Source: Pseudomonas parafulva (GTDB taxonomy: Bacteria; Pseudomonadota; Gammaproteobacteria; Pseudomonadales; Pseudomonadaceae). Taken from it: DNA of 64,000 nt. The position numbers were made by a program, and so were the translations under genes. The stretch lies in NCBI RefSeq assembly GCF_000800255.1, contig NZ_CP009747.1, positions 682,001-746,000 of the forward strand, written 5' to 3'. The notes under the pieces are model-generated. The model did not search any database and was not told the DNA's origin. It was given only the letters and a program-made list of their open reading frames with translations. Shown one piece after another: positions 1 through 64,000 of the stretch; positions within the stretch are counted from its first letter, which is position 1, and each line of letters starts with the position of its first letter.

Positions 1-214
1 CTTTCCTGCGCCACGGTTCGGCGACGAACAATCCCGTCAACCACTGACCCCCGGCAACCGGCGTCAGGCTCAGCGCGCCGATCAGGCCGTCAGCCCGTGC
101 TACCCATGACTCACCGTCACCACTGGCGCGCATGCGCGAGCCCTGCTGGCGATAGAAATGATCGAGCAAGCGGCGCTGTGAGTGGCATAGCCGTTGATAG
201 TCAGGCGGAGTCAT
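1..214 (-). CDS. GNAT-family N-acetyltransferase, N-terminal part (cut by window edge)
   Basis: The reverse strand is open from the ATG at 214 to the window edge, about 71 codons, beginning MTPPDYQRLCHSQRRLLDHF. The stretch reading LIGALSLTPVAGGQWLTGLF followed by VAEPWRR looks like the central beta strands and the start of the acyl-CoA-binding region of GNAT enzymes, which transfer an acetyl group from acetyl-CoA to an amine. The substrate cannot be told. The C-terminal half, including the rest of the CoA site, is outside the window. The family call rests on this short pattern only. Confidence 0.6.
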   Translation of the reverse strand, partial: MTPPDYQRLCHSQRRLLDHFYRQQGSRMRASGDGESWVARADGLIGALSLTPVAGGQWLTGLFVAEPWRRK

Positions 215-428
215 GGGCAGCTTTGTCGCAGATTGTTGCATTTGGAGCAAGGGTGAAACTCCGACTGCCGGGTTCACGTATTGCGTGGCGGGCGTAAAAT
301 TCCAGCTATCCCTTTCGCATTGTCCGAAGCGGGATTCGTGCTTCGTGTCACCGCTTCGGTGACAACTTCTCCACGCCAGTGACGGCACAAGAAGTCGATC
401 TAGCCGATTGTCTTCAAGGTCTTGAATC

Positions 429-683
429 ATGAAACCATTATTGATCCTCGCATTGGTCGGGATGTCTTCGTTCGCCCTGGCGGATGAGGTCAAGACGGCC
501 CAGGCCCAACCCCCGGTGCAATACGACTACTCGACCAACCTCGATATCAAGCGGGTCATCCATCTGTCGACCCTGCCCAATGTCTGCGAGGTGGTACCCG
601 CGACCATGATCTACGAAGATCACCAGGGGCAGGTGCACACCCTTCAATACCGCGCCATGGGCGAGGGTTGCCAGCAGGGCTAG
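429..683 (+). CDS. DUF2790-type small secreted protein
   Basis: An 84-residue protein with a clear Sec signal peptide (MKPLLILALVGMSSFALA, cleavage likely before Asp19). The mature part has two cysteines (in NVCEVVP and GEGCQQG) that could form a disulfide, and the motif VQYDYSTNLDIKRVI seen in the Pseudomonas DUF2790 family. The function of that family is not known; members are small periplasmic proteins often found in several copies per genome. It stands alone on the plus strand, with its stop a few bases from the stop of the convergent MocR gene. Confidence 0.75.
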   Translation: MKPLLILALVGMSSFALADEVKTAQAQPPVQYDYSTNLDIKRVIHLSTLPNVCEVVPATMIYEDHQGQVHTLQYRAMGEGCQQG

Positions 684-688
684 GTGCG

Positions 689-2056
689 TCAGTCACTGCC
701 GTCGTCCAGCACTGCGCGCACGATCTCCAGCCCCTGTGTGAGCTGCGCGCGGCTGACGGCCGCCGACAGGCTGATGCGCACGGCTTTCACTGCCTCGCCG
801 CCCACCGCGAACACGCTGGCTGGCACCACTTCCACGCCCCGTTGCCGACACGCCGCCGCCAAGGTTTCGGCGCAGGCGGGTGTGCGCACCCAGATATGCG
901 GGGACGGCGCCTCGCGGGTGAGCAAGGCCTCGCCCAACCACCGTCGGGCCAGACGCCAGCGTTGCTCGACTTCCTCGCGCTGCTGGGCCAACCGGCGTGC
1001 TGCCGTCCCCTCGCCGATCCACTGGCAGGCGATCTGCAGATTCAGCGGTGATACCGACCAGTGGGTGGCGCGGGTGTGAGGGTCGATGCGCTCGAGCAGG
1101 TCCGGCGACGCCGCGATCCAGCCCACCCGCAGCCCGGCGGCCACGGTTTTCGACAGGCTGCTGACCAGCACGCCACGGCCATCGAGCAGTGGATACAACG
1201 GTGGCCGTTCGCTGAACGCACCGTAGACATCGTCCTCGATCACCCACAGCTCATTGCGTCGGACCACGTCGGCGATGGCCTGGCGACGGGCTTCGTCCAT
1301 GCACGCTCCGGTGGGGTTGTGCAGCGTCGGCGTGGTCACCAGTACCCGCGCGCCGCTGGCCCTCGCCACCCGCTCCAGGGCCTCGGGGCGCAAGCCTTGA
1401 CCGTCCAGTGCAACGCCCTGCACGGGAAGGCGCAGCTGTCGACAGGCGGCCTTGATGCCGGGCGCGCTCAGCGCTTCGACCATCACCGGCTCGCCGGGCT
1501 GGCACAGCGACTGCAACACGCAGGTCAGTGCCTGTTGCGCGCCGCCGCACAGCAGCAGGTCGTCGGCATCCACGGTGATGCCGCGCAGGCTGAGCCAATG
1601 GGCGCCCTGCAGGCGGCCCAGCAGCAGTCGATCATGGTCCAGGTAGTGATCCAGCAGGTTGAAGTCGCCTGCCTGCAGCAACGATTGCAGACTCTGTTGC
1701 AGATCCTGTGGGGCCAGGTCGGCCACCGGCACGTTGGTCGACAGGTCGATCAGGGTCGGATGGCGGTCATGCTGCTTGAGGCGAAACAGCGTCGCTTCCT
1801 TGCTCCCCGCCAGCACATAGGTGCCGCGCCCGACTTCGCCGGCCACCAGGTGGCGGGCGGCCGCTTCGCGATAGGCTTGCTGCGTGGTGCTCGGATTGAG
1901 CCCCAGCTTCCACGCCAGGCGCCGCTGCGGGGGAAGGCGTTCGCCGACTGTCAGTTCACCGCGCTCGATGGCCATGGCGATGGCCTCGACCAGCGCCAGG
2001 TAGCGGGGTTGGTCATCATCGACCAGGTGAGGTGTCCACACGAAATTGCGGCCCAT
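689..2056 (-). CDS. MocR-type (GntR/aminotransferase) transcriptional regulator
   Basis: A two-domain regulator. An N-terminal GntR winged helix (about residues 15-80, with GERLPPQRRLAWKLGLNPST) is joined to a fold-type I aminotransferase domain (about 100-455). The PLP-site motifs are present: NPTG near residue 254, EDDVYG near 281, and SSLSK with the Schiff-base lysine near 310, counted from the upstream ATG. MocR proteins bind PLP or its adducts and usually control a neighbouring divergent gene, here the threonine-dehydratase-like gene at 2131. Two in-frame ATGs exist (2077 and 2056), neither with a good ribosome site. I chose 2056 because the repeated promoter element at 2052-2082 covers the upstream one. 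Confidence 0.85.
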   Translation of the reverse strand: MGRNFVWTPHLVDDDQPRYLALVEAIAMAIERGELTVGERLPPQRRLAWKLGLNPSTTQQAYREAAARHLVAGEVGRGTYVLAGSKEATLFRLKQHDRHPTLIDLSTNVPVADLAPQDLQQSLQSLLQAGDFNLLDHYLDHDRLLLGRLQGAHWLSLRGITVDADDLLLCGGAQQALTCVLQSLCQPGEPVMVEALSAPGIKAACRQLRLPVQGVALDGQGLRPEALERVARASGARVLVTTPTLHNPTGACMDEARRQAIADVVRRNELWVIEDDVYGAFSERPPLYPLLDGRGVLVSSLSKTVAAGLRVGWIAASPDLLERIDPHTRATHWSVSPLNLQIACQWIGEGTAARRLAQQREEVEQRWRLARRWLGEALLTREAPSPHIWVRTPACAETLAAACRQRGVEVVPASVFAVGGEAVKAVRISLSAAVSRAQLTQGLEIVRAVLDDGSD

Positions 2057-2082
2057 GCAATATAAGGTTTGACCCATACAAT
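2052..2082. promoter_or_regulatory. Direct-repeat operator candidate for the MocR regulator
   Basis: Two near-identical decamers, CCCATGCAAT (2052-2061) and CCCATACAAT (2073-2082), lie 21 bp apart start to start, about two helical turns, in the divergent gap between the MocR gene and the dehydratase. The sequence TATAAG between them could be a -10 element. MocR regulators are known to bind direct repeats at divergent promoters; that this pair is such a site is inference. Confidence 0.5.
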
Positions 2083-2130
2083 GCCGGGCACTCAGGATCG
2101 AGGCAACTGCAACCGAGAAGGATGACCGCC

Positions 2131-3084
2131 ATGTTCGATCTCACCGCCCTGCGCGAAGCCGCCGATTTCGTTCATCAGCATGTGCCGCCGACGCCTCAGT
2201 TGGCCTGGCCGCTGCTGGCCGAGCGGACTGGATGCCAGGTATGGGTCAAGCACGAAAACCATGCCCCTACCGGCGCCTTCAAGGTGCGCGGCGGACTGGT
2301 CTACGTGCGTTCACTGCTCGACAGCGGCGAGGTGCCCGCTGGCCTGGTGACCGCGACCCGCGGCAATCACGGGCAAAGCATGGCGCTGGCGGCGCGGCAA
2401 GCGGGCCTGCCGCTGGTGATCGTGGTGCCTGAAGGCAATTCGCTGGAAAAGAACGCGGCCATGCGCGCGCTGGGGGCGGAACTGATCGAGCATGGCGTCG
2501 ATTTCGACGTGGCCCGCGAGCACGCGGCACAACTGGCCCAGGCCCGTGGCTACCTGATGGTGCCGTCGTTCCATGCGCAACTGGTACGCGGCGTGGCGAC
2601 TTACGCCTTGGAGCTGTTCGAGGCGGTGACCGGTCTTGACACCGTCTACGTGCCGATCGGCATGGGCTCGGGCATCTGTGGGTTGATCCAGGCGCGGAAC
2701 CTGCTGGGGCTGCGCACCGAGATCGTCGGCGTGGTCTCCAGCGCGGCGGATGCCTATGCGCGCAGCTTCGAATCGGGGCGTATCGTCACCACCGCCAGCG
2801 CGAACACCTTCGCCGACGGCATGGCCTGCCGCGTGCCCAACCCCGAGGCCTTCGCCCTGGTGCGAGAGCACGCGGCGCGGATCGTGCGGGTGAGCGACGA
2901 TGAGATCGCCCAGGCCATGCGTCTGTACCACGAAACCACCCACAACACCGCCGAAGGTGCCGGTGCTGCGGCGTTGGCGGCGCTGCTGCAGGAGCGCGAA
3001 CGTCAGGTCGGCAGGCGTGTGGCAGTGGTATTGAGCGGCGCGAACGTGGACCGTGCGCGCTACGCGCAGGTCCTGGCAGGCTGA
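2131..3084 (+). CDS. Threonine dehydratase-like PLP enzyme (fold type II)
   Basis: A 317-residue beta-family PLP enzyme. The PLP lysine is Lys51 in PTGAFKVRGG; the asparagine loop TRGNHGQS and the glycine-rich phosphate loop (PIGMGSGICGL) follow in the usual order. It lacks the C-terminal ACT/regulatory domain of biosynthetic IlvA, so it is of the short, catabolic threonine/serine dehydratase type, which deaminates hydroxy amino acids to 2-oxo acids and ammonia. Related folds such as diaminopropionate lyase or hydroxyaspartate dehydratase cannot be excluded. The ATG at 2131 was chosen over 2122 because the AGAAGGA element ends at 2121. It is likely controlled by the divergent MocR regulator. 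Confidence 0.82.
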   Translation: MFDLTALREAADFVHQHVPPTPQLAWPLLAERTGCQVWVKHENHAPTGAFKVRGGLVYVRSLLDSGEVPAGLVTATRGNHGQSMALAARQAGLPLVIVVPEGNSLEKNAAMRALGAELIEHGVDFDVAREHAAQLAQARGYLMVPSFHAQLVRGVATYALELFEAVTGLDTVYVPIGMGSGICGLIQARNLLGLRTEIVGVVSSAADAYARSFESGRIVTTASANTFADGMACRVPNPEAFALVREHAARIVRVSDDEIAQAMRLYHETTHNTAEGAGAAALAALLQERERQVGRRVAVVLSGANVDRARYAQVLAG

Positions 3085-3088
3085 GCCC

Positions 3089-3559
3089 TCAGCTGGCGAC
3101 GAAGTTCGGCGGCGACACCAGTTCGACGGTCTGCTGCTTGCGCGGGGCGAGAATCTCGGCCTCGCCGGAGACCACCAGTTCGTCGTTCTGGTTGTAGACG
3201 TTGGTGGCGATGCGCACTTTGAACTTGGGCAGCTTCTCGAGAATTTCCAGGCGCACGGTCAGGGTGTCGCCGATCTTCACCGGCTTCTGGAAGCTCATTT
3301 GCTGACCCAGGTAGATGGTGCCCGGCCCTGGCAGGGTGCAGGCCACCGCAGCACTGATCAGTGCGCCGCTGAACATGCCGTGGGCGATACGCTCGCGGAA
3401 CATGCTCTTGGCGGCGAACTCGGCATCCAGGTGCACCGGGTTGTGATCGCCGGACATCGCAGCGAACAGCTGGATGTCGCGTTCTTCCACCGCTTTTTCG
3501 TAACTGGCCGTCTGGCCGACTTCGAGGGCTTCGTAGGGCGTGTTGCTGACCTGGGTCAT
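3089..3559 (-). CDS. phaJ4: (R)-specific enoyl-CoA hydratase, MaoC family
   Basis: A 156-residue single-domain hot-dog protein. The hydratase-2 motif MSGDHNPVHLDAEFA carries the catalytic Asp/His pair. It hydrates trans-2-enoyl-CoA to (R)-3-hydroxyacyl-CoA, moving beta-oxidation intermediates toward medium-chain polyhydroxyalkanoate. The sequence is close to what I recall of Pseudomonas PhaJ4. The start at 3559 follows an AAGGAAG ribosome site; an ATG 12 codons upstream overlaps the hydrolase stop and lacks one. It is downstream of the hydrolase on the same strand and is very likely co-transcribed with it, divergent from fadD2. Confidence 0.9.
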   Translation of the reverse strand: MTQVSNTPYEALEVGQTASYEKAVEERDIQLFAAMSGDHNPVHLDAEFAAKSMFRERIAHGMFSGALISAAVACTLPGPGTIYLGQQMSFQKPVKIGDTLTVRLEILEKLPKFKVRIATNVYNQNDELVVSGEAEILAPRKQQTVELVSPPNFVAS

Positions 3560-3591
3560 CAGGGCTTCCTTGAGAGGGACGAGGCGGGTGT

Positions 3592-4536
3592 TCATTCGCT
3601 ACGGGCTGGACGGTTCAGGGCCAGGGCCTGTTCCAGCCAGGCGATGATGTCGCGGGTGACCTCGTCGCGATGGGTTTCATTGAGCACTTCGTGCCGGGCA
3701 TCGGGGTAGACGCGCAATTGTACATGGCGGTTACCGGTGGCGCGCAGCGCGTCGGCCAGATGGGTGAGACGTCCGCCGGCACTGACCGGATCACATTCGC
3801 CGCCGATCACCAGCAGCGGCAGGTCCGGGTCGATCTGCGCCAGGTGGCGGGGCTGGCTGATCTGCACCAGGCCTTGCAGCAGGTCGAGCCATAGCTGATT
3901 GCAGCAGCGAAAGCCGCACAGCGGGTCGTTGAGGTAGGCGTCCACCTCCTGCGCATCGCGGCTGAGCCAGTCGAAGGCGGTGCGGTTGGGCCTGAATGCC
4001 TTGTTGAAGGCGCCGAACGACAGCCAGTCGATCACGCCGCTGCGCCCGCGCGGCCCCTGGCGCCAGGTTTCCAGGCGGGCGATCAGCCGCGCCGCACGGT
4101 ACAGCGCCGCCGGCCGGCTGTTCGAGCCGCTGAGCACGGTGCCTTGCAGGCTGGCGCTGTGGTGCAGCAAATAGGCCTGGGCGAGGTAGCTGCCCATGCT
4201 GTGGCCGAACAGAAACAGCGGCGTGCCGGGAAACTGCTGGCCGATGTACTGGCTGAGCAAGCCCAGGTCATCGAGCACCGTGCTCCAGCCATTGCGCTCG
4301 GCGAACAGGCCCCGATCGGCCGGTGCGGCGGTGCGGCCGTGACCGCGCAGGTCGGGTGCGAACAGGGCGAAACCGGCCTCGTTCAGCGCCTGGCCCAGTC
4401 GTCCATAGCGTCCGCCATGCTCGGCCATGCCGTGGACCAGCAGCACGACGGCCTTGACCGGGGTGAGCGGCAACCACTGGTGGACATACAGGCTGCACCG
4501 CTCGCCGGTGGGTAGCCAGAAGGCGTTGGGAGACAT
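3592..4536 (-). CDS. Alpha/beta hydrolase, monoacylglycerol-lipase-like
   Basis: A 314-residue alpha/beta hydrolase of the lysophospholipase/monoglyceride lipase class. It shows the oxyanion segment LLVHGMAEHGGRYG, the nucleophile elbow GHSMGS (serine), an acid in GGECDPVS and a late histidine in PDARHEVLNE. No signal peptide is seen, so it is cytoplasmic. Its place between phaJ4 and fadD2 suggests it frees fatty acids from glycerides for activation. The start at 4536 has an AAAGGA site; the open frame extends upstream without one. Confidence 0.85.
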   Translation of the reverse strand: MSPNAFWLPTGERCSLYVHQWLPLTPVKAVVLLVHGMAEHGGRYGRLGQALNEAGFALFAPDLRGHGRTAAPADRGLFAERNGWSTVLDDLGLLSQYIGQQFPGTPLFLFGHSMGSYLAQAYLLHHSASLQGTVLSGSNSRPAALYRAARLIARLETWRQGPRGRSGVIDWLSFGAFNKAFRPNRTAFDWLSRDAQEVDAYLNDPLCGFRCCNQLWLDLLQGLVQISQPRHLAQIDPDLPLLVIGGECDPVSAGGRLTHLADALRATGNRHVQLRVYPDARHEVLNETHRDEVTRDIIAWLEQALALNRPARSE

Positions 4537-4736
4537 GACCGATCCTTTGCGCACGGGCCTCAGATCAGTGTATGCACAATGACCAGAATTGCAGGGAGGG
4601 CACAAATAAGATTCACGATGTTAATGGCAGCCCTTCCTGTGTTTGTCCCCTCAGGCTTACCTGCTAACGTCGGCTGAACGCCTGTTTGCCAAGGGCAATC
4701 AGGGCATGGACGGTTCAGGCTGAGGAACAACAATAA

Positions 4737-6425
4737 ATGCAAGCCGACTTCTGGAACGACAAACGCCCGGTGGGCGTGCCCTCCACCCTCGACATGGGCG
4801 ACTATGCGTCGGTCGTCGAGGTTTTCGAGCGCGCCTGTAAGCGCTTCGCCGAGCGCCCGGCGTTCAGCAACCTGGGCGTCACCCTGACCTATGCCGACCT
4901 GGATCGCCACTCGGCCGCCTTCGCCGCCTGGTTGCAGCACCATACCGACCTGGCGCCCGGCGAGCGCATCGCCGTGCAGATGCCCAATGTGCTGCAGTAC
5001 CCGATCGCCGTGTTCGGCGCCATGCGCGCCGGGCTCATCGTGGTCAATACCAACCCGCTGTACACCGAACGCGAGATGCGTCACCAGTTCAAGGACTCCG
5101 GCGCCCGCGCGCTGGTGTACTTGAACATGTTTGGCCAGCGCGTGCAGAACGTGCTGCCGGACACCGGCATCGAGTACCTGATCGAGGCGAAGATGGGCGA
5201 CCTGCTGCCTGCCGCCAAGGGCTGGCTGATCAACACCGTCGTCGACAAATTGAAGAAGATGGTGCCGACCTATCGTCTGCCCCAGGCGCTGTCGTTCAAG
5301 CAGGTGCTGCGCCAGGGCCGTGACCTTCGCCGCACCCCGGTACCACGCACGCTCGATGACGTCGCCGTGCTGCAGTACACCGGCGGCACCACAGGCCTGG
5401 CCAAAGGCGCGATGCTGACCCACCGCAACCTAGTGGCCAACATGCAGCAGGTGCTGGCCTGCTTTTCCCAGCATGGCCCCGACGGCCAGCCGCTGATCAA
5501 GGAAGGGCAGGAGGTGATGATCGCGCCGCTGCCGCTTTATCACATCTATGCCTTCACCGCGAACTGCATGTGCATGACCGCCACCGGCAACCACAACGTG
5601 CTGATCACCAATCCCCGCGACATCCCTGGTTTCATCAAAGAGTTGGGCAAGTGGCGTTTCTCGGCGTTGCTGGGGCTCAACACGTTGTTCGTCGCGCTGA
5701 TGGACCACCCAGGCTTCGCGTCGCTGGACTTCTCGTCGCTGAAGGTCACCAATTCGGGGGGCACGGCACTGGTCAAGGCCACGGCCGAGCGCTGGGAAAC
5801 GCTCACGGGCTGTCGCATCGTCGAAGGGTACGGCCTCACCGAAACCTCGCCGGTGGCCAGCACCAATCCCTACGGCACGTTGGCGCGATTGGGTACGGTG
5901 GGTATTCCGGTGGTGGGCACGGCGTTCAAGGTCATCGATGACCAGGGTCAGGAGCTGCCGCTGGGCGAGCGCGGCGAGCTGTGCATCCAGGGGCCGCAGG
6001 TGATGAAGGGCTACTGGCAACAACCGGAGGCCACGGCCGAGGCGCTGGATGCCGAGGGTTGGTTCAAGACCGGTGACATCGCGGTGATCGATGCCGAAGG
6101 CTTCACCCGTATCGTCGACCGCAAGAAGGACATGATCATCGTCTCGGGCTTCAACGTGTACCCCAATGAAATCGAAGATGTGCTCATGGGCCACCCGCAG
6201 GTGGCCAGTTGTGCGGTGATCGGCGTGCCGGACGAGCGCTCCGGCGAGGCGGTGAAGTTGTTCGTGGTGCCGCGGGCGGGCGGGGTCAGCGTCGAGGAAC
6301 TGAAAACCTTCTGCAAGGCCAACCTCACCGGCTACAAAGTCCCCAAGCACATCGTGCTACGCGACTCGCTGCCCATGACCCCGGTGGGCAAGATCCTGCG
6401 CCGCGAATTGCGCGACATCGCCTGA
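4737..6425 (+). CDS. fadD2: Long-chain fatty-acid-CoA ligase FadD2
   Basis: A 562-residue adenylate-forming enzyme that makes acyl-CoA from fatty acid, ATP and CoA at the inner face of the membrane. It has the P-loop-like YTGGTTGLAKGAMLTHRN, the linker YGLTETSPV, the fatty-acid signature region GWFKTGDIAVID and the C-terminal lysine in MTPVGKILRREL. The gene lies 5' of a close paralogue (6709-8406) on the same strand, the tandem fadD2-fadD1 arrangement found in pseudomonads. It is divergent from the hydrolase-phaJ operon. About 280 bp separate it from the second ligase, enough for a separate promoter. Confidence 0.93.
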   Translation: MQADFWNDKRPVGVPSTLDMGDYASVVEVFERACKRFAERPAFSNLGVTLTYADLDRHSAAFAAWLQHHTDLAPGERIAVQMPNVLQYPIAVFGAMRAGLIVVNTNPLYTEREMRHQFKDSGARALVYLNMFGQRVQNVLPDTGIEYLIEAKMGDLLPAAKGWLINTVVDKLKKMVPTYRLPQALSFKQVLRQGRDLRRTPVPRTLDDVAVLQYTGGTTGLAKGAMLTHRNLVANMQQVLACFSQHGPDGQPLIKEGQEVMIAPLPLYHIYAFTANCMCMTATGNHNVLITNPRDIPGFIKELGKWRFSALLGLNTLFVALMDHPGFASLDFSSLKVTNSGGTALVKATAERWETLTGCRIVEGYGLTETSPVASTNPYGTLARLGTVGIPVVGTAFKVIDDQGQELPLGERGELCIQGPQVMKGYWQQPEATAEALDAEGWFKTGDIAVIDAEGFTRIVDRKKDMIIVSGFNVYPNEIEDVLMGHPQVASCAVIGVPDERSGEAVKLFVVPRAGGVSVEELKTFCKANLTGYKVPKHIVLRDSLPMTPVGKILRRELRDIA

Positions 6426-6520
6426 GGTGCCAATGGCAGCAGCGGGGGTGGGTCGCTGCTGCCATTGCGCAGTCGGAGAGGTTCAGTGCTTGTTCGCCGC
6501 AGGAGGGCGAAATTCAAAAT

Positions 6521-6546
6521 GTGACCACAATCTAAGTTAAGGTCAC
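6521..6546. promoter_or_regulatory. Inverted repeat GTGACC-N14-GGTCAC upstream of fadD1
   Basis: A hexamer and its exact reverse complement are spaced by 14 bases in the 283-bp gap between the two ligase genes, and a further GTGAC follows at 6551. It may be an operator for independent control of the second ligase. It does not match the PsrA half-sites I know, so no regulator is assigned. Confidence 0.3.
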
Positions 6547-6708
6547 TTTTGTGACTGTGCGGGCCGCCACGGCCCTAGGCGGCCCCCGGCAAAGCTGCTA
6601 CTCTCGGCGCGCTTCGGATGATGCGGTTTGCACTGAGCCCTCATCCCATATCAATAATAAGCGCATCGACGCGTAGAGCATTCGCTGTTGCTAAAGGAGT
6701 GGGCTTCC

Positions 6709-8406
6709 ATGATCGAACATTTTTGGAAGGATAAGTACCCAGCCGGAATTACGGCGGAAATCAATCCTGACGAATTTCCCAACATTCAGGCCGTATTGAA
6801 GCAATCCTGCCAGCGCTTTGCCGACAAGCCGGCGTTCAGCAACCTCGGCAAGACCCTCACCTACGGTGAGCTGTACACCCTGTCCGGCGCCTTCGCCGCA
6901 TGGCTGCAGCAGCACACCGATCTCAAGCCCGGCGATCGTATCGCCGTGCAACTGCCCAACGTCCTGCAATACCCCGTCGCGGTATTCGGCGCCATGCGCG
7001 CCGGTCTGGTCGTGGTCAACACCAACCCGCTGTACACCGCCCGCGAATTGGAACACCAGTTCACCGACTCCGGGGCCAAGGCGGTGGTGTGCCTGGCGAA
7101 CATGGCCCACCTGGTCGAGAAGGTGCTGCCCAAGACCCAGGTCAAGCACGTGATCGTCACCGAGGTGGCCGACTTGCTGCCGCCACTCAAGCGCGTGCTG
7201 ATCAACAGCGTCATCAAGTACGTCAAGAAGATGGTGCCGGCCTACCACCTGCCGCAGGCGGTGCGCTTCAACGAGGCCTTGGCCAAGGGCAAGGGCCAGC
7301 CGGTGACCGAAGCCAGCCCCGAGGCCAACGACGTGGCCGTGCTGCAATACACCGGCGGCACCACGGGCGTGGCCAAGGGGGCGATGCTGACCCACCGCAA
7401 CTTGGTCGCCAACATGCTGCAGTGCCGCGCCCTGATGGGCTCGAACCTGCAGGAAGGCTCGGAAATCATCATCACGCCGCTGCCGCTTTACCACATCTAC
7501 GCCTTCACCTTCCATTGCATGGCGATGATGCTGATCGGCAACCACAACGTGCTGATCAGCAACCCGCGTGACCTGCCCGCCATGGTCAAGGAACTGAGCA
7601 AATGGAAGTTCAGCGGCTTCGTCGGGCTCAACACTTTGTTCGTCGCGCTGTGCAACAACGACACCTTCCGCAGCCTGGATTTCTCTGCACTGAAGGTCAC
7701 CCTGTCCGGCGGCATGGCCCTGCAATTGAGCGTGGCCGAGCGCTGGAAGGCGGTCACCGGCTGCGCCATCTGCGAAGGCTACGGCATGACCGAGACCAGC
7801 CCGGTGGCGGCGGTCAACCCGTCGGAAGCCAACCAGGTGGGCACCATTGGCATTCCAGTGCCGTCCACCCTGTGCAAGGTCATCGACGACAACGGCCAGG
7901 AATTGCCGTTGGGCGAGATCGGCGAGTTGTGCATCAAGGGGCCGCAGGTGATGAAGGGCTACTGGCAGCGCGAAGACGCCACCGCCGAGATCCTCGACAG
8001 CGACGGCTGGCTGAAGACCGGTGACATCGCGGTGATCCAGCCGGATGGTTACATGCGCATCGTCGACCGCAAGAAGGACATGATCCTGGTCTCGGGCTTC
8101 AACGTGTACCCCAACGAGCTGGAAGACGTGCTGGTCACGCTGCCCGGCGTGTTGCAGTGCGCAGCCATCGGTGTACCGGACGAGAAGTCGGGCGAGGTGA
8201 TCAAGATGTTCATCGTCGCCAAGCCTGGCGTGACCCTCACCAAGGAGCAGGTGATGACCCACATGCGTGCCAACGTCACCGGCTACAAGGTGCCCAAGGC
8301 CATCGAGTTCCGCGATGCGTTGCCGACCACCAACGTCGGCAAGATCCTGCGCCGCGAACTGCGCGATGAAGAGCTGAAGAAGCTGGGCCTGAAAAAGACT
8401 GCCTGA
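6709..8406 (+). CDS. fadD1: Long-chain fatty-acid-CoA ligase FadD1
   Basis: A 565-residue paralogue of the preceding ligase with the same ordered motifs: YTGGTTGVAKGAMLTHRN, YGMTETSPV, GWLKTGDIAVIQ and the closing TTNVGKILRREL catalytic lysine. It activates medium- to long-chain fatty acids with ATP and CoA for beta-oxidation. The start at 6709 has an AAAGGAG site eight bases upstream. In Pseudomonas, FadD1 and FadD2 differ in chain-length preference and induction; that division is family knowledge, not visible here. A strong hairpin follows the stop. Confidence 0.93.
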   Translation: MIEHFWKDKYPAGITAEINPDEFPNIQAVLKQSCQRFADKPAFSNLGKTLTYGELYTLSGAFAAWLQQHTDLKPGDRIAVQLPNVLQYPVAVFGAMRAGLVVVNTNPLYTARELEHQFTDSGAKAVVCLANMAHLVEKVLPKTQVKHVIVTEVADLLPPLKRVLINSVIKYVKKMVPAYHLPQAVRFNEALAKGKGQPVTEASPEANDVAVLQYTGGTTGVAKGAMLTHRNLVANMLQCRALMGSNLQEGSEIIITPLPLYHIYAFTFHCMAMMLIGNHNVLISNPRDLPAMVKELSKWKFSGFVGLNTLFVALCNNDTFRSLDFSALKVTLSGGMALQLSVAERWKAVTGCAICEGYGMTETSPVAAVNPSEANQVGTIGIPVPSTLCKVIDDNGQELPLGEIGELCIKGPQVMKGYWQREDATAEILDSDGWLKTGDIAVIQPDGYMRIVDRKKDMILVSGFNVYPNELEDVLVTLPGVLQCAAIGVPDEKSGEVIKMFIVAKPGVTLTKEQVMTHMRANVTGYKVPKAIEFRDALPTTNVGKILRRELRDEELKKLGLKKTA

Positions 8407-8416
8407 GCCCTGGCAA

Positions 8417-8459
8417 CCCCTGCTGTAGACGCGGCGCAAGCCCGCGCCTACAGCAGGGG
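8417..8459. terminator. Hairpin between convergent genes (REP-like, bidirectional terminator)
   Basis: The 12-bp perfect arms CCCCTGCTGTAG (8417-8428) and its reverse complement (8448-8459) enclose an inner GC-rich pairing. The inner part resembles a degenerate P. putida REP element. It lies between the stops of fadD1 and the convergent oxidase, where it probably ends transcription from both sides. There is no strong T run. Confidence 0.6.
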
Positions 8460-8472
8460 CGGGGCTCGGAGA

Positions 8473-9780
8473 TCAGCGCAGTTTTTCCAGCATCTGGTAG
8501 TACCACATCCCGACCGACAACAACGGGTTGCCCAGCAGGTCGCCCATCGGCACCTTGATGTGCCGGCATTGGGCGAAGGTGTCGAAGCGCTCCAGGGTGC
8601 CGGTCAAGGCTTCGGCCATGATTTCGCCCATGATGTGGCTGGTGGCGATGCCGTGCCCTGAATACCCCTGGCAATACCAGACGTTGTCCGACAGCTTGCC
8701 CAACTGCGGAATGCGGTTGACCACGATCCCCATCGCGCAACTCCACTTGAACTCGATCGGCACGCCTTTGAGCGCGGGAAAGGTGCGCTCGATGCATGGC
8801 CGCAGCTCGGCCTCGATGTCCCGTGAATCGCGTCCGGAATAGTGGGCGCCGCCGCCGAACAGCAGGCGCTTGTCAGCCGTCAGGCGGTAGTAGTCGAGGA
8901 CGAAGCGGCAGTCGTACACCGCCAGGTCGTGGGGATTGATCTGCTCTGCCAGCTCGCCCAGCGCAGCGGTGGTGACGATCCCGCCCATAGCCGGAAAGAT
9001 CTTGCCTTTGAGCTGGCGCTGCTCGAGCTTGTGATAGACGTCGCCGGCCAGCAGCACCTGGCGCGCGTCGATGCGCCCGTGGGCCGTGATCACCGCCGGA
9101 CGCGCACCGTGGACGATCTCCAGCACCTCGGACTGCTCGAAGATCAACGCGCCCAGTTGGCCGGCGGCACGGGCCTCGCCCAGGCACAGGTTGAGCGGGT
9201 GCAGGTGCAGGTTACGGCTGTTCTTCAGCGCGCCCAGGTACAGCGGGCTCTGCAGGTGCTGGGAGACGCCGCGACGGTCGAGCAACTGCACCTGATCGCC
9301 CATGCCGCGGCGCTGGGCCTCGGCTTCGAAGGCGCGCAGTTCATCCAGGTGCGAGGGCTTCATGGCCGCGTGCAGGTGGCCGTGCTTGAGGTCGCACTGG
9401 ATGCCGTAGCGTGCCACGCGCTGCTCGATGATCTGATGCCCGCGCCAGCGCAGTTGCCAGATGAAGTCGTCCACTTCGGCGCCGAGGCGCCGGCGCATCT
9501 GTGTACGCATTGCCTCGTCGCCCGACAGGCTGCCGGTGACCTGACCCCCATTGCGCCCGCTGGCGCCCCAGCCAATGCGGTGGGTGTCGACGATGGCCAC
9601 TTTCAGGCCGCGCTCGGCCAGCTCCACCGCTGTAGCGACGCCGGTGAAACCGCCGCCGATGATCGCCACATCGACCTCGACCGTGCCCTCGAGGCGGGGG
9701 TACTCGACGGGGTCGTTGAGCGTGGCGCTGTAGTAGGAGAGGGCACGTTGCGCCTGGGCGCCGTTCACTGCTGCATGCAT
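8473..9780 (-). CDS. FAD-dependent oxidoreductase (DAO family), gamma-glutamylputrescine oxidase-like
   Basis: A 435-residue flavoprotein. The N-terminal dinucleotide-binding motif is AIIGGGFTGVATAVELAERG (about residues 40-60), followed by GWGASGRNGGQVTG, typical of the DAO/PuuB/OrdL class. Such enzymes oxidise amines or glutamylated amines to aldehydes. The next gene upstream in the transcription unit is a glutamine-synthetase-like ligase, and the pair matches the gamma-glutamylated polyamine route (PuuA/PuuB type). The exact amine is unknown. The genes are 25 bp apart and probably co-transcribed. Confidence 0.85.
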   Translation of the reverse strand: MHAAVNGAQAQRALSYYSATLNDPVEYPRLEGTVEVDVAIIGGGFTGVATAVELAERGLKVAIVDTHRIGWGASGRNGGQVTGSLSGDEAMRTQMRRRLGAEVDDFIWQLRWRGHQIIEQRVARYGIQCDLKHGHLHAAMKPSHLDELRAFEAEAQRRGMGDQVQLLDRRGVSQHLQSPLYLGALKNSRNLHLHPLNLCLGEARAAGQLGALIFEQSEVLEIVHGARPAVITAHGRIDARQVLLAGDVYHKLEQRQLKGKIFPAMGGIVTTAALGELAEQINPHDLAVYDCRFVLDYYRLTADKRLLFGGGAHYSGRDSRDIEAELRPCIERTFPALKGVPIEFKWSCAMGIVVNRIPQLGKLSDNVWYCQGYSGHGIATSHIMGEIMAEALTGTLERFDTFAQCRHIKVPMGDLLGNPLLSVGMWYYQMLEKLR

Positions 9781-9805
9781 GAGAAATTCCTTGTCGTTCG
9801 GGGGA

Positions 9806-11209
9806 TCAGGCCTGGTGCAAATACCAGCGCCAGTCCTGTTCGCCCACTTCGGCCATGAACTGGCGGTATTCGGCGCGCTTGACCTTCAGGTACACGCCGA
9901 GAAAAGCGTCGCCCAAGGCGTCGCGTGCCCACTGCGAGCCCTCCAGGGCTTCAAGGGCAGTCAGCCAGTCGGTGGGCAGGTGTTCCTGGGCCTGGGCGTA
10001 GCCGTTGCCCTGCACCGGTGCGCCCGGATCGAGCTGCTGGCGGATACCGGCGTGGCTGGCGGCGAGCATCGCAGCGGCGGCCAGGTAGGGATTGGCATCG
10101 GCGCCACAGACGCGATGCTCGATATGCCGACTGGCCGCCGGCCCGCCCGGCACGCGCAGGCTCACGGTGCGGTTGTCGACGCCCCAGGTCGGCGCCAGCG
10201 GTGCATAGCTGTTGGCCTGAAAGCGCCGGTAGGCGTTGGCGGTGGGGCAGAACAGCAGCAACGATTCGCGCAGGTGACGCAGCATCCCGGCCACCGCCTG
10301 GCGCAGCAGCGGCGTACCGGCCGCATCGTCGCTGGCGAACAGGTTGCGACCGGCCGCATCGGCCAGGCTAAGGTGCATGTGCATGCCGGTGCCGGCGAGG
10401 TGGGCGAAGGGTTTGGCCATGAAGCACGCCTGCATGCCATAGGCGTGAGCCACGCCTTTGACCAGGCGCTTGTAGCGCACGGCCTGGTCCATCGCCGTCA
10501 GTGCATCGCCATGCTCCAGGGTGATTTCCACTTGCCCGGGGGCATACTCGGAAATCGCCGTGCGCGCCGGTATCCCCTGGGCCTTGCAGGCGGCGTAGAG
10601 GTCGGCGAGGAAGGGCTCGATCTGCTCCAGTTCGCGCAAGCCATACACTTGGGTGGCACGCGGTCGTCCACCGTCGCGGTCCAGCGCCGGCTGCGGTTGG
10701 CCCTGGGCATCGCGCTGCTGATCGAGCAGGTAGAACTCCAGCTCGCAGGCCATCACCGGGTGGTAGCCGTCGGCTTTCAGGGCCTGGAGGGTGTGCAGCA
10801 GCACATGCCGGGGGTCGGCGACACTGGCCGGCAGGCCTTCGCTGGGATGCATGCTGACCTGCACGGCGGCAGTGGGCACCCTGCGCCAGGGCAGACGCAC
10901 CAGGCTGCCTTCAAGTGGGTAAGCGCGGCAGTCGATGTCGCCGACGTCCCACACCAGGCCGGAGTTTTCCACGTCGTCACCCTGGATAGTCAGGCCGAGG
11001 ATGGTGCTGGGCAACGGTCGGCCCTGTTCATACACCGCCAACAGCTCGTCGCGGTGCAGCAGCTTGCCGCGTGGTACACCGTTGGCGTCGAGGATGAACA
11101 GCTCGAACAACTCGATATCGGGGTTGCTCGCCAGAAACTGGCGGGCGTGATTGGGATCGGCAAAATGCATGTAAGCGCTCGCTCGCGCGCCCTGGGTGAG
11201 GGTGCGCAC
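9806..11209 (-). CDS. Glutamine synthetase family protein, gamma-glutamylpolyamine synthetase-like
   Basis: A 467-residue GS-fold ligase. The beta-grasp N-terminal region (ELFILDANGVPRGK) is followed by the catalytic domain with ACELEFYL, the histidine/ATP segment GTGMHMHLSL, and the arginine loop SLRVPGG with HIEHRVCGADANPY. PuuA-type members couple glutamate to an amine such as putrescine with ATP. Its partner is the FAD oxidase just downstream. The open frame begins with GTG at 11209, a few bases after a GGTGG element; an in-frame ATG at 11170 is the alternative. True nitrogen-assimilating GlnA is less likely given the context and sequence pattern. Confidence 0.85.
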   Translation of the reverse strand: MRTLTQGARASAYMHFADPNHARQFLASNPDIELFELFILDANGVPRGKLLHRDELLAVYEQGRPLPSTILGLTIQGDDVENSGLVWDVGDIDCRAYPLEGSLVRLPWRRVPTAAVQVSMHPSEGLPASVADPRHVLLHTLQALKADGYHPVMACELEFYLLDQQRDAQGQPQPALDRDGGRPRATQVYGLRELEQIEPFLADLYAACKAQGIPARTAISEYAPGQVEITLEHGDALTAMDQAVRYKRLVKGVAHAYGMQACFMAKPFAHLAGTGMHMHLSLADAAGRNLFASDDAAGTPLLRQAVAGMLRHLRESLLLFCPTANAYRRFQANSYAPLAPTWGVDNRTVSLRVPGGPAASRHIEHRVCGADANPYLAAAAMLAASHAGIRQQLDPGAPVQGNGYAQAQEHLPTDWLTALEALEGSQWARDALGDAFLGVYLKVKRAEYRQFMAEVGEQDWRWYLHQA

Positions 11210-11655
11210 GGGACCACCGCAAAACAGGCGCGGTGCGTCGGACGGAGTCAGGCAGCCACAGGGCTGCGGTGGGCGTCAGGAAAAGGCGAGCGAGGTGTCC
11301 GGCGGGCGTGCATGGCGGCAGTGCCACAGCGCCCAGAAGGCCAGGATGACGTGCACCAGCGGATTCTCACCGGCACGCGCCCTGGCCTTCGCTAGCGAAG
11401 GCCGTGAAGGCGGGGGCGGGGTGATCGGCTCGGCGGTCATGGGTTGGATACTCACATGCGCTGGAAGGGTGATTAAAGCGGTGAGTGGCGACGTTCACTC
11501 CTGTTATCGCTAAACATTTGAAATCTGTCCTGCCAATAGGGAAGTCTTTGCGCTGCCCTGTTCGGATTTGTCGGGTAGGCCGCGTCGCATGATCAGGTGA
11601 AGGTTTCACTCCCCGTGCACGCCGCGACGCCGACATCGTCAATGCAGGAGCTGCC
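11210..11655. other. Intergenic stretch, no gene seen
   Basis: The 446 bp between the glutamine-synthetase-like gene and the small membrane protein gene hold no convincing coding frame. The only structured item I see is a 20-bp palindrome at 11384-11403. The promoter of the divergent metabolic pair presumably lies here. Confidence 0.5.
11384..11403. repeat. Perfect 20-bp palindrome
   Basis: GGCCTTCGCTAGCGAAGGCC reads identically on both strands, with no loop bases. It could be a dimeric-protein operator or a hairpin of the REP type (the TTCGC/GCGAA core recurs in such elements). It is about 175 bp upstream of the glutamine-synthetase-like start. No regulator is suggested. Confidence 0.5.
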
Positions 11656-11904
11656 ATGTCCACCCTTTCCACCCTGGCCTTCATCCTGGTCGCCGGCTGC
11701 GTGCTGGACTGGCTGTGCCGATCGATGCGCCTGCGCGATGCGGTGTGTCTGCTGTTCATGGTGGCCAGCATCACCAGTTGCACGCAGTTGGGCGAGCGCG
11801 AAATCCTGTGGCTGGACGGTCTGGACTGGACCATTTTCTTCACCCTGATCGGCACGCGACTGCTGTTCGAGCGGTCGGCGGTGTTCGAGCGTCGTCGCCC
11901 CTGA
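11656..11904 (+). CDS. Small two-helix membrane protein of unknown function
   Basis: An 82-residue protein with two likely membrane segments (about residues 6-18 plus 27-42, then IFFTLIGTRLLF near 60-72) separated by polar turns. It ends in a basic tail (FERRRP). An AGGAG ribosome site precedes the ATG by a normal distance, which supports a real gene. I do not recognise a family. It is monocistronic, just upstream of hrpA on the same strand, with a 138-bp gap. Confidence 0.55.
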   Translation: MSTLSTLAFILVAGCVLDWLCRSMRLRDAVCLLFMVASITSCTQLGEREILWLDGLDWTIFFTLIGTRLLFERSAVFERRRP

Positions 11905-12042
11905 CGTCCAAGCCCGCAACGCTGCAACAGCCCCCGGCTCAGCCACCCCAACCAGCAAAGCCCGGGCAAATCTGCGACAATCGCCCACCTTCCGAATGCC
12001 GATCATGAGTAAGCAGGGTCACCTGCATCACCCAGAAGCCCC

Positions 12043-15000
12043 ATGACTGACCACGCCATCGACACACTGCTGCACACCCTCGACCACGCCATGCTCGCCG
12101 ACCGCCACCGCCTGCGGCGGCAATTGCACGAGCTGCGCAAGCGCCCCGATGAGGCCAAGCTGGCGCAGTGGGCGCAGAAGGTCCAGGCCTCCTGCGCCCA
12201 GGTCACCGCGCGCCAGCAGAGCGTGCCGAGCATCCGCTACGACGACAACCTGCCTATTGCCGCCAAGCGCGACGAGATCAAGAAAGCCCTGGCCGAACAC
12301 CAGGTGCTGGTCATCGCCGGCGAGACCGGCTCGGGCAAGACCACCCAGTTGCCGAAGATCTGCCTGGAGCTGGGCCGCGGCAGCCATGGCCTGATCGCCC
12401 ACACCCAGCCACGGCGAATTGCCGCGCGCAGCGTCGCCACGCGGGTGGCGGAGGAACTGGGCACGCCCTTGGGGGCGCTGGTCGGCTACCAGGTGCGCTT
12501 CGAAGACCAGAGCGATGCCAACACCCTGGTCAAGCTGATGACCGACGGTATCCTGCTGGCCGAAACCCAGCATGACCGCTTCCTCGAGCGCTACGACACG
12601 ATCATCGTCGACGAAGCCCACGAACGCAGCCTGAACATCGACTTCCTGCTCGGCTACCTCAAGACCCTGCTGCCGCGCCGTCCCGACCTCAAGCTGATCA
12701 TCACCTCGGCGACCATCGACCTGGAGCGCTTCTCCCAGCACTTCGACGGCGCGCCGATCATCGAGGTGTCCGGGCGCACCTACCCGGTGGACACCTGGTA
12801 TCGCCCGCTGACCAGCGAGCAGGACGAGGAAGGCAACGTGGTCGAGGACGACCTCAGCGTCGATCAGGCGATCCTCGCCACGCTGGACGAAATTGCCGCG
12901 CACGAGCGCAGCCAGGGCAAGGGCCCGGGCGATGTGCTGGTGTTCCTGCCCGGCGAGCGCGAGATTCGCGACGCCGCCGAGATCCTGCGCAAGGCGCAGT
13001 TGCGCCATACCGAGATCCTGCCGCTGTACGCGCGGCTCACCCCGGCCGAACAGCAGAAGATCTTCCAGTCCCACAGCGGCCGACGCGTGGTGCTGGCCAC
13101 CAACGTTGCCGAAACCTCGCTGACGGTGCCCGGCATCCGCTACGTGATCGACAGCGGCACCGCCCGTATCAGCCGCTACAGCTACCGCGCCAAAGTCCAG
13201 CGCCTGCCCATCGAGGCCGTGTCGCAAGCCAGCGCCAACCAGCGTAAAGGGCGCTGCGGACGGGTCGAGCCGGGGATCTGCATCCGCCTGTACAGCGAAG
13301 AGGATTTCAACGGCCGCCCGGCGTTCACCGATCCCGAGATCCTGCGCACCAACCTGGCGGCGGTGATCCTGCAGATGTTGCACCTGCGCCTGGGTGCCAT
13401 CGACGCCTTCCCGTTCATCGAACCGCCGGATGGCAAGGCCATCAGCGACGGTTTCAACCTGTTGCAGGAGCTGTCGGCGGTCAACCGCGAGAACCAGTTG
13501 ACCCCGCTGGGTCGCCAGCTGGCGCGCCTGCCGATCGACCCACGCCTGGGCCGCATGCTGCTCGAAGGCGCCCGCCAGGGCAGCTTGCAGGAAGTGCTGA
13601 TCGTCGCCAGCGCGCTGTCGGTGCAAGACCCGCGCGAACGTCCGCCGGAGCGCCAGCAGGCCGCCGACCAGGCCCATGCCCAGTGGAAGGACGTCGATTC
13701 GGACTTCGCCGCGCTGGTCAACCTGTGGCGCGGCTTCGAGGAGCAGCGCCAGGCCCTCACCGCCAATCCGCTGCGCAACTGGTGCCGCAAGCAGTTCCTG
13801 AACTACCTGCGCCTGCGCGAGTGGCGCGATGCCCACCGGCAGTTGTCGCTGATCTGCCGCGACTTGCAGCTGACGGTGAACAAGGAGCCGTGCGACTACC
13901 CGCGCCTGCACAAGGCGATCCTCAGCGGCCTGCTCAGCCAGATCGGCCACAAGGCCGAAGAGGGCGACTACCAGGGCGCGCGCCAGCGCCGCTTCTGGGT
14001 CCATCCGTCCTCCGGCATCGGCCGCAAGCGCCCGCAATGGCTGATGGCGGCGGAATTGGTCGAGACCACCAAGCTGTACGCGCGCATGGTGGCCAAGATC
14101 GAGCCGGACTGGATCGAACCGCTGGCCGGCCACCTGATCAAGAAGAACCACTTCGAGCCGCACTGGGAGAAGAAGCGTGGCCAGGTGGTGGCTTACGAGC
14201 AGATCACCCTGTACGGTCTGATCATCGTCGGCCGTCGCCCGGTGCATTTCGGGCCGATCGATCCGGCGACCTCACGCGAGCTGTTCATCCGCGAAGGGTT
14301 GGTGGGCGGCGAAATCCAGTCCAGGGCCAAGTGCCTGGCGGCCAACAAGCGCCTGCTCGAACAACTCGACGAACTGGAAGCCAAGGCGCGCCGACGCGAC
14401 ATCCTGGCCGACGAGGAAACCCTCTACGCCTTCTACGAGGCGCGCCTGCCGCAGGAGATCCACCAGAGCGCGACCTTCGACAGTTGGTACCGGATGAACA
14501 GCCAGAAGGACGCCGACCTGCTGATCATGCGCGAGGAAGACGTGCTGGCCCGCGAAGCCAGCGAAGTCACCGCCGCGCAGTACCCGGATCACCTGCAGGT
14601 GGGCGATCTGCGCCTGCCGCTGAGTTACCACTTCGAACCCAATCACCCGCGCGACGGGGTCACCGTGCGGGTGCCGGCGCCGTTGCTGCCGACCTTGCCG
14701 GGCGAGCGCCTGGAGTGGCTGGTGCCGGGGCTGCTGGAGGCCAAGTGCGTGGCGTTGGTGCGTAACCTGCCCAAGGCGCTGCGCAAGAACTTCGTGCCGG
14801 TGCCGGACTTCGTCAAGGCCGCGCTGGCGCGCCTGAGCTTCGGCCAGGGTGCGCTGCCCCAGGCGCTGGGTCACGAGCTGTTGCGCATGACCGGCGCCCG
14901 CGTGTCCGACGAAGCCTGGGCCGAAGCGGCCGGGCAGGTCGAAGGGCACCTGCGCATGAATGTCGAAGTGGTCGATGGCCAGGGCAAGTTTCTCGGCGAG

Positions 15001-15948
15001 GGCCGCGACCTGGCCGAACTCACCGCCCGCTTCGCCGCCGCCAGCCAGGCGGCGCTGGCCCTGCCACGCACTGAAAAGACCGAGCAGCCGGTGCAGGCCA
15101 AGGCCTTCTGCGAAGTGGCGCAGACCGCCCAGCAGAAGATCGCCGGCCTGTCGCTGACCGTGTACCCGGCCTTGGTTGAAGACGCCGGGCGTGTGCGCGA
15201 GGGGCGCTTCTCAACCCAGGCCGAAGCCCAATTCCAGCACCGCCGTGCCCTGCAGCGCCTGTTGCTGCAGCAGCTGGCCGAGCCCGCCAAGTTCCTGCGC
15301 GGCAAGCTGCCGGGGCTGACCGAACTGGGGCTGCTGTACCGCGAGCTGGGCCGCATCGACGCGCTGGTCGAAGATATCCTGCTGGCCAGCCTCGACAGCT
15401 GCGTGCTGGAAGGCGAAACCACGTTGCCGCGAGACGGCGCCGCGCTCGCTTCGCTGGCCGAGCGCAAGCGCGGTGACTGGACCGAGCATGCCGAGCGCCT
15501 GGCGCGCCAGACGCTGGAGGTGCTCAAGCTCTGGCACGGGCTGCAGAAGCGCTTCAAGGGCAAGATCGACCTGAGCCAGGCCGTGGCCTTGAACGACATC
15601 AAGCAGCAGTTAACCAACCTGGTCTACCCAGGCTTCGTGCGCGAAACCCCGACGCAGTGGTTCAAGGAGCTGCCGCGCTACCTCAAGGCCGTCGAACTGC
15701 GGCTGGAGAAGCTGGGCGCGCAGGTGCAGAAGGACCGGGTGTGGAGCGGCGAGCTGGGCACCCTGTGGACCCAGTACAAAGCCCGTGCCGACAAGCACGC
15801 CCAGGAGGGCAAGCGCGATCCGGAGCTCACGCTCTACCGCTGGCTGCTGGAGGAGTACCGGGTGTCGCTGTTCGCCCAGCAACTGGGGACCAAGGTGGCG
15901 ATTTCAGACAAACGTCTGAGCAAGCAATGGGCGCTGGTGGAGGGTTAA
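12043..15948 (+). CDS. hrpA: ATP-dependent RNA helicase HrpA
   Basis: A 1301-residue DEAH-box helicase of full family length. Motif I is GETGSGKTTQLPK (near residue 93), motif II DEAHERSLNIDF (near 192), motif III SATID and motif VI QRKGRCGRVEPG. The helicase-associated HA2/OB region follows, then the long C-terminal DUF3418 segment specific to bacterial HrpA. It unwinds structured RNA with NTP hydrolysis; E. coli HrpA acts on mRNA processing and stalled ribosomes. It is a single gene in the core region. Confidence 0.95.
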   Translation: MTDHAIDTLLHTLDHAMLADRHRLRRQLHELRKRPDEAKLAQWAQKVQASCAQVTARQQSVPSIRYDDNLPIAAKRDEIKKALAEHQVLVIAGETGSGKTTQLPKICLELGRGSHGLIAHTQPRRIAARSVATRVAEELGTPLGALVGYQVRFEDQSDANTLVKLMTDGILLAETQHDRFLERYDTIIVDEAHERSLNIDFLLGYLKTLLPRRPDLKLIITSATIDLERFSQHFDGAPIIEVSGRTYPVDTWYRPLTSEQDEEGNVVEDDLSVDQAILATLDEIAAHERSQGKGPGDVLVFLPGEREIRDAAEILRKAQLRHTEILPLYARLTPAEQQKIFQSHSGRRVVLATNVAETSLTVPGIRYVIDSGTARISRYSYRAKVQRLPIEAVSQASANQRKGRCGRVEPGICIRLYSEEDFNGRPAFTDPEILRTNLAAVILQMLHLRLGAIDAFPFIEPPDGKAISDGFNLLQELSAVNRENQLTPLGRQLARLPIDPRLGRMLLEGARQGSLQEVLIVASALSVQDPRERPPERQQAADQAHAQWKDVDSDFAALVNLWRGFEEQRQALTANPLRNWCRKQFLNYLRLREWRDAHRQLSLICRDLQLTVNKEPCDYPRLHKAILSGLLSQIGHKAEEGDYQGARQRRFWVHPSSGIGRKRPQWLMAAELVETTKLYARMVAKIEPDWIEPLAGHLIKKNHFEPHWEKKRGQVVAYEQITLYGLIIVGRRPVHFGPIDPATSRELFIREGLVGGEIQSRAKCLAANKRLLEQLDELEAKARRRDILADEETLYAFYEARLPQEIHQSATFDSWYRMNSQKDADLLIMREEDVLAREASEVTAAQYPDHLQVGDLRLPLSYHFEPNHPRDGVTVRVPAPLLPTLPGERLEWLVPGLLEAKCVALVRNLPKALRKNFVPVPDFVKAALARLSFGQGALPQALGHELLRMTGARVSDEAWAEAAGQVEGHLRMNVEVVDGQGKFLGEGRDLAELTARFAAASQAALALPRTEKTEQPVQAKAFCEVAQTAQQKIAGLSLTVYPALVEDAGRVREGRFSTQAEAQFQHRRALQRLLLQQLAEPAKFLRGKLPGLTELGLLYRELGRIDALVEDILLASLDSCVLEGETTLPRDGAALASLAERKRGDWTEHAERLARQTLEVLKLWHGLQKRFKGKIDLSQAVALNDIKQQLTNLVYPGFVRETPTQWFKELPRYLKAVELRLEKLGAQVQKDRVWSGELGTLWTQYKARADKHAQEGKRDPELTLYRWLLEEYRVSLFAQQLGTKVAISDKRLSKQWALVEG

Positions 15949-16113
15949 ACTGCGCCGATTTGTGGCACACTTGGCGCAATTTTGGTCCGGCGATGCGGGC
16001 CTCGTCGCGGTTGAACCCGCGCCTGCGGGCGGCGGGTTCGGTCGCGATCCTGCTGCAAGCTGTCCATCCGACTACAAATTGGCACTGACGTGCCACAGAC
16101 CAGAGGAACGACC

Positions 16114-17235
16114 GTGCACAACGTCGTGATCAGCGGCACCGGCCTGTTTACCCCGGCCCAGAGCATTTCCAACGAAGAACTGGTGGAGTCTTTCAACACC
16201 TGGTCGCAACAGTTCAACTATGACAACGCCGAAGCCATCGAGCGTGGCGAACTGGAGGCCGCGCCGCTGTCCGACGCGGCGTTCATCGAGAAAGCCTCGG
16301 GCATCAAGAGCCGCTTCGTCATGGACAAGGCCGGCATCCTCGACCCGCAGCGCATGAAGCCACGCCTGCCGGAGCGCGCCAACGACGAGCCGTCGATTCT
16401 CTGCGAAATGGCCGTGGCTGCCGCCCGCCAGGCGCTGGAACGTGCCGGGCGCAGCGCCGCCGATGTCGACGGGGTGATCGTCGCCTGCTCCAACCTGCAG
16501 CGCGCCTACCCGGCCATCGCCATCGAAGTGCAGCAGGCGCTGGGCATCCAGGGCTTCGGCTTCGACATGAACGTGGCCTGTTCCTCGGCCACCTTCGGCA
16601 TCCAGAACGCCGCCAACGCCATTCAACTCGGCCAGGCCCGGGCGATCCTGGTGGTCAATCCGGAGATCTGCACCGGGCATTTGAATTTCCGCGATCGCGA
16701 CAGCCACTTCATCTTCGGCGACGCGGCCACGGCGGTGCTGCTCGAGCGGGCCGACCAGGCCACCTCGGCGCACCAGTTCGACGTCGTCAGCACCAAGCTG
16801 CTGACCACCTTCTCCAACAACATCCGCAACAACTTCGGTTTCCTCAACCGCGCGGCTGAAGAGGGCGAGGGCAGCACGGACAAACTGTTCGTGCAGGAAG
16901 GCCGCAAGGTGTTCAAGGAAGTCTGCCCGATGGTCGCCGAGCTGATCGGCAAGCACCTGGCCGACAATCAACTGCAGCCTGCCGACGTCAAGCGCTTCTG
17001 GCTGCACCAGGCCAACCTCAGCATGAACCACCTGATCGTCAAGAAGCTGCTGGGGCGCGAAGTGAGCGAGCAGGAAGCGCCGGTGATCCTCGACCGCTAT
17101 GCCAACACCAGTTCGGCCGGTTCGGTAATCGCCTTCCACCTGTATCAGGATGACCTGGCGCCGGGTTCGGTGGCGGTGCTGAGCTCATTCGGCGCGGGCT
17201 ATTCGATCGGCAGCGTGATTCTGCGCAAGCGTTGA
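16114..17235 (+). CDS. Beta-ketoacyl-ACP synthase III-like (beta-oxidation shunt type)
   Basis: A 373-residue KASIII-fold protein with the triad cysteine in NVACSSATFG, histidine in LHQANLSMN and asparagine in YANTSSAGS. A GTG start at 16114 follows an AGAGGAACG site. It is longer than housekeeping FabH (about 320) and matches the Pseudomonas PA3286-type clade. That enzyme is reported to condense a medium-chain acyl-CoA from beta-oxidation with malonyl-ACP, shunting degradation products into fatty acid synthesis. Proximity to phaJ4 and the fadD pair fits a lipid role. The clade assignment is from memory of length and motifs. Confidence 0.82.
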   Translation: MHNVVISGTGLFTPAQSISNEELVESFNTWSQQFNYDNAEAIERGELEAAPLSDAAFIEKASGIKSRFVMDKAGILDPQRMKPRLPERANDEPSILCEMAVAAARQALERAGRSAADVDGVIVACSNLQRAYPAIAIEVQQALGIQGFGFDMNVACSSATFGIQNAANAIQLGQARAILVVNPEICTGHLNFRDRDSHFIFGDAATAVLLERADQATSAHQFDVVSTKLLTTFSNNIRNNFGFLNRAAEEGEGSTDKLFVQEGRKVFKEVCPMVAELIGKHLADNQLQPADVKRFWLHQANLSMNHLIVKKLLGREVSEQEAPVILDRYANTSSAGSVIAFHLYQDDLAPGSVAVLSSFGAGYSIGSVILRKR

Positions 17236-17322
17236 TCGCGGCGGCGGCCTTGGCCGGGCCGCCTGCTTCAAGGCCCTTGTCCCAGAGGGTGCGGATACAG
17301 ATCGCTGGGTGGCGCCTTACCC

Positions 17323-18210
17323 TTATGGCGCCCGCAGTATGCCTACCAAGCGACTCAACGGGGAACCCGGCTGCACAGGCCCGTGTGCCAGCGTCAGTGG
17401 AACGCTGAAGCTGTCCGCAGCCTCCAGCGTTCGGTAGTGCACGCTGTCGCTCAGCACGACGCGTAGCGACGCCGGCACCAATGACACCCCCCGACCGGCT
17501 GCCACCATCGTTAAAGCAGACAGCATCCGTGGCACGGTTTCCACCGCGCGCGGCACGAAGCCTGCTCTGCGGCATGCCGCCATCAGTACGTCCTGAATAC
17601 CGGGACCATCGGCACGACGGTAGGCCACGAACGGCTCGTGGGCCAATTCGCTCAACGCCAGGGGCGCAGTGCCCAGCGCCAGCCGATGCCCTTGCGGCAA
17701 CGCCGCGACCATGGGTTCACCGCCTAGATCGATGGCCTGCAGGTCAGGGTAGCGTTCGGTGGTGGAGCGCACGAACGCGGCGTCGAGCTGCCTTGCCTGC
17801 AACGCATCGAGCAAGTCGCGGGTGGTGTTCTCCTGGACATGCAGGTCGATCAGCGGATAGCGCTCTCTGAACACGCGGATCACTTGCGGCACTCGGTCAT
17901 GAATGGCGGCGGAACTGGTGTAGCCCAGGCGAATGCTGCCCAACTCGCCGCGGGCCGTCTGGCGCACCCGCTCGACCGCCGTCTCGACCTGCTCCAGCAG
18001 CTTGCGCGCATCTTCCAGAAAGACTTGGCCAGCAGTGTTCAAGCGAATGCGGCGCGGGCTGCGCTCGAACAATTGGACCGACAGCTCACGCTCCAGGTCT
18101 TGGATCTGCTGGCTCAGAGGTGGTTGCTGAATGCCAAGCCGCTGAGCGGCACGCGTCATGTGCTGCTCTTGCGCTACGGCGATGAAATAGCGCAAATGCC
18201 TGAGTTCCAT
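17323..18210 (-). CDS. LysR-type transcriptional regulator
   Basis: A 295-residue LTTR. The N-terminal winged helix reads LRYFIAVAQEQHMTRAAQRL and PPLSQQIQDLEREL, and the C-terminal periplasmic-binding-like effector domain starts near residue 90 (GSIRLGYTSSAAIHD). The ATG at 18210 was preferred over a TTG four codons upstream. It is divergent from a methyltransferase gene 104 bp away, its likely target. Its effector is unknown; the sequence type recalls BenM/CatR-like LTTRs but the neighbour is not an aromatic pathway gene. Confidence 0.88.
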   Translation of the reverse strand: MELRHLRYFIAVAQEQHMTRAAQRLGIQQPPLSQQIQDLERELSVQLFERSPRRIRLNTAGQVFLEDARKLLEQVETAVERVRQTARGELGSIRLGYTSSAAIHDRVPQVIRVFRERYPLIDLHVQENTTRDLLDALQARQLDAAFVRSTTERYPDLQAIDLGGEPMVAALPQGHRLALGTAPLALSELAHEPFVAYRRADGPGIQDVLMAACRRAGFVPRAVETVPRMLSALTMVAAGRGVSLVPASLRVVLSDSVHYRTLEAADSFSVPLTLAHGPVQPGSPLSRLVGILRAP

Positions 18211-18314
18211 TGAACGATCCAATAATATTTTAAACGTATTTATAAAGGACTTTTTATATATTTTACATACCTAATTAGTGGGCCTACGCTACGAAGCAAC
18301 AAAGGAGTAGGCCA
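18211..18314. promoter_or_regulatory. AT-rich divergent promoter region with inverted repeat
   Basis: A markedly AT-rich gap between the LysR gene and the methyltransferase. It holds the inverted repeat TATAAA-GGACT-TTTATA around 18241-18257, a plausible LTTR site, and several -10-like hexamers (TATATT). Regulator binding is inference. Confidence 0.4.
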
Positions 18315-19088
18315 ATGACCATTGATTTTCACGATGCTTCCAACAGGCACACCTATGCGACGCGCGAGGCGTCGGACAGCTGGTCTGTCGCCATGACTGC
18401 CCTGCTTGATCCGATGGGCATGCACGTCGTGGACATCGGATGCGGCGGTGGGATCTATTCCACCGCTTGGAAAAAACTGGGCGCCGCGCAGGTCACTGGC
18501 GTGGATTTTTCGCAGCAGATGCTTGAGTGTGCACGTGAGCGCACGTCGCACATCAGCGGCCTCACCTTCGAGCAGGGCGAGGCCTCCAGTACCGGTTTGC
18601 CCGCAGGTGCGTTCGACCTGGTGTTCGAGCGTGCCTTGATTCATCACCTGGATGACTACGCGGGCTGCTTCGCCGAAGCGCGCCGTCTGATGCGCGATGA
18701 CGGCATCCTGCTGGTGCAGGATCGCACCGCGGAGGATGTGGCACAGCCGGCATCTGCCGAGCATCTGCGCGGCTACTTCTTCGAGAAATTTCCTCACCTG
18801 CGCGCTCTGGAAGCGCAACGACGTCCTGATCCAAACACGGTCGCCTGCGCGTTGCGCAACGCAGGCCTGCGCCTGGAGCGTGTCCAGAGCCTATGGGAAA
18901 CGCGGCGACGCTACGACGCGTTCGACGCGTATGCCCAAGAGCTCGCCGCACGCACGGGGCGCTCCATCCTGCACGCCCTGAGCGATGACCAATTACAGGA
19001 GCTGATCACCTACATCCGTGCTCGAGTGCCTGCTGGCGCTCTGGTCGAGCGCGATCGCTGGACGCTGTGGCTGGCCCGACGTGCATGA
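18315..19088 (+). CDS. Class I SAM-dependent methyltransferase
   Basis: A 257-residue methyltransferase of the UbiE/Methyltransf_11 type. Motif I is VVDIGCGGGIYST (near residues 36-48), the acidic ribose-binding residue is in VTGVDFSQQML, and the post-I region FDLVFERALIHHLDD resembles motif II. A strong AAAGGAG site precedes the ATG. The acceptor cannot be deduced. It is probably controlled by the divergent LysR gene; the gene downstream is convergent, so it is likely transcribed alone. Confidence 0.85.
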   Translation: MTIDFHDASNRHTYATREASDSWSVAMTALLDPMGMHVVDIGCGGGIYSTAWKKLGAAQVTGVDFSQQMLECARERTSHISGLTFEQGEASSTGLPAGAFDLVFERALIHHLDDYAGCFAEARRLMRDDGILLVQDRTAEDVAQPASAEHLRGYFFEKFPHLRALEAQRRPDPNTVACALRNAGLRLERVQSLWETRRRYDAFDAYAQELAARTGRSILHALSDDQLQELITYIRARVPAGALVERDRWTLWLARRA

Positions 19089-19190
19089 ATCCTCACCCAC
19101 TGTTTCTCACCGTCCTCAAGGACGAACGATCATGGCTACCTTTATCGATCCTGCCGACGCCGTACTGCTCGATCACCCTCGCAGCAGACG

Positions 19191-19233
19191 AAAAAAAGCG
19201 GAAAGCGCCGGATGGGGTTCGGCACTTCCCGCT
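19191..19233 (-). terminator. Rho-independent terminator of the porin gene
   Basis: On the minus strand a 14-bp stem with two mismatches (arms 19197-19210 and 19220-19233) is followed by seven T residues, 24 bp after the porin stop. This is a textbook intrinsic terminator for the gene at 19257-20501. Confidence 0.85.
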
Positions 19234-19256
19234 GAGCTACGCAGGGGAGCGTTCGG

Positions 19257-20501
19257 TTAGAACTTGGCTTCCAGGTCGACCTGCAGGGTATCGACGTCTG
19301 CATCGGTGTTCGGCAGTTGCGAACGGTCGGTCTTGGCCATCAGATAGGCTGCGCCGACGGCGAAGTTCTTGTCGATCTCGTAGCCGACCTTGAACTTGTG
19401 ACCGCGAGCACCGGTGAAGCCGTTACCGAAGTCCGAATCGGTGAAGGCGCTGACCACGGCGTTACGCTGCACGTCGCGGTAGTTGTAGTCCATGCTCCAG
19501 GCACCGACCTTGGTCTTCAGACCGGCCAACCAACCTTTGTCTTCGCCGTCGGTGCTTTCGGTGTTCTTGACGAACTGACCGTAGGCGGCCAACGGGATGG
19601 CGAAGCCGGTGAAGTCGATCTGACCGAAACCTTCGACCAGGTTGAACTCGTTGGTGGTGTTGCCGAACTGGCGCAGGGCCGCCGATTCCTTGTCGTTGTC
19701 ATAGCCGTAGACACTGCCGCCGACGGTGAGCTTGAGGGTATCGGCTGGCGCGAAGCGAGCACCCAACTGACCGTGGTACAGCTGAGCGTCGTGCTTGAAC
19801 TGCACGCCGTCGCCGTCGACGTTGTCCTTGAGCATGTAGTGACCGGCGCTGCCGAACAGTTCGGTGCCGCCCAGGTTGGTCTTGTAGGTGACGGCCACGC
19901 CTTCGGGGTTCAGGTCGCTGTCCCAGATGATGTCGCCCATGCTCACCCACGGCTGCTGCATCTTGCCGCCGATCAGGTGCAGGTTGGGGATGGCGGTGGG
20001 GTGCCAGTCGAGGTAGGCCAGGTCGACCCACAGGGATTTCTTCTCGAAGTAGTTGTCCAGGCTCTGGTTGGTGGAGCGGCCGTCGGCGCTGCTGCCGGTG
20101 GCGATACGCACGCCAGCGTCGACCTGCGGGTTGATCTCGCTGTAGAAGCCAACACGGGCGCGAACGCGTTCGCGGTCCTGGTTGCCACTGCCGCTGCGTG
20201 GGTTGTCGACGTTGACGTCTTCGTAGCGCAGGCGCACATCGCCCTTGATCTGGGTCTTGGCAGCCCAGGCGACTTTCTGTTCGAAGGAGCTCAGGCGATC
20301 GGCCTGGGCTTTCTGGTCGACCTTTTCCTTGGTTTCTTTTGCCAGGTCGGCCTGCAGTTCGCTGTACTGCGCCTGGTTGATCGAGCCATTGGCGCGGAGC
20401 ATTTCGAGCAGCTTGGCGTCGACTGCAGCACTGGCCGGGGCGCTCAGTGCCAGCATCATGCCGGTGAGGCTAACTCCGGTAAGTGTAGAAACAAGACGCA
20501 T
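19257..20501 (-). CDS. Putative outer-membrane porin (Porin_5-like)
   Basis: A 414-residue precursor. The signal peptide ends near ASAAVDAK (residue 26). A short polar, coiled-coil-like stretch (about 35-75, rich in Q, E and K) is followed by a beta-barrel pattern of alternating residues beginning IKGDVRLRYEDVNVD and ending on Phe (DLEAKF), the usual outer-membrane assembly signal. Porins of this class occur in Pseudomonas with unknown solute. It is monocistronic with its own terminator. OprD-family assignment is less likely because the N-terminal coil and barrel motifs differ. Confidence 0.8.
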   Translation of the reverse strand: MRLVSTLTGVSLTGMMLALSAPASAAVDAKLLEMLRANGSINQAQYSELQADLAKETKEKVDQKAQADRLSSFEQKVAWAAKTQIKGDVRLRYEDVNVDNPRSGSGNQDRERVRARVGFYSEINPQVDAGVRIATGSSADGRSTNQSLDNYFEKKSLWVDLAYLDWHPTAIPNLHLIGGKMQQPWVSMGDIIWDSDLNPEGVAVTYKTNLGGTELFGSAGHYMLKDNVDGDGVQFKHDAQLYHGQLGARFAPADTLKLTVGGSVYGYDNDKESAALRQFGNTTNEFNLVEGFGQIDFTGFAIPLAAYGQFVKNTESTDGEDKGWLAGLKTKVGAWSMDYNYRDVQRNAVVSAFTDSDFGNGFTGARGHKFKVGYEIDKNFAVGAAYLMAKTDRSQLPNTDADVDTLQVDLEAKF

Positions 20502-20765
20502 AAGGTTCTCCCTGTTGAAAAGGTGTGGGGAGGCCCGTGTACGCCTCGCCCCGAGTTGGCATGTCGACGGAAAGTGCCTGGCTAGACAGGTTCTTGGCTT
20601 TCCGAAAACAGGCGCAAGTATTGCGGGGGCGGATGACAGAATAATGTCTTTTTGATGGCGCTGCGGTTAAGTCAGCTAACCTTTGGCTATAAGCGAAATC
20701 GTCATAATTTGAGCGAATCGACGCCTTTGGCGATACTGGCCGCTTGTGTCCAGGGAGTCGACGTC

Positions 20766-21893
20766 GTGACCAGCCTCTACAGTCTTGCCCACCTGCGCGA
20801 CCTTGCGGCGCCGCAGTGGGACGCGCTGGTGCCTGCCGGCCAGCCCTTTCTGCGCCATGCGTTTCTCAGCGCCCTCGAAGACAGCGGCAGCGTCAGCCCG
20901 CAGACCGGCTGGGCCGCCGAGCATCTGGTGCTGGAGCGCGACGGCCAAGTGCGCGCCGTGCTGCCGGCGTACCGCAAATGGCATTCGTTCGGCGAGTACG
21001 TGTTCGACCACGGCTGGGCAGAGGCCTGCGAGCGCGCCGGCATCGCCTATTACCCCAAGCTGCTCGGCGCGGTGCCGTTCAGCCCGGTGAGTGGGCCGCG
21101 CTTGCTCAGTGCCGAGCCGGCCGATGCTTCACTGCTGTTGCAGGCCTTGCCCGAGTACCTGGTCAAGGGCGAACTGTCCGGGGCGCATATCAATTTCACC
21201 GACAGCGCCCTGGACCAGCAGATGATGGGGCAGCCTGGGTGGATGGAGCGCCTGGGTTGCCAGTTCCATTGGCGCAACCGGGGCTACCGCGATTTCCAGG
21301 ACTTCCTCGACACCCTGGCCTCGCGCAAGCGCAAGCAGATACGCAAGGAGCGCGAGCAGGTGGCCGGGCAGGGCATCGACTTCCATTGGCTGCGTGGCGA
21401 TGAACTGGACCCGGTGCGCTGGGACTTCGTCTATCGCTGCTACGCCAACACCTACGCGGTGCGCCGCCGCGCACCCTACCTGACCCGTGAATTCTTCAGC
21501 CTGCTGGCCGAGCGCATGCCCGAGGCGCTGCGGGTGGTGATCGCCCGGCAGAACGGGCGCGACGTAGCCATGGCCTTGAGCCTGGTGGGCGGCGACAGCC
21601 TGTATGGTCGCTACTGGGGCTGCCTGGATGAGTTCGACCGGCTGCACTTCGAAACCTGTTTCTACCAAGGCATGGACTACGCCATCGCACACGGTCTGCA
21701 ACGTTTCGACGCCGGCGCCCAGGGCGAACACAAGCTGATCCGAGGCTTCGAGCCGGTACTGACACGCTCCTGGCATTACCTGCGTCACCCCGGTCTGCGC
21801 CGAGCGGTGGACGAATTTTTGCAGCAGGAGCGCGACGGGGTCAGGGCGTACGCCGAGCAGGCGCGCGAGATGCTGCCGTATCGGCGAGGTTGA
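20766..21893 (+). CDS. FemAB-like/GNAT-fold acyltransferase (DUF482 family)
   Basis: A 375-residue protein of the family annotated as peptidoglycan biosynthesis/recognition (FemAB_like). Recognisable blocks include FLRHAFLSALEDSGSV, the basic helix SRKRKQIRKEREQV, VYRCYANTYAVRRRAPYLT and the GNAT-like end FDAGAQGEHKLIRGFEP. The true substrate of this widespread proteobacterial family is not established. A GTG start at 20766 with an AGGGAG site was chosen; the frame runs open upstream for 38 codons without support. It is convergent with the ABC exporter, with a REP pair between. Confidence 0.75.
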   Translation: MTSLYSLAHLRDLAAPQWDALVPAGQPFLRHAFLSALEDSGSVSPQTGWAAEHLVLERDGQVRAVLPAYRKWHSFGEYVFDHGWAEACERAGIAYYPKLLGAVPFSPVSGPRLLSAEPADASLLLQALPEYLVKGELSGAHINFTDSALDQQMMGQPGWMERLGCQFHWRNRGYRDFQDFLDTLASRKRKQIRKEREQVAGQGIDFHWLRGDELDPVRWDFVYRCYANTYAVRRRAPYLTREFFSLLAERMPEALRVVIARQNGRDVAMALSLVGGDSLYGRYWGCLDEFDRLHFETCFYQGMDYAIAHGLQRFDAGAQGEHKLIRGFEPVLTRSWHYLRHPGLRRAVDEFLQQERDGVRAYAEQAREMLPYRRG

Positions 21894-21905
21894 GTGGGGT
21901 TTGTG

Positions 21906-21973
21906 CCGGCCCTATCGCGGGGCAAGCCCGCTCCCACACCTGTGGGAGCGGGCTTGTCCCGCGATAGGGCCGG
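21906..21973. repeat. Paired REP element (BIME-like hairpin)
   Basis: A near-perfect inverted repeat: CCGGCCCTATCGCGG GGCAAGCCCGCTCCCAC and its reverse complement around a few central bases. The AAGCCCGCTCCCAC core is the classical P. putida REP sequence. It sits between convergent stops, where such pairs act as terminators and mRNA-stabilising structures. Confidence 0.9.
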
Positions 21974-21983
21974 TTAGAACCCC

Positions 21984-23816
21984 TCAATCCACGCCGACGA
22001 ACCCGCCTGTCTGGTGATGCCACAGCCGCGCATACAGACCCCGCTGCGCCAGCAACTCGGCATGGCTGCCGCTTTCGACGATGCCCCCCTGCTCCAGCAC
22101 CACCAGCCGGTCCATGCGCGCGATGGTCGACAGGCGGTGGGCGATGGCGATGACCGTCTTGCCCTGCATCAGCGTCTCCAGGCTTTCCTGGATCGCCGCC
22201 TCCACCTCCGAGTCCAGCGCCGAGGTGGCTTCGTCCATGATCAGGATCGGCGCGTTCTTCAGCAGCACCCGCGCAATGGCGATGCGCTGACGCTGGCCGC
22301 CGGACAGCTTGACCCCGCGCTCGCCCACATGGGCATCGAAGCCGGTACGGCCCTGGGCATCGGACAATTGCGGGATGAACGCGTCGGCACGGGCGCCGCG
22401 CACCGCCTCCCAGACCTCTTCCTCGCTCGCCTCCGGTCGCCCGTACAGCAGGTTCTCGCGGATCGAGCGGTGCAGCAGCGAGGTGTCCTGGGTGATCATG
22501 CCGATCTGCGCCCGCAGGCTGGCCTGGTTGACCTGGGCGATGTCCTGGCCGTCGATCAGAATGCGTCCGCCCTGCACGTCGTACAGGCGCAGCAGCAGGT
22601 TCACCAAGGTGGATTTGCCCGCCCCGGACGGCCCGATCAGACCGATCTTCTCGCCCGGACGAATGTCCAGGGTCAGCCCTTCGAGCACCTTGCTGCCCTT
22701 GCCGTAATGGAAGTCCACGTTGTCGAAACGTACGGCGCCGCGCTCGACCTTCAGCGCCGGGGCGTTCGGCGCGTCGGTGACGGTCACCGGCTGGGCGATG
22801 GTCTGCAGACCGTCCTGAACCATGCCGATGTTCTCGAAGATGCCGTTGACCACCCACATGATCCAGCCGGACATGTTGACGATGCGGATCACCAGGCCGG
22901 TGGCCAGGGCGATGGCGCCGACGCTGATCAGCGACTGGCTCCACAGCCACAGCGCCAGGCCGGTGGTGGCCACCACCAGCAGGCCGTTCAGCGTGGTGAT
23001 CACCACGTCCATGCTGGTGATCACCCGCGACGCCAGTTGGGTCTTCTCGGTCTGCTCGGAGATCGCCTCGCGGGCGTACTGCTGTTCGTGGTCGGTGTGG
23101 GCGAACAGCTTGAGGGTGGCGATGTTGGTGTAGCCATCGACGATGCGCCCCATCAGCTTGGAGCGCGCGTCGGAGGACACCACCGAGCGCTCTTTGACCC
23201 GCGGCACGTAGTACCACAGTGCGGCGATGTAGCCGAAGATCCACGCCAGCAGCGGAATCATCAGCCGCCAGTCGGCCTCGGCGAACAGCACCAGCGAACT
23301 GACCGCGTAGATCAGCACGTGCCACAGCGCATCCACCGCCTGCACTGCTGAATCGCGCAGCGAGTTGCCGGTCTGCATGATGCGCTGGGCGATGCGCCCG
23401 GCGAAGTCGCTCTGGAAGAAGTTCAGGCTCTGCTTGAGCACGTAGCTGTGGTTCTGCCAGCGGATCAGGCTGGTCATCCCCGGGTTGATGGTCTGGTGCA
23501 CCAGCAGGTCGTGCAGGCCGAAGAACACCGGCCGCAGCACCAGCACCACCACCAGCATCCAGATCAGCTCGCCGCTGTGGTCGCTGAAGAAGTGGACGTT
23601 GGGGGTGCCCTGGGCCAGGTCGATGATGCGGCTCAGGTAGCTGAACAGTGCCACCTCGATCAGCGAGGCGATGAGGCCGACCACCAGCAGGGCGAGGAAG
23701 CTCGGCCATACCTGGCGCAGGTAGTACAGGTAGAACGGCCAGACCGTGCTTGGCGGCGCCTCGCTGGGCGCCTCACGGAAGATGTCGATCAGTTGCTCGA
23801 AACGGCGGTACAGCAT
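21984..23816 (-). CDS. ABC transporter, fused permease and ATPase (MsbA/MDR-like exporter)
   Basis: A 610-residue half-transporter. The N-terminal transmembrane domain (about residues 25-330, six predicted spans) is followed by a nucleotide-binding domain with Walker A GPSGAGKSTLVNLL, signature VKLSGGQRQRIAIAR, Walker B ILIMDEATSALD and the H-loop AIAHRLSTI. It works as a homodimeric inner-membrane exporter; the substrate is unknown. It lies downstream of ppiA on the same strand with a 55-bp gap and may be partly co-transcribed. Confidence 0.92.
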   Translation of the reverse strand: MLYRRFEQLIDIFREAPSEAPPSTVWPFYLYYLRQVWPSFLALLVVGLIASLIEVALFSYLSRIIDLAQGTPNVHFFSDHSGELIWMLVVVLVLRPVFFGLHDLLVHQTINPGMTSLIRWQNHSYVLKQSLNFFQSDFAGRIAQRIMQTGNSLRDSAVQAVDALWHVLIYAVSSLVLFAEADWRLMIPLLAWIFGYIAALWYYVPRVKERSVVSSDARSKLMGRIVDGYTNIATLKLFAHTDHEQQYAREAISEQTEKTQLASRVITSMDVVITTLNGLLVVATTGLALWLWSQSLISVGAIALATGLVIRIVNMSGWIMWVVNGIFENIGMVQDGLQTIAQPVTVTDAPNAPALKVERGAVRFDNVDFHYGKGSKVLEGLTLDIRPGEKIGLIGPSGAGKSTLVNLLLRLYDVQGGRILIDGQDIAQVNQASLRAQIGMITQDTSLLHRSIRENLLYGRPEASEEEVWEAVRGARADAFIPQLSDAQGRTGFDAHVGERGVKLSGGQRQRIAIARVLLKNAPILIMDEATSALDSEVEAAIQESLETLMQGKTVIAIAHRLSTIARMDRLVVLEQGGIVESGSHAELLAQRGLYARLWHHQTGGFVGVD

Positions 23817-23871
23817 GGGTACTCCTGTCGGTCTCGCGCACAGAGGGCGTCACCTCCCGTGAGACCTGCGA

Positions 23872-24429
23872 TCAATCGATACGTTTGGCCGACTTGATGA
23901 AGACCGGATTGGCAGGCACGTCGCGCATGCCTTTCTTCACGGTGGTCGGCGAGTTGACGATCTGGTCGACCACTTCCATGCCTTGGGTGACCTTGCCGAA
24001 TACGGCATAGCCCGCATCGCGGCCTGGGTTGAGGAAGTCATTGTCGGCGACGTTGATGAAGAATTGGCTGGTGGCCGAGTTCGGGTTCGAGGTGCGCGCC
24101 ATCGACAGGGTGCCGCGGGTGTTCTGCAGGCCGTTACTGGCTTCGTTCCTGATCGGATCCTGGGTGTCCTTCTGCACCATCTGTTCGGTGAAGCCGCCGC
24201 CTTGGACCATGAAGCCCGGAATCACGCGGTGGAAGATCGTGTTGTTGTAGAAACCGCTGTCCACGTAGCTCAGGAAGTTCTTGGTACTGACGGGCGCTTT
24301 TTCCGCGTTCAATTCGATGGTGACCTGGCCGAGGCTGGTGTCCAGGAGCACGTGAGGGGTTTTGTCGGACGCCATGACGCTGGTGGCGAAGGCGACCGAG
24401 CAGGCAGTGAGCAGGAGTTTCTTCAGCAT
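23872..24429 (-). CDS. ppiA: Periplasmic cyclophilin-type peptidyl-prolyl isomerase
   Basis: A 185-residue cyclophilin with a signal peptide ([20 protein letters not shown]). The core motifs are [29 protein letters not shown] and [17 protein letters not shown], which include the catalytic Arg and the Phe/Gln of the proline pocket. It catalyses cis-trans isomerisation of prolyl bonds in secreted proteins. The start at 24429 follows AAGGAA and overlaps the end of the upstream hydrolase gene by 7 bp, indicating an operon. Confidence 0.93.
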
Positions 24430-25235
24430 GGGCGCGATGTTCCTTGAGGGGGAAAATGGGCTGCGAGAAAGCGCAGCAGGGTCTGGTTGAAGACCTCGGG
24501 TTGATCCAGCGGCGTAGCGTGCCGCGAATCCTCGATGACCGCCAGCGTCGCATGGGGCATCAGGGCGACGTAGCGTTGCTTGTGCTGCACCGGGGTGTAG
24601 TCGTGGTCGGCGGCGATCACCAGGGTCGGACACTCGATGGCGCCGATGCGTTCCTGCACGCCCCAGCCGACGATGGCGTCGAAACTCTTGAGGTAGGCGC
24701 GCTTGTCGTTGCGCGCCCAGCGCTGGGCCATGCTGCGGCGCAGCGCGGCCTGTTCAGGCTTGGGAAACAGGCGCGCGGCCAGGCCCTGGCCGACCGTTTC
24801 GACACTGAGCAGGCGCGCCAGGCTCCAGCGCTTGGCCCACCACAGCCAGTGTTCCAGGCTGCGCCGCTTGACCTCGGGCGCGCTGTTGACGATGCACAGG
24901 CTGCGCAGCCATTGCGGGTGATCGACGGCGAACTGGAAGCCGACCATGCCGCCCATGGAGAGGCCGACGACATGTACCGGGCCACAGCCCAGGTGCTGGA
25001 GCAGCGCCAGCAGGTCGTCGCTGAAGGTGGCGATGCGGTAGCCGCTGCGGGGTTTGGCCGACTGCCCGTGGCCGCGCAGGTCCATCAGGATCACCTGGTA
25101 GTGCCGGCTCAGCACCGGTACTTGCCGCTCCCAATCCTGGCTGCTCGAACCGAGCCCGTGCAGCAGCACCAGCGGTTCGCCCTGGCCGTGCACCTCGTAG
25201 TGCAGACGGCATCCAGCGTGTTCGAAACGGGCCAT
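24423..25235 (-). CDS. Alpha/beta hydrolase
   Basis: A 270-residue hydrolase with the oxyanion motif [14 protein letters not shown], nucleophile elbow GLSMGG, acid in IAADHDYTP and histidine in [10 protein letters not shown]. The closest recognised pattern is the 3-oxoadipate enol-lactonase/esterase group, but no aromatic pathway genes are near, so the substrate is left open. The start at 25235 was taken as the first ATG with a family-like N-terminus ([16 protein letters not shown]). It is 13 bp downstream of the LysR stop and overlaps ppiA. Confidence 0.82.
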
Positions 25236-25248
25236 GGCCGAGGTCCTC

Positions 25249-26172
25249 TCAGGCTTGTGCGGGGGCGGCGAAGGGCACGTCCAGCGGCGCGGTGTCGAAG
25301 TTGCGCAGCAACTCGATGAGGATCTGCGTAGCCGGGCCCAGGGCCTTTTCCTTGCTCGCGTAAAGGTAGAACAGCGGATGACGACTGCCACCCTGATCCA
25401 GCGGCAACGGCTTGAGCAGACCTTCCTCGAGTTCGCGCTCGATCATGTGCCGCGGCAGCCAGGCGAAACCCAGTCCGCTGCCGACGAAGGTCGCCGCCGT
25501 GCCCAGGCTGCCCACCGTCCAGCGCTGCTCGGCGCCCAGCCAGCCGACGTCGCGCGGCTGGCTGCGCCCGGAATCGCGGATCACCACCTGCAACTGGCTT
25601 TCCAGGTCCTGGAAGGTGAGTTGGCGGTTGAGCCGGTGCAGGCTGTGCTCGGGGTGGGCGACGGCGATGAACTCCACCGTGCTCAACTCGGCGCCCAGGT
25701 AGCCGGGAATGTTGAAGCTGCTGATGGCCAGGTCCGCGATGCCGTCGTGCAGCACCTCCTCGACGCCCGACAGCACTTCTTCGCGCAGCCGTACACGGCA
25801 GCCGCGGCTCTGCGGCATGAAGGCGCTCAGGGCACGCACCAGGCGGGCGCTGGGGTAGGCGGCATCGACCACCAGGCGCACTTCGGCCTCCCAGCCCTGC
25901 TCCATGTGGTGGGCCAGGTCCTCGAGTTGGCTGGCCTGCTTGACCAGTTGCCGCGAGCGGCGCAACAGCACGTCGCCGGCCTCGGTGAGCACTGCCTTGC
26001 GCCCGTCGATGCGCAGCAGCGGCACGCCAAGTTGCTCCTGCATGCGCGCCACGGTGTAGCTCACCGACGACTGCGAGCGGTGCAGGGCCTCGGCGGCCTG
26101 GGCGAAGCCGCCGTGGTCGACCACCGCCTGCAGGGTTCGCCACTGATCCAGGGTCACGCGCGGCGCTTTCAT
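25249..26172 (-). CDS. LysR-type transcriptional regulator
   Basis: A 307-residue LTTR. The helix-turn-helix region has LQAVVDHGGFAQAAEALHRS and QSSVSYTVARMQEQLG, and the effector-binding domain follows from about residue 90. An AGGAGC site precedes the ATG at 26172 well. It heads a same-strand cluster with the hydrolase and ppiA and is divergent from a small secreted protein gene 48 bp away. The target is unknown. Confidence 0.88.
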   Translation of the reverse strand: MKAPRVTLDQWRTLQAVVDHGGFAQAAEALHRSQSSVSYTVARMQEQLGVPLLRIDGRKAVLTEAGDVLLRRSRQLVKQASQLEDLAHHMEQGWEAEVRLVVDAAYPSARLVRALSAFMPQSRGCRVRLREEVLSGVEEVLHDGIADLAISSFNIPGYLGAELSTVEFIAVAHPEHSLHRLNRQLTFQDLESQLQVVIRDSGRSQPRDVGWLGAEQRWTVGSLGTAATFVGSGLGFAWLPRHMIERELEEGLLKPLPLDQGGSRHPLFYLYASKEKALGPATQILIELLRNFDTAPLDVPFAAPAQA

Positions 26173-26220
26173 GTTCGGCTCCTGTTGTCCTAAGCTGCGC
26201 ACTCTCAAGGAGCGCGCACG

Positions 26221-26535
26221 ATGAAAAAATGCCTGGCGATACTGATGTCGTTGCTGCCGATCACGGCGTTGGCCTATCCGATCGAGGTGCAGAAGCAGGT
26301 GGACGGCGTGAAGCTCGACTACACCGCCTACGACACCGCCCCTGACATCGGCAGCATCGCCCTGAACAACTATGGCCAGGTGCCTGCCGCCTGCAAGGTG
26401 ACCTTCAGGAACGGCCCCGAAGCGCCCCGTGTGCGCCGGATCAACGTGCCCGCCGGGCGAAGCGTGGACGTGACGGCGAAATTCAATCGGCAGATCATCA
26501 AGCTGCGCATCGACGTCAACTGCCAGGCGGAATGA
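26221..26535 (+). CDS. Small secreted protein of unknown function
   Basis: A 104-residue protein with a signal peptide (MKKCLAILMSLLPITALA, cut before Tyr19). The mature part is beta-rich with two cysteines (AACKVTF and DVNCQAE), and GRSVDVTAKFNRQIIKLRID suggests an immunoglobulin-like or small beta fold. Similar Pseudomonas proteins are sometimes annotated misleadingly as 3-phosphoglycerate kinase; nothing here supports kinase activity. It is divergent from the LysR gene. Confidence 0.7.
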   Translation: MKKCLAILMSLLPITALAYPIEVQKQVDGVKLDYTAYDTAPDIGSIALNNYGQVPAACKVTFRNGPEAPRVRRINVPAGRSVDVTAKFNRQIIKLRIDVNCQAE

Positions 26536-26643
26536 ACGGATTAGTCGATAGATTGCAGCGATTTTTTACGCTTTTTTATCGATAGGTCAAGCATTAGTCT
26601 CACCTCCATCGAATCGCAACCGTATTTGCCGATGGAGGCAGCC

Positions 26644-27243
26644 ATGTCCCGCGTACTGATCATCGAAAGCAGCGCCCGCCAGCAGGATTCCGTGTCTCGC
26701 CAGTTGACCCGCGAATTCACCCAGCAGTGGCAGGCCGCGCACCCGGCTGACACCCTGGCCCTGCGCGACCTGGCGCTGAACCCGGTGCCGCACCTGGATG
26801 CCGACCTGCTCGGCGGCTGGATGAAGCCCGAGGCGCAACGCAGCGCCGCCGAGGTGCAGGCGCTGCTGCGCTCCAACGAACTGACCGACGAGTTGCTGGC
26901 TGCCGACGTGCTGGTGCTGGCCGCGCCCATGTACAACTTCACCATCCCCAGCACGTTGAAGGCCTGGCTCGACCATGTGCTGCGCGCTGGCATCACCTTC
27001 AAGTACACCCCCACCGGGCCGCAAGGCCTGCTCAGCGGCAAGCGCGCCATCGTGCTGACCGCTCGCGGCGGCATTCATGCCGGCGCCAGCAGCGACCACC
27101 AGGAACCCTACCTGCGCCAGGTGATGGCGTTCATCGGCATCCACGACGTGACCTTCATCCATGCCGAAGGCCTGAACATGAGCGGCGATTTCCACGAGCA
27201 GGGCCTGAACCAGGCCAAGGCGAAACTGGCGGCGGTTGCCTGA
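26644..27243 (+). CDS. azoR: FMN-dependent NADH azoreductase
   Basis: A 199-residue flavodoxin-like protein. The FMN phosphate loop is near the N-terminus (IESSARQQDSVSRQL), the isoalloxazine loop is APMYNFTIPSTLKAWLDHVL, and the third FMN contact is TARGGIHAG. AzoR homologues reduce quinones and azo bonds with NADH. The start at 26644 follows GGAGGCAG. It ends the core block: an intrinsic terminator follows and an accessory locus begins on the other strand. Confidence 0.92.
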   Translation: MSRVLIIESSARQQDSVSRQLTREFTQQWQAAHPADTLALRDLALNPVPHLDADLLGGWMKPEAQRSAAEVQALLRSNELTDELLAADVLVLAAPMYNFTIPSTLKAWLDHVLRAGITFKYTPTGPQGLLSGKRAIVLTARGGIHAGASSDHQEPYLRQVMAFIGIHDVTFIHAEGLNMSGDFHEQGLNQAKAKLAAVA

Positions 27244-27300
27244 GACGCTGGGGCGAATCCATTCCCAACCCCTGACACCTGTTGCTCCTTTGGGTGTGTC

Positions 27301-27332
27301 AGCCCGGCCATGCACATGGCCGGGCTTTTTTT
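27301..27332 (+). terminator. Rho-independent terminator after azoR
   Basis: An AGCCCGGCCATG/CATGGCCGGGCT-type stem with a very short loop is followed by a run of seven T. It closes azoR and stands only about 30 bp from the stop of the convergent metallophore operon. Confidence 0.9.
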
Positions 27333-27360
27333 ATAGCGCTTACTGAATCGCCGCGCGCAC

Positions 27361-28419
27361 CTACCAACCGGCCACGCCGCCGTCGCCCGCCAGCACCTGG
27401 CCCTGGGCCCGCAGTGCCTCGATCAGGAAGAACGTCGCGCAGGGCGTCTCCACCAAGTGGGTCTGCTGTGGGCCGATGCGGTAACTGTGGCCCACGAAGC
27501 GGCCGCGCTTGACCTCGGGCGACAGCAACCCGCCGATCTGCCGACAGGCCAGTTCGCACCAGGCATTGCGCCCTGGCAGGCATTGCCACAGGCGCAGCAG
27601 CGCCAGCGAGGCGATGGCGATGGCGCAGGGGTCCGCCTCGTTGGCGCGCAGGCGCCCGGCGGCGGCCTGGGCGCCCCAGCGCTGGGTCCAGTATTCGCAC
27701 GCCCGCGCGGCGGCCTCGGCGTATTCGCCGCCGTACCGACCCACGGCCTCGGCCAGGCCCAGCATTGCCCAGGCCTGACCGCGCGCCCAGTGTCCGGGCG
27801 CGCTGCGCTGCCAGTGCCCGTCGGCGTGGCGCACGGCCTGGGCGGCCCAGGCGCCTGACGGCTCGGCCAGGCTGTGCAGGCAGCGTTGTAGATGCCGGCG
27901 CGCCAGGTCTGCGTGGCTCGCCACGGGGCTGCTGTGCAGCAGCGCCAGGGTCGGGGCCAGGGCATCGACGTCGAGGGTGGCCGCCCCTGGCTCGCCTGCG
28001 CCCAGGCCGGTGCCCAGCCACCAACCGCCCAAGCCAGGATCGAAGTCGGCGGCCAGGGCAGCGGCGGCGCGCTCGGCCAATTGCCGCGCCTGTGCGCCTT
28101 CCGGGTAGCGGGCGGCCAGGCCGGCGCCGTACCAGAACACGAAGCTGCGGTTGAGGCTGGGTTCGGCCAGTTGCCCGTGCAAACGTTCGCTCCAGGCCTG
28201 GGCTTCGGCCAGGTCAGTGGCCTGCCCGCTGAGCCCGGCGCGGCGCCACCACAGGGCAGCCCAGAAACCGCCCAGCCAGGAGCCACGCCGCGACAGCTTC
28301 CACGGCGTGTCCGGGGCCAGGCGATACAGCGGGAACTGCCCGTCGCACTGCTGCGAGACCCGCCCCAGCGGCGCCAGCAAAGCCTCGATGATCGCCTGAC
28401 GCTTACGCTGTTCCGGCAT
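27361..28419 (-). CDS. GH88/GH105-like (alpha/alpha)6-barrel protein at the end of the thiocarboxylate locus
   Basis: A 352-residue protein. The motif GHWARGQAWAMLGLAEAV and the repeated helical hairpins (WSERLHGQL, ACEYWTQRWG, ATFFLIEALRA) are those of six-hairpin glycosidases of the unsaturated glucuronyl hydrolase type; Asp residues in TLDVDALAPTLAL could be catalytic. Such enzymes hydrate unsaturated uronides, which makes no obvious sense in a metallophore operon. It could have a recruited role in hydration or hydrolysis of an intermediate. The start overlaps the MFS gene by 17 bp, so it is translationally linked to the cluster. The family call is fair, the function unknown. Confidence 0.6.
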   Translation of the reverse strand: MPEQRKRQAIIEALLAPLGRVSQQCDGQFPLYRLAPDTPWKLSRRGSWLGGFWAALWWRRAGLSGQATDLAEAQAWSERLHGQLAEPSLNRSFVFWYGAGLAARYPEGAQARQLAERAAAALAADFDPGLGGWWLGTGLGAGEPGAATLDVDALAPTLALLHSSPVASHADLARRHLQRCLHSLAEPSGAWAAQAVRHADGHWQRSAPGHWARGQAWAMLGLAEAVGRYGGEYAEAAARACEYWTQRWGAQAAAGRLRANEADPCAIAIASLALLRLWQCLPGRNAWCELACRQIGGLLSPEVKRGRFVGHSYRIGPQQTHLVETPCATFFLIEALRAQGQVLAGDGGVAGW

Positions 28420-29581
28420 CGCTGCAGCCCTCCTGCGTGCGCCGCGCCCGGTACAGGCTGCGGCACAGTCCGGCGCCCACGCACAGCGCTGCCATCAGCA
28501 GTGTCCAGCCTGCCGTGAAACCACCGGGCTGGCGCAGCAGCGCGGCGAACAGCGGCGGTCCGAGTGCGATGCCGCCGAAGAAGCCCAGCGACAGCAGCCC
28601 GGCGCTGCCGGCCACGCCACCGAAGCGCGGCTCGCGCAGCAGCATGCTCATCGCCACCGCATTGCTTGCCACCAGACTCAGCCCCATGCCCAGCACGGCG
28701 CCCCACAGCGGCCAGAGCCGACCCGGCGCCGCCTGCTGCAACAGCAGCACGGTGACCAGGGCGAACAGGAACAACCCGCCGAGCAGCGCGGTTTCATCGC
28801 GCAGCGCCGCGCCCAACGGGGTCAACAGCAGGCGCGAGAGGATGCCGGTGATGCCGAAGCCGCTGATCATCAGCCCGATAGTGGCCGGGGCGACGCCAAG
28901 ACTGCTCGCATACACGCCAAAGAAGGTGATGAACGCTGACAGGCACAGCCCCGCGCAGCCCTGGATCGCCATCAGCCGCAGCAGCCAGCCGTTGGGCCGC
29001 TGCACGCGCAGCGCGGTCTTGGCCGGTGTGGCCGGTGCGGCGATCTGCCGGGCCACCCCCAGCGCCAGCAGCAGCGCCAGCGGTGCCCAGCAGGCCAGCG
29101 CCAGGCGCCAGCCCAGCGCTTCGCTGAGCGCCGGCAAGGCAATGCCTGCCAGCAGCGCCGACGCCTGCACCCCGGCCTGCTTGATACCGACCAGGCTGGC
29201 CCGTGGCGCATCGGCGGTCTGGGCGATGGCCTGGTTGGTGGCCGGGTTGGCCAAGGCCTGCGCCGCGCCGCAGAACAGCAGCGCCACCACCAGGCCGACG
29301 AAGCCCGGCAGCACCAGCACCAGGCTGAACGACAACGCCACCAGCACGAACAGCGCGCGCAGCCCGTTGCGCGAGCCGATGCGCTGCACCAGCGCCCCGG
29401 CCCAAGGCGACAGCAGCGCGGCCAGGCCGAAGGCGCTGGTGGTCAGCCAGCCCAGTTGCTGGCGGTCGATGCCCAGGTCGGCGATCAGTTGCGGGCCGAG
29501 CACGCCGAGGGCATAGAACACCATCATCGGCAGGCCCATGGCGCAGGTGAGCAGGGCCGCCAGCGGCACGTGCCGGTTCAT
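28403..29581 (-). CDS. MFS transporter (likely exporter of the locus product)
   Basis: A 392-residue major facilitator with about 12 hydrophobic segments. The first loop has LGWLTTSAFGLAALLSPWAG and a basic loop-2/3 region (GSRNGLRALF), resembling CynX/YybF-type permeases. It overlaps the acyl-CoA-dehydrogenase gene by 4 bp (ATGA) and the GH88-like gene by 17 bp. A role as inner-membrane exporter of the small molecule, or as importer of the metal complex, is inferred from position only. Confidence 0.75.
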   Translation of the reverse strand: MNRHVPLAALLTCAMGLPMMVFYALGVLGPQLIADLGIDRQQLGWLTTSAFGLAALLSPWAGALVQRIGSRNGLRALFVLVALSFSLVLVLPGFVGLVVALLFCGAAQALANPATNQAIAQTADAPRASLVGIKQAGVQASALLAGIALPALSEALGWRLALACWAPLALLLALGVARQIAAPATPAKTALRVQRPNGWLLRLMAIQGCAGLCLSAFITFFGVYASSLGVAPATIGLMISGFGITGILSRLLLTPLGAALRDETALLGGLFLFALVTVLLLQQAAPGRLWPLWGAVLGMGLSLVASNAVAMSMLLREPRFGGVAGSAGLLSLGFFGGIALGPPLFAALLRQPGGFTAGWTLLMAALCVGAGLCRSLYRARRTQEGCSDAGTA

Positions 29582-30786
29582 GGCGCCCCCTTGCCGTGCA
29601 GGTGCACGGAGGGCGCCAAGGCATCGAAGGCCACACCGGGTTGCGTGGCCTCCAGCAGATCGCGGCCCAGGGTGCTGATCAGTGCATCGTCGGTGCCGTC
29701 GAGGATGTGCGTGGTGCGCGCGCCGCGATAGATGCCCGACAGCGGCGACAGCTCGCTCAGGCCCTCGGCGCCCGTCACCTGGATCGCCGAGTCCACCGCC
29801 AGCGACAGCGCTTCGCTGGCCGCCAGCTTGGCCAGGTTGACCTCGATGGCGTTGGCCTGGCCACGGTCGAACTTGGCCGCCGCATCCTGCAGCAGGCCGC
29901 GTGCGCTGGCGATTTCACGAAAGCTGCGGTACACCCGGGCGCGCACCAGTTGCTTGTCGGCCAGCCGTGCCTGGGCGCCGCGCGGCGAGTGTACCCGTGC
30001 GCACAGCGCGTCGAAGCAGCGCTGGGCCAGGCCCAGCCAGTGCGCCGCGCGCAGCAGGCGGCCCAACCCCAGGCGCTGCTGCATCAGCGCCAGGCCCTGG
30101 CCCGGTGCGCCCAGCACCTGGTCGGGCTGCACCCGCACCGCTTCCAGGTGCACCTCGCCCTGACCCTGCTGGCGACCGAGCAGTGCCAGCGGCCGGACGA
30201 AGCGAAACCCTGGACTGTCGCAGGGCACCACCAGCATCGACAGCGCCGACGGCAACGGACCGTCGTCGGTGCGGGCGATCACAGTGGCGAAGTCGGCGCG
30301 CTCGGCGCGGCAGATGAACCACTTGCGCGCCGTCAGTTGCCAGTGGTCGCCTTGCCAGTGCGCCCGGCTGTTGAGCGTGGCCGGGATCGAGCCGATGCTG
30401 TCTGGCTCGGACATCGCATAGCAGGGCACTTGTTCGCCGCGCACCAGCGGCAGGTAGAAGCGCTCGCGCAGGCTCGGGTTGGCGTGGCGGGCGAGCATGT
30501 GGCAGTCCAGCGTGGCGTCGCAGCCCAGCAGCGCCGGGGCGAATTCGCTGCGTCCTTCCTCGGCGGCCACGGTCAGGTAGTCCACCAGGCTGGCGACCCG
30601 GCCGCCGTCGGCCACGGGATAGAAATTGCCGAACACGCCCTCGGCCTTGGCCTGAGCCTGCAACTGGGCCGTCAACCGCGCCGCCGCCGCATCGCAGCGG
30701 CCCAGCTCGGCCTCGCGCGGCAGCACCTGCTGCTCGACGAAGTGGCGCACCCGCTGCGCCAGGTGGGAGACATTCTCGCAGGTCAT
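29578..30786 (-). CDS. Acyl-CoA dehydrogenase-family flavoprotein
   Basis: A 402-residue ACAD-fold protein. The flavin/substrate segment is YAMSEPDSIGSIPATL with KWFICRAERADF, and the C-terminal helix block has AIQVTGAEGLSELSPLSGIY followed by RGARTTHILDGTDD. In typical family members the last motif reads YEGT with the catalytic Glu; here it is LDGT, so the base appears to be Asp or absent. ACAD homologues accompany thiocarboxylate siderophore genes, where an oxidation of a CoA- or carrier-bound ring is plausible. It is 3 bp from the ligase gene, the same operon. Confidence 0.75.
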   Translation of the reverse strand: MTCENVSHLAQRVRHFVEQQVLPREAELGRCDAAAARLTAQLQAQAKAEGVFGNFYPVADGGRVASLVDYLTVAAEEGRSEFAPALLGCDATLDCHMLARHANPSLRERFYLPLVRGEQVPCYAMSEPDSIGSIPATLNSRAHWQGDHWQLTARKWFICRAERADFATVIARTDDGPLPSALSMLVVPCDSPGFRFVRPLALLGRQQGQGEVHLEAVRVQPDQVLGAPGQGLALMQQRLGLGRLLRAAHWLGLAQRCFDALCARVHSPRGAQARLADKQLVRARVYRSFREIASARGLLQDAAAKFDRGQANAIEVNLAKLAASEALSLAVDSAIQVTGAEGLSELSPLSGIYRGARTTHILDGTDDALISTLGRDLLEATQPGVAFDALAPSVHLHGKGAP

Positions 30787-30789
30787 GGC

Positions 30790-32439
30790 TCAGCCCACCT
30801 GCCGCACGGGCTCGGCCAGGCCGGCAGCGTCGGCGGCCAGGGCGCGTTTGTCGACCTTGCCGGCCGGCGTCAGCGGCAGGTGGCGGTAGAAGCGCAGGTA
30901 CTCCGGCAGCTTGTTCACCTCCAGGCCCTGTTCGCGCAGGAACCCGGTGATGTCCTGCAAGGCGAAGCGCTGCGCGCCTTCGCGCAGGGTCACGCACAGG
31001 CACACGCGCTGGCCCAGGTCCGGGTCGGGCACCGGCACGCAGGCGACGCTGACCACGTCCGGGTGCGCCATGGCCAGCCCTTCGATCTGCACCGGGCTGA
31101 TGTTGGCGCCGCCGCGAATGATGATGTCTTTCTTGCGCCCGGCCAGTTTCAGGTAGCCCGCCGGATCGATGAAGCCCAAATCTCCGGTGCGTACCCAGCC
31201 CTCGGCGTCGCGGTAGCGCTCGTCCAGTTCCGGCGCGTTGACGTACTGCATGGGGCTCAGTGGCCCGCGCGCGGTGATTTCGCCGACGCTGCCAGGCGGC
31301 ACCTCGCGGCCCAGGTCATCGACGATGCGGATCTCGCACACCGCCGGATTGGGTTTGCCGACGCTGCCCAGCACCACCTCCAGCGGGTCGTCCAGGGTGT
31401 TGTGGCAGTTCACCCCGTCGGCCGAGCCGTAGAGGCTGATGAAGCCGCAGCCGAAGGCCTCGGTGCAGCGCAGCACGGTGGCCTCGTCGATCACCGAACC
31501 GCCGCAGATCAGCCCGCGCAGGCTGGACCTGTCGATCTCGGCCAGGGCCGGGTCGGCGGCGATGCGCTGGAGCATGGTCGGCACGCCGAGGATGAAGCTC
31601 GGGCGCAGGCGTTCGATGGCCTTGATCGCCTCGCTCACCTCGAAGCGCGGCAGCACCACCAGCGAGCCGCCCAACCAGCTGAGCACGCCGAAGGTCGCCG
31701 TGGAGCCGAACGAAGAGCCCAGCGGCACCAGGTACAGGCCCCGGAACTCGGCGCCGTCGTCGCTGATGCGTTGCAGGAAGCGGCCGCGTCCGCCGATCAG
31801 CGCGTTGTGCGAGTAGGCCACCAGTTTCGGCTCCGACTCGGTGCCCGAGGACACCAGCAGGCGCACCGGCGAATCCGGGCACACCCGAGGCAGGCTGGTG
31901 CTGTCGATGGGCGTGTGCTCGAACAGCGCGTCGAGGGTCGACCAGCCCGCGCGTGGCGCGCCGTCGACGATCAGAAAGCGCAGCGACAACAGGGTCGGGC
32001 GCAGCGACTCGATCACCTCGCACAGGTCGATGTCGGCGTACTGCGCCGGCACGATCACCGCCCGCGCATCGCAGCGGCGCACCAAGGCCTGGATGTCCAG
32101 CTTGCCGCGCCCCGGCGGGAAGGGCGCGACGATGGCGCCCAGCGCGGCCACCGCCAGGTCGATGGCGCAGCAGCGCCAACTGTTGCTCAACTGATAGGCC
32201 ACCACATCGCCCGCGACGATTCCCGACTGGCGCAGACTGCCGGCCAGGCGCAGGGCCGCGCCGAGCAGTTCGGCGTAGCTGACGTGGCCCTCCGGCGACA
32301 GCACCGCGGGTTTGTCCGGCGTCTCGCCGGCGCGCTCGCGGAACAGGTCGAACACATCGCGGTTCGGGTAGCTGCCGTCTTCGCGCCAACGACGACGGGC
32401 GTTCTGGGGTACCAGGTCAATGATGCCGGCGGTGTTCAT
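30790..32439 (-). CDS. Acyl-AMP ligase, EntE/DhbE-like
   Basis: A 549-residue adenylate-forming enzyme. The A3-type loop is LLVSSGTESEPKLVAYSHN (Glu where many have Thr), then YGSADGVNCHN, GWVRTGDLGFIDP, GRKKDIIIRGGANISP and the closing PLTPAGKVDKRAL with the catalytic lysine. The last block and LRFYRHLPL recall 2,3-dihydroxybenzoate ligases. It probably activates an aromatic or heteroaromatic carboxylate as the acyl-AMP that the thiocarboxylated carrier then attacks, the role of QbsL/PdtJ-type ligases. The ATG at 32439 overlaps the CaiB stop; the open frame upstream is a shadow of that gene. Confidence 0.82.
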   Translation of the reverse strand: MNTAGIIDLVPQNARRRWREDGSYPNRDVFDLFRERAGETPDKPAVLSPEGHVSYAELLGAALRLAGSLRQSGIVAGDVVAYQLSNSWRCCAIDLAVAALGAIVAPFPPGRGKLDIQALVRRCDARAVIVPAQYADIDLCEVIESLRPTLLSLRFLIVDGAPRAGWSTLDALFEHTPIDSTSLPRVCPDSPVRLLVSSGTESEPKLVAYSHNALIGGRGRFLQRISDDGAEFRGLYLVPLGSSFGSTATFGVLSWLGGSLVVLPRFEVSEAIKAIERLRPSFILGVPTMLQRIAADPALAEIDRSSLRGLICGGSVIDEATVLRCTEAFGCGFISLYGSADGVNCHNTLDDPLEVVLGSVGKPNPAVCEIRIVDDLGREVPPGSVGEITARGPLSPMQYVNAPELDERYRDAEGWVRTGDLGFIDPAGYLKLAGRKKDIIIRGGANISPVQIEGLAMAHPDVVSVACVPVPDPDLGQRVCLCVTLREGAQRFALQDITGFLREQGLEVNKLPEYLRFYRHLPLTPAGKVDKRALAADAAGLAEPVRQVG

Positions 32440-34235
32440 GTGAAACTCCACGGTGATTGAACGGATCGGTAGGTGCGCTGGCCGAAGCAGTCGGCCAGGC
32501 GTGGGTCGTTGGCCAACGCGGCCAGGTCTTGATGCACGCGGCTGGCGGGAATCCCGGCCTGTTGGCAGCGTCGTTGCCAGTGTTCGGCATCGGCGCTGGC
32601 CAGGCGTCGTGGCAGGTCCTGGGCCTCGCAGGGGGCGCCGAGCAACTGGTCGAGGGCGTGTCGCTGGGCGCGGGTCTGGCAGTCCACCGCCAGCAGGCCG
32701 TGGCCGGTCTCGAACACGCCTTGCAGCAGGCTCGGCGGGTTGGCGCTGTCGCTGGCCAGCAGCAGGTCGGCGGCGCCGAGCAGGGTGCTCTGCACCTGGC
32801 TGCCGCGTGCGTGCAGGCAGCGGTCGAGCAGGGCGGCGCAGACGCCTTGGGCGCTGATCACCCCGCCCAGCACATCGAGTGCGGTGAACAAGGTGCCGCC
32901 GCGCGTGCCACTGGCGCGGGCGATGCGCTCGGCCACGCCAGACCAGGCCTGTACGGTGAAGTCGGTGCCCGGCGCCTGCACGGCGGCGTCGCCCCAGCCG
33001 CCGGCATAGGCATGCACCAGCGACGGGTGCCGCGCGTGCAGGTCGGCGGCGTCCAGGCCCAGCTCGGCGGCCTTGCCCGGCGCCCAGTTGTGCAGGAACA
33101 CGTCGGCCTCGGCGCACAGCGCGTCGATTTCGGCGCGGCCGGCGGCGGACTTGATGTCCACCTCGCGCACCGACTTCAAGTGATTGAGCGCATCGAAGCG
33201 CACCGAGCAGCCGTCGGCGCACGGCGGCATATTGCGTAGCGGATCCCCGCCCGGCGGCTCCAGGCGAATGACCTCGGCGCCGAGCAGCGCCAGCAGGTGG
33301 CCGGCCAGCGGGCCTTGGATGCGCCGGCACGACTCCAGCACGCGAATGCCCTGTAACGGCAGCGCGCCGGGCACGGTGGTGGACCGTGCCAGCGCTTGCG
33401 GCCCGGGCGTCAGGCGCCAGGGGCTGGACAGGCTGGCACGGTAGTCGGCGTCGGCCTGGCGCTGCGCCGGGCTGCGCAGGGGCACCAGCGCCACACCGCT
33501 GGCCTGCGCCTGGGCCTGGATCCGCGCCAACGGCAGGGCGGCCAGTGCGTCCAAGCATTCGGCGGGCATCGCTGCCACGGCCCTGGCATAGCGCAGCAGA
33601 AAGTGCTGCCAGGCTTTGCCTGCAAGGCTGTCGCTGATACCGAGCGCGCGCCAGAAGTGCCGCCACGGTTGGCTGTCGAGGGTTTCCAGTTCGAAGGCCG
33701 CGCCCTCCAGCGACACGAACGGCGGCCGGGCGAAGGCATCGTCCTGGCCGGGCAGCAATCGCTCGGCGTCCTCCGGCGCGGTGGCGCCCGCCAGGTACTG
33801 GCCGATGCTCAACAGCGCACCGCGCGCAGGGTCCAGGGTGACGCTATGGAAACGGCCGCCGCGCAGTTGGCCGACGGCGGCGGCCAGCGTGGCCTGCCAG
33901 GCCAGCGCTGCGTTCAGGCTGGCCAGGTAGTTCACCCCCAGTGCCTGCGCTCGGCCACTGGCGCGACCATGCACCGACATCAGGCCGCAGGCGGCCTGCA
34001 GGGTGAACTCGCTGGTCAGCTCCAAGGGCAGTGCAGTGGGCATCGCCAAGTGCGTGTGCAGCGGTTGCAGATCGGGGTGCAGCAGCTGCAGTGCCGGCCC
34101 TTCGGCCAGGCCGTCGAGCGAACGCAGGCCAAGGCACTCGCCGTGCTGCTGCAGGGCGCGGCTCAGGCCCTGCCAGGCAGGCAGGGAGGGGCCGCTGCGC
34201 CAGCGCAGGCTGGCGTCATCGAGGATACGGGGCAT
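32436..34235 (-). CDS. CaiB/BaiF-like CoA-transferase family protein with duplicated, degenerate N-terminal half
   Basis: A 599-residue protein, longer than the usual 400. The C-terminal part from about residue 290 is a full CaiB-like domain (LQGIRVLESCRRIQGPLAGH, GAEVIRLEPPGGDPLRNMP, DVFLHNWAPGKA, PGTDFTVQAWSG with the candidate catalytic Asp). The N-terminal 280 residues contain a second, incomplete copy (EFTLQAACGLMSVHG, LASLNAALAWQATLAAAV) without the Rossmann-like start. CaiB enzymes move CoA between acids. Here it may handle CoA or thio-acid exchange on the metallophore precursor. It overlaps the ligase by 4 bp. Confidence 0.7.
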   Translation of the reverse strand: MPRILDDASLRWRSGPSLPAWQGLSRALQQHGECLGLRSLDGLAEGPALQLLHPDLQPLHTHLAMPTALPLELTSEFTLQAACGLMSVHGRASGRAQALGVNYLASLNAALAWQATLAAAVGQLRGGRFHSVTLDPARGALLSIGQYLAGATAPEDAERLLPGQDDAFARPPFVSLEGAAFELETLDSQPWRHFWRALGISDSLAGKAWQHFLLRYARAVAAMPAECLDALAALPLARIQAQAQASGVALVPLRSPAQRQADADYRASLSSPWRLTPGPQALARSTTVPGALPLQGIRVLESCRRIQGPLAGHLLALLGAEVIRLEPPGGDPLRNMPPCADGCSVRFDALNHLKSVREVDIKSAAGRAEIDALCAEADVFLHNWAPGKAAELGLDAADLHARHPSLVHAYAGGWGDAAVQAPGTDFTVQAWSGVAERIARASGTRGGTLFTALDVLGGVISAQGVCAALLDRCLHARGSQVQSTLLGAADLLLASDSANPPSLLQGVFETGHGLLAVDCQTRAQRHALDQLLGAPCEAQDLPRRLASADAEHWQRRCQQAGIPASRVHQDLAALANDPRLADCFGQRTYRSVQSPWSFT

Positions 34236-34270
34236 GGGCGGATCTCGCGGACAGGGGACGGGCGAGCAGG

Positions 34271-34292
34271 CTTCGCGGGCGTACCCGCGAAG
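34271..34292. repeat. Intra-operon hairpin between carrier and CaiB genes
   Basis: CTTCGCGGG-CGTA-CCCGCGAAG forms a perfect 9-bp stem with a 4-base loop in the 71-bp gap after the sulfur-carrier stop. There is no T run. It may act as an mRNA stabiliser or partial terminator that keeps the small carrier more abundant than downstream enzymes (inference). Confidence 0.55.
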
Positions 34293-34306
34293 GGCTGGAG
34301 GGCGCT

Positions 34307-34579
34307 TCAGCCGCCAGCGACGGCCGGCAGTACGGTCAGCTGATCGCCCGGACGGGTCGCCGTGGCCAGCCCGTCGGCGAAGCGGATGTCGTCATCGTTG
34401 ACGTAGATGTTGACGAAGCGGTGCACCTGGTCATCGTTGACCAGCCGCGCCTTGAGGCCGGGGAAGCGGCTGTCCAGGTGCTCGATGATGTGGCGCACCG
34501 TGTCGCCCTCGGCCTGAACCTGTTTCTGCCCTTCGGTGAGCGGGCGCAGCAGGGTGGGAACCATCACTGAAACCGACAT
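34307..34579 (-). CDS. MoaD/ThiS-like sulfur carrier protein ending in Gly-Gly
   Basis: A 90-residue ubiquitin-like beta-grasp protein. The terminal sequence QLTVLPAVAGG stops directly after the double glycine, which is adenylated and thiocarboxylated by the E1 partner. Upstream features are the NIYVNDDDIR strand and EGDTVRHIIEHLD helix typical of CysO/QbsE-class carriers. A GAAGGAG site fixes the start at 34579. It is flanked by the JAMM protease and MoeZ-type genes, the same trio as cysO/mec/moeZ of mycobacteria and the pdt and qbs siderophore loci. As thiocarboxylate it would deliver sulfide to an acyl-AMP. Confidence 0.88.
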   Translation of the reverse strand: MSVSVMVPTLLRPLTEGQKQVQAEGDTVRHIIEHLDSRFPGLKARLVNDDQVHRFVNIYVNDDDIRFADGLATATRPGDQLTVLPAVAGG

Positions 34580-34622
34580 GCGAATCTCCTTCTTTGCGTG
34601 TGGGGCCGCCGTGGCGACCGGT

Positions 34623-35033
34623 TCATGGCTGGACGGACAGCGGTTCCTCGAACACCCGCCCGTCGATGATGCGAAAGCTGCGCGCCGCATGCCGGGCCTC
34701 GGCCCAGGTCGAGACGATCAGGTAATGCACCTGGCCGTCGCTGGCATGGGCGATGTCCTCGCGGCTGGGCCAGGCTTCGCTGGCGGTGTGCGAGTGGTAG
34801 ATCACCCGGCAGTCCTCGTCGCGCTGGTCCAGCTCGCGCCAGACCTGCAGTTGCTCGCGCGGATCGAAGCTGAACCAGGTCGGGCTGGCCGCCTGGTTGC
34901 GCAGCGGGACCACGCGCCGGGCCAAGGCCTGGCCACTGGCGGCGGCGATCAGGCCGCAGGCTTCGATCGGATGCGCGGCGCGGGCCAGGCGCTGAACCTC
35001 GGCCAGCGCCTGGGCGCTGATGCGCAGAACCAT
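34623..35033 (-). CDS. JAMM/MPN+ zinc metalloprotease (Mec/QbsD-like)
   Basis: A 136-residue single-domain protein with a complete JAMM site: Glu24 (IEACGLI), His80 and His82 (YHSHT), Ser90 and Asp93 (PSREDI). In mycobacteria Mec cleaves a cysteine adduct from CysO; in thioquinolobactin synthesis QbsD removes two residues from the carrier to expose its Gly-Gly end. Here the carrier gene already ends in Gly-Gly, so a Mec-like release of an adduct is more likely than maturation. It sits 11 bp after the MoeZ-like stop. Confidence 0.85.
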   Translation of the reverse strand: MVLRISAQALAEVQRLARAAHPIEACGLIAAASGQALARRVVPLRNQAASPTWFSFDPREQLQVWRELDQRDEDCRVIYHSHTASEAWPSREDIAHASDGQVHYLIVSTWAEARHAARSFRIIDGRVFEEPLSVQP

Positions 35034-35043
35034 GTGGCTGTCC

Positions 35044-36216
35044 TCAATAGCTCGGCAGGGCCGGCTCGACGTCACGCACCCAGGCCAGCACGCCGCCTTC
35101 CAGGTCGCGCACCTTGCCGTGGCCCAGGCGTTGCAGGTCGCCGGCCACCGCGCGCGAGCGCATGCCTGACTTGCAGGTGATCACCAGGTCGGTGTCGTGG
35201 CCGTAGCGCTCGACGATCTGCGCCGCCACCTGCTCGGACTTGGGCATGAGCACGGCGCCGTCGATGCGCACGATGTCCCATTCGGTCGGCTCGCGGACAT
35301 CGATGATCACCGGCGCGCGCCCGGCGTCCTGCAGCGACTTGAGCTGCACCGCGCTGATCGCCGGCACCCGCGGCGCGTCGCTGGCCGCCGGCCGGTTCAG
35401 GCCGCACAGCGCCTGGTAGTCGCCCAGGGCGGTGACCGCCTGGCGTTGCGGCAGGCGCCGCAGGGGCAGTTGGCGATAGCTCATCTGCAGCGCGTCGTAG
35501 ACCATCAGGCGGCCCAGCAGCGGCTCGCCGATGCCGGTCAGCAGCTTGATCGCCTCGGTGGCCATGATCGAGGCGATGGCCGCGCAGAGCACGCCGAGCA
35601 CGCCGCCTTCGGCGCACGAGGGGGCCAGTTCCGGCGGTGGCGGCTCGGGGTACAGGTCGCGGTAGTTGAGGCCGCGACCGTCGGGTGCGTTTTCCCAGAA
35701 CACCGAGGCCTGGCCTTCGAAGCGGAAGATCGAGCCCCAGACGTAGGGCTTGTCGGCCAGGATGCAGGCGTCGTTGACCAGGTAGCGGGTGGCGAAGTTG
35801 TCGGTGCCGTCGAGGATCAGGTCGTAGCCGCTGAACAGCTCCACGGCCATGTCCGCTTCCAGGCGCTCGGTGTGGGTGCGCACCTTCACCAGTGGGTTGA
35901 GGCGGGCGATGGCCTGGCGTGCGCTTTCCACCTTGAGCTCGCCCAGGTTGTCGACGGTGTGGATCACCTGGCGTTGCAGGTTGGACACATCGACCCGGTC
36001 GAAGTCGATCACGCCCAATGTGCCGATGCCGGCCGCGGCGAGGTAGAGCAGGGTCGGCGAGCCCAGGCCGCCGGCACCGATGACCAGCACCTTGGCGTTC
36101 TTCAGACGACGCTGGCCGATGACGCCGATGTCGGGAATCAGCAGGTGGCGGCTGTAGCGGTTCACTTCTTCGCGGCTGAGCTCGGCAGCGGGCTCGACCA
36201 GAGGCGGTAGGGTCAT
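35044..36216 (-). CDS. MoeZ-type E1 adenylyltransferase with rhodanese domain
   Basis: A 390-residue fusion. The N-terminal ThiF/MoeB domain (about 1-260) has VLVIGAGGLGSP at residue 44, DNLQRQ-like DRVDVSNLQRQ and catalytic Cys201 (PSCAEGGVLGV). The C-terminal rhodanese domain (about 285-390) has the persulfide site Cys348 in TCKSGMRS. It adenylates the C-terminal glycine of the sulfur carrier and transfers persulfide sulfur to it. The paired zinc cysteines of E. coli MoeB are not seen, as I recall also for mycobacterial MoeZ. The start at 36216 follows a GGAAGAA site. It is the first gene of an eight-gene run. Confidence 0.88.
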   Translation of the reverse strand: MTLPPLVEPAAELSREEVNRYSRHLLIPDIGVIGQRRLKNAKVLVIGAGGLGSPTLLYLAAAGIGTLGVIDFDRVDVSNLQRQVIHTVDNLGELKVESARQAIARLNPLVKVRTHTERLEADMAVELFSGYDLILDGTDNFATRYLVNDACILADKPYVWGSIFRFEGQASVFWENAPDGRGLNYRDLYPEPPPPELAPSCAEGGVLGVLCAAIASIMATEAIKLLTGIGEPLLGRLMVYDALQMSYRQLPLRRLPQRQAVTALGDYQALCGLNRPAASDAPRVPAISAVQLKSLQDAGRAPVIIDVREPTEWDIVRIDGAVLMPKSEQVAAQIVERYGHDTDLVITCKSGMRSRAVAGDLQRLGHGKVRDLEGGVLAWVRDVEPALPSY

Positions 36217-36246
36217 ATCGCTTTCTTCCATTCAGTAGATACGAAC

Positions 36247-36265
36247 TGGAACCATTTTCAATTGC
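36247..36265 (-). promoter_or_regulatory. Weak Fur-box-like site upstream of the MoeZ-type gene
   Basis: The reverse strand here matches the 19-bp Fur consensus at 11 positions by my count, with the left half better than the right. It lies 31 bp upstream of the start in the 168-bp gap between the two halves of the locus, where an internal promoter would be expected. Suggestive only. Confidence 0.25.
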
Positions 36266-36399
36266 GGCGACCGTCGATTCAATCCGTTGGTGGGGCCGAT
36301 TCGTATGGCAAAGCGCGGGAAAACTATGGGGTTCGGTGGGCGGTGCTGCTGGGTCGTGTTGGGGGCTGCTGCGCAGCCCCGAATGCCTCACCCAAGGCC

Positions 36400-38919
36400 T
36401 TACGACTGGAACGTCGCCAAGTCCTCGCACACGGCGGCGAACGCGGCGAGGAAGTGGTCGGCCTCCTCGCGGCTGAGCACCAGCGGGGGCTGGATGCGCA
36501 TCACCCGGTTGTTGTTGGCGGTGACGAAGGTGAGCACGCCGTGCTCCTGGGACAGCTTGGTCATGAAGCGCAGCACGAACATGTCCTCCAGGCTCTGCTC
36601 CACCGCCTCGGCGGCCGCTTCGAGATGCGCGCGGGCAGCGCCGGAGAGCATGCGGTAGGTGGCCATGGCCTGGCCGGGGATGCGCCCGGCCAGTTCCTTG
36701 ACCAACGCCTGCACGCCGCCCTGCAGATCCTGCTGGAACTCGATGGCCAGCATCAGCCCGCGGCCACGCACCGCCACCAGGAACGGATAGCGCTCGACTA
36801 AGTGCTGCAAGCCGGCCTGCAGGTGCGCGCCGATCTCGGCGGCATTGGCGGTCAGGTCGTCCTGCTCCAGCACGTCCAGCGCGGCCAGGGCGGCGGCGGC
36901 GGCGAAGTTGCCGCCGCCGAAGGTCGAGGTGTGCAGGGCGAAGCGGTCGATGTCGCCGTAGGCCCGCTGCCACACCGCCTCGCGCGACAGCGTGGCGCCA
37001 ATCGGCACCAGCCCGCCGGACAGCGACTTGGACAGCACCAGGATGTCCGGCGCGGTGTCGTCCCACTGGCAGGCGAACAGCTTGCCGGTACGGCCCAGGC
37101 CGGTCTGGATCTCGTCGAGGATCCACAGGCAGTCGAATTCGTCGCACAGCGCGCGGACCCCGGCCAGGTAGCCCGGCGGGGGCAGGATCACGCCGCCTTC
37201 GCCCTGGATTGGCTCGACGATGAAGGCGGCCACATCGCCGCGTTCCAGGCGTGTGCGCAGCGCCTGGAGGTCGCCGAACGGCAGGCTTTCACAGCGCGGC
37301 AGCAGCGGCTCGAACGGCGTACGGTGCTTGGCCCGGCCGGTCACCGACAGCGCGCCGAGGGTCTTGCCGTGGTAGCCGTTGTCGCAGTACAGCACGCAGC
37401 GTTTGTCGCTGGCCGCCAGCGCCAGCTTGAGCGCGGCCTCCACCGCTTCGGTGCCGGAGTTGCTGAAGAACACCCGATTCAGCTCGCCCGGCGCCAGGGC
37501 CGCGAGGCGCTTGGCCAACAGGCTGGCATGCAGCGGCGCGGACAGGTACTGGATGAAGGTGGGGAACTGCGCCTGCAGGTAGCCTTGCAGGGCCTGGCTG
37601 ATGGCCGGGTGGTTATGCCCGGTGTTGAGGCAGCCGTAGCCGGCGACGAAATCCAGGAAACGTCGCCCGTCCAGGTCGGTGAGCCAGCAGCCCTCGCCAT
37701 GGCTGAACACCCGCTCGATATGGTTGAACTGGTAGAACTCGCGCAGCACCGGGTTGATGTGATCGGCGAAGCTGTTCAGCACTTCGCGGCGCAGGGCCAG
37801 CGGTTCCTCGTGCGCATCGCGGGCTTGCAAGGTGCGACGCGGGTGGTGGTGGCGGTGCAGGCGGTCGAACGCCTCGCTGCCGAGCACCTCGCCTTCGCAG
37901 GTCATCGGCGAGGGGCTGAAACCGTGGCGCTCGGCGATGCGGCCGATCTCCAGCACCTTGTCCACCGGCAGCTCGCGGCCCAGGGAGAACGGTTCGGCGC
38001 GGCCTTCCAGGGCCAGGATCATGGTTTCGGCCAGGCAGCCATTGAGGCTGCGCTTGGGCTCCAGGCCCAGGCTGCGCAGGCCCAGGTGCACGGCGGGGCT
38101 GGCCGAGACCAGGCCGGCGTCCACCAGCAGGATGTCGCGGCGCTGGTGGTCCACCGCCATCACGTCCTTGGGCAATGCGGCGTCCAGCACCACCGAGCCC
38201 GGCAGCAAGCGACGCGGGTCGATCAGGCCGCCGCTGGAGGTGGCGGCGACGTAGAAGCGCACCTGGGCGTAACAGTCTTCGAGGTTGTCGTGCAGGCTGA
38301 CCTGGGCGTGGTACTGGCTGGGCAGGTATTCCAGGTGCGCCTGGGCTTGCTGGGCATTGCCCCGGTGCACCAGGCGCAAGCGGCAGCCCTGTTCGACCAG
38401 CAAGCGCGCCACCGCCAGGGCGATGGAGCCGGGATAGCCGAGCACGGCCACTTCGGCGTCCTGGGCGGCGATGCCCAGCAACCTGAGGCTGTCCATCAGG
38501 TTGGCATAGGCGGCGAAGGCGGTCAGCGAGTTGCCGGTGGTCACGGCCACGTCAGCCTGCTCCAGGGTGGCCACGCCACGGTTGCCGACGATCGCGGTGA
38601 AGCCGCCCAGGCCCACCAGCTCGGCGCCTTCGGCCTTGAGCGCGGCCACGCCCTGGAGTACACGCTCGGCAATGGCCCGTGGCTGGCGCAGCATCTGCTC
38701 GGCGGTCAGCGGCATGAACTGCAGCATCCCCGAGCACTCGGCGCCACAGGCGCTGACGATGCGGCCGAAGTCGATGAACGGCACCAGGTTGCGGCGCTGC
38801 CAGCGTTCGCGCTGGTAGCCCCAGGCCTGTTCTTCCAAGGTGCGGTCGAGCAGGTCGACCAGCTTGACCTGATGCAGCAGGCCGGTGGAGGTGGGGTGGG
38901 CAATGAATCCGAATTTCAT
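36400..38919 (-). CDS. Acyl-ACP-reductase-like / class III aminotransferase fusion
   Basis: An 839-residue two-domain enzyme. Residues 1-345 resemble cyanobacterial long-chain acyl-ACP reductase (AAR): GLGGFTAIV (103-111), VTTGNSLTAF (126-135), nucleotide loop VAVLGYPGSIALAVA (157-171), and LNGCLAETMILALEG with Cys295, which aligns with the AAR active-site cysteine. Residues 380-839 are a class III aminotransferase: NSGTEAVEAALKLA, GYHGKTLGALSVTG, ILDEIQTGLGRTG and PLP lysine 631 in VLSKSLSGG. The natural reading is reduction of an acyl thioester to an aldehyde followed by transamination to an amine. The ATG overlaps the TPP gene stop. The longer open frame upstream is a shadow. Confidence 0.78.
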   Translation of the reverse strand: MKFGFIAHPTSTGLLHQVKLVDLLDRTLEEQAWGYQRERWQRRNLVPFIDFGRIVSACGAECSGMLQFMPLTAEQMLRQPRAIAERVLQGVAALKAEGAELVGLGGFTAIVGNRGVATLEQADVAVTTGNSLTAFAAYANLMDSLRLLGIAAQDAEVAVLGYPGSIALAVARLLVEQGCRLRLVHRGNAQQAQAHLEYLPSQYHAQVSLHDNLEDCYAQVRFYVAATSSGGLIDPRRLLPGSVVLDAALPKDVMAVDHQRRDILLVDAGLVSASPAVHLGLRSLGLEPKRSLNGCLAETMILALEGRAEPFSLGRELPVDKVLEIGRIAERHGFSPSPMTCEGEVLGSEAFDRLHRHHHPRRTLQARDAHEEPLALRREVLNSFADHINPVLREFYQFNHIERVFSHGEGCWLTDLDGRRFLDFVAGYGCLNTGHNHPAISQALQGYLQAQFPTFIQYLSAPLHASLLAKRLAALAPGELNRVFFSNSGTEAVEAALKLALAASDKRCVLYCDNGYHGKTLGALSVTGRAKHRTPFEPLLPRCESLPFGDLQALRTRLERGDVAAFIVEPIQGEGGVILPPPGYLAGVRALCDEFDCLWILDEIQTGLGRTGKLFACQWDDTAPDILVLSKSLSGGLVPIGATLSREAVWQRAYGDIDRFALHTSTFGGGNFAAAAALAALDVLEQDDLTANAAEIGAHLQAGLQHLVERYPFLVAVRGRGLMLAIEFQQDLQGGVQALVKELAGRIPGQAMATYRMLSGAARAHLEAAAEAVEQSLEDMFVLRFMTKLSQEHGVLTFVTANNNRVMRIQPPLVLSREEADHFLAAFAAVCEDLATFQS

Positions 38920-41288
38920 CAGCAGTTTTCCATGTTCAGGCGGCTCCAGGCCGTTTCCGAGACCAGGCTCAAGCCATCGCCCTCGGAGTTGTGGCCGAGC
39001 CAGACGTCGAAGAAGTTGAGGCGTCCCGGCGCGCTCAGCGCCTGGCGCAGGGTGTCGGGGCAGAAGTGCAGCAGGCGTGCGCGGCAGATGCTGATCGGGC
39101 CGAAGGCGCGCTCCTGCCACAGCGGTCCGTCGGCCAGGGGCACGTTGACCTGGCTGGCGCCGTGGCAGGCGTAGCGCTTGTCCAGGTAGGTCTGGATCAT
39201 CGACAGCACACCGTTGGCCAGGTACATCACCGTGACGTTGCGCTGGGCGCCATCGGCGGCGCTGGCCAGGCTCATGGCCAGGCGCTGCTCGATGTCCGGC
39301 ACCAGCGCGCGGGCGCCGTCGCCGATGAAGGCCAGCACATGCCGGCCGTCGTTGCGGGCGATGTACGGCAGCGACACCAGCGCATCGCCCATCAGTGCCC
39401 GGCCGTACCAGCCGGAAAAACCGGCGTCGGTACGCGGCAGGTTGCGCAGCGCCGAGAGGCTGCAGCGGCCGACGTCGAAGACGCCGGTATAGCGGTAGCC
39501 GTCGCGCTCGATCATCTCGCCGAGCAGTTGGCCGAGGCGGTGAAAGAAGAAGTTGGGCGTCATCGGCAGGGTTTCGATCTGATCGCTGGGCAGCACTTCG
39601 CGGGTGCGTTGCAGGCGCTGCAAGCGTTCGCGGCGCGCCTTGAGCAGCGTCGGCGGGACGGCCAGGCGCGGTTCGAGGTAGTCGAGCACGGTGTCCAGGC
39701 CGAGGGTGACCGGCAACTCGCAGAACGGTGCGATGTGCTCGGCTTGGCGGTTGATCTGCACGATGTGGAACAGGCGTTGCAGACGGCCTTCGGAGTAGGG
39801 CGTGGCCGACTGGTCGATCTTGCTTTTGACGAACACCAGCCAGGGCTTGTCCGGCGTGTCCTCGGGCTGTTCCAGAAAGGCATGCACACGGCGGCTGAAG
39901 CCGTACATCGACAGCGGACCGAGGTAGTTGGCCACCGGTTCCTGGTCCTGGTAGGCGCACACGCTGCCGGGGGCGACGAGGCTGTCGGCCAGGGCGATGC
40001 CGCTGCGCCGGGCCAGCTCGACCACGCGCTGGCGCTCGCGGGCGTCGAGCCGGCCACATTGCCAGAGCACGCGCGAAGGGGCGTGGTTGAGCACCTCCAG
40101 CAGTTGTTCGAGGCTGGCCTGCTGCTGCGCGCTCAGGCCATGGGCGGCGGGCTCGATGGGCGCGGGTGGCGCGGGCTGCTCCACCGCCGCGCGCGACTCC
40201 AGCACCGCTTGAGTGGCGAACAGAAAGGTCGGTGCCGGGCGCTGCGCCAGGGCCTCGAAGGCCTGTTCGACACAGGCCGGGGCTTCGTCGGGACGGCGTA
40301 TGAAGCGCTGCCACAGGCCACGGGCGGCGATCACCTGGTGGCCGTCGTTGTCCGCGTCCAGGCTGCCCTGGAAGGCGAACCACACCGATTCGGGCGAGTC
40401 GGCGCAGATCACCAGGCCCGGCGCACCGGCGCGCTTGAGATTGGCCAGGGTGCCGCGCATCTCGTCGAGCATCCCCGAGGTCATCACGATCACATAGGCG
40501 CGCTGGTACAACTGCCAGCCGGCCAGGGCGCTGACCGCCAGGGCGTGCTCGTTGCAGGCGCTGTGGAAACCGCAGGCGGTGGGCCGCAGCAGCTCGCCGA
40601 GCGAGTCTAGAAAGCCGGCGACCATGGAGCCGGTGAAGAAATGGCAGTCCCAGGCCTGGCCCCAGCGTTGGGTCATGCGCTGCTGGATGTCGCGGGCCAG
40701 CGCCACCGGCTCGCTGGTCTGCAGTGTGGTGCGGGCCAGCAGGCGGTTGCAGTAGGCGTGTTCCAGGTGGTCGACGAACAGGCGCAGCAGGTCGGCGCGG
40801 CGCAGCGCCGGGTCGGGGTGGGGCACGCGCAGCAGGCGGTTGCCGCCCAGCCGTTCGAGCCAGTGCTGCAGGTGCTGCGGGTCGCACAACAGCACGGCGC
40901 TGCTGGGCGAGCGCCGGGCCTGGGGTTGAGCGTCGAGCAGCGCGTGCAGTGGGTCATGTGCGGGTTGCTGGGACAGATGGCGGGTGTCGAGCAGCACGTG
41001 ATCGCATGGGCAGGCCGAGGGCAGCGCGGCGTGGGCCTGGGCGAGGTCGTCGAAGGCCAGCAGTTCCAGCGCCAGGGCGCCTTCGCCGGCTTGCTGGCGC
41101 AGGTACGCCTCGGCCTGGCCCGCCACCTGGCGGTACAGGCTGTCCAGGTGCGCGTCCGGCCAATGCTGGCTGGCCAACGGGGTCTCATGGCCCAACCAGT
41201 GGTTGAGCCGGTCGAGCACGGCGCTGACATCGGCCCGCAGCGCGGGGTCGCGGCTGATCAGGCAGATGCCGTAGCGGTGTGGCTTCAT
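38919..41288 (-). CDS. TPP-dependent enzyme with extra N-terminal domain
   Basis: A 789-residue protein. Residues 1-190 form an unrecognised leader domain. From about 200 it has a TPP pyrimidine domain (activating Glu247 in HSACNEHALAVSAL), a central domain (about 390-560) and a pyrophosphate domain with IGDGARALVP at 656-658 and Asn692 in YLANGVLS, a spacing longer than usual between the metal ligands. The fold group includes acetolactate synthase, sulfopyruvate decarboxylase and carboligases. It may join or decarboxylate 2-oxo acids to build the carbon skeleton. It overlaps its neighbours at both ends (4 bp with the MFS gene, 1 bp with the fusion gene). Confidence 0.72.
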   Translation of the reverse strand: MKPHRYGICLISRDPALRADVSAVLDRLNHWLGHETPLASQHWPDAHLDSLYRQVAGQAEAYLRQQAGEGALALELLAFDDLAQAHAALPSACPCDHVLLDTRHLSQQPAHDPLHALLDAQPQARRSPSSAVLLCDPQHLQHWLERLGGNRLLRVPHPDPALRRADLLRLFVDHLEHAYCNRLLARTTLQTSEPVALARDIQQRMTQRWGQAWDCHFFTGSMVAGFLDSLGELLRPTACGFHSACNEHALAVSALAGWQLYQRAYVIVMTSGMLDEMRGTLANLKRAGAPGLVICADSPESVWFAFQGSLDADNDGHQVIAARGLWQRFIRRPDEAPACVEQAFEALAQRPAPTFLFATQAVLESRAAVEQPAPPAPIEPAAHGLSAQQQASLEQLLEVLNHAPSRVLWQCGRLDARERQRVVELARRSGIALADSLVAPGSVCAYQDQEPVANYLGPLSMYGFSRRVHAFLEQPEDTPDKPWLVFVKSKIDQSATPYSEGRLQRLFHIVQINRQAEHIAPFCELPVTLGLDTVLDYLEPRLAVPPTLLKARRERLQRLQRTREVLPSDQIETLPMTPNFFFHRLGQLLGEMIERDGYRYTGVFDVGRCSLSALRNLPRTDAGFSGWYGRALMGDALVSLPYIARNDGRHVLAFIGDGARALVPDIEQRLAMSLASAADGAQRNVTVMYLANGVLSMIQTYLDKRYACHGASQVNVPLADGPLWQERAFGPISICRARLLHFCPDTLRQALSAPGRLNFFDVWLGHNSEGDGLSLVSETAWSRLNMENC

Positions 41289-42565
41289 GGTTTGCCCTCC
41301 AGAGCGATGGCGGTGACACCGGGGGCGGCGTCATCGGGGGTGTGCAGCAAGGCGTCGGTGCTGCGGGCGATGCTGTGGCGCACCCGCCAAGCCAGCAGCA
41401 GGGCCAGCAGCAATCCGCCGCACAGGCTGGCGAGCAGGCCGCCGTAGCCCAGGCGGTCGAGCAGCAGGCCGGCGAGCACCGGCGCTGCCAGGCGGGTGAT
41501 GACGAACAGGCTCGATTGCAGGCCGTAGTCGCTGGCGCTGCGCTGCTGGCGGCTGAAGAACAGGGTCAGGCCGAACATCAAGGCCGACACGGCGCCCATG
41601 CCCACGGCCAGCAGCAGTGCGCCGGCGATCAGCCACGCCGTACCCAGCCGCAGCCATACCGCCAGGCCCAGCACCAGCAGGGCGAGCAGGGCGCTCGACA
41701 GGTACAGGACGATGGCCCGCGCGGTGCCCAGCACGCCGATCAGCCGACCGCCGAGCAGGCTGGCCAGCGCACCGAGGGCGCCACCGGCGATGCCGACCAC
41801 CCAGGCTACCTGTTCCAGGGCCAGGCCTTGGTCGAGCAGCAGTGGCTTGAGGTACAGCCAGGCCGCGCCGATGAACGGAAATGCGCTGAGCAGCAGCCAG
41901 GTCCACTGGCGCGCGGCCGGTTGGCTGAAGAAACTCGCCCAGTCGGCCATCACCCCGGGCGCCGCGGAGGGCTGCGCGGGCGCGCTGGGCAAGCGTCGTC
42001 CGACCCATAGCAGCACCAGCACGCCGAGCCCCAGCGCCGTGCCCATGATCGCGAAAGGCGCCTGCCAGCCCAGGCGCGCCTGCACCAGCAGCATCGCGCC
42101 GCCGCCGACGATGGCACCGACGAACAGCGCGGCAGCGCGAATGCTGCCGGCGCGCACCTGCTCGCGGCGCGGCAGCCAGTGCACGGCCAGGGCATTGAGC
42201 GGGATGTCCATCCAGGTGGCGATGAGGCTGATGGCGAACGTCATGGCGAACAGTGCCAGGCGCTGGTCGATGAGGTTGTCGCGGGCGATCAGCGCGTACA
42301 GCCCGATCAGCGCCACGCTCAGCACCAGCAGCCAGCGTTGCAGGGGGGCACGGCTCAGGCGCACGCGCTGTACCGGCACCGCCAGCAGGAACTTGAACAC
42401 CGCCGGCAGCCCGGCCAGTTGGAACAGCCCGATCTCGGTGCCGCTCCAGCCGTATTGGCGCATCACCAGTGGCAGGCCGAACATCAGGTAGATGCTCGGC
42501 ACCGCCAGGGCTAGGTTGAGCCAGCCGAACAGCAGTTGCAGCGCAGTGAGGCGGGCGCGGGTCAT
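41285..42565 (-). CDS. MFS transporter, AmpG/FptX-like (siderophore permease candidate)
   Basis: A 426-residue 12-span major facilitator. The N-terminal pattern LMFGLPLVMRQYGWSGTEIGLFQLAGLP-like region and the central TWMDIPLNALAVHWLP segment recall the AmpG/RhtX/FptX group, which includes inner-membrane importers of intact siderophores (pyochelin, rhizobactin). Given the TonB receptor nearby, import of the metal-thiocarboxylate complex is plausible. Co-translated with the TPP enzyme; 4 bp downstream of the methyltransferase. Confidence 0.75.
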   Translation of the reverse strand: MTRARLTALQLLFGWLNLALAVPSIYLMFGLPLVMRQYGWSGTEIGLFQLAGLPAVFKFLLAVPVQRVRLSRAPLQRWLLVLSVALIGLYALIARDNLIDQRLALFAMTFAISLIATWMDIPLNALAVHWLPRREQVRAGSIRAAALFVGAIVGGGAMLLVQARLGWQAPFAIMGTALGLGVLVLLWVGRRLPSAPAQPSAAPGVMADWASFFSQPAARQWTWLLLSAFPFIGAAWLYLKPLLLDQGLALEQVAWVVGIAGGALGALASLLGGRLIGVLGTARAIVLYLSSALLALLVLGLAVWLRLGTAWLIAGALLLAVGMGAVSALMFGLTLFFSRQQRSASDYGLQSSLFVITRLAAPVLAGLLLDRLGYGGLLASLCGGLLLALLLAWRVRHSIARSTDALLHTPDDAAPGVTAIALEGKP

Positions 42566-42569
42566 GGCA

Positions 42570-43634
42570 TCACTCCTTGGCCTTGCGGGCGATCACGGCG
42601 GTGACCGGCGTGACCGGGTAGCGGACCCCGTCGATCTGCTCCACGCCGCACCAACCGTTGTCCCGGAGCTGGCCCGCCAGTTCGCCTTCGGCCAGCACGT
42701 GGCGGCCCTGCAGGCGCATGTGCAGGTAGTACGGCAGCACCTGCGCGGCGGCCGCGCGGGCCTGGGGCACTTCGGCCTGGCAGCACACCAGCAGCCCGCC
42801 GGGGACCAGGGCGGCGTGCAGGCGCTGTAAGGTGGCCGGCAGGTCGCGGACGAAGTGCAGCACCGAGGAACACCAGATCAGGTCGTAGCCGCAGCCGATG
42901 TCGTCGCTGTCGAGGTCGCCGCCCTGCGCATGCAGGCGAGCGCTGAGGCCCGCTGCGTCGATGTTGTGTGCGGCCACCGCGGCCGTTTGCGGGTACTCGA
43001 ACACGGTGCCGCTGAGCGCCGGCAACTGCCGGGCCAGGGCGATGGCCACCAGGCCGGGGCCGCCGCCGAGGTCGAGCAAGCGGCGCAGGCGCGGGTATTC
43101 CGGCAGGCTGGCCAGCAACGCGCAGGCGCTGTCGCAGGTGACCGCGCGCTGCTCCTGGGCGATCTGCAGGCGGGCGGCATTGGCCCAGGCCTGGTCGAGC
43201 TGGACGCTGGTCGGCGTGCGCCGGGGCAGGCCATTGCGCAGGTAGTCGTCGAGTTGCGCGCCGGTCTCGCGCAGCACGCGATGACGGAACATCAGCGCAT
43301 CGCCGCAGTAGCTGGCGCCGTCGCTGCGCAGGTGACGGTCGGCCAGCGGGCGGTTGCGGTAGTGCGCTGGGTGCTGGGTATCGCGCTCAAGCAGGCCTTG
43401 GCTCCACAGCAGTTCGAGGAAATAGCCGGTGCTGTCAGCGTGCCAGTCCAGGTGCTGTGCCAACTGGGTGGCGGGCTTGAACTGTTGCAGGTGGTCGAAC
43501 AGGCCGTGCTCCAGGGCCAGGTGCAGGGCATCGGCGCCCAGGCCACCCAGTTGCAGGTCCCAACTGGGCTGCAGCGGATGGGCGGTGGTGAGGTCCAGGG
43601 GCGCCGGGTGCGGGCGGGGGGCGTGTCGGGTCAC
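42570..43634 (-). CDS. SAM-dependent O-/S-methyltransferase with N-terminal dimerisation domain
   Basis: A 354-residue protein. The N-terminal helical part (about 20-110) resembles the dimerisation domain of small-molecule methyltransferases; the SAM motif is LLDLGGGPGLVAIALA, with an acidic pair in GGDLDSDD and the post-motif CGYDLIWCSSVLHFVRD. pdt and qbs loci also contain methyltransferases. The likely start is GTG at 43634, following AGGACG; the frame is open 15 codons further to another GTG. It is first in its operon, about 100 bp from a Fur-box-like site shared with the divergent AraC gene. Confidence 0.78.
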   Translation of the reverse strand: MTRHAPRPHPAPLDLTTAHPLQPSWDLQLGGLGADALHLALEHGLFDHLQQFKPATQLAQHLDWHADSTGYFLELLWSQGLLERDTQHPAHYRNRPLADRHLRSDGASYCGDALMFRHRVLRETGAQLDDYLRNGLPRRTPTSVQLDQAWANAARLQIAQEQRAVTCDSACALLASLPEYPRLRRLLDLGGGPGLVAIALARQLPALSGTVFEYPQTAAVAAHNIDAAGLSARLHAQGGDLDSDDIGCGYDLIWCSSVLHFVRDLPATLQRLHAALVPGGLLVCCQAEVPQARAAAAQVLPYYLHMRLQGRHVLAEGELAGQLRDNGWCGVEQIDGVRYPVTPVTAVIARKAKE

Positions 43635-43731
43635 GTTAACGTCCTGTCGTGGGCTGACCCGCGCCTTTGGGCAGGTCACGGGTCTGAAACGAAACGGGGC
43701 ATGGCCGAATCGGCGAAAAGGGTGGTATATA

Positions 43732-43750
43732 TTAAATGAGAATCATTCAC
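43732..43750. promoter_or_regulatory. Fur box candidate in the AraC/methyltransferase divergent promoter
   Basis: TTAAATGAGAATCATTCAC matches the 19-bp Fur consensus at 13 positions by my count, including the whole AATCATT half. It lies in the 182-bp gap between the regulator and the biosynthetic operon, where it can repress both under iron sufficiency. A -10-like TATATATT precedes it. Confidence 0.7.
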
Positions 43751-43816
43751 GTAAAGTATGCGAGCCGGAGCCGTTTCTATGCGGCGCGATGGCCGCCGAC
43801 CCTCAGGGATGTCTTG

Positions 43817-44779
43817 ATGAACACGACCAATGCCGTTTCCCGCCTGGGCCTGGATCAACCCCGCCACCGTTCGGTGAGCAGCGATGGGCGTCTGCGCCTG
43901 CAACTGGACGAGACCTACGGGCAGTGCCACACCGACCTGCTGCAACTGGAGCAGGGGCTGTCCCTGGGCCGACTGCACTACCACCCCACGCGCACGCTGG
44001 TAGAAGAGACCTGTGGTCCGCACGACGGCCATGTGATGGTGGTCACCGTGGGCTTGCAGGGAAAATCCGGCTTCATCGGCCAGGACGGCAGCACCCTGGC
44101 CTTCGAAGCCGGGCACACCACCATCACCGCCTTTCGGGCCACGCCGGGCGAGCGGCGCTACCAGGCCAACGAGACCGCTTCGCAGCTGCGCGTGGTGATC
44201 GACCATGCCACGTTGTGCAAGTACGTCGGCGAGGCGCGGGCGACCGAGGTGCTGGGCAGCGGTCGCCTGCATCGCCTGGATTTTCGCCGCAGCTCCCAGG
44301 CCGCCCAGGCCCATGCCGCCGCACTGGTGCGCTACCTGCAACCGGGCGGGCTGGACCCGGCCCATCGCCTGGACCTGCACATCCACACCCTCAGCCTGCT
44401 GGCCGAGCAGTTCAACCTACTGGCACCGCAGCAGAGCAGCACGTCGGCGATGAGCACCTGTGACATCCAGCGCATCGAGCGCGCACGCAACCTGCTGTGC
44501 GAGCAACTGGACAAGCCGCTGACCGTGGATTACCTGGCCACGGCGGTTGGCATGAACGAGCACAAGCTCAAGGAAGGCTTCCGCTACCTGTTCGATACCA
44601 CCCCGGCGCGTATGCTGCTGGAGCTGCGCATGCGCAAGGCCATGACCCTGCTGGAAGCCGGGCAGCAGGTGGCGCAGGCGGCGTGGCAGGTGGGGTACAA
44701 GTACCCGAACAATTTCACCGTAGCGTTCACGCGCTATTTCGGGCGCTCGCCAAAGTCGATTTTCGGCAAGAAGCGCTGA
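43817..44779 (+). CDS. AraC-family regulator, PchR/PdtC-like
   Basis: A 320-residue protein. An N-terminal effector domain (about 1-210) is followed by two helix-turn-helix motifs (about 225-320): LTVDYLATAVGMNEHKLKEG and VAQAAWQVGYKYPNNFTVAF. This is the class of siderophore-responsive activators such as PchR, which sense the imported ferric siderophore and switch on synthesis and uptake genes. It is divergent from the methyltransferase operon, convergent with the TonB receptor, and has a Fur-box-like site upstream. The start at 43817 follows CAGGGATG; an upstream ATG in frame (43736) lies in the Fur site and is rejected. Confidence 0.88.
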   Translation: MNTTNAVSRLGLDQPRHRSVSSDGRLRLQLDETYGQCHTDLLQLEQGLSLGRLHYHPTRTLVEETCGPHDGHVMVVTVGLQGKSGFIGQDGSTLAFEAGHTTITAFRATPGERRYQANETASQLRVVIDHATLCKYVGEARATEVLGSGRLHRLDFRRSSQAAQAHAAALVRYLQPGGLDPAHRLDLHIHTLSLLAEQFNLLAPQQSSTSAMSTCDIQRIERARNLLCEQLDKPLTVDYLATAVGMNEHKLKEGFRYLFDTTPARMLLELRMRKAMTLLEAGQQVAQAAWQVGYKYPNNFTVAFTRYFGRSPKSIFGKKR

Positions 44780-44843
44780 GGGATCGGCGGGCAGCGGCCC
44801 GAGCTATTCAGCTTTGCCGCCGCCCTGGCCGGGAGCGCTGTGC

Positions 44844-44931
44844 GGTCCAATCGCGACACAAGGCCGCTCCCACCGAGATTTGAGCTGCGCCCCAAATGTT
44901 GGACACCGGTCCACTTTTGGGGCGCAGCTCA
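44844..44931. terminator. REP-like fragment and long inverted repeat between araC-type and receptor genes
   Basis: A degenerate P. putida REP core (CGACACAAGGCCGCTCCCAC) ends near 44871. It is followed by a 16-bp perfect inverted repeat (arms TGAGCTGCGCCCCAAA at 44881 and its complement ending at 44931) with an 18-base loop. Placed between convergent stops, this is probably a bidirectional terminator. The loop contains its own GGACACCGGTCC near-palindrome. Confidence 0.6.
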
Positions 44932-44968
44932 GGCTTTTGTGGGCGCGGTGCGGGGGGAGTCCGGGGCT

Positions 44969-46957
44969 CTACAACTCGAAGCTGAGCCTCACGCCCACTT
45001 CGCGCGGCGGGCTGTAGACGGTCACCGCGCCGTTGAGCAGGCCCTGCGCGTCATAGCGCTTGTCCATCAGGTTGTCGACATAGGCGCTGACTGTGTACTG
45101 GCCAAACCGATACCCACCGCTCACGTCTACCAGCCCGTAACCGGGCCGCTGGTAGCGATTGGCTGCATCCAGGTAGATCTTGCCCACGGCGCTCAGGCCA
45201 CCTTGCACGTACCAGCCGTCATCGGCGTCGTAGCGCAGGCCCAGGTGGCCGGTGAGGTCCGGGGCGAAGGGGTTGCGATGGTCCTTGTAGTCGTTGAGCC
45301 CCTCGCTGAAACGCTCGAAGCGCGTGCGGTTCAGGCCCAGCGCGGCGGTCAGCGTCCAGCGCTCGCCAAGCAGGTATTCCAGGTCCAGGTCCAGCCCGGT
45401 GGAGGTGGCCGACGCCGCGTTGGTGATGTACACCAGCCCCTGTTGCACCAACTGCTGCACCTGCATGTCGCGCACCTGCATGTGGTACAGCGCTGCCGAG
45501 TAGCGCAGGCGCTGATCGACGCTCAGGCCTTTGACGCCGATTTCATAGCTGTTCACCCGCTCCGGGTCGTAGGCGGGGTTGCCGGCGTTGCTGGCGAAGG
45601 CGTTGAAGCCGCCGGCGCGCATGCCCTGGGTGTAGCTCAGGTACACCTGGGCGTCCTCGCTCAGGGCGTATTGCAGCGCGACCTTGGGCGTGAAGTGTTG
45701 CCAGCTGTCCGACTGGTTGCGGTTACTGGCTGGATCGATCCAGGCGCGGGCGTATTCGTAGCGCCCACCCAAGGTCAGCGACCACGCCTCGGACAGCGGC
45801 TGCAGCCACTGTCCGAAGACGGCGGCGGTGTTGCCGCCCAGGTCGGCCTGGGTGCGGGTCAGCGCCATTGGCAGTTTCTGCTCGTAGTCCAGGCTGTGAT
45901 CCTCGCGGTCGGCATACAGCCCCAGCAACCAGCGGCTTTGGCCCTGCTCGCCGCTCAGGCGCAGTTCCTGGCTGAGGGTCTCGAAGTGGTAGTCGCGGGC
46001 CAGGTGCATGAGGTCGCGGGGCTGGAAGTCGGTGTCCTGGCGCAGACGGTCGTCGAACACGCTGCGCGCGGTGATCGAACGCAGCTCGACCGTGTCGGAC
46101 AGGGCGCGGCGCAGGTCCAGCGACCAGGTGTCGCCGCTGGAGTGGTTGCGTCCCGCCAGCCCGGCATTCACCGCCCGGTCGCGACCCTGGCGGCTGCCCC
46201 ACTGCGAGGCCTCGTCACGGTATTTCAGGGCGCTGTAGCGCAGGGTCGCGTCGGTGAATTCATCCGGCGTCCAGCGCAGGGTCAGACGCCCGCTCTGGCG
46301 CTCGCGGTCGTCGGCCTTGCCGCCGGCGAAATCGTCGTCCAGGTAGCCGTCCTGGCGCGTCCACTGGCCAGCCAGGCCGCCGTACAGCGTGCCCTCGATC
46401 AGCGCCGTGCTCAGGTCGGCGCTGACGGTGCGCTTGTCGCGGCTGCCCAGGGTGGTGTCCAGCCGCGCGTAGTCGGCGGCGTCCGGCTGGCGGGTGAATA
46501 CGCTGAGCACCCCGGCTTCGGCGTTGCGTCCGTACAGCGCCGACTGCGGTCCGCGCAGGATCTCCACGCGCTCGACGCCGACCAGGTCGTTGTCGAAGCC
46601 TTGCCCGCGCAACACCGGTACGCCGTCCACCAGCATCAGCAGCGAGTTGGAAAAGGCCGTGGCGTTCGAGGTGAGGCCGCGCACCACCGGCAACTGGGTG
46701 CCGGACTGGCCGAACGGCTGGAAGGTGAAGCCGGGTGTGCGCCGCACCAGTTGTTCGAGCGACTGCACCGGCGTGCTCTGCAGCGTCGTCGCGTCGATCA
46801 CCGAGAGGCTGGCCGGCAGGCGCTCGCGCGACTGCTCCAGTTTGTCGCTGACCACCACGGTGTCTTCCAGCATCACCCGTTCGAGCGCGCTCGTCGGCAT
46901 CGCTCCGCCTGCGGCCACCAGCCCGCCGAACACGCCCCCCAGCCATCCCCTCGTCAT
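44969..46957 (-). CDS. TonB-dependent outer-membrane siderophore receptor
   Basis: A 662-residue precursor with a weak but plausible signal peptide (residues 1-25). A TonB-box-like DTVVVS lies near residue 32, followed by a plug domain (SVIDATTLQSTPVQSLEQLV, LVDGVPVLRG, VERVEILRGPQSALYGRNA) and a barrel with the FyuA-like end NLMDKRYDAQG. The last residue is Leu in VRLSFEL rather than the common Phe/Trp. Fur-box-like sequence lies 64 bp upstream. As the only receptor in the locus it should import the metal-loaded product. The ATG at 46957 has a GGGGAG site; the frame is open further upstream across the Fur site. Confidence 0.9.
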   Translation of the reverse strand: MTRGWLGGVFGGLVAAGGAMPTSALERVMLEDTVVVSDKLEQSRERLPASLSVIDATTLQSTPVQSLEQLVRRTPGFTFQPFGQSGTQLPVVRGLTSNATAFSNSLLMLVDGVPVLRGQGFDNDLVGVERVEILRGPQSALYGRNAEAGVLSVFTRQPDAADYARLDTTLGSRDKRTVSADLSTALIEGTLYGGLAGQWTRQDGYLDDDFAGGKADDRERQSGRLTLRWTPDEFTDATLRYSALKYRDEASQWGSRQGRDRAVNAGLAGRNHSSGDTWSLDLRRALSDTVELRSITARSVFDDRLRQDTDFQPRDLMHLARDYHFETLSQELRLSGEQGQSRWLLGLYADREDHSLDYEQKLPMALTRTQADLGGNTAAVFGQWLQPLSEAWSLTLGGRYEYARAWIDPASNRNQSDSWQHFTPKVALQYALSEDAQVYLSYTQGMRAGGFNAFASNAGNPAYDPERVNSYEIGVKGLSVDQRLRYSAALYHMQVRDMQVQQLVQQGLVYITNAASATSTGLDLDLEYLLGERWTLTAALGLNRTRFERFSEGLNDYKDHRNPFAPDLTGHLGLRYDADDGWYVQGGLSAVGKIYLDAANRYQRPGYGLVDVSGGYRFGQYTVSAYVDNLMDKRYDAQGLLNGAVTVYSPPREVGVRLSFEL

Positions 46958-47020
46958 CTCTGCTCCCCGTGCCTGCAAGACGCACCCCGAACGGGCGCGC
47001 GACGGACGGCATTGTAGCTC

Positions 47021-47039
47021 GCTATCGAGAATCATTTGC
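47021..47039 (-). promoter_or_regulatory. Fur box candidate upstream of the TonB receptor
   Basis: GCTATCGAGAATCATTTGC matches the 19-bp Fur consensus at 13 positions by my count, again with an intact AATCATT. Located just upstream of the receptor start, it predicts iron-repressed expression. Confidence 0.7.
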
Positions 47040-47152
47040 ATATGGGCGCCTATGCGCAAGCGCTAGATTCCTATGCGCTGCGGCCCTGCGCGACGGTTGC
47101 CCGCACGGACACTAACGGCTAAGGTCGCCGCCTTGATTCACGAGAGGCAACC

Positions 47153-48028
47153 ATGGGCTACCTGATTATCGTCGCGCTGATCCAGGCGTTTTCCTTCAGC
47201 CTGATCGGCGAGTACCTGGCCGGGCATGTCGACAGCTACTTCGCCGTGCTGGCGCGCGTGCTGCTGGCGGGTCTTGTGTTCCTGCCACTGACCCGCTGGC
47301 GCCAGGTCGAGCCGCGTTTTCTGCGTTCGATGCTGCTGATCGGCGCACTGCAATACGGCATCACCTACGTCTGCCTGTACCTGAGTTTCCGCGTGCTGAG
47401 CGTGCCGGAGGTGCTGCTGTTCACCATCCTCACGCCGCTGCACGTGACCCTGATCGAAGACGCCTTGAACCGTCGCTTCAACGCCTGGGCACTGCTCGCG
47501 GCGCTGGTGGCCGTGGCCGGTGCGGCGGTGATCCGCTTCGACCGCATCAGCGGCGAGTTCTTCGGCGGCTTCCTGCTGCTGCAACTGGCCAACTTCACCT
47601 ATGCCGCTGGCCAGGTGCTGTACCGTCACCTGATCGCCCGGCACCCGAGCGATCTGCCGCACTACCGGCGCTTCGGCTATTTCTACCTCGGCGCGCTGAT
47701 GGTGGTGCTGCCGGCGTTCCTGGCGTTCGGCAATACCCAGCGCCTGCCGAGCACCGACGTGCAATGGCTGGTGTTGCTGTTCCTCGGCCTGTGCCCCACG
47801 GCGCTGGGGCTGTACTGGTGGAACAAGGGCGCCTGCCTGGTCTCCGGCGGTACTCTGGCGGTGATGAACAATCTGCACGTGCCGGTGGGGCTGTTGCTGA
47901 ACCTGCTGATCTGGAACCAGCACGAACCGCTGGGGCGCTTGTTCATCGGCGGCGCGGTGATCCTGGCGTCGGTGTGGCTCAGTCGCCTGGGCGAGCGCCG
48001 TGCCCCGTCGCTGGCGGGCAAGGGCTAG
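47153..48028 (+). CDS. EamA/DMT-family transporter (YigM-like)
   Basis: A 291-residue, about ten-span drug/metabolite transporter with two EamA repeats (LLAGLVFLPLTRW in the first, LGLCPTALGLYWWNKGACLV in the second). It resembles the carboxylate/amino acid/amine transporter group that includes YigM. Sitting next to the receptor it might belong to the metallophore locus, but it is on the other strand and is found alone elsewhere, so this is open. Its stop codon TAG is part of the CTAG that flanks the MITE. Confidence 0.82.
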   Translation: MGYLIIVALIQAFSFSLIGEYLAGHVDSYFAVLARVLLAGLVFLPLTRWRQVEPRFLRSMLLIGALQYGITYVCLYLSFRVLSVPEVLLFTILTPLHVTLIEDALNRRFNAWALLAALVAVAGAAVIRFDRISGEFFGGFLLLQLANFTYAAGQVLYRHLIARHPSDLPHYRRFGYFYLGALMVVLPAFLAFGNTQRLPSTDVQWLVLLFLGLCPTALGLYWWNKGACLVSGGTLAVMNNLHVPVGLLLNLLIWNQHEPLGRLFIGGAVILASVWLSRLGERRAPSLAGKG

Positions 48029-48201
48029 GCTCTGACTGAAAAGTTCTGAAACGCCGGGGAGACAAGGCGAAAACAGCCGAGGAACGGTCGGAGTCGCGCT
48101 CGACTTTACTGGTTGTAAATGAGCATTCCGACCGGGCTGGCGATCCAGGCTGTTTTCAACGCAGGATCACCAAGTATCAGGGCTTTTCAGACAGAGCCTA
48201 G
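48025..48201. mobile_element. 177-bp MITE-like element with terminal inverted repeats and CTAG flanks
   Basis: The left end GGCTCTGACTGAAAAGTTCT and the reverse complement of the right end GGCTCTGTCTGAAAAGCCCT form imperfect terminal repeats of about 25 bp. Both ends are bounded by CTAG, consistent with a target duplication or YTAR-type preference as in IS5-group elements. Inside, GAAAACAGCC pairs with GGCTGTTTTC and GGTCGGA with TCCGACC, so the whole element can fold. There is no coding capacity. It lies between convergent genes. Confidence 0.75.
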
Positions 48202-51200
48202 GCGCGGCGAGCGCGGGCTGAGCCTTCACCCGACGCGCTGGCACCAAGGCATAGAGCGCCGGCAGCACGAACAAGGTGAACAGCGTGCCGATGAGCATGC
48301 CCCAGACCATCACCATGCCCAGCGAATGCCGGCTGTTGGCACCGGCACCGCTGGCCAGCAGCAGCGGCAGCGAACCGAAGACCATGGCGGCGGTGGTCAT
48401 GATGATCGGCCGCAGGCGGATCTGCGCCGCGGTTTCGATGGCGCTGATGCGGTCCAGACGCTCGCGCACCTGCAGTTCGTTGGCGAATTCGATCATCAGG
48501 ATGCCGTGTTTGCTGATCAGTCCGATCAAGGTCACCAGCCCGATCTGCGTGTAGATGTTGACCGTGGCGAAGCCCATCGCCAGCGGGATCAGCGCGCCGA
48601 GCAAGGACAGCGGCACGGTCACCAGGATGATCAGCGGGTCGAGCATGCTCTCGAACTGCGCGGCCAGCAGCAGGTAGATCACGATGATCGCCATGACGAA
48701 GGCCAGCGCCAGCGAACTGCCTTCCTGCACGTACTGGCGGCTTTCACCGGACCAGTCGACGCTGTAGCCGTCCGGCAGGCTCGCCGCTTCGCGTTGCAGG
48801 AAGGCGATGCAGTCGCCCAGGCTCACGCCGGCCGCCGGGACGGCTTGCAGGGTGATCGCATTCTGCTGGTTGAACTGCTTGAGGGTGTTCGGTTTGGTGG
48901 TGGTCTCGGCGCGCACCACGGCCGACAGCGGCACCAGCTCGCCACTGCGGCTGCGCACGTACTGTTGGCCCAGCGCCTCGATCGTCGAGCGGGCGCCCTG
49001 GGTGCTCTGGGCAATCACGTCGTAGGAGCGGCCCTGCAACGCGAAGCGGGTGGTGTAGCCCTCGGCCAGGAAGGTTTCCAGTGAATCGCCGATGGCCTGC
49101 ATGGAGATGCCCAGGGCATTGGCCCGGTCGCGGTCGACATGCAGATCGACGTTTGGGCTGTCGAACTCGATGTCGCTGTCCAGGGTGGCGAACAGGCCAC
49201 TGTCCCGGGCCTTGCGCTTGAGGCTATCCATGGCGCTGTACACATCCTCGAAATCGGCGCTGGCGCGCAGGATCATCTGCACCGGCAGGCCGCCGGTGGA
49301 GCCGGGCAGGGGGGGCAGTTGAAAGGCGAAGAGGCTGGTGCCCTGGATGTCGCCGACACGCGCTTGCAGATCGCCCTGGATCGTGGCCGCCGTGCGTGAG
49401 CGCTCATCCCACCGGCTCAGGTTGACACCGGCGAAGCCGTTGGCCGGACCGTCGGTGCCGTTGATGATCCAGCGGCTGATCACCTCGGGGATGTCCTTGA
49501 ATGCGTCGTCCAGTTCGGCGGCGTAGCGCTCGCTGTACGCCAGGTTGGCGTACTGCGGCGCCTTGATCACCGTGAGGATCGAGGCCTGGTCTTCGGACGG
49601 CGCCAGTTCGTGCTGCGCGTGCAGGTACAGCAGCGGCAACGCCAGCAGAATCAGCACACTGCCCAGCACCACGGCCCAGCGCAGGCGCTGCACCTGGACC
49701 AGCACCCGCGCGTAGTACTGCTGCGCTTTGCTGAACAGGGCGTCGGAAAAGGTGGCGGTGCGGCTGGGCGAATGGGCTTTCATCAGCGTCGCGGCCAGCA
49801 CCGGTGACAGGGTCAACGCCACCACGCCGGAGATGATCACCGCGCCCGCCAGGCTCAGCGCGAACTCTTTGAACAGCGCGCCGGTCAGCCCACCGATGAA
49901 GGCGATGGGCGAATACACCGCCGCCAGGGTCAGGGTCATGGTGATCACCGGCACGGCGATTTCCCGGGCGCCGAGCAGCGCCGCCTGCCAGGGCGAGGCT
50001 CCGTCGTCGATGTGCCGGTGCACGTTCTCCACCACCACGATGGCGTCGTCTACCACCAGGCCGATGGCCAGGACCATGGCCAGCAATGTCAGCAGGTTGA
50101 GGCTGAAGCCGAAGGCGAACATCAGCGCCGCCGCGCCCAGCAGCGACAGCGGAATGGTGACCAGCGGGATGATCACCGTGCGCAGCGAGCCCAGGCACAG
50201 GAAGATCACCACCGCGACGATCAGCGAGGCTTCCACCAGGGTGCGGGTGACCTCGTCGATCGAGGCCTTGATGAACAGCGCGGTCTCGAAGGCGATGTCC
50301 GCCTCGACGCCGGGCGGCAGGGTTTTCTTGATCGCCGGCAGCAGGTTGTTGATCTGCTCGACGATGGTCAGCGGGTTGCCGGCGGGCGCGGCGAACAGGC
50401 CCAGGTGCACGGCCGGTTTGCCGTCCATCAGCGCGCTGGTTTCGCGACTGGCGGCGGCCAACTCGACGGTGCCGATGTCCTTGACCTTGATCAGTTCGTT
50501 GCCGGCGCTGCGCAGGGTCATGTCCTGGAATTGCGCGATGCTCTTGAGGTCGGTGTCGACCTGGATGTTGGTGACCGTCAGGTCATCCTTGAGGTTGCCG
50601 GGGGCGGTCTGCACGTTTTCCGCACGCAGGGCCTGGGCCACTTCTGCGGCGGTGATGTTGCGCGCGGCCAGGCGCGACGGATCCAGCCACAGGCGCATCG
50701 CCAACTGCTGGCCGCCGAAGGTCTGGATCTTGGCCACGCCGTCGATGCCGGACAGGCTGGGAATCACTTCCCGGGACAGGTAGTCGGTCAACTGCGCCAG
50801 CGACAGGGTGGTGGTGGAGAAGCCCACGTAGGCGACCGCCGTGGAGTCGCCGGCCGACTGTTCGATGACCGGGTCATAGGCTTTTTCCGGCAGCTTGTAC
50901 TTGACTTGGCTGACCTTGGCGATCACGTCGGACAGCGCTTTGGTGGTGTCCGCGCCGAGCTTGAGCCGCACCTGCACCGTGCTCAGGCCCTGCTTGGTGG
51001 AGGAACTGATGTAGTCGGCGCCCTCGATGGTGGCGCTGGCCTGGGCGATCGGCTGGGTGACGAAACCTTGCATCAGCTCGGCGGAGGCGCCGGGGTATTC
51101 GGTGGTCACCGTCACCGTGGCGCTGTCGAGCAACGGGTACTGGCGCACCGGCAGGTTGTTGAGGGCCAGCAGGCCGGCGAGGACCAGGAAGGCATTGACC

Positions 51201-51247
51201 ACCAGGGCGAGGATCGGCCGGCGCAGAAACAGATCAGTGAAGTGCAT
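48167..51247 (-). CDS. RND multidrug efflux permease (HAE-1 type)
   Basis: A 1026-residue inner-membrane proton-driven pump. It has the N-terminal FLRRPILALVVNAFLVLAG span, the TM4 relay motif GLVVDDAIVVVENVHRH, two large periplasmic loops and a C-terminal half with IGLISKHGILMIEFANELQ. It overlaps the adaptor gene by 14 bp. Its stop and last ten residues (RLCLKSPDTW) are encoded by the inserted MITE, so the native C-terminus has been replaced. No outer-membrane factor gene is adjacent. Position beside the tox operon suggests toxoflavin efflux, parallel to toxFGHI of Burkholderia glumae (inference). Confidence 0.92.
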   Translation of the reverse strand: MHFTDLFLRRPILALVVNAFLVLAGLLALNNLPVRQYPLLDSATVTVTTEYPGASAELMQGFVTQPIAQASATIEGADYISSSTKQGLSTVQVRLKLGADTTKALSDVIAKVSQVKYKLPEKAYDPVIEQSAGDSTAVAYVGFSTTTLSLAQLTDYLSREVIPSLSGIDGVAKIQTFGGQQLAMRLWLDPSRLAARNITAAEVAQALRAENVQTAPGNLKDDLTVTNIQVDTDLKSIAQFQDMTLRSAGNELIKVKDIGTVELAAASRETSALMDGKPAVHLGLFAAPAGNPLTIVEQINNLLPAIKKTLPPGVEADIAFETALFIKASIDEVTRTLVEASLIVAVVIFLCLGSLRTVIIPLVTIPLSLLGAAALMFAFGFSLNLLTLLAMVLAIGLVVDDAIVVVENVHRHIDDGASPWQAALLGAREIAVPVITMTLTLAAVYSPIAFIGGLTGALFKEFALSLAGAVIISGVVALTLSPVLAATLMKAHSPSRTATFSDALFSKAQQYYARVLVQVQRLRWAVVLGSVLILLALPLLYLHAQHELAPSEDQASILTVIKAPQYANLAYSERYAAELDDAFKDIPEVISRWIINGTDGPANGFAGVNLSRWDERSRTAATIQGDLQARVGDIQGTSLFAFQLPPLPGSTGGLPVQMILRASADFEDVYSAMDSLKRKARDSGLFATLDSDIEFDSPNVDLHVDRDRANALGISMQAIGDSLETFLAEGYTTRFALQGRSYDVIAQSTQGARSTIEALGQQYVRSRSGELVPLSAVVRAETTTKPNTLKQFNQQNAITLQAVPAAGVSLGDCIAFLQREAASLPDGYSVDWSGESRQYVQEGSSLALAFVMAIIVIYLLLAAQFESMLDPLIILVTVPLSLLGALIPLAMGFATVNIYTQIGLVTLIGLISKHGILMIEFANELQVRERLDRISAIETAAQIRLRPIIMTTAAMVFGSLPLLLASGAGANSRHSLGMVMVWGMLIGTLFTLFVLPALYALVPARRVKAQPALAAPRLCLKSPDTW

Positions 51248-52340
51248 GGGCCGCTCCTTGCCGGGCTGCTTGAACCGGGGCAGGGCTGGGCACGGGTTGG
51301 ACGTCCTGCCCGTCGCTCAGGCGGTTCTGCCCGACCTCCACCACTTCGTCACCGGGCTCGAGGCCTTCGGCGATCACCCGCCAACCCTCGCTGCGGGCAC
51401 CGGTCTTCACGGCGACCCGATGCACCTGGGCGCGCTGCTCGTGGCGGGTAATGCGGTACACCACGTCGCCGTAGGCGCTGCTGACGATGGCGGTGGTCGG
51501 CACCACCAGGGCGGGCGCGGCAGAGGCGCGCACCACGCGCACATCTGCCGACATGCCGGGCCTGAGCGCGGGGGGCGCCTCGGTCAGGATCGCCTGCACG
51601 CGGGTCATGCGTGTGCTGTCGAGCAACGGATCGAGGGTGGTGATGCGCGCGGAGTAGGTCTGATCGGGCAAGGCGCTGAAACTCAGCAGCACCGCCTGGC
51701 CCTGATGGACCTGGGCGCTGGCGTGTTCATCGAGGGAGAAATTCACCCTCAGTTCGCTGAGGTCGATCAGGCTGGCGAGGGTGTCTCCCGGGTTCACGTA
51801 CTGGCCCACATGCACTTTGCGAATGCCGAGCTGGCCGGCGAAGGGCGCGGTGATGGTCTTCTGCGCGATCACCGCCTCGACTTTGGCCAGCATGGCCTTG
51901 GCCGCGTCCAGGTCCGCCTGGGCGTTGTCCAGGTCTTCCTTGGCCACTGCACCTGCCGGGATCAGTTGGCGGATGCGTTGCAGACGCTTTTGCGCCCTGG
52001 CCGCCAGTGCCCGCTGATGATCGGCTTCGGCCCGCTCCGGCGCGCTGTTGAGGGTCACCAGCCGCTGGCCTTTCTGAACCCTCTGGCCGGAATCGAAACT
52101 CAGCGCCTCGACTTTGCCGCCCACTTCCGCGCTGACCAGCACTTGTTCGCCCGCTTCCAGGCTGCCGATGCTGTCGAAATAACGAGGTAGCGACTGGGTC
52201 TTTGCCTGGGCGGTTTGCACGTTGGTGGGCGCCGGCGCTTCGCCGCTGGCCTGCTGCGCCGTCGTGGTGTTTGGCATGGCGTACACCGCGATAACGATGA
52301 CCAGCACTAGGCTGACGAATAGAGCAAGTTTCTTGCGCAT
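51234..52340 (-). CDS. RND efflux periplasmic adaptor (membrane fusion protein)
   Basis: A 368-residue adaptor with a single N-terminal membrane anchor (LALFVSLVLVIVIAVYA) and no lipobox. A split lipoyl/hairpin region follows (VSAEVGGKVEALSFDSGQRV to TITAPFAGQLGIRKVHVGQY), then beta-barrel and membrane-proximal domains. It links the RND pump to an outer-membrane channel encoded elsewhere. Start codon ATG at 52340; only a few bases from the YdcZ-like stop, so these three genes form one operon divergent from a LysR gene. Confidence 0.92.
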   Translation of the reverse strand: MRKKLALFVSLVLVIVIAVYAMPNTTTAQQASGEAPAPTNVQTAQAKTQSLPRYFDSIGSLEAGEQVLVSAEVGGKVEALSFDSGQRVQKGQRLVTLNSAPERAEADHQRALAARAQKRLQRIRQLIPAGAVAKEDLDNAQADLDAAKAMLAKVEAVIAQKTITAPFAGQLGIRKVHVGQYVNPGDTLASLIDLSELRVNFSLDEHASAQVHQGQAVLLSFSALPDQTYSARITTLDPLLDSTRMTRVQAILTEAPPALRPGMSADVRVVRASAAPALVVPTTAIVSSAYGDVVYRITRHEQRAQVHRVAVKTGARSEGWRVIAEGLEPGDEVVEVGQNRLSDGQDVQPVPSPAPVQAARQGAAHALH

Positions 52341-52347
52341 GGGCAGA

Positions 52348-52833
52348 TCATTCCTTGATCACACTTTCGCTGGACAATTGAATCAACAACACCCCGATGA
52401 AAATCATTGCCACACCCAGTATTCGGTACAGCGTGACCTGTTTGGTCGGCATCCCCATCAAGCCGAAATGGTCGATGATGAGCGAGGTGAGCAATTGGCC
52501 GCCAATGACGCAGGCCATGAAACTGGTCGTGCCCATGCGCGGCGATAACAACAACGCGGCGGTGATGTAGATCACCCCGGCAATCCCCCCCACCCAGGCC
52601 CACAACGGCAGGCTGGTGGCGGCACCGAGTTGAGGTGCGGGTGCACGCAGCGCCAGCAGTACCGGCGCAATGGCTATCAAACTGATGATCAGCGACACCA
52701 CCGTGGCCCATAAGGGATGACCGACGGCGCGTCCCAACGCCGCATTGGCTGCGGCCTGGAACGGCACGACTGCGCCTGCGGCTATGGCTGCGCCGACAAG
52801 CATCGCGGTAGACATCGAAAGAGGAGTGGTCAT
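52348..52833 (-). CDS. YdcZ/DMT-family small membrane protein
   Basis: A 161-residue, five-span protein of the YdcZ (DUF606) DMT subgroup: PFQAAANAALGRAVGHPLWA, AWVGGIAGVIYITAALLLSP and FMACVIGGQLLTSLIIDHFG are the family blocks. The function of these transporters is poorly known. It is the first gene of the efflux operon, 95 bp from the divergent LysR gene, which suggests a common inducer with the RND pump. Confidence 0.82.
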   Translation of the reverse strand: MTTPLSMSTAMLVGAAIAAGAVVPFQAAANAALGRAVGHPLWATVVSLIISLIAIAPVLLALRAPAPQLGAATSLPLWAWVGGIAGVIYITAALLLSPRMGTTSFMACVIGGQLLTSLIIDHFGLMGMPTKQVTLYRILGVAMIFIGVLLIQLSSESVIKE

Positions 52834-52928
52834 TGGCTATCGCTTCATCAGTGGTTGTTTTGGACTTGATTTTGAAATATGAATAGAGGGAATGGAAATT
52901 CGTATAACCAACGGATGGTATTCAACGG

Positions 52929-53837
52929 ATGAATAATCTTCGAAGTATCGACCTCAATCTTCTGGTGACCTTGCAGGCACTGTTGGTCGAAAAGCACATC
53001 ACCCGCGCTGCCTCCCGTTTGCATAAAAGCCAACCTGCCGTGAGCCATGCCTTAGCGCACTTGCGCCGACTGTTCGATGACCCGTTGCTGATCCGCCGCG
53101 GCGGTCACCTGGAGTTGACGGCCAGGGCGACCGAACTGCTGCATCCGCTGAACGACGCGCTGGGACAGATCGGCACCCTGTTCGAGCCGCCGCAATTCGA
53201 CCCGACCAAAGCCAAGCGCGTGTTCCGCCTGGCCATGTCCGATTACGGTTCGCGTGTGCTGTTGCCGGGGCTGACCCGGGCGTTCAGGGCCATGGCGCCG
53301 GGCGTGGAATTGCTGGTCAGTCAGGCCAGTCGGGAGTCGATGCTGGCCGATGTGCGAGAGAGCGAAGTGGATCTGGCGCTGGGGGTATTCCCTGGCAAAC
53401 AGTCGGACGAATTGCGCCAGCACACCTTGTTTTCCGAAAGCTTCGTCTGCGTGGCGGACTCCTCCAGCATCCCCGAGAAGGGCATCGCCGACCTCGACGG
53501 TTGGCTGAAACGGCCCCATGTGCTGGTGGCCATGCGCGCCGGCAACGACAACGAGGTCGACCGCGCCCTGAGCAAGTTGGGCGTGCAACGCCAGATCAGC
53601 GTGGCGTTGCCGCACTGGAGCGTGGCCAGCGACCTGATCGCCGGCACCGACCTGATTCTGACCGTGGCGCGGCGAAGCCTGGACAGTGTCGAGCGCGACG
53701 GTCGGCTGCGCCTGTTCGAACCCCCGTTCGACATTCCCCAGTTCGACTTCAAGATGATCTGGCACCCGCGCCGCGAATCCGACACGGCGCATACGTGGTT
53801 GCGCCAGATGATCATGCGCGTGGCGAATGAGCAATGA
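52929..53837 (+). CDS. LysR-type regulator, ToxR candidate for toxoflavin genes
   Basis: A 302-residue LTTR of the NodD/SyrM-like type. The helix-turn-helix reads LNLLVTLQALLVEKHITRAA and QPAVSHALAHLRRLFDDPLL, and the effector domain runs from about 90 to 295. It lies between the efflux operon (divergent) and the tox operon (same strand, 332 bp downstream). In Burkholderia glumae the LysR protein ToxR, with toxoflavin as coinducer, activates both the toxABCDE and the toxFGHI efflux genes, and this gene is ideally placed for both jobs. That role is inference. Confidence 0.85.
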   Translation: MNNLRSIDLNLLVTLQALLVEKHITRAASRLHKSQPAVSHALAHLRRLFDDPLLIRRGGHLELTARATELLHPLNDALGQIGTLFEPPQFDPTKAKRVFRLAMSDYGSRVLLPGLTRAFRAMAPGVELLVSQASRESMLADVRESEVDLALGVFPGKQSDELRQHTLFSESFVCVADSSSIPEKGIADLDGWLKRPHVLVAMRAGNDNEVDRALSKLGVQRQISVALPHWSVASDLIAGTDLILTVARRSLDSVERDGRLRLFEPPFDIPQFDFKMIWHPRRESDTAHTWLRQMIMRVANEQ

Positions 53838-54169
53838 ATACGGCGTGAATCAATTCAGCGTCAGCGGTTTTTATCTTTACAACTAACCCAATCCGACAGG
53901 CTCGCTCTACAGTCAGCTTTTTGCCCACGTCAATGCGCATGGTGCCTTCGTTCGAAGTGCGCCTTTTTTTATTCGTAATCCTGAAGGAACAGGAACTTTC
54001 CAAGTGCGTTATTCGTCGCGCGAATAGTCTGGATGCGAACAAAGAATTGGCATTCGTGCCGCCTGCGGATAACCCTATTCGCGGCACTTATGGTTTTTAT
54101 TGTCTTGCACAGGTGCTGGAACTAACAGGGTGCATAGAACACTGTTTTCCAACCACTAAGGAGAGTGAA
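53838..54169 (+). promoter_or_regulatory. Promoter and leader region of the tox operon
   Basis: A 332-bp gap, AT-richer than its surroundings, between the LysR stop and the methyltransferase start. It holds a terminator-like hairpin (53941-53970) and then about 200 bp of leader containing an in-frame but unsupported N-terminal extension of the methyltransferase. T-N11-A-type LTTR boxes can be drawn around 53900-53935 but are too common to call. Confidence 0.45.
53941..53970 (+). terminator. Hairpin plus T run in front of the tox operon
   Basis: GGTGCCTTCG pairs with CGAAGTGCGCC (9 bp, one bulge, one G-T) followed immediately by seven T. It may end the LysR transcript, isolating the tox operon, or act as an attenuator if tox transcription starts upstream of it. 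Confidence 0.6.
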
Positions 54170-54910
54170 ATGACATTGGAAAGCGCCGAATACAATGTGA
54201 TTGGCGGGCTGTTCGAGAGCTTTACCGATACCGCCGCCCAGCGCGAGGTGGAAGTTCGCACGATTCTTCATATGGTCGGGGACGTGCACGGCAAGTCGAT
54301 CCTCGACGTGGCCTGCGGCTTCGGCTATTTCGGCCGTCAACTGCGCCAGCGCGGGGCGCGCAAGGTGGTCGGGGTGGACATCTCGCAAAAGATGATCGAC
54401 CTCGCCAGGGAAGAGTCCGCGCGCACTGGCGACGACCTCGAATTCCATGTTCGCGATGCCTCGAAGATGGAAAAACTCGGCAACTTCGACATGGTGGTGG
54501 CGGCGTGGCTGTTCAACTACGCCTCGTCCCTCGACGACTTGGAGAACATGTTCAAGTGCGTCGCCGCCAATCTTTCGACCGGTGGCACTTTAGTGGCTTA
54601 TACCGTGGAGCCCGACTTCGAACTGGGCCTGGGCAACTTCACGTCCTACGGCGTGAATGTCCGCACCGAAGAACCCTGGGGACCCGGTTATCGCCACCAG
54701 GCCGAGTTCGTTACCCAGCCGCCGAGTCCATTCACCTTTTATCGCTGGGGACGTGCCGACTATGAACGCGCGGCGAAGAACGCCGGGTTCAGTTCCTTGC
54801 GGTGGCAGAAGCCGCTGTTGCTCAAGGCGGACGAGCAAAAGTACACGCCCGGCTTCTGGGACGTGTTCAAAGACAACTGTTTGCAGACCGGGCTGGTGTG
54901 CACGCTGTAA
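54170..54910 (+). CDS. toxA: Toxoflavin biosynthesis methyltransferase ToxA
   Basis: A 246-residue class I methyltransferase. SAM motif I is ILDVACGFGYFGRQL with Asp46, then VVGVDISQKMIDLA and NFDMVVAAWLFNYASSLD. In the toxoflavin pathway ToxA methylates the azapteridine ring twice, converting 1,6-didemethyltoxoflavin through a monomethyl form to toxoflavin. An AAGGAGAG site sets the start at 54170 rather than the open-frame start 83 codons upstream. It is first in a five-gene run whose other members are the toxB-E set, which supports the name. Confidence 0.88.
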   Translation: MTLESAEYNVIGGLFESFTDTAAQREVEVRTILHMVGDVHGKSILDVACGFGYFGRQLRQRGARKVVGVDISQKMIDLAREESARTGDDLEFHVRDASKMEKLGNFDMVVAAWLFNYASSLDDLENMFKCVAANLSTGGTLVAYTVEPDFELGLGNFTSYGVNVRTEEPWGPGYRHQAEFVTQPPSPFTFYRWGRADYERAAKNAGFSSLRWQKPLLLKADEQKYTPGFWDVFKDNCLQTGLVCTL

Positions 54911-54942
54911 CGCGCGCCTATAACAAGAAACGGAGTAGCTCC

Positions 54943-55947
54943 ATGGGACTCATGAGTTTTCATTCTCCCGAGACGTTGCGTCGAGCCAACCCACAGTTGT
55001 CGGATCGCGAATTGCTTGGCCTGCCAGCGTCCTTCACCCCCAACCGCACGCTGAACCTGTCGGCGGACAGTTTCGGCGCACTGGTTGCCGGTGGGGTGGC
55101 GCACTGGGTCGATTCGCTGGAAAGCCAGGACTGCGCGCTCGCCTATCGCTACACGGCCGGACAGATCCTCGCCAGTGTGGGCGATCCGCGCCTCAATCCG
55201 CTGGCCCCGAACATGGTGCTGGTGCCTGAAGCCACGGCGCAGATCGGCCTGGCCTGCGAACGGTTGCCGGCGGTGATGCAGTCGTTGGCCGACCTGAACC
55301 TGGACCCGGACTGGATCGCCAAGGAAACCCCTCGGCACGCGGTCGACTTGCCCGCCTACAAGATCGGTCGTTACCCGGTCACCAACTTGGAATACAAAGC
55401 GTTTCTGCTCGATTCCCAAGCGCCGCGTATCCCGACCGACTGGTTCCTCGGGCGCTACCCGCTCGAACGCGCCAACCATCCGGTGTCCGGCATCAGCGTC
55501 GAAGACGCGCAGTGCTACATCGAGTGGCTGTCGGCCAAGACCGGGCGCGCGTTCCATCTGCCCAGCGAAGCGCAATGGGAGTACGCCGCAGCAGGGCCGC
55601 AGGGCCTTCAGTACCCCTGGGGCGAAGACTTCCTGCCCGATCACGCCAACACCGCTGAACTCGGCGTGTTCACCACCACCCCGGTGGGTCTGTTCGCCAA
55701 TGGCGCTTCGCCATTTGGCTGCCTGGACATGGCAGGCAACGTCGAAGAGTTCGTCGCCGATGACTACCACGCCTATCCCGGCGGTGCGGCCATCGAAGAC
55801 GACCTGGTGACGGCCGTCGGCACCCATCGAGTCGCCCGCGGCGGCAGCTACTCGCGGTTTCGCGATCTGGCCCGCACCACCCGGCGCCATGGAAAGTTTC
55901 CAAGGGATATCTACGTCATGGGTTTTCGTCTCGCTGAAAGCGTGTAG
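54943..55947 (+). CDS. toxD: SUMF1/FGE-like protein ToxD
   Basis: A 334-residue protein of the formylglycine-generating-enzyme-like superfamily. The N-terminal 110 residues are unassigned; the SUMF1-like domain (about 115-330) shows YKIGRYPVTNLEYKAFL, FHLPSEAQWEYAA, YPWGEDF, DMAGNVEEFVADDY and RVARGGSYSRF. In toxoflavin clusters ToxD is a member of this superfamily thought to act on ring formation; its exact step is uncertain. It starts 32 bp after toxA with a CGGAG site. The gene order here (A, D, B, C, E) differs from the Burkholderia order A-B-C-D-E. Confidence 0.85.
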   Translation: MGLMSFHSPETLRRANPQLSDRELLGLPASFTPNRTLNLSADSFGALVAGGVAHWVDSLESQDCALAYRYTAGQILASVGDPRLNPLAPNMVLVPEATAQIGLACERLPAVMQSLADLNLDPDWIAKETPRHAVDLPAYKIGRYPVTNLEYKAFLLDSQAPRIPTDWFLGRYPLERANHPVSGISVEDAQCYIEWLSAKTGRAFHLPSEAQWEYAAAGPQGLQYPWGEDFLPDHANTAELGVFTTTPVGLFANGASPFGCLDMAGNVEEFVADDYHAYPGGAAIEDDLVTAVGTHRVARGGSYSRFRDLARTTRRHGKFPRDIYVMGFRLAESV

Positions 55948-55962
55948 TGACAAGGACCCGTC

Positions 55963-56604
55963 ATGCAGTGTGATCAGAAGAGGGTTGCTCGTATGCCAAT
56001 CTATAAAGTTAAAAATACCGTGGACATCCCCATCCTCCAGGGGGGCAAGGTCGGTAGTTTCGTGTCCTTCGAAGGGTTTTCGCCCAGCGAAGAACACATC
56101 GCCATCGTGGTCGGTGACGTCACCCAGCAAGCGCCGCTGGTGCGGATTCACTCAGAGTGCCTGACCGGCGATATTTTCGGTTCGCACCGCTGCGACTGCG
56201 GCGCGCAATTGAACGAAGCGCTCGAGCGCATGGCCGACGAAGGCGGCGTGCTGCTGTACCTGCGCCAGGAAGGACGCGGCATCGGCTTGTACGCCAAGCT
56301 CGATGCGTACCGCCTGCAGGACACCGGACTGGACACCTTCGAGGCCAATCGCCGCCTCGACCTGCCCGAGGATGGCCGCGACTTCGCCATCGCCGCCGGC
56401 ATGCTGCGCGGCCTGGGCATCACCCGTTGCCGGCTGATGACCAACAACCCTGACAAGGTCTCCACCCTCAGAAAGCACGGCATCCAGGTGGACGAGGTGA
56501 TTTCCACCGGCGTGTTCCTGACCGAGCACAACCGCCATTACCTGGCCGCGAAAATCGCCAAGAAGAACCACGACATCAATTTGGGTCTGGATCGTTCAGC
56601 TTAA
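55963..56604 (+). CDS. toxB: GTP cyclohydrolase II ToxB
   Basis: A 213-residue RibA-type enzyme. The zinc site is Cys66, Cys77 and Cys79 (SECLTGDIFGSHRCDCG); the catalytic region is LRQEGRGIGLYAKLDAYRLQ and the C-terminal block LMTNNPDKVSTLRKHGI. It opens GTP to the diaminopyrimidine precursor shared by riboflavin and toxoflavin. A stand-alone GCH-II beside ToxA/C/D/E homologues is diagnostic of the toxoflavin route rather than riboflavin synthesis. An internal ATG at 55993 also has a ribosome site (AGAGGG) and would give the more typical N-terminus. Confidence 0.92.
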   Translation: MQCDQKRVARMPIYKVKNTVDIPILQGGKVGSFVSFEGFSPSEEHIAIVVGDVTQQAPLVRIHSECLTGDIFGSHRCDCGAQLNEALERMADEGGVLLYLRQEGRGIGLYAKLDAYRLQDTGLDTFEANRRLDLPEDGRDFAIAAGMLRGLGITRCRLMTNNPDKVSTLRKHGIQVDEVISTGVFLTEHNRHYLAAKIAKKNHDINLGLDRSA

Positions 56605-56616
56605 GGAAAAGTTGCG

Positions 56617-58302
56617 ATGAAACATTTTGCCCCCATCAGCGGCATCGCCAGTTTTGCCGAGCAATACGTTGCCACTGCCGGTTACGACAATCAGGTCATC
56701 CTCTGGGATGCGCCGCGTAAACAAGCCTTGCACCGGGTGTTTCACGATCACCTGGCCAATCAATGCGCCTTCAACGCCAGCGGTACGCGCCTGGTCACCG
56801 CCAGCAGCGACTACACCGCGCGCGTCTGGGAAGTGCCGTCGATGCGCCTGAAGGCGGCGCTGGTCGGTCACCGCGACGACGTCGAGATGGCCGCCTTCAA
56901 CCCGGCCGGCGACCGCATCGCCACCTGCTCGCGGGATCACACCATTCGCCTGTTCGAGGCTGAAACCGGTGCCTGCCTGCGCACCCTCGAAGGCCACAGC
57001 GCCGACGTGATTTCCATCAGTTGGAGTGCCGACGGCCAGCAACTGGTATCCAGCAGCGACGACGGCACCATTCGCCGCTGGAACGTGCAGACCGGCGAGC
57101 AAGTGGAGCGCATCGACCTGGGTGGCGTGGAAACCGACACCATCGCCCTGGCCAGCGACGGCACCATCTTTGCCGGCGACGACGAAGGCCGCCTGACTGT
57201 CATCGACGCCAGCGGCACCACCCGCCTGCAGGCCCATGCCGCTGGGGTGAAACGGGTGGTGTGGGACCAGCGCAAGGGTTGGCTGATCAGCCTGAGCTAC
57301 GACCGCTCGGTGGTGCTGTGGCGCTACGAGGCTGGCACCCTGACGCGCCTGGCGCACAGTTCCCTGCCGAGCATCATCTGGCCGCGCAGTTGCGCGTTCC
57401 TGGGCGATGAGCGCATCGCCTTCGTCACCTTCGGCTCCACCTATGCGGTCTGGGATCACACGACCGACACCTGGGACCTGGAGGGCATCGACCACGCCAT
57501 CAGCCTCAACGCGGTCTCCATTCACAACGGCCACACCTATGCCATCGGCGATGCCGGCAAGCTGCTGATCGATGGCCAGCCCAGCACCCTGATCGGCAGC
57601 CTGTGCAACTTCCTGCTGCCCTTCGGCGAGGAAATGCTCACCGGCGGGCAAATGGGGCAGGTCTACGACGCAGTGACTGGCCGGTTGATCCACCAGCATC
57701 GCTCGCCGCTCAATTGCGCCACGGCGTTCACCCGGCACGGCGTGGCCCACGCGGCGGTGGGCACCTACACCGGCGAGGCGCTGATCTTCAAACGCGATGT
57801 CCAGGGGCAGGCCGAGTTCGTCTGCGAAGTGTCGATGCATGACAACGCCATCAAAGGCATTTCCGCCGACGAGGAATACCTGTTCAGCGTATGCGCCACG
57901 GCCGCTGCCGCCTTCCACCGGGTAGACGACTTCTCCCTGGCCCGGCATGTGGAACAGGCGCACGAGCGCATTTCCAATGGCTGCGCCACGGTGCAAGGCG
58001 GCTTCGCCAGCATCGGTCGCGACCTCAAGCTGCGTATCTGGTCCGGTGACGCCTCGCAGGTGTACGAGACGCCGCATGTGCACTCGGTCAAGTGCATCGC
58101 CGCTTCGGCTGACCAGCAGGTGATCGCCACCGGCAGCTATGGCGGCACCGTGGCGCTGTTCGACCTTCAGCAGCGACGCTGGACGCACCGGGTCAAGCCC
58201 ACCACCAGCGGCATTTCCTGCATCACCTACTCCCCGCAGGACGGCCTGTTCCTGGCCAGTTCCTACGATGGGCAGTTGTACCCCATCTCCGTCAGCGCTT
58301 GA
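56617..58302 (+). CDS. toxC: WD40-repeat protein ToxC
   Basis: A 561-residue beta-propeller protein with many WD-type repeats, for example VTASSDYTARVWEV, IATCSRDHTIRLFE, LVSSSDDGTIRRWNV and GSYGGTVALFDL. No signal peptide. Intracellular WD-repeat proteins are unusual in Pseudomonas and this type is a hallmark of toxoflavin clusters, where ToxC is required. It was long assumed to be a scaffold, but an enzymatic role in the pathway is possible. Its stop is followed by a strong terminator-like hairpin before toxE. Confidence 0.88.
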   Translation: MKHFAPISGIASFAEQYVATAGYDNQVILWDAPRKQALHRVFHDHLANQCAFNASGTRLVTASSDYTARVWEVPSMRLKAALVGHRDDVEMAAFNPAGDRIATCSRDHTIRLFEAETGACLRTLEGHSADVISISWSADGQQLVSSSDDGTIRRWNVQTGEQVERIDLGGVETDTIALASDGTIFAGDDEGRLTVIDASGTTRLQAHAAGVKRVVWDQRKGWLISLSYDRSVVLWRYEAGTLTRLAHSSLPSIIWPRSCAFLGDERIAFVTFGSTYAVWDHTTDTWDLEGIDHAISLNAVSIHNGHTYAIGDAGKLLIDGQPSTLIGSLCNFLLPFGEEMLTGGQMGQVYDAVTGRLIHQHRSPLNCATAFTRHGVAHAAVGTYTGEALIFKRDVQGQAEFVCEVSMHDNAIKGISADEEYLFSVCATAAAAFHRVDDFSLARHVEQAHERISNGCATVQGGFASIGRDLKLRIWSGDASQVYETPHVHSVKCIAASADQQVIATGSYGGTVALFDLQQRRWTHRVKPTTSGISCITYSPQDGLFLASSYDGQLYPISVSA

Positions 58303-58308
58303 TGCGCA

Positions 58309-58341
58309 CCCGCGCCGGCCTGCACGGCGGCGCGGGTTTTT
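58309..58341 (+). terminator. Intra-operon terminator-like hairpin between toxC and toxE
   Basis: A 9-bp perfect stem CCCGCGCCG/CGGCGCGGG with a 10-base loop and five T lies in the 54-bp gap. It could lower transcription of toxE and the VOC gene relative to toxADBC. Confidence 0.7.
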
Positions 58342-58356
58342 CCGTCTGGGGGCTTC

Positions 58357-59463
58357 ATGACCGAACACGCGGATCACCGTTACATGCAGCAGGCGCTGGA
58401 CCTGGCGCGGCGCGGCAGCTTCACCACCCGTCCCAACCCCATGGTCGGCTGCGTCATCGTCAAGGACGACGGGGTGGTGGGCGAGGGCTGGCACGTGCGC
58501 GCCGGCCAGGCGCATGCCGAAGTCCATGCCCTGCGCCATGCCGGCGCCAAGGCACAGGGCGCGACGGCCTACGTGACCCTGGAACCCTGCGCCCATCATG
58601 GCCGCACCCCGCCGTGCTACCAGGCGCTCATCGGCGCAGGCGTGGCGCGGGTGGTGGTGGCGTGCGAAGACCCGTTCCACAAGGTCGCGGGCCGAGGCAT
58701 CGCCGGCCTGCGCGAGGCGGGCATCGACGTGCACGTCGGTGTGCTACGCAGCCAAGCGCAGGCCCTGAACAAAGGCTTCATCAGCAGTGCACGGCGCGGC
58801 AGGCCATGGGTGACGCTCAAGCTGGGCATGAGCCTGGATGGCCGAACCGCCCTGGCCGATGGCCAATCGCAATGGATCACCGGCGCGGCCGCCCGCGCCG
58901 ATGTGCATCGGCTGCGGCGTGAGCACTGCGCGATCCTGACCGGCATCGGCACGGTGCTGGCGGACGACCCCGCCCTCACGGTACGGCTCGATGACCCGCA
59001 AGCCTTCGTGCCGCCGTGGCGCGTGGTGCTGGACAGTGCCCTGCGCACGCCGCATACGGCCCAGCTGGTCGATGGCGCCGTGCCCACGTTTATTCTTCAT
59101 GGTGTGACCGGTGGCCAGGCGCCCCGGGGCGCTGAAGGTATCCAGGTCGCCAGCCAAGGTGGTCGGCTGGACCTGCTCGATTGCCTCACCGCCCTGAACG
59201 ACCGCGGCGTGCACAGCGTGCTGGTGGAGGCGGGCGCCACGCTGGCCGGTGCGTTGATCCAGGAAGGCCTGGTGGACGACCTGGTGCTGTACGTGGCGCC
59301 GAAGCTGCTCGGCAGTGCGGCGCGGCCATTGCTGGTGGGCGATTTCGCCAGCTCGCTGACGGCACCGGCAGGGTTGCGCCTGGTGACGGCCGAGGCGGTG
59401 GGAGAGGATGTGAAAATCAACTGGCGTTCGCTGCGCTCCGAGTCGGAGTGCTTCGCGCCGTAG
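58357..59463 (+). CDS. toxE: RibD-like deaminase/reductase ToxE
   Basis: A 368-residue bifunctional protein. The N-terminal cytidine-deaminase-like zinc site has His53 and Glu55 (HAEVHAL) with Cys78 and Cys87 (EPCAHHGRTPPC). The C-terminal reductase domain (about 150-365) has KLGMSLDGRTAL, DNP-like ILTGIGTVLADDPALTV and VEAGATLAGALIQEGLVDDL. It would deaminate and reduce the product of GTP opening. As a second RibD next to the tox genes it is assigned to toxoflavin rather than riboflavin, but sequence alone does not separate these. Confidence 0.88.
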   Translation: MTEHADHRYMQQALDLARRGSFTTRPNPMVGCVIVKDDGVVGEGWHVRAGQAHAEVHALRHAGAKAQGATAYVTLEPCAHHGRTPPCYQALIGAGVARVVVACEDPFHKVAGRGIAGLREAGIDVHVGVLRSQAQALNKGFISSARRGRPWVTLKLGMSLDGRTALADGQSQWITGAAARADVHRLRREHCAILTGIGTVLADDPALTVRLDDPQAFVPPWRVVLDSALRTPHTAQLVDGAVPTFILHGVTGGQAPRGAEGIQVASQGGRLDLLDCLTALNDRGVHSVLVEAGATLAGALIQEGLVDDLVLYVAPKLLGSAARPLLVGDFASSLTAPAGLRLVTAEAVGEDVKINWRSLRSESECFAP

Positions 59464-59479
59464 CGATCAGGAGGCAGTC

Positions 59480-59929
59480 ATGTCGGTATCCATCAGTCAT
59501 CTACGCATCGCCCGCCCGGTGTCCGATCTGCAGCGCGCGGTCGCGATGTACCGCGACGGGCTGGGGCTCGAAGTGCTGGGCGGTTTCGAGGATCACGCCG
59601 GGTTCGATGGCGTGATGCTGGGCGATCCCGCGCGGCATTGGCACCTGGAGTTCACCCATTGCCGGCGGCAGAAGGTCGAGCCCCGGCACACGGTGGAAGA
59701 TCTGCTGGTGATCTACGTCGACGGGCTGGAGGCGTTCGAAGCGTTTTGCCTGCGATTGAGCGGGAGTGGGTTCGAGCGCGTGGCGCCGTTCAATCCGTAT
59801 TGGCGGGAGAACGGGGCGACCTTTGCCGATGGGGATGGGTATCGGGTGGTGGTGTCGCGGGTGGCGTGGCTGGCGCTCTTTTCATCCACCCGCGATGCTG
59901 CTGCGTCCGCTGCGCAGCCACACCGCTGA
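59480..59929 (+). CDS. VOC-superfamily (glyoxalase/bleomycin-resistance-like) protein
   Basis: A 149-residue protein with the paired beta-alpha-beta-beta-beta fold of vicinal-oxygen-chelate proteins: LRIARPVSDLQRAVAMYRDG, GLEVLGGFEDHAGFDGVML, HLEFTH and a second half ending DGDGYRVVVSR. The metal-ligand candidates are His in HLRIARP, Glu in HLEFTH and others. It follows toxE by 16 bp with an AGGAGG site, so it is likely expressed with the tox genes. The known toxoflavin lyase TflA is also a VOC protein, but it is longer and from Paenibacillus. Self-protection or a late pathway step are possible, as is a chance neighbour. Confidence 0.75.
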   Translation: MSVSISHLRIARPVSDLQRAVAMYRDGLGLEVLGGFEDHAGFDGVMLGDPARHWHLEFTHCRRQKVEPRHTVEDLLVIYVDGLEAFEAFCLRLSGSGFERVAPFNPYWRENGATFADGDGYRVVVSRVAWLALFSSTRDAAASAAQPHR

Positions 59930-60071
59930 TGCTCAGGGCACGCGCCAGTGCGTCATGCCGCTGCTACCTGGGTGTGGCTAGTAAGGCTCGAACCTGCCCA
60001 GCAGAGCCATTGCCTTGTTGGCTTCCATACACGCCTTTAGAATGGTCGGCCCTCGCAAGGCAGGAAATACC

Positions 60072-61037
60072 ATGTGGTTCATGAGTAAAAAAACGCTCAG
60101 TGACGAGCAAGCGACTGCGCTCCATGAGCAGGCCTGGGCGGCGTTTCGCGAGCAGGATCTGGACACCGCGCAGGAGTGCTTCCAGATCCTTGCCAAGGCG
60201 CGTCCCGCCGACGCACGCTGGATGAATGGCGTTGGCGCGGTGAGCCTGGCACGTGACGATCGCGCCGATGCCCATCGACACTTCCAGATGGCCGCCGATC
60301 GTGATTATCCCGGCAGCCACTACAACCTCGGCATCATGGCCTACCAGGACGGTGATCACGACGTCGCCCGCCGACACTTCCAGAGGGCTGCCGAGCACAA
60401 TTATCCGGGCAGCCACTACAACCTCGGCAGCATGGCCTTCCAGGAAGGTGATCACGACACCGCCCGCCAATACTTCCAGCAAGCCGCCGAGTACGATTGT
60501 CCCCGCAGCCACTTCTACCTTGGCAGCATGGCCCACCAGGATGGCGATCACGATGCCGCCGTCGAGCACCTCAACAACGCCGTGCGCCACGATCATCCGG
60601 AGGCGCTGAACCTGCTTGGCGACGTCCATCTGCATGCCGAGCGCTATCCGCAGGCTGAGCAGGCCTACCGGCGCGCGGCCGAGTTGGGCAATGTCGATGG
60701 CTACAACAATCTTGGCCTTCTTTACTTGCAGCTCGAAGACTATCAGCAGGCCAAGCAGGCGTTGTTGCAGGCCCTACAATCCGACCACGTCTACGCCCAG
60801 CACAACCTGGCTGTGGCCTATCACCGCCTGGGCGAGCTCGAGGAGGCCGAGCGCTGGTACCTGATCTCCTTCTCTGTGCACGGCAACCTGCAGTCGCTGG
60901 AGAATCTTGGGCATGTTTATGGCGACAGTGGGCGTGAGGTCGAGGGCCAGGCGCTGATCGCGGCCTCCGACAAGCTCTACGAGGATCAGCCTCTCAACGA
61001 TTACGAGCAGGCGTTGATCGACCGGTTGCTGGCCTGA
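60072..61037 (+). CDS. Tetratricopeptide-like repeat protein with 32-residue repeats
   Basis: A 321-residue protein without signal peptide, made almost entirely of helical repeats. Three central copies of 32 residues (YPGSHYNLGIMAYQDGDHDV, YPGSHYNLGSMAFQEGDHDT, CPRSHFYLGSMAHQDGDHDA) are nearly identical, with the corresponding 96-bp DNA units also alike. Flanking repeats (YNNLGLLYLQLEDYQQAKQA) are ordinary TPR. Such proteins are interaction scaffolds. The start at 60072 has an AGGAAA site. It is not obviously part of the tox operon, with 142 bp between. Confidence 0.75.
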   Translation: MWFMSKKTLSDEQATALHEQAWAAFREQDLDTAQECFQILAKARPADARWMNGVGAVSLARDDRADAHRHFQMAADRDYPGSHYNLGIMAYQDGDHDVARRHFQRAAEHNYPGSHYNLGSMAFQEGDHDTARQYFQQAAEYDCPRSHFYLGSMAHQDGDHDAAVEHLNNAVRHDHPEALNLLGDVHLHAERYPQAEQAYRRAAELGNVDGYNNLGLLYLQLEDYQQAKQALLQALQSDHVYAQHNLAVAYHRLGELEEAERWYLISFSVHGNLQSLENLGHVYGDSGREVEGQALIAASDKLYEDQPLNDYEQALIDRLLA

Positions 61038-61924
61038 GCCTCAACGACTATTGAGACGCGCTGGGGTGCTGTTGCCATATAGGGTGACCTGAGCCTGCCG
61101 CCCGATCAGCAGATCAGCAAGATTGCCGTGCTGACACACCGATCTGTCGACACATCCGGCGAAGTACGCGATGCGCCACCGTATCCCGTACATCAGCATC
61201 GCCACTCAGTTCACCGAGCTGGCGTCGAAGTTGGCCGTGCATGTGGGCGGCTGCGCCCGCGCCGCCGGCCTGATAGAGGCCACGAACATCGCAGGCGTGC
61301 TGGTGCGCTGTCGCTGATGCAGCGCTTCTCGCGCATCGAGCGCATCGCCATCGGCGCGGTGATGGACGACCAGGACCTGGGCGGGCCGAAAAGCCAGAGC
61401 GACGTAGACGACTTTGCGACCTTCTGGTCGATCGCTACTAGCCTTAACTTTTTATTTGTCCCCGAATGCTGCAGACGGCGTGATGCATTTGGTGGTTCTG
61501 GTGGTAGATGTTCGAAGTATCTGCGGGGATTTGGCTGCGGGAGATTGCAGTCTGGGCGAAGAGGGCGTCACGTGCGGGCGATACTTTGCTAATGGGAATT
61601 GTTATCGATAGTGGGACGGTTCCTGTGGGAATGCAAGATGTGTTTGACCCGACATTGACTGCTATCCCGGTCGTAATCTGTGCCATGAGAGGCACCCTCA
61701 CTCTCTGAGGAGCGGAAGCGTTTATTCGCGTCCGGCTGCTTTCGACCCAGGCTGTGTGAAAACGCAAGTAAGTACGTCGAGTAGCTAAAGAAGCTGGGGC
61801 AGCCTGTTAATTCAGCAGATGTAGGTGCAGATTTACTTCAGTCGGGTATCAGGTGCGGCTTGTACTATCTGGGTCTCGGCAGCGGCCCAGATAGCCGTAT
61901 ACGGACGTAAAGAAACGCTTGGAC
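61038..61924. other. Degraded stretch with gene fragments and possible IS end
   Basis: No intact gene in 887 bp. Two short overlapping frames (61171-61317, 48 codons, and 61317 onward) share a TGATG junction and look like coding remnants (QRFSRIERIAIGAVMDDQDL is protein-like), then coding character fades near 61440. The right half is AT-rich. TTTCGACCCAGGCTGTGTGA at 61740-61759 resembles the termini of some IS1182-type elements. No function can be given. Confidence 0.35.
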
Positions 61925-62956
61925 TCATGTCCTGATCACTTCAATCAGTCCAGCGATGCCAAAGATGCTCATCATTCGTTTGAGGTTGTAAGCCAGCACG
62001 TGAAGGCTCATCTCGGTGCTTACCCTCGGTAGGGTTTTGGTCAGGAAGTGGGTGCTTCCCATCCAGTATTTGAGCGTTCCGAAAGGATGCTCCACCGTCT
62101 GCCGGCGAACCTTCATTTTGCCGGGATCATGCTCTAATCGGTTCTGCACCGCTTCGACTACCGTTTCATGCTCCCAGCGCTTTAACCGGCGTTCCTTACC
62201 CGTCGTACACTGCTTCTGCATGGCGCAACTTTGGCAGCCCGAGAACCAGTAGCAGTGCAGCAACATGCCGTCTTCCACCGAAGAATGCCGGCGAGTCAGT
62301 AGCTGATCCGCAGGGCATCGGTATTCATCCGATGCAGCAATGTAGATGAAGTCCTGCTTGCCGAATCGGCCTTCCGCTTTGCTGCTTGATGTCAGCGGCT
62401 TCGGTACAAAAGTGGTGATCCCGGCCTGTTCGCAAGCAAGGATCTCCGGACCTTTGTAACAGCCTCGGTCGGCGACGACTGTCAGCGACTCAGCGCCGAT
62501 CTCTTCGCGCGCCTGATTCGCCATATTGCTCAGTTGCGTTCGGTCATTGCCAACATTGGTGACTTCATGGGCAATGATCAGATGGTGTTTGTCATCGACT
62601 GCTGTTTGTACGTTATAGCCAACCGTGCCACTACCTCGGCCACTCGTGGCCATTGAGCGTGCATCAGGATCGGTAAGAGAGATTTGCTGATCTGGGCTGG
62701 CGTGAAGCTGCGCTTCAATGTCCTTGAGCTTCGTCATTTGCTGTTTCAGCTTCTCTATTTTTTCGCTCAGCCGTTCAACCTTGGCCTCGGCGACCTCGGG
62801 CGCTGCTCGATCCGCCGAATCCATCGCCGCAAGATAGCGGTCAATGCTCTGCTCGATCTGCTGTATGCGCGCCTTGATCTTGCCCTGGGTGAAGTTGCGG
62901 TCGCGGTTATTTACGGCTTTGAATTTGCTGCCGTCGATACAAGCGTATAAGCGCAT
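61925..62956 (-). pseudogene. IS1182-family transposase, 5'-truncated
   Basis: The 343 residues present begin at IDGSKFKAVNNRDRNFT, which in intact IS1182-family transposases lies about 130 residues into the protein. They continue through the coiled stretch (KVERLSEKIEKLKQQMTKLK), GTVGYNVQTAVDDKHHLI, the VVADRGCYKG acidic site, the cysteine cluster CQSCAMQKQC and the closing VEHPFGTLKYWMG. The N-terminal DDE region and any upstream terminal repeat are missing: after 62956 the sequence is unrelated. It is therefore probably inactive. Confidence 0.85.
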
Positions 62957-63044
62957 TTTTCTTTGACAGCCAATAGCGCAACTGCGTTGATCATCGATAG
63001 ACCGGATAGGCGGGAGCGGGACTGCACTGCGCGCCCGCGTCCGC

Positions 63045-63626
63045 TCAGGGGTGTTCGATCACCATGACAGCCGTGGTGTCCGCCTCGAACGCCTCGAACA
63101 CATGCGGCAGGTTGGCCGAATAGCTGATGTAGTCACCGGCATGCAGCAGCACGGGCTCGTTGGCAGGGCCGACATTGGCGCTGCCGCTGCACAACACCAC
63201 GTGTTCCACCGTGCCCGGCGGGTGCGGTTGCGACAGGCGCGCTTCCCCGGGCTGGACCTTCAGGCGGTAGATATCGCGCTGTACGCCAGCAGGGCAGTCG
63301 GCGAGCAAGGTGGCCGCGTAGTTGGACGCTTCGGCATAGGCGGTCATCCCTTCGTTGGCGCGGATTACCCGAAGATGCTGCTGGGGCTGTTCGAAAAAAC
63401 GCGTCACCTGCAAACCCATGGCCATGGCCAACGACCACAAGGTCTCAATGCTGGGGTTACCAATGCCGGATTCCAACTGCGAAAGCGTCGACTTCGCGAC
63501 ACTGGCCCGCTTGGCCAGCTCCGTCACCGAGAGGCCTGCCAGCTGACGCTCGCGCTTGATTGCCAATGCCAGCAGGTCGATACGGCTTAGTGAATTACCG
63601 ACTGATTCGTTCGTTATGTCATTCAT
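63045..63626 (-). CDS. XRE-family regulator with C-terminal cupin domain
   Basis: A 193-residue protein. An N-terminal XRE helix-turn-helix (about 18-75: LSVTELAKRASVAKSTLSQL, ESGIGNPSIETLWSLA) is joined to a small cupin (about 115-190: GTVEHVVLCSGSANV, LHAGDYISYSANLPHVFEA). Such proteins often repress a neighbouring transport or catabolic gene. It is divergent from an EamA permease starting at 63783, its likely target. The start at 63626 follows a weak GGATGA site. Confidence 0.88.
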   Translation of the reverse strand: MNDITNESVGNSLSRIDLLALAIKRERQLAGLSVTELAKRASVAKSTLSQLESGIGNPSIETLWSLAMAMGLQVTRFFEQPQQHLRVIRANEGMTAYAEASNYAATLLADCPAGVQRDIYRLKVQPGEARLSQPHPPGTVEHVVLCSGSANVGPANEPVLLHAGDYISYSANLPHVFEAFEADTTAVMVIEHP

Positions 63627-63782
63627 TTGTTCTTTAAATCATCCTTAAACGGATTGACGGCCGGGCATGTGTTGTTCAGTATGTCGGCAGAAAGTTCATT
63701 ATATCGATCACTTTTTTGGCCTTTGGGCCAGCATAAAGATGGCGCAGCTTACGCCATCACCCGCTGCAAGGAAGCCGTACAG

Positions 63783-64000
63783 ATGAAGCCACATGCCCGC
63801 GGGGCAGTAGAGATGATATTGGCCATGATGATCTCCGGCACGGTGGGCTGGTTTGTCGTTATGTCCGGGCAAACGCCGCAGGCGGTAGTGTTCTGGCGCT
63901 GCCTGTTCGGCGCCCTGGCAATGCTGGTCGCGTGCCTGACGCTGGGTATCTTTCGGCGCTCGCGGCTGGATCTGAGGCAGTTCGCCCTAGTGTGCCTGGG
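63783..64000 (+). CDS. EamA/DMT-family permease, N-terminal part (cut by window edge)
   Basis: Open from ATG 63783, after AAGGAAG, to the window end, about 72 codons: MKPHARGAVEMILAMMISGT, then GWFVVMSGQTPQAVVFWRCL, FGALAMLVACLTLG. Two hydrophobic spans and the R-C-L motif after the first loop fit the start of EamA transporters. It probably forms a divergent regulator/transporter pair with the XRE-cupin gene. Substrate unknown. Confidence 0.75.
   Translation, partial: MKPHARGAVEMILAMMISGTVGWFVVMSGQTPQAVVFWRCLFGALAMLVACLTLGIFRRSRLDLRQFALVCL

Follow-up and report, generated by a model that had tools for sequence, protein, structure and literature searches.

A thiocarboxylate-type metallophore locus of Pseudomonas that joins a thioacid core to homologues of PigD and PigE

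A window of 64,000 nucleotides from a Pseudomonas genome contains a thiocarboxylate-type metallophore locus of 14 genes (27361–46957), and gene families were assigned with Pfam and NCBIfam profiles and their curated cut-offs. All genes listed in an earlier note on this DNA were confirmed as intact open reading frames, and all lie on the reverse strand except for an AraC-family regulator. The thioacid core comprises five adjacent genes on the same strand (30790–36231): a MoeZ-type E1 fused to a rhodanese (35044–36231; ThiF, 263 bits; rhodanese, 55.7 bits), a JAMM metalloprotease (34623–35075; Prok-JAB, 78 bits), a ThiS/MoaD-like sulfur carrier of 90 amino acids with an uncapped Gly-Gly end (34307–34579; Pfam), a two-domain type III CoA-transferase of the CaiB family with 599 amino acids (32436–34235; Pfam), and an aryl-acid AMP/CoA ligase (30790–32439; Pfam), which matches the salicylate-AMP ligase 5wm2 with 232.8 bits and overlaps the CoA-transferase gene by 4 bases. 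HSHx6PSxxD is intact in the JAMM protein, CKSGMRS is present in the rhodanese part of the E1, the CoA_transf_3 domain occupies the second half of the CaiB-family protein, in which D425 of PGTDF is invariant in alignment A1, and the carrier ends in AVAGG directly before the stop codon. Proteins of these five kinds are named PdtF to PdtJ in this locus type (PMC1779556, Table 1), and the window's five genes, matched to this published table, correspond to PdtF–J; the complete core bears out the note's assignment of the locus to the thiocarboxylate type. The CoA-transferase, a counterpart of PdtI and PtmU4, lies within two genes of the ligase, the counterpart of PdtJ and PtmA3, and the latter kind of pair yields a thioacid in vitro (PMC6006322).

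Between the core and a second MFS transporter (MFS2, 41285–42565) lie a gene for a protein of 839 amino acids with an AAR-like reductase domain and a class III aminotransferase (36400–38919) and a gene for a ThDP-dependent C–C bond-forming enzyme of 789 amino acids (38919–41288); the latter and the MFS2 stop overlap by 4 bases, and the former and the stop of the latter by 1 base. By their profile matches, these two proteins, noted earlier as an AAR-aminotransferase fusion and a TPP enzyme, are homologues of PigE and PigD, respectively, which together assemble the pyrroline portion of prodigiosin. PigE scores 1403 bits against NCBIfam NF053554 (cut-off 850), matches 4ppm with 937 bits over residues 1–837, and is 52–54% identical to two true PigE, whereas PigD matches NF053552 over its full length with 603.5 bits, under the cut-off of 950, and is 35–39% identical to true PigD. 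C295 of PigE, which we take to be the AAR cysteine, and the PLP lysine Lys631 are invariant among the 15 PigE compared, and the catalytic residues are common to PigD and PigE of the window and of pig clusters. The aminotransferase is an amine-forming enzyme of the kind expected from the amine part that had been predicted for the product. In two quick trees, both with long-branch warnings, PigD and PigE of thio loci were split from those of three prodigiosin clusters (two annotated, L178 and L179, and that of Hahella, L181) with an SH-aLRT of 100. A list of PigD homologues comprised 77 proteins from 7992 candidates, many of them unnamed, and no Pdt protein is named among them, which is weak evidence on whether pdt contains PigD. 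Some PigD matches bear Ralstonia solanacearum names, yet PigE exceeded the cut-off in 0 of 16 in the Ralstonia genus sample. Among plasmids, 6 records contain PigD at 35–38% identity, both of those opened being prodigiosin clusters, and 1041 records match CaiB, only 2 of them across at least 80% of its length.

Beyond the ligase lie an acyl-CoA dehydrogenase family enzyme (ACAD, 29578–30786; Pfam; nearest solved chain ACAD11), a first MFS transporter that is a probable exporter (MFS1, 28403–29581; Pfam), and a GH88-like protein of 352 amino acids (27361–28419). ACAD contains an ILDGT motif with an Asp at what is presumably the catalytic-base position. The GH88-like protein has no Pfam match of its own; a profile built from 34 sequences hits the unsaturated glucuronyl hydrolase (UGL) 2ahf at 3e-24, and the AlphaFold2 model (pLDDT 94.5) has an (alpha/alpha)6 fold and matches 3wiw with a TM of 0.80. 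D88 and D149 are assumed here to be both catalytic Asp residues of UGL: D152 of the GH88-like protein is invariant and aligned with D149, the W-x-RGQ-x-W motif is kept, and D88 falls on Arg or Asn, with no Asp seen, in two slightly different and uncertain alignments. On the other side of PigD, MFS2 is weakly RhtX/FptX-like (74 bits, cut-off 356) and may serve uptake, and is followed by an O-methyltransferase (MT, 42570–43679; Pfam), the AraC-family regulator (43736–44779, forward strand; Pfam), whose true start is probably further inside, and a TonB-dependent receptor of the siderophore type (44969–46957; TIGR01783, 210.9 bits, just below the cut-off of 223.5), for which we chose the start at 46957 in an open frame extending to 47059. 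The Fur-like sites of the earlier note were recovered with 13 of 19 matches to what we take to be the Fur consensus: TTAAATGAGAATCATTCAC (43732–43750) in the MT/AraC intergenic region and GCTATCGAGAATCATTTGC (47021–47039) 63 bases upstream of the receptor start; each of them contains GAGAATCATT. Six sites with at least 13 matches occur in the window, 4 of them outside the locus, against an expectation of 1.25 when mononucleotides are shuffled within 200-base blocks.

Among 298 Pseudomonas genomes, PigE exceeded the cut-off in 14 and the thio locus was found in 14, and 13 of the PigE carriers also have the thio locus (hypergeometric probability 1e-20, uncorrected for relatedness). PigD and PigE (PigDE) lie within or beside it in these 13; only G132 has PigDE alone, among other genes, which implies that the pair need not act on a thioacid. 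The order MT-MFS2-PigD-PigE-E1-JAMM-carrier-CaiB-ligase-ACAD-MFS1 is identical in 11 further Pseudomonas genomes, 10 of which have GH88 behind it (the 11th stretch ends earlier), and in a 12th relative, G248, the TonB-to-PigE block is inverted behind GH88. AraC and the receptor exchange places in several relatives, and 2 of these 12 showed no receptor. In the window and the 11 relatives, PigDE lies between MFS2 and E1; it is placed between the receptor and ACAD in Stutzerimonas kirkiae (L074), divergently from E1 in Thauera (L076), and behind GH88 both in Microbulbifer (L127) and in G248. A scan of genome contigs, from which the best 80 of 301 loci were kept, revealed the core without PigDE in 43 of the 80 named loci; among these 43, which have all five core genes, a clear ACAD was found in 40, MFS1 in 39, and GH88 in 32. 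These three genes are therefore ordinary for the locus type, and the CaiB protein and the ligase are PdtI and PdtJ counterparts, so that of the unusual skeleton-building set proposed earlier, PigE and PigD remain special. For the 56 named loci with no PigDE in their vicinity, a genome-wide PigE check covered 26, in genomes of unstated completeness. The core tree, a quick tree, comprised 68 rows (74 loci with good E1, ligase, and ACAD matches, less 7 duplicates, plus the window); it excludes loci lacking a good ACAD match (L094, L127, L131, L046, and others) and hence some PigDE-positive loci. All 10 PigDE-negative rows of its mixed clade come from genomes checked genome-wide. The PigD and PigE trees follow the main core groups, and PigDE forms a clade largely co-inherited with the core.

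The PDTC (pdt) cluster of P. stutzeri KC and P. putida, likened here by description, shares the PdtF E1-rhodanese, PdtG JAB, PdtH carrier, PdtI CaiB-like, and PdtJ AMP-ligase proteins with the window locus (PMC1779556, Table 1). The latter differs in that PigD and PigE separate MFS2 from E1 and the receptor gene has another position. The order in a PigDE-free Thauera locus (L075), AraC-MT-MFS-E1-JAMM-carrier-CaiB-ligase-TonB, fits pdtC to pdtK as we assume the letters beyond F–J to run. In line with the earlier note, no protein of the locus matches a kynurenine-pathway or dihydrodipicolinate-type family in Pfam or NCBIfam. The qbs cluster for (thio)quinolobactin has E1, JAMM, carrier, two-domain CaiB, ligase, and TonB receptor in common with the window, and its carrier is capped as GG-CF. 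The control that we took as qbs-type (L046, genome G073) encodes two aminotransferases, one of class I and one of class V with a weak, sub-cut-off kynureninase C-terminal match, as well as a ligase fused to a methyltransferase and a carrier that ends in GGCF, whereas the window carrier ends in GG; L046 has no PigDE, ACAD, or GH88 match, and its CaiB and ligase are 40% and 44% identical to those of the window. A qbs locus was rejected because the window locus lacks kynurenine-pathway genes, the ligase-methyltransferase fusion, and a capped carrier. G073 carries both kinds of locus. The JAMM protein QbsD is required for the capped carrier in qbs (PMC6006322). The thioplatensimycin cassette (PtmA3/PtmU4) shares the acyl ligase and the two-domain type III CoA-transferase; there, capped carriers and MoeZ and JAMM homologues come from elsewhere in the genome and the product is an antibiotic (PMC6006322), whereas the window locus unites an uncapped carrier, E1, and JAMM with a TonB receptor.

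The ligase of S. kirkiae (PigDE-positive) is 89% identical to that of Thauera linaloolentis and about 82% identical to that of Alcaligenes faecalis, both PigDE-negative. Two segments that presumably line the pocket are nearly constant in the 13 clade rows shown, 4 of them PigDE-negative: YGSADGVNC is unchanged, and the other reads PLGS[SA]FGS[ST]AT. Given the 89% identity, the activated acid is probably the same in loci with and without PigDE, and PigDE would be an add-on; the near-constant pocket argues against a wholly new acid skeleton and makes an extended PDTC-like acid appear likelier. The letters that we take to mark a salicylate or DHB pocket are absent from the window ligase, so its acid is inferred rather than read. 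Kinship with pdt and the PigDE-free loci without an evident skeleton gene, only a few of which have annotation past the core, suggest a dipicolinate-like pyridine-2-carboxylate as the probable substrate. The search for skeleton genes clustered the open reading frames of 85 loci and listed the 70 widest non-core families, few of them annotated, namely receptors, an Alginate_exp porin, an alpha/beta hydrolase, and an FAD monooxygenase (mostly actinobacterial loci), so a skeleton family may still lie among the others. In nitrifier loci L104 and L119, the extra frames tested comprise genes for porins, hydrolases, and a receptor, an amidohydrolase gene located behind GH88, and unrelated genes, with no Pfam match for 2 frames, and some frames tested in Alcaligenes L077 and Thauera L075 encode a receptor, AraC, GNAT, HMGL-like (at the stretch end), PLD-like, and racemase-like proteins. 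An A. faecalis isolate was reported to make quinolobactin, on the basis of its mass and of a cluster with 26% similarity (PMC8614704), which, if right, speaks against a single common dipicolinate-type acid.

We consider it somewhat more likely than not, judging from gene content, that the locus serves the synthesis and uptake of a thiocarboxylate metallophore via a pdt-type pathway extended by a PigD/PigE module. By homology, the E1-rhodanese would load sulfur onto the Gly-Gly carrier to form its thiocarboxylate, the ligase would activate the aryl acid, and the two-domain CoA-transferase would pass the carrier sulfur to the activated acid, yielding the thioacid; ACAD would probably aromatise a dihydro-acid thioester. 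The reductase domain of PigE may convert an acyl thioester to an aldehyde, PigD may attach an acyl unit derived from a 2-oxo acid, and the PigE transaminase may aminate the PigD product and possibly close a 1-pyrroline ring, before the methyltransferase completes the molecule. The product would exit by the MFS pump, bind metal outside, and re-enter via the TonB receptor and the second MFS transporter, and AraC and the Fur sites would link expression to ligand and iron. More tentatively, and less probably than not, PigE may reduce the pyridine-acid thioester of the core itself, with PigD making the C–C bond and PigE aminating, to give a PDTC-like chelator with an amine or pyrroline arm and a thiocarboxylate arm, an undescribed class of N,N,S metallophore and a non-prodigiosin job for PigD/PigE. 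Known PigD chemistry requires an enal, which speaks against the proposed extension by PigD and PigE.

It is unlikely, yet deserves serious weight, that the locus makes plain PDTC, or the thioacid of its PigDE-less relatives, and that PigD and PigE, as co-regulated passengers, form a separate pyrroline of the MAP type: core loci with closely similar ligases exist without PigDE, and the placement of the pair varies, whereas its trees follow the main core groups, it lies in or next to the thio locus in 13 of the 14 Pseudomonas genomes that carry it, and its genes overlap each other and MFS2. An improbable variant, closest to the new thio-acid proposed earlier, is that PigD and PigE build the acid skeleton, a pyrroline or pyrrole acid, for subsequent activation by the ligase. 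No other carbon-skeleton enzymes are evident in the locus, and ACAD could oxidise pyrroline to pyrrole as prolyl-carrier dehydrogenases do (108 bits against NF045652, cut-off 650); however, the ligase and its pocket are nearly identical where a genome showed no PigE over the cut-off, and ACAD is only 18–24% identical to two true PigA.

The carrier may instead provide sulfur for another group, such as a thioamide, thioester, or thiohydroxamate, with no free thiocarboxylate. JAMM is kept in 59 of 60 loci with an uncapped carrier, a count that, like the other motif, carrier-end, and Fur-site counts across loci, includes near-duplicates, and this combination, unlike that of the qbs-type control, suggests that the sulfur chemistry may differ; the full PdtF–J set and the thioacid-forming pair of ligase and two-domain CoA-transferase (PMC6006322) make such a product quite improbable. 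A prodigiosin or tambjamine cluster, as the NCBIfam names and the high PigE score with a full-length PigD imply, is hardly credible and was rejected: blastp (1e-3) of 16 window proteins against the pig proteins of two true clusters revealed no PigB, PigC, PigG, PigH, or PigJ in the locus, PigD is under its cut-off, PigD and PigE of thio loci form their own clades, and the pair is coupled here to sulfur transfer and metal uptake. ACAD, MT, and the ligase are only 21–28% identical to true PigA, PigF, and PigI, and a PigA-like role for ACAD and a PigF-like role for MT were rejected on these identities.

Thiocarboxylic natural products are rare, two having been counted before thioplatensimycin and thioplatencin in a 2018 paper (PMC6006322), and no paper treating PigD, PigE, and thiocarboxyl together was found in a library of open-licence papers. 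The current NCBIfam PigE model labels such thio loci as prodigiosin. The role of JAMM in loci whose carrier already has a free Gly-Gly end was questioned in 2006 (PMC1779556), and the window locus sharpens this question. A conserved locus with Fur-like sites joins the thioacid core to PigD/PigE in 13 of 298 sampled Pseudomonas genomes, and PigD and PigE gain a second metabolic setting beyond prodigiosin; its metallophore may be related to a known metal chelator and so far unrecognised, and the locus predicts a product to look for.

The locus comprises 14 genes (27361–46957) in a host genome of 5.09 Mb, including a minus-strand run from the methyltransferase gene (43679) to the GH88-like gene (27361), an AraC gene divergent from this run, and a minus-strand TonB receptor gene; several neighboring genes overlap by a few bases. 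The genes named in the earlier note are present and have Pfam and NCBIfam matches, with the GH88-like gene recognized only via a profile and a structure model. The CaiB protein (599 aa) consists of two halves, the second of which resembles formyl-CoA transferases. Together with the E1-rhodanese, JAMM protease, carrier, and ligase, it forms a core that is not new, because the same five genes have already been named PdtF–PdtJ and found with PDTC and quinolobactin (PMC1779556, Table 1 row 4a, section 12); the same source places the set in Nitrosomonas, Nitrosospira, Ralstonia, and Hahella. PMC6006322 demonstrates thioacid formation by an acyl ligase acting with a type III CoA-transferase of two domains, carrier proteins being the likely sulfur donors.

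The AAR-aminotransferase is a full-length match to the NCBIfam family prodigi_MAP_PigE (1403 bits vs. a cut-off of 850) and matches the solved PigE-like chain 4ppm over residues 1–837 (937 bits). PLP lysine 631 is kept, as is cysteine 295, which we take to be the position of the catalytic Cys in acyl-ACP reductases. The TPP enzyme is covered over most of its length by prodigi_MAP_PigD at 603 bits, below the cut-off of 950, and its ThDP-type motif is kept. Against two true prodigiosin clusters used as controls, PigE is 52–54% and PigD 35–39% identical, the ACAD, methyltransferase, and ligase are merely 21–28% identical to PigA, PigF, and PigI, and PigB, C, G, H, and J have no match among the locus proteins. 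Positions 36400–38919 pass the NCBIfam NF053554 equivalog cut-off, so that automatic annotation would label the product a prodigiosin enzyme.

Tandem CaiB of the locus type was found in 14 of 298 Pseudomonas genomes (split in one, G076); PigE exceeded the cut-off in 14 as well, and the two occurred together in 13. PigD and PigE lie between MFS2 (the MFS gene adjoining the methyltransferase) and E1 in 11 of the 14 fetched regions and directly behind the GH88 gene on the opposite strand in a twelfth (L182, G248), and are absent from the other two, L046 (the qbs-type control) and L047. Pseudomonas genome G073 carries two thioacid loci, one qbs-type (L046) and one with PigD and PigE (L043). The exception to the co-occurrence of PigE with the tandem CaiB is G132, where the neighbors of PigD and PigE (8651–15935 of L180, G132:C1:3780000–3799999) are a gene of the Biopterin_H aromatic amino acid hydroxylase type and one for a PLP decarboxylase. 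The 20-kb stretch holds no thio genes, and this pair perhaps serves a separate small pathway.

Beyond this sample, the best 80 of 301 loci from named genomes were considered. PigD or PigE is nearby in 24 of these 80 (Pseudomonas, Stutzerimonas, Thauera, Advenella, a Burkholderiales MAG, Microbulbifer, and Vibrio, the last, L131, with a partial PigE only); the other 56 divide into 43 with the full five-gene core and 13 contig ends or actinobacterial loci. The 43 PigDE-free loci, from Alcaligenes, Thauera linaloolentis, Ralstonia, many Nitrosomonas and Nitrosospira, methanotrophs, and others, mostly have ACAD (40), the adjoining MFS1 (39), and GH88 (32). Among 31 genomes searched in full, PigE exceeded the cut-off in six (five in the locus and one, Hahella, in a prodigiosin cluster), and was missing at that level from 25 of the 26 with a PigDE-free locus. 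Many ammonia oxidizers and some methanotrophs carry the PigDE-free core (L092, L096, L097, L102–L107, L109, L113–L115, L118–L122, L128–L130, L147), in several cases alongside a TonB receptor and a porin of the Alginate_exp type; these loci may make a metal chelator in hosts that rely on copper enzymes. The ligase of a Nitrosomonas MAG (L117, 11650–21337) is in two pieces ~8 kb apart, indicating insertion or misassembly, and three tandem CaiB proteins recorded as Salmonella enterica (P0143, P0145, P0155) are perhaps mislabeled or contaminated records.

In a quick 68-row tree built from E1, ligase, and ACAD, all 27 PigDE-bearing loci fall within one 37-row clade that includes 10 PigDE-free loci, and PigDE presence changes four times, at least three of them forced. 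Thio and prodigiosin enzymes split at 100 in both the PigD and PigE trees, with long-branch warnings and three prodigiosin rows only; both trees mirror the main groups of the core, and the G132 pair nests inside the thio clade. PigDE therefore entered the core on one or a few occasions, later disappeared from some loci, and shifted position within the locus.

The ligase groups with aryl-acid ligases. Between PigDE-bearing S. kirkiae and the PigDE-free T. linaloolentis and A. faecalis, identities are 89% and ~82% for the ligase, 80% and 69% for ACAD, and 71% and 57% for CaiB, respectively. Pocket segments are near-constant across the 13 displayed rows of this clade, and differ at a few positions in the ligases of nitrifiers, methanotrophs, and Microbulbifer. 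The simplest reading is that loci with and without PigDE would use one acid and that PigDE would act beyond it. This acid may be drawn from ordinary metabolism, since, apart from ACAD, the GH88-like protein, and an amidohydrolase, nothing in two further-annotated nitrifier loci stands out as a skeleton enzyme. Dihydrodipicolinate from the lysine pathway, oxidized by ACAD, is a guess that fits PDTC; against it counts PMC8614704, which reports quinolobactin from an isolate of Alcaligenes faecalis on the basis of its mass and of a cluster with 26% similarity.

Of the 81 loci with a carrier match, 60 encode a carrier that terminates in a free Gly-Gly, and the JAMM motif is kept in 59 of these 60, whereas the carrier of the qbs-type control ends in GGCF. 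Capped carriers require a JAMM such as QbsD, as PMC6006322 states. In the uncapped loci the JAMM must serve a different task, and PMC1779556 already terms the JAMM–carrier association mysterious. In Nitrosospira multiformis Nl18 (L104, 9452–11665), the carrier and CaiB share one open frame with no stop between, which reflects either a carrier–CoA-transferase fusion, giving cleavage by the JAMM a plausible purpose, or an error in the sequence. Profile and structure model give the GH88-like protein a glucuronyl hydrolase fold and one of the two positions that we take to be the catalytic Asp residues of those enzymes; it may catalyze a dehydration or hydration.

Two Fur-like sites (13/19), both containing GAGAATCATT, lie at the two promoter regions of the locus; their number alone is modest evidence because four more of this level lie elsewhere in the window. 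Taken together, these sites, the receptor, and the FptX-like MFS protein support a role in metal uptake. The locus is a real, conserved thiocarboxylate-metallophore cluster; set against the published PdtF–PdtJ description, its PigD/PigE module would make it a variant of the pdt/qbs kind.
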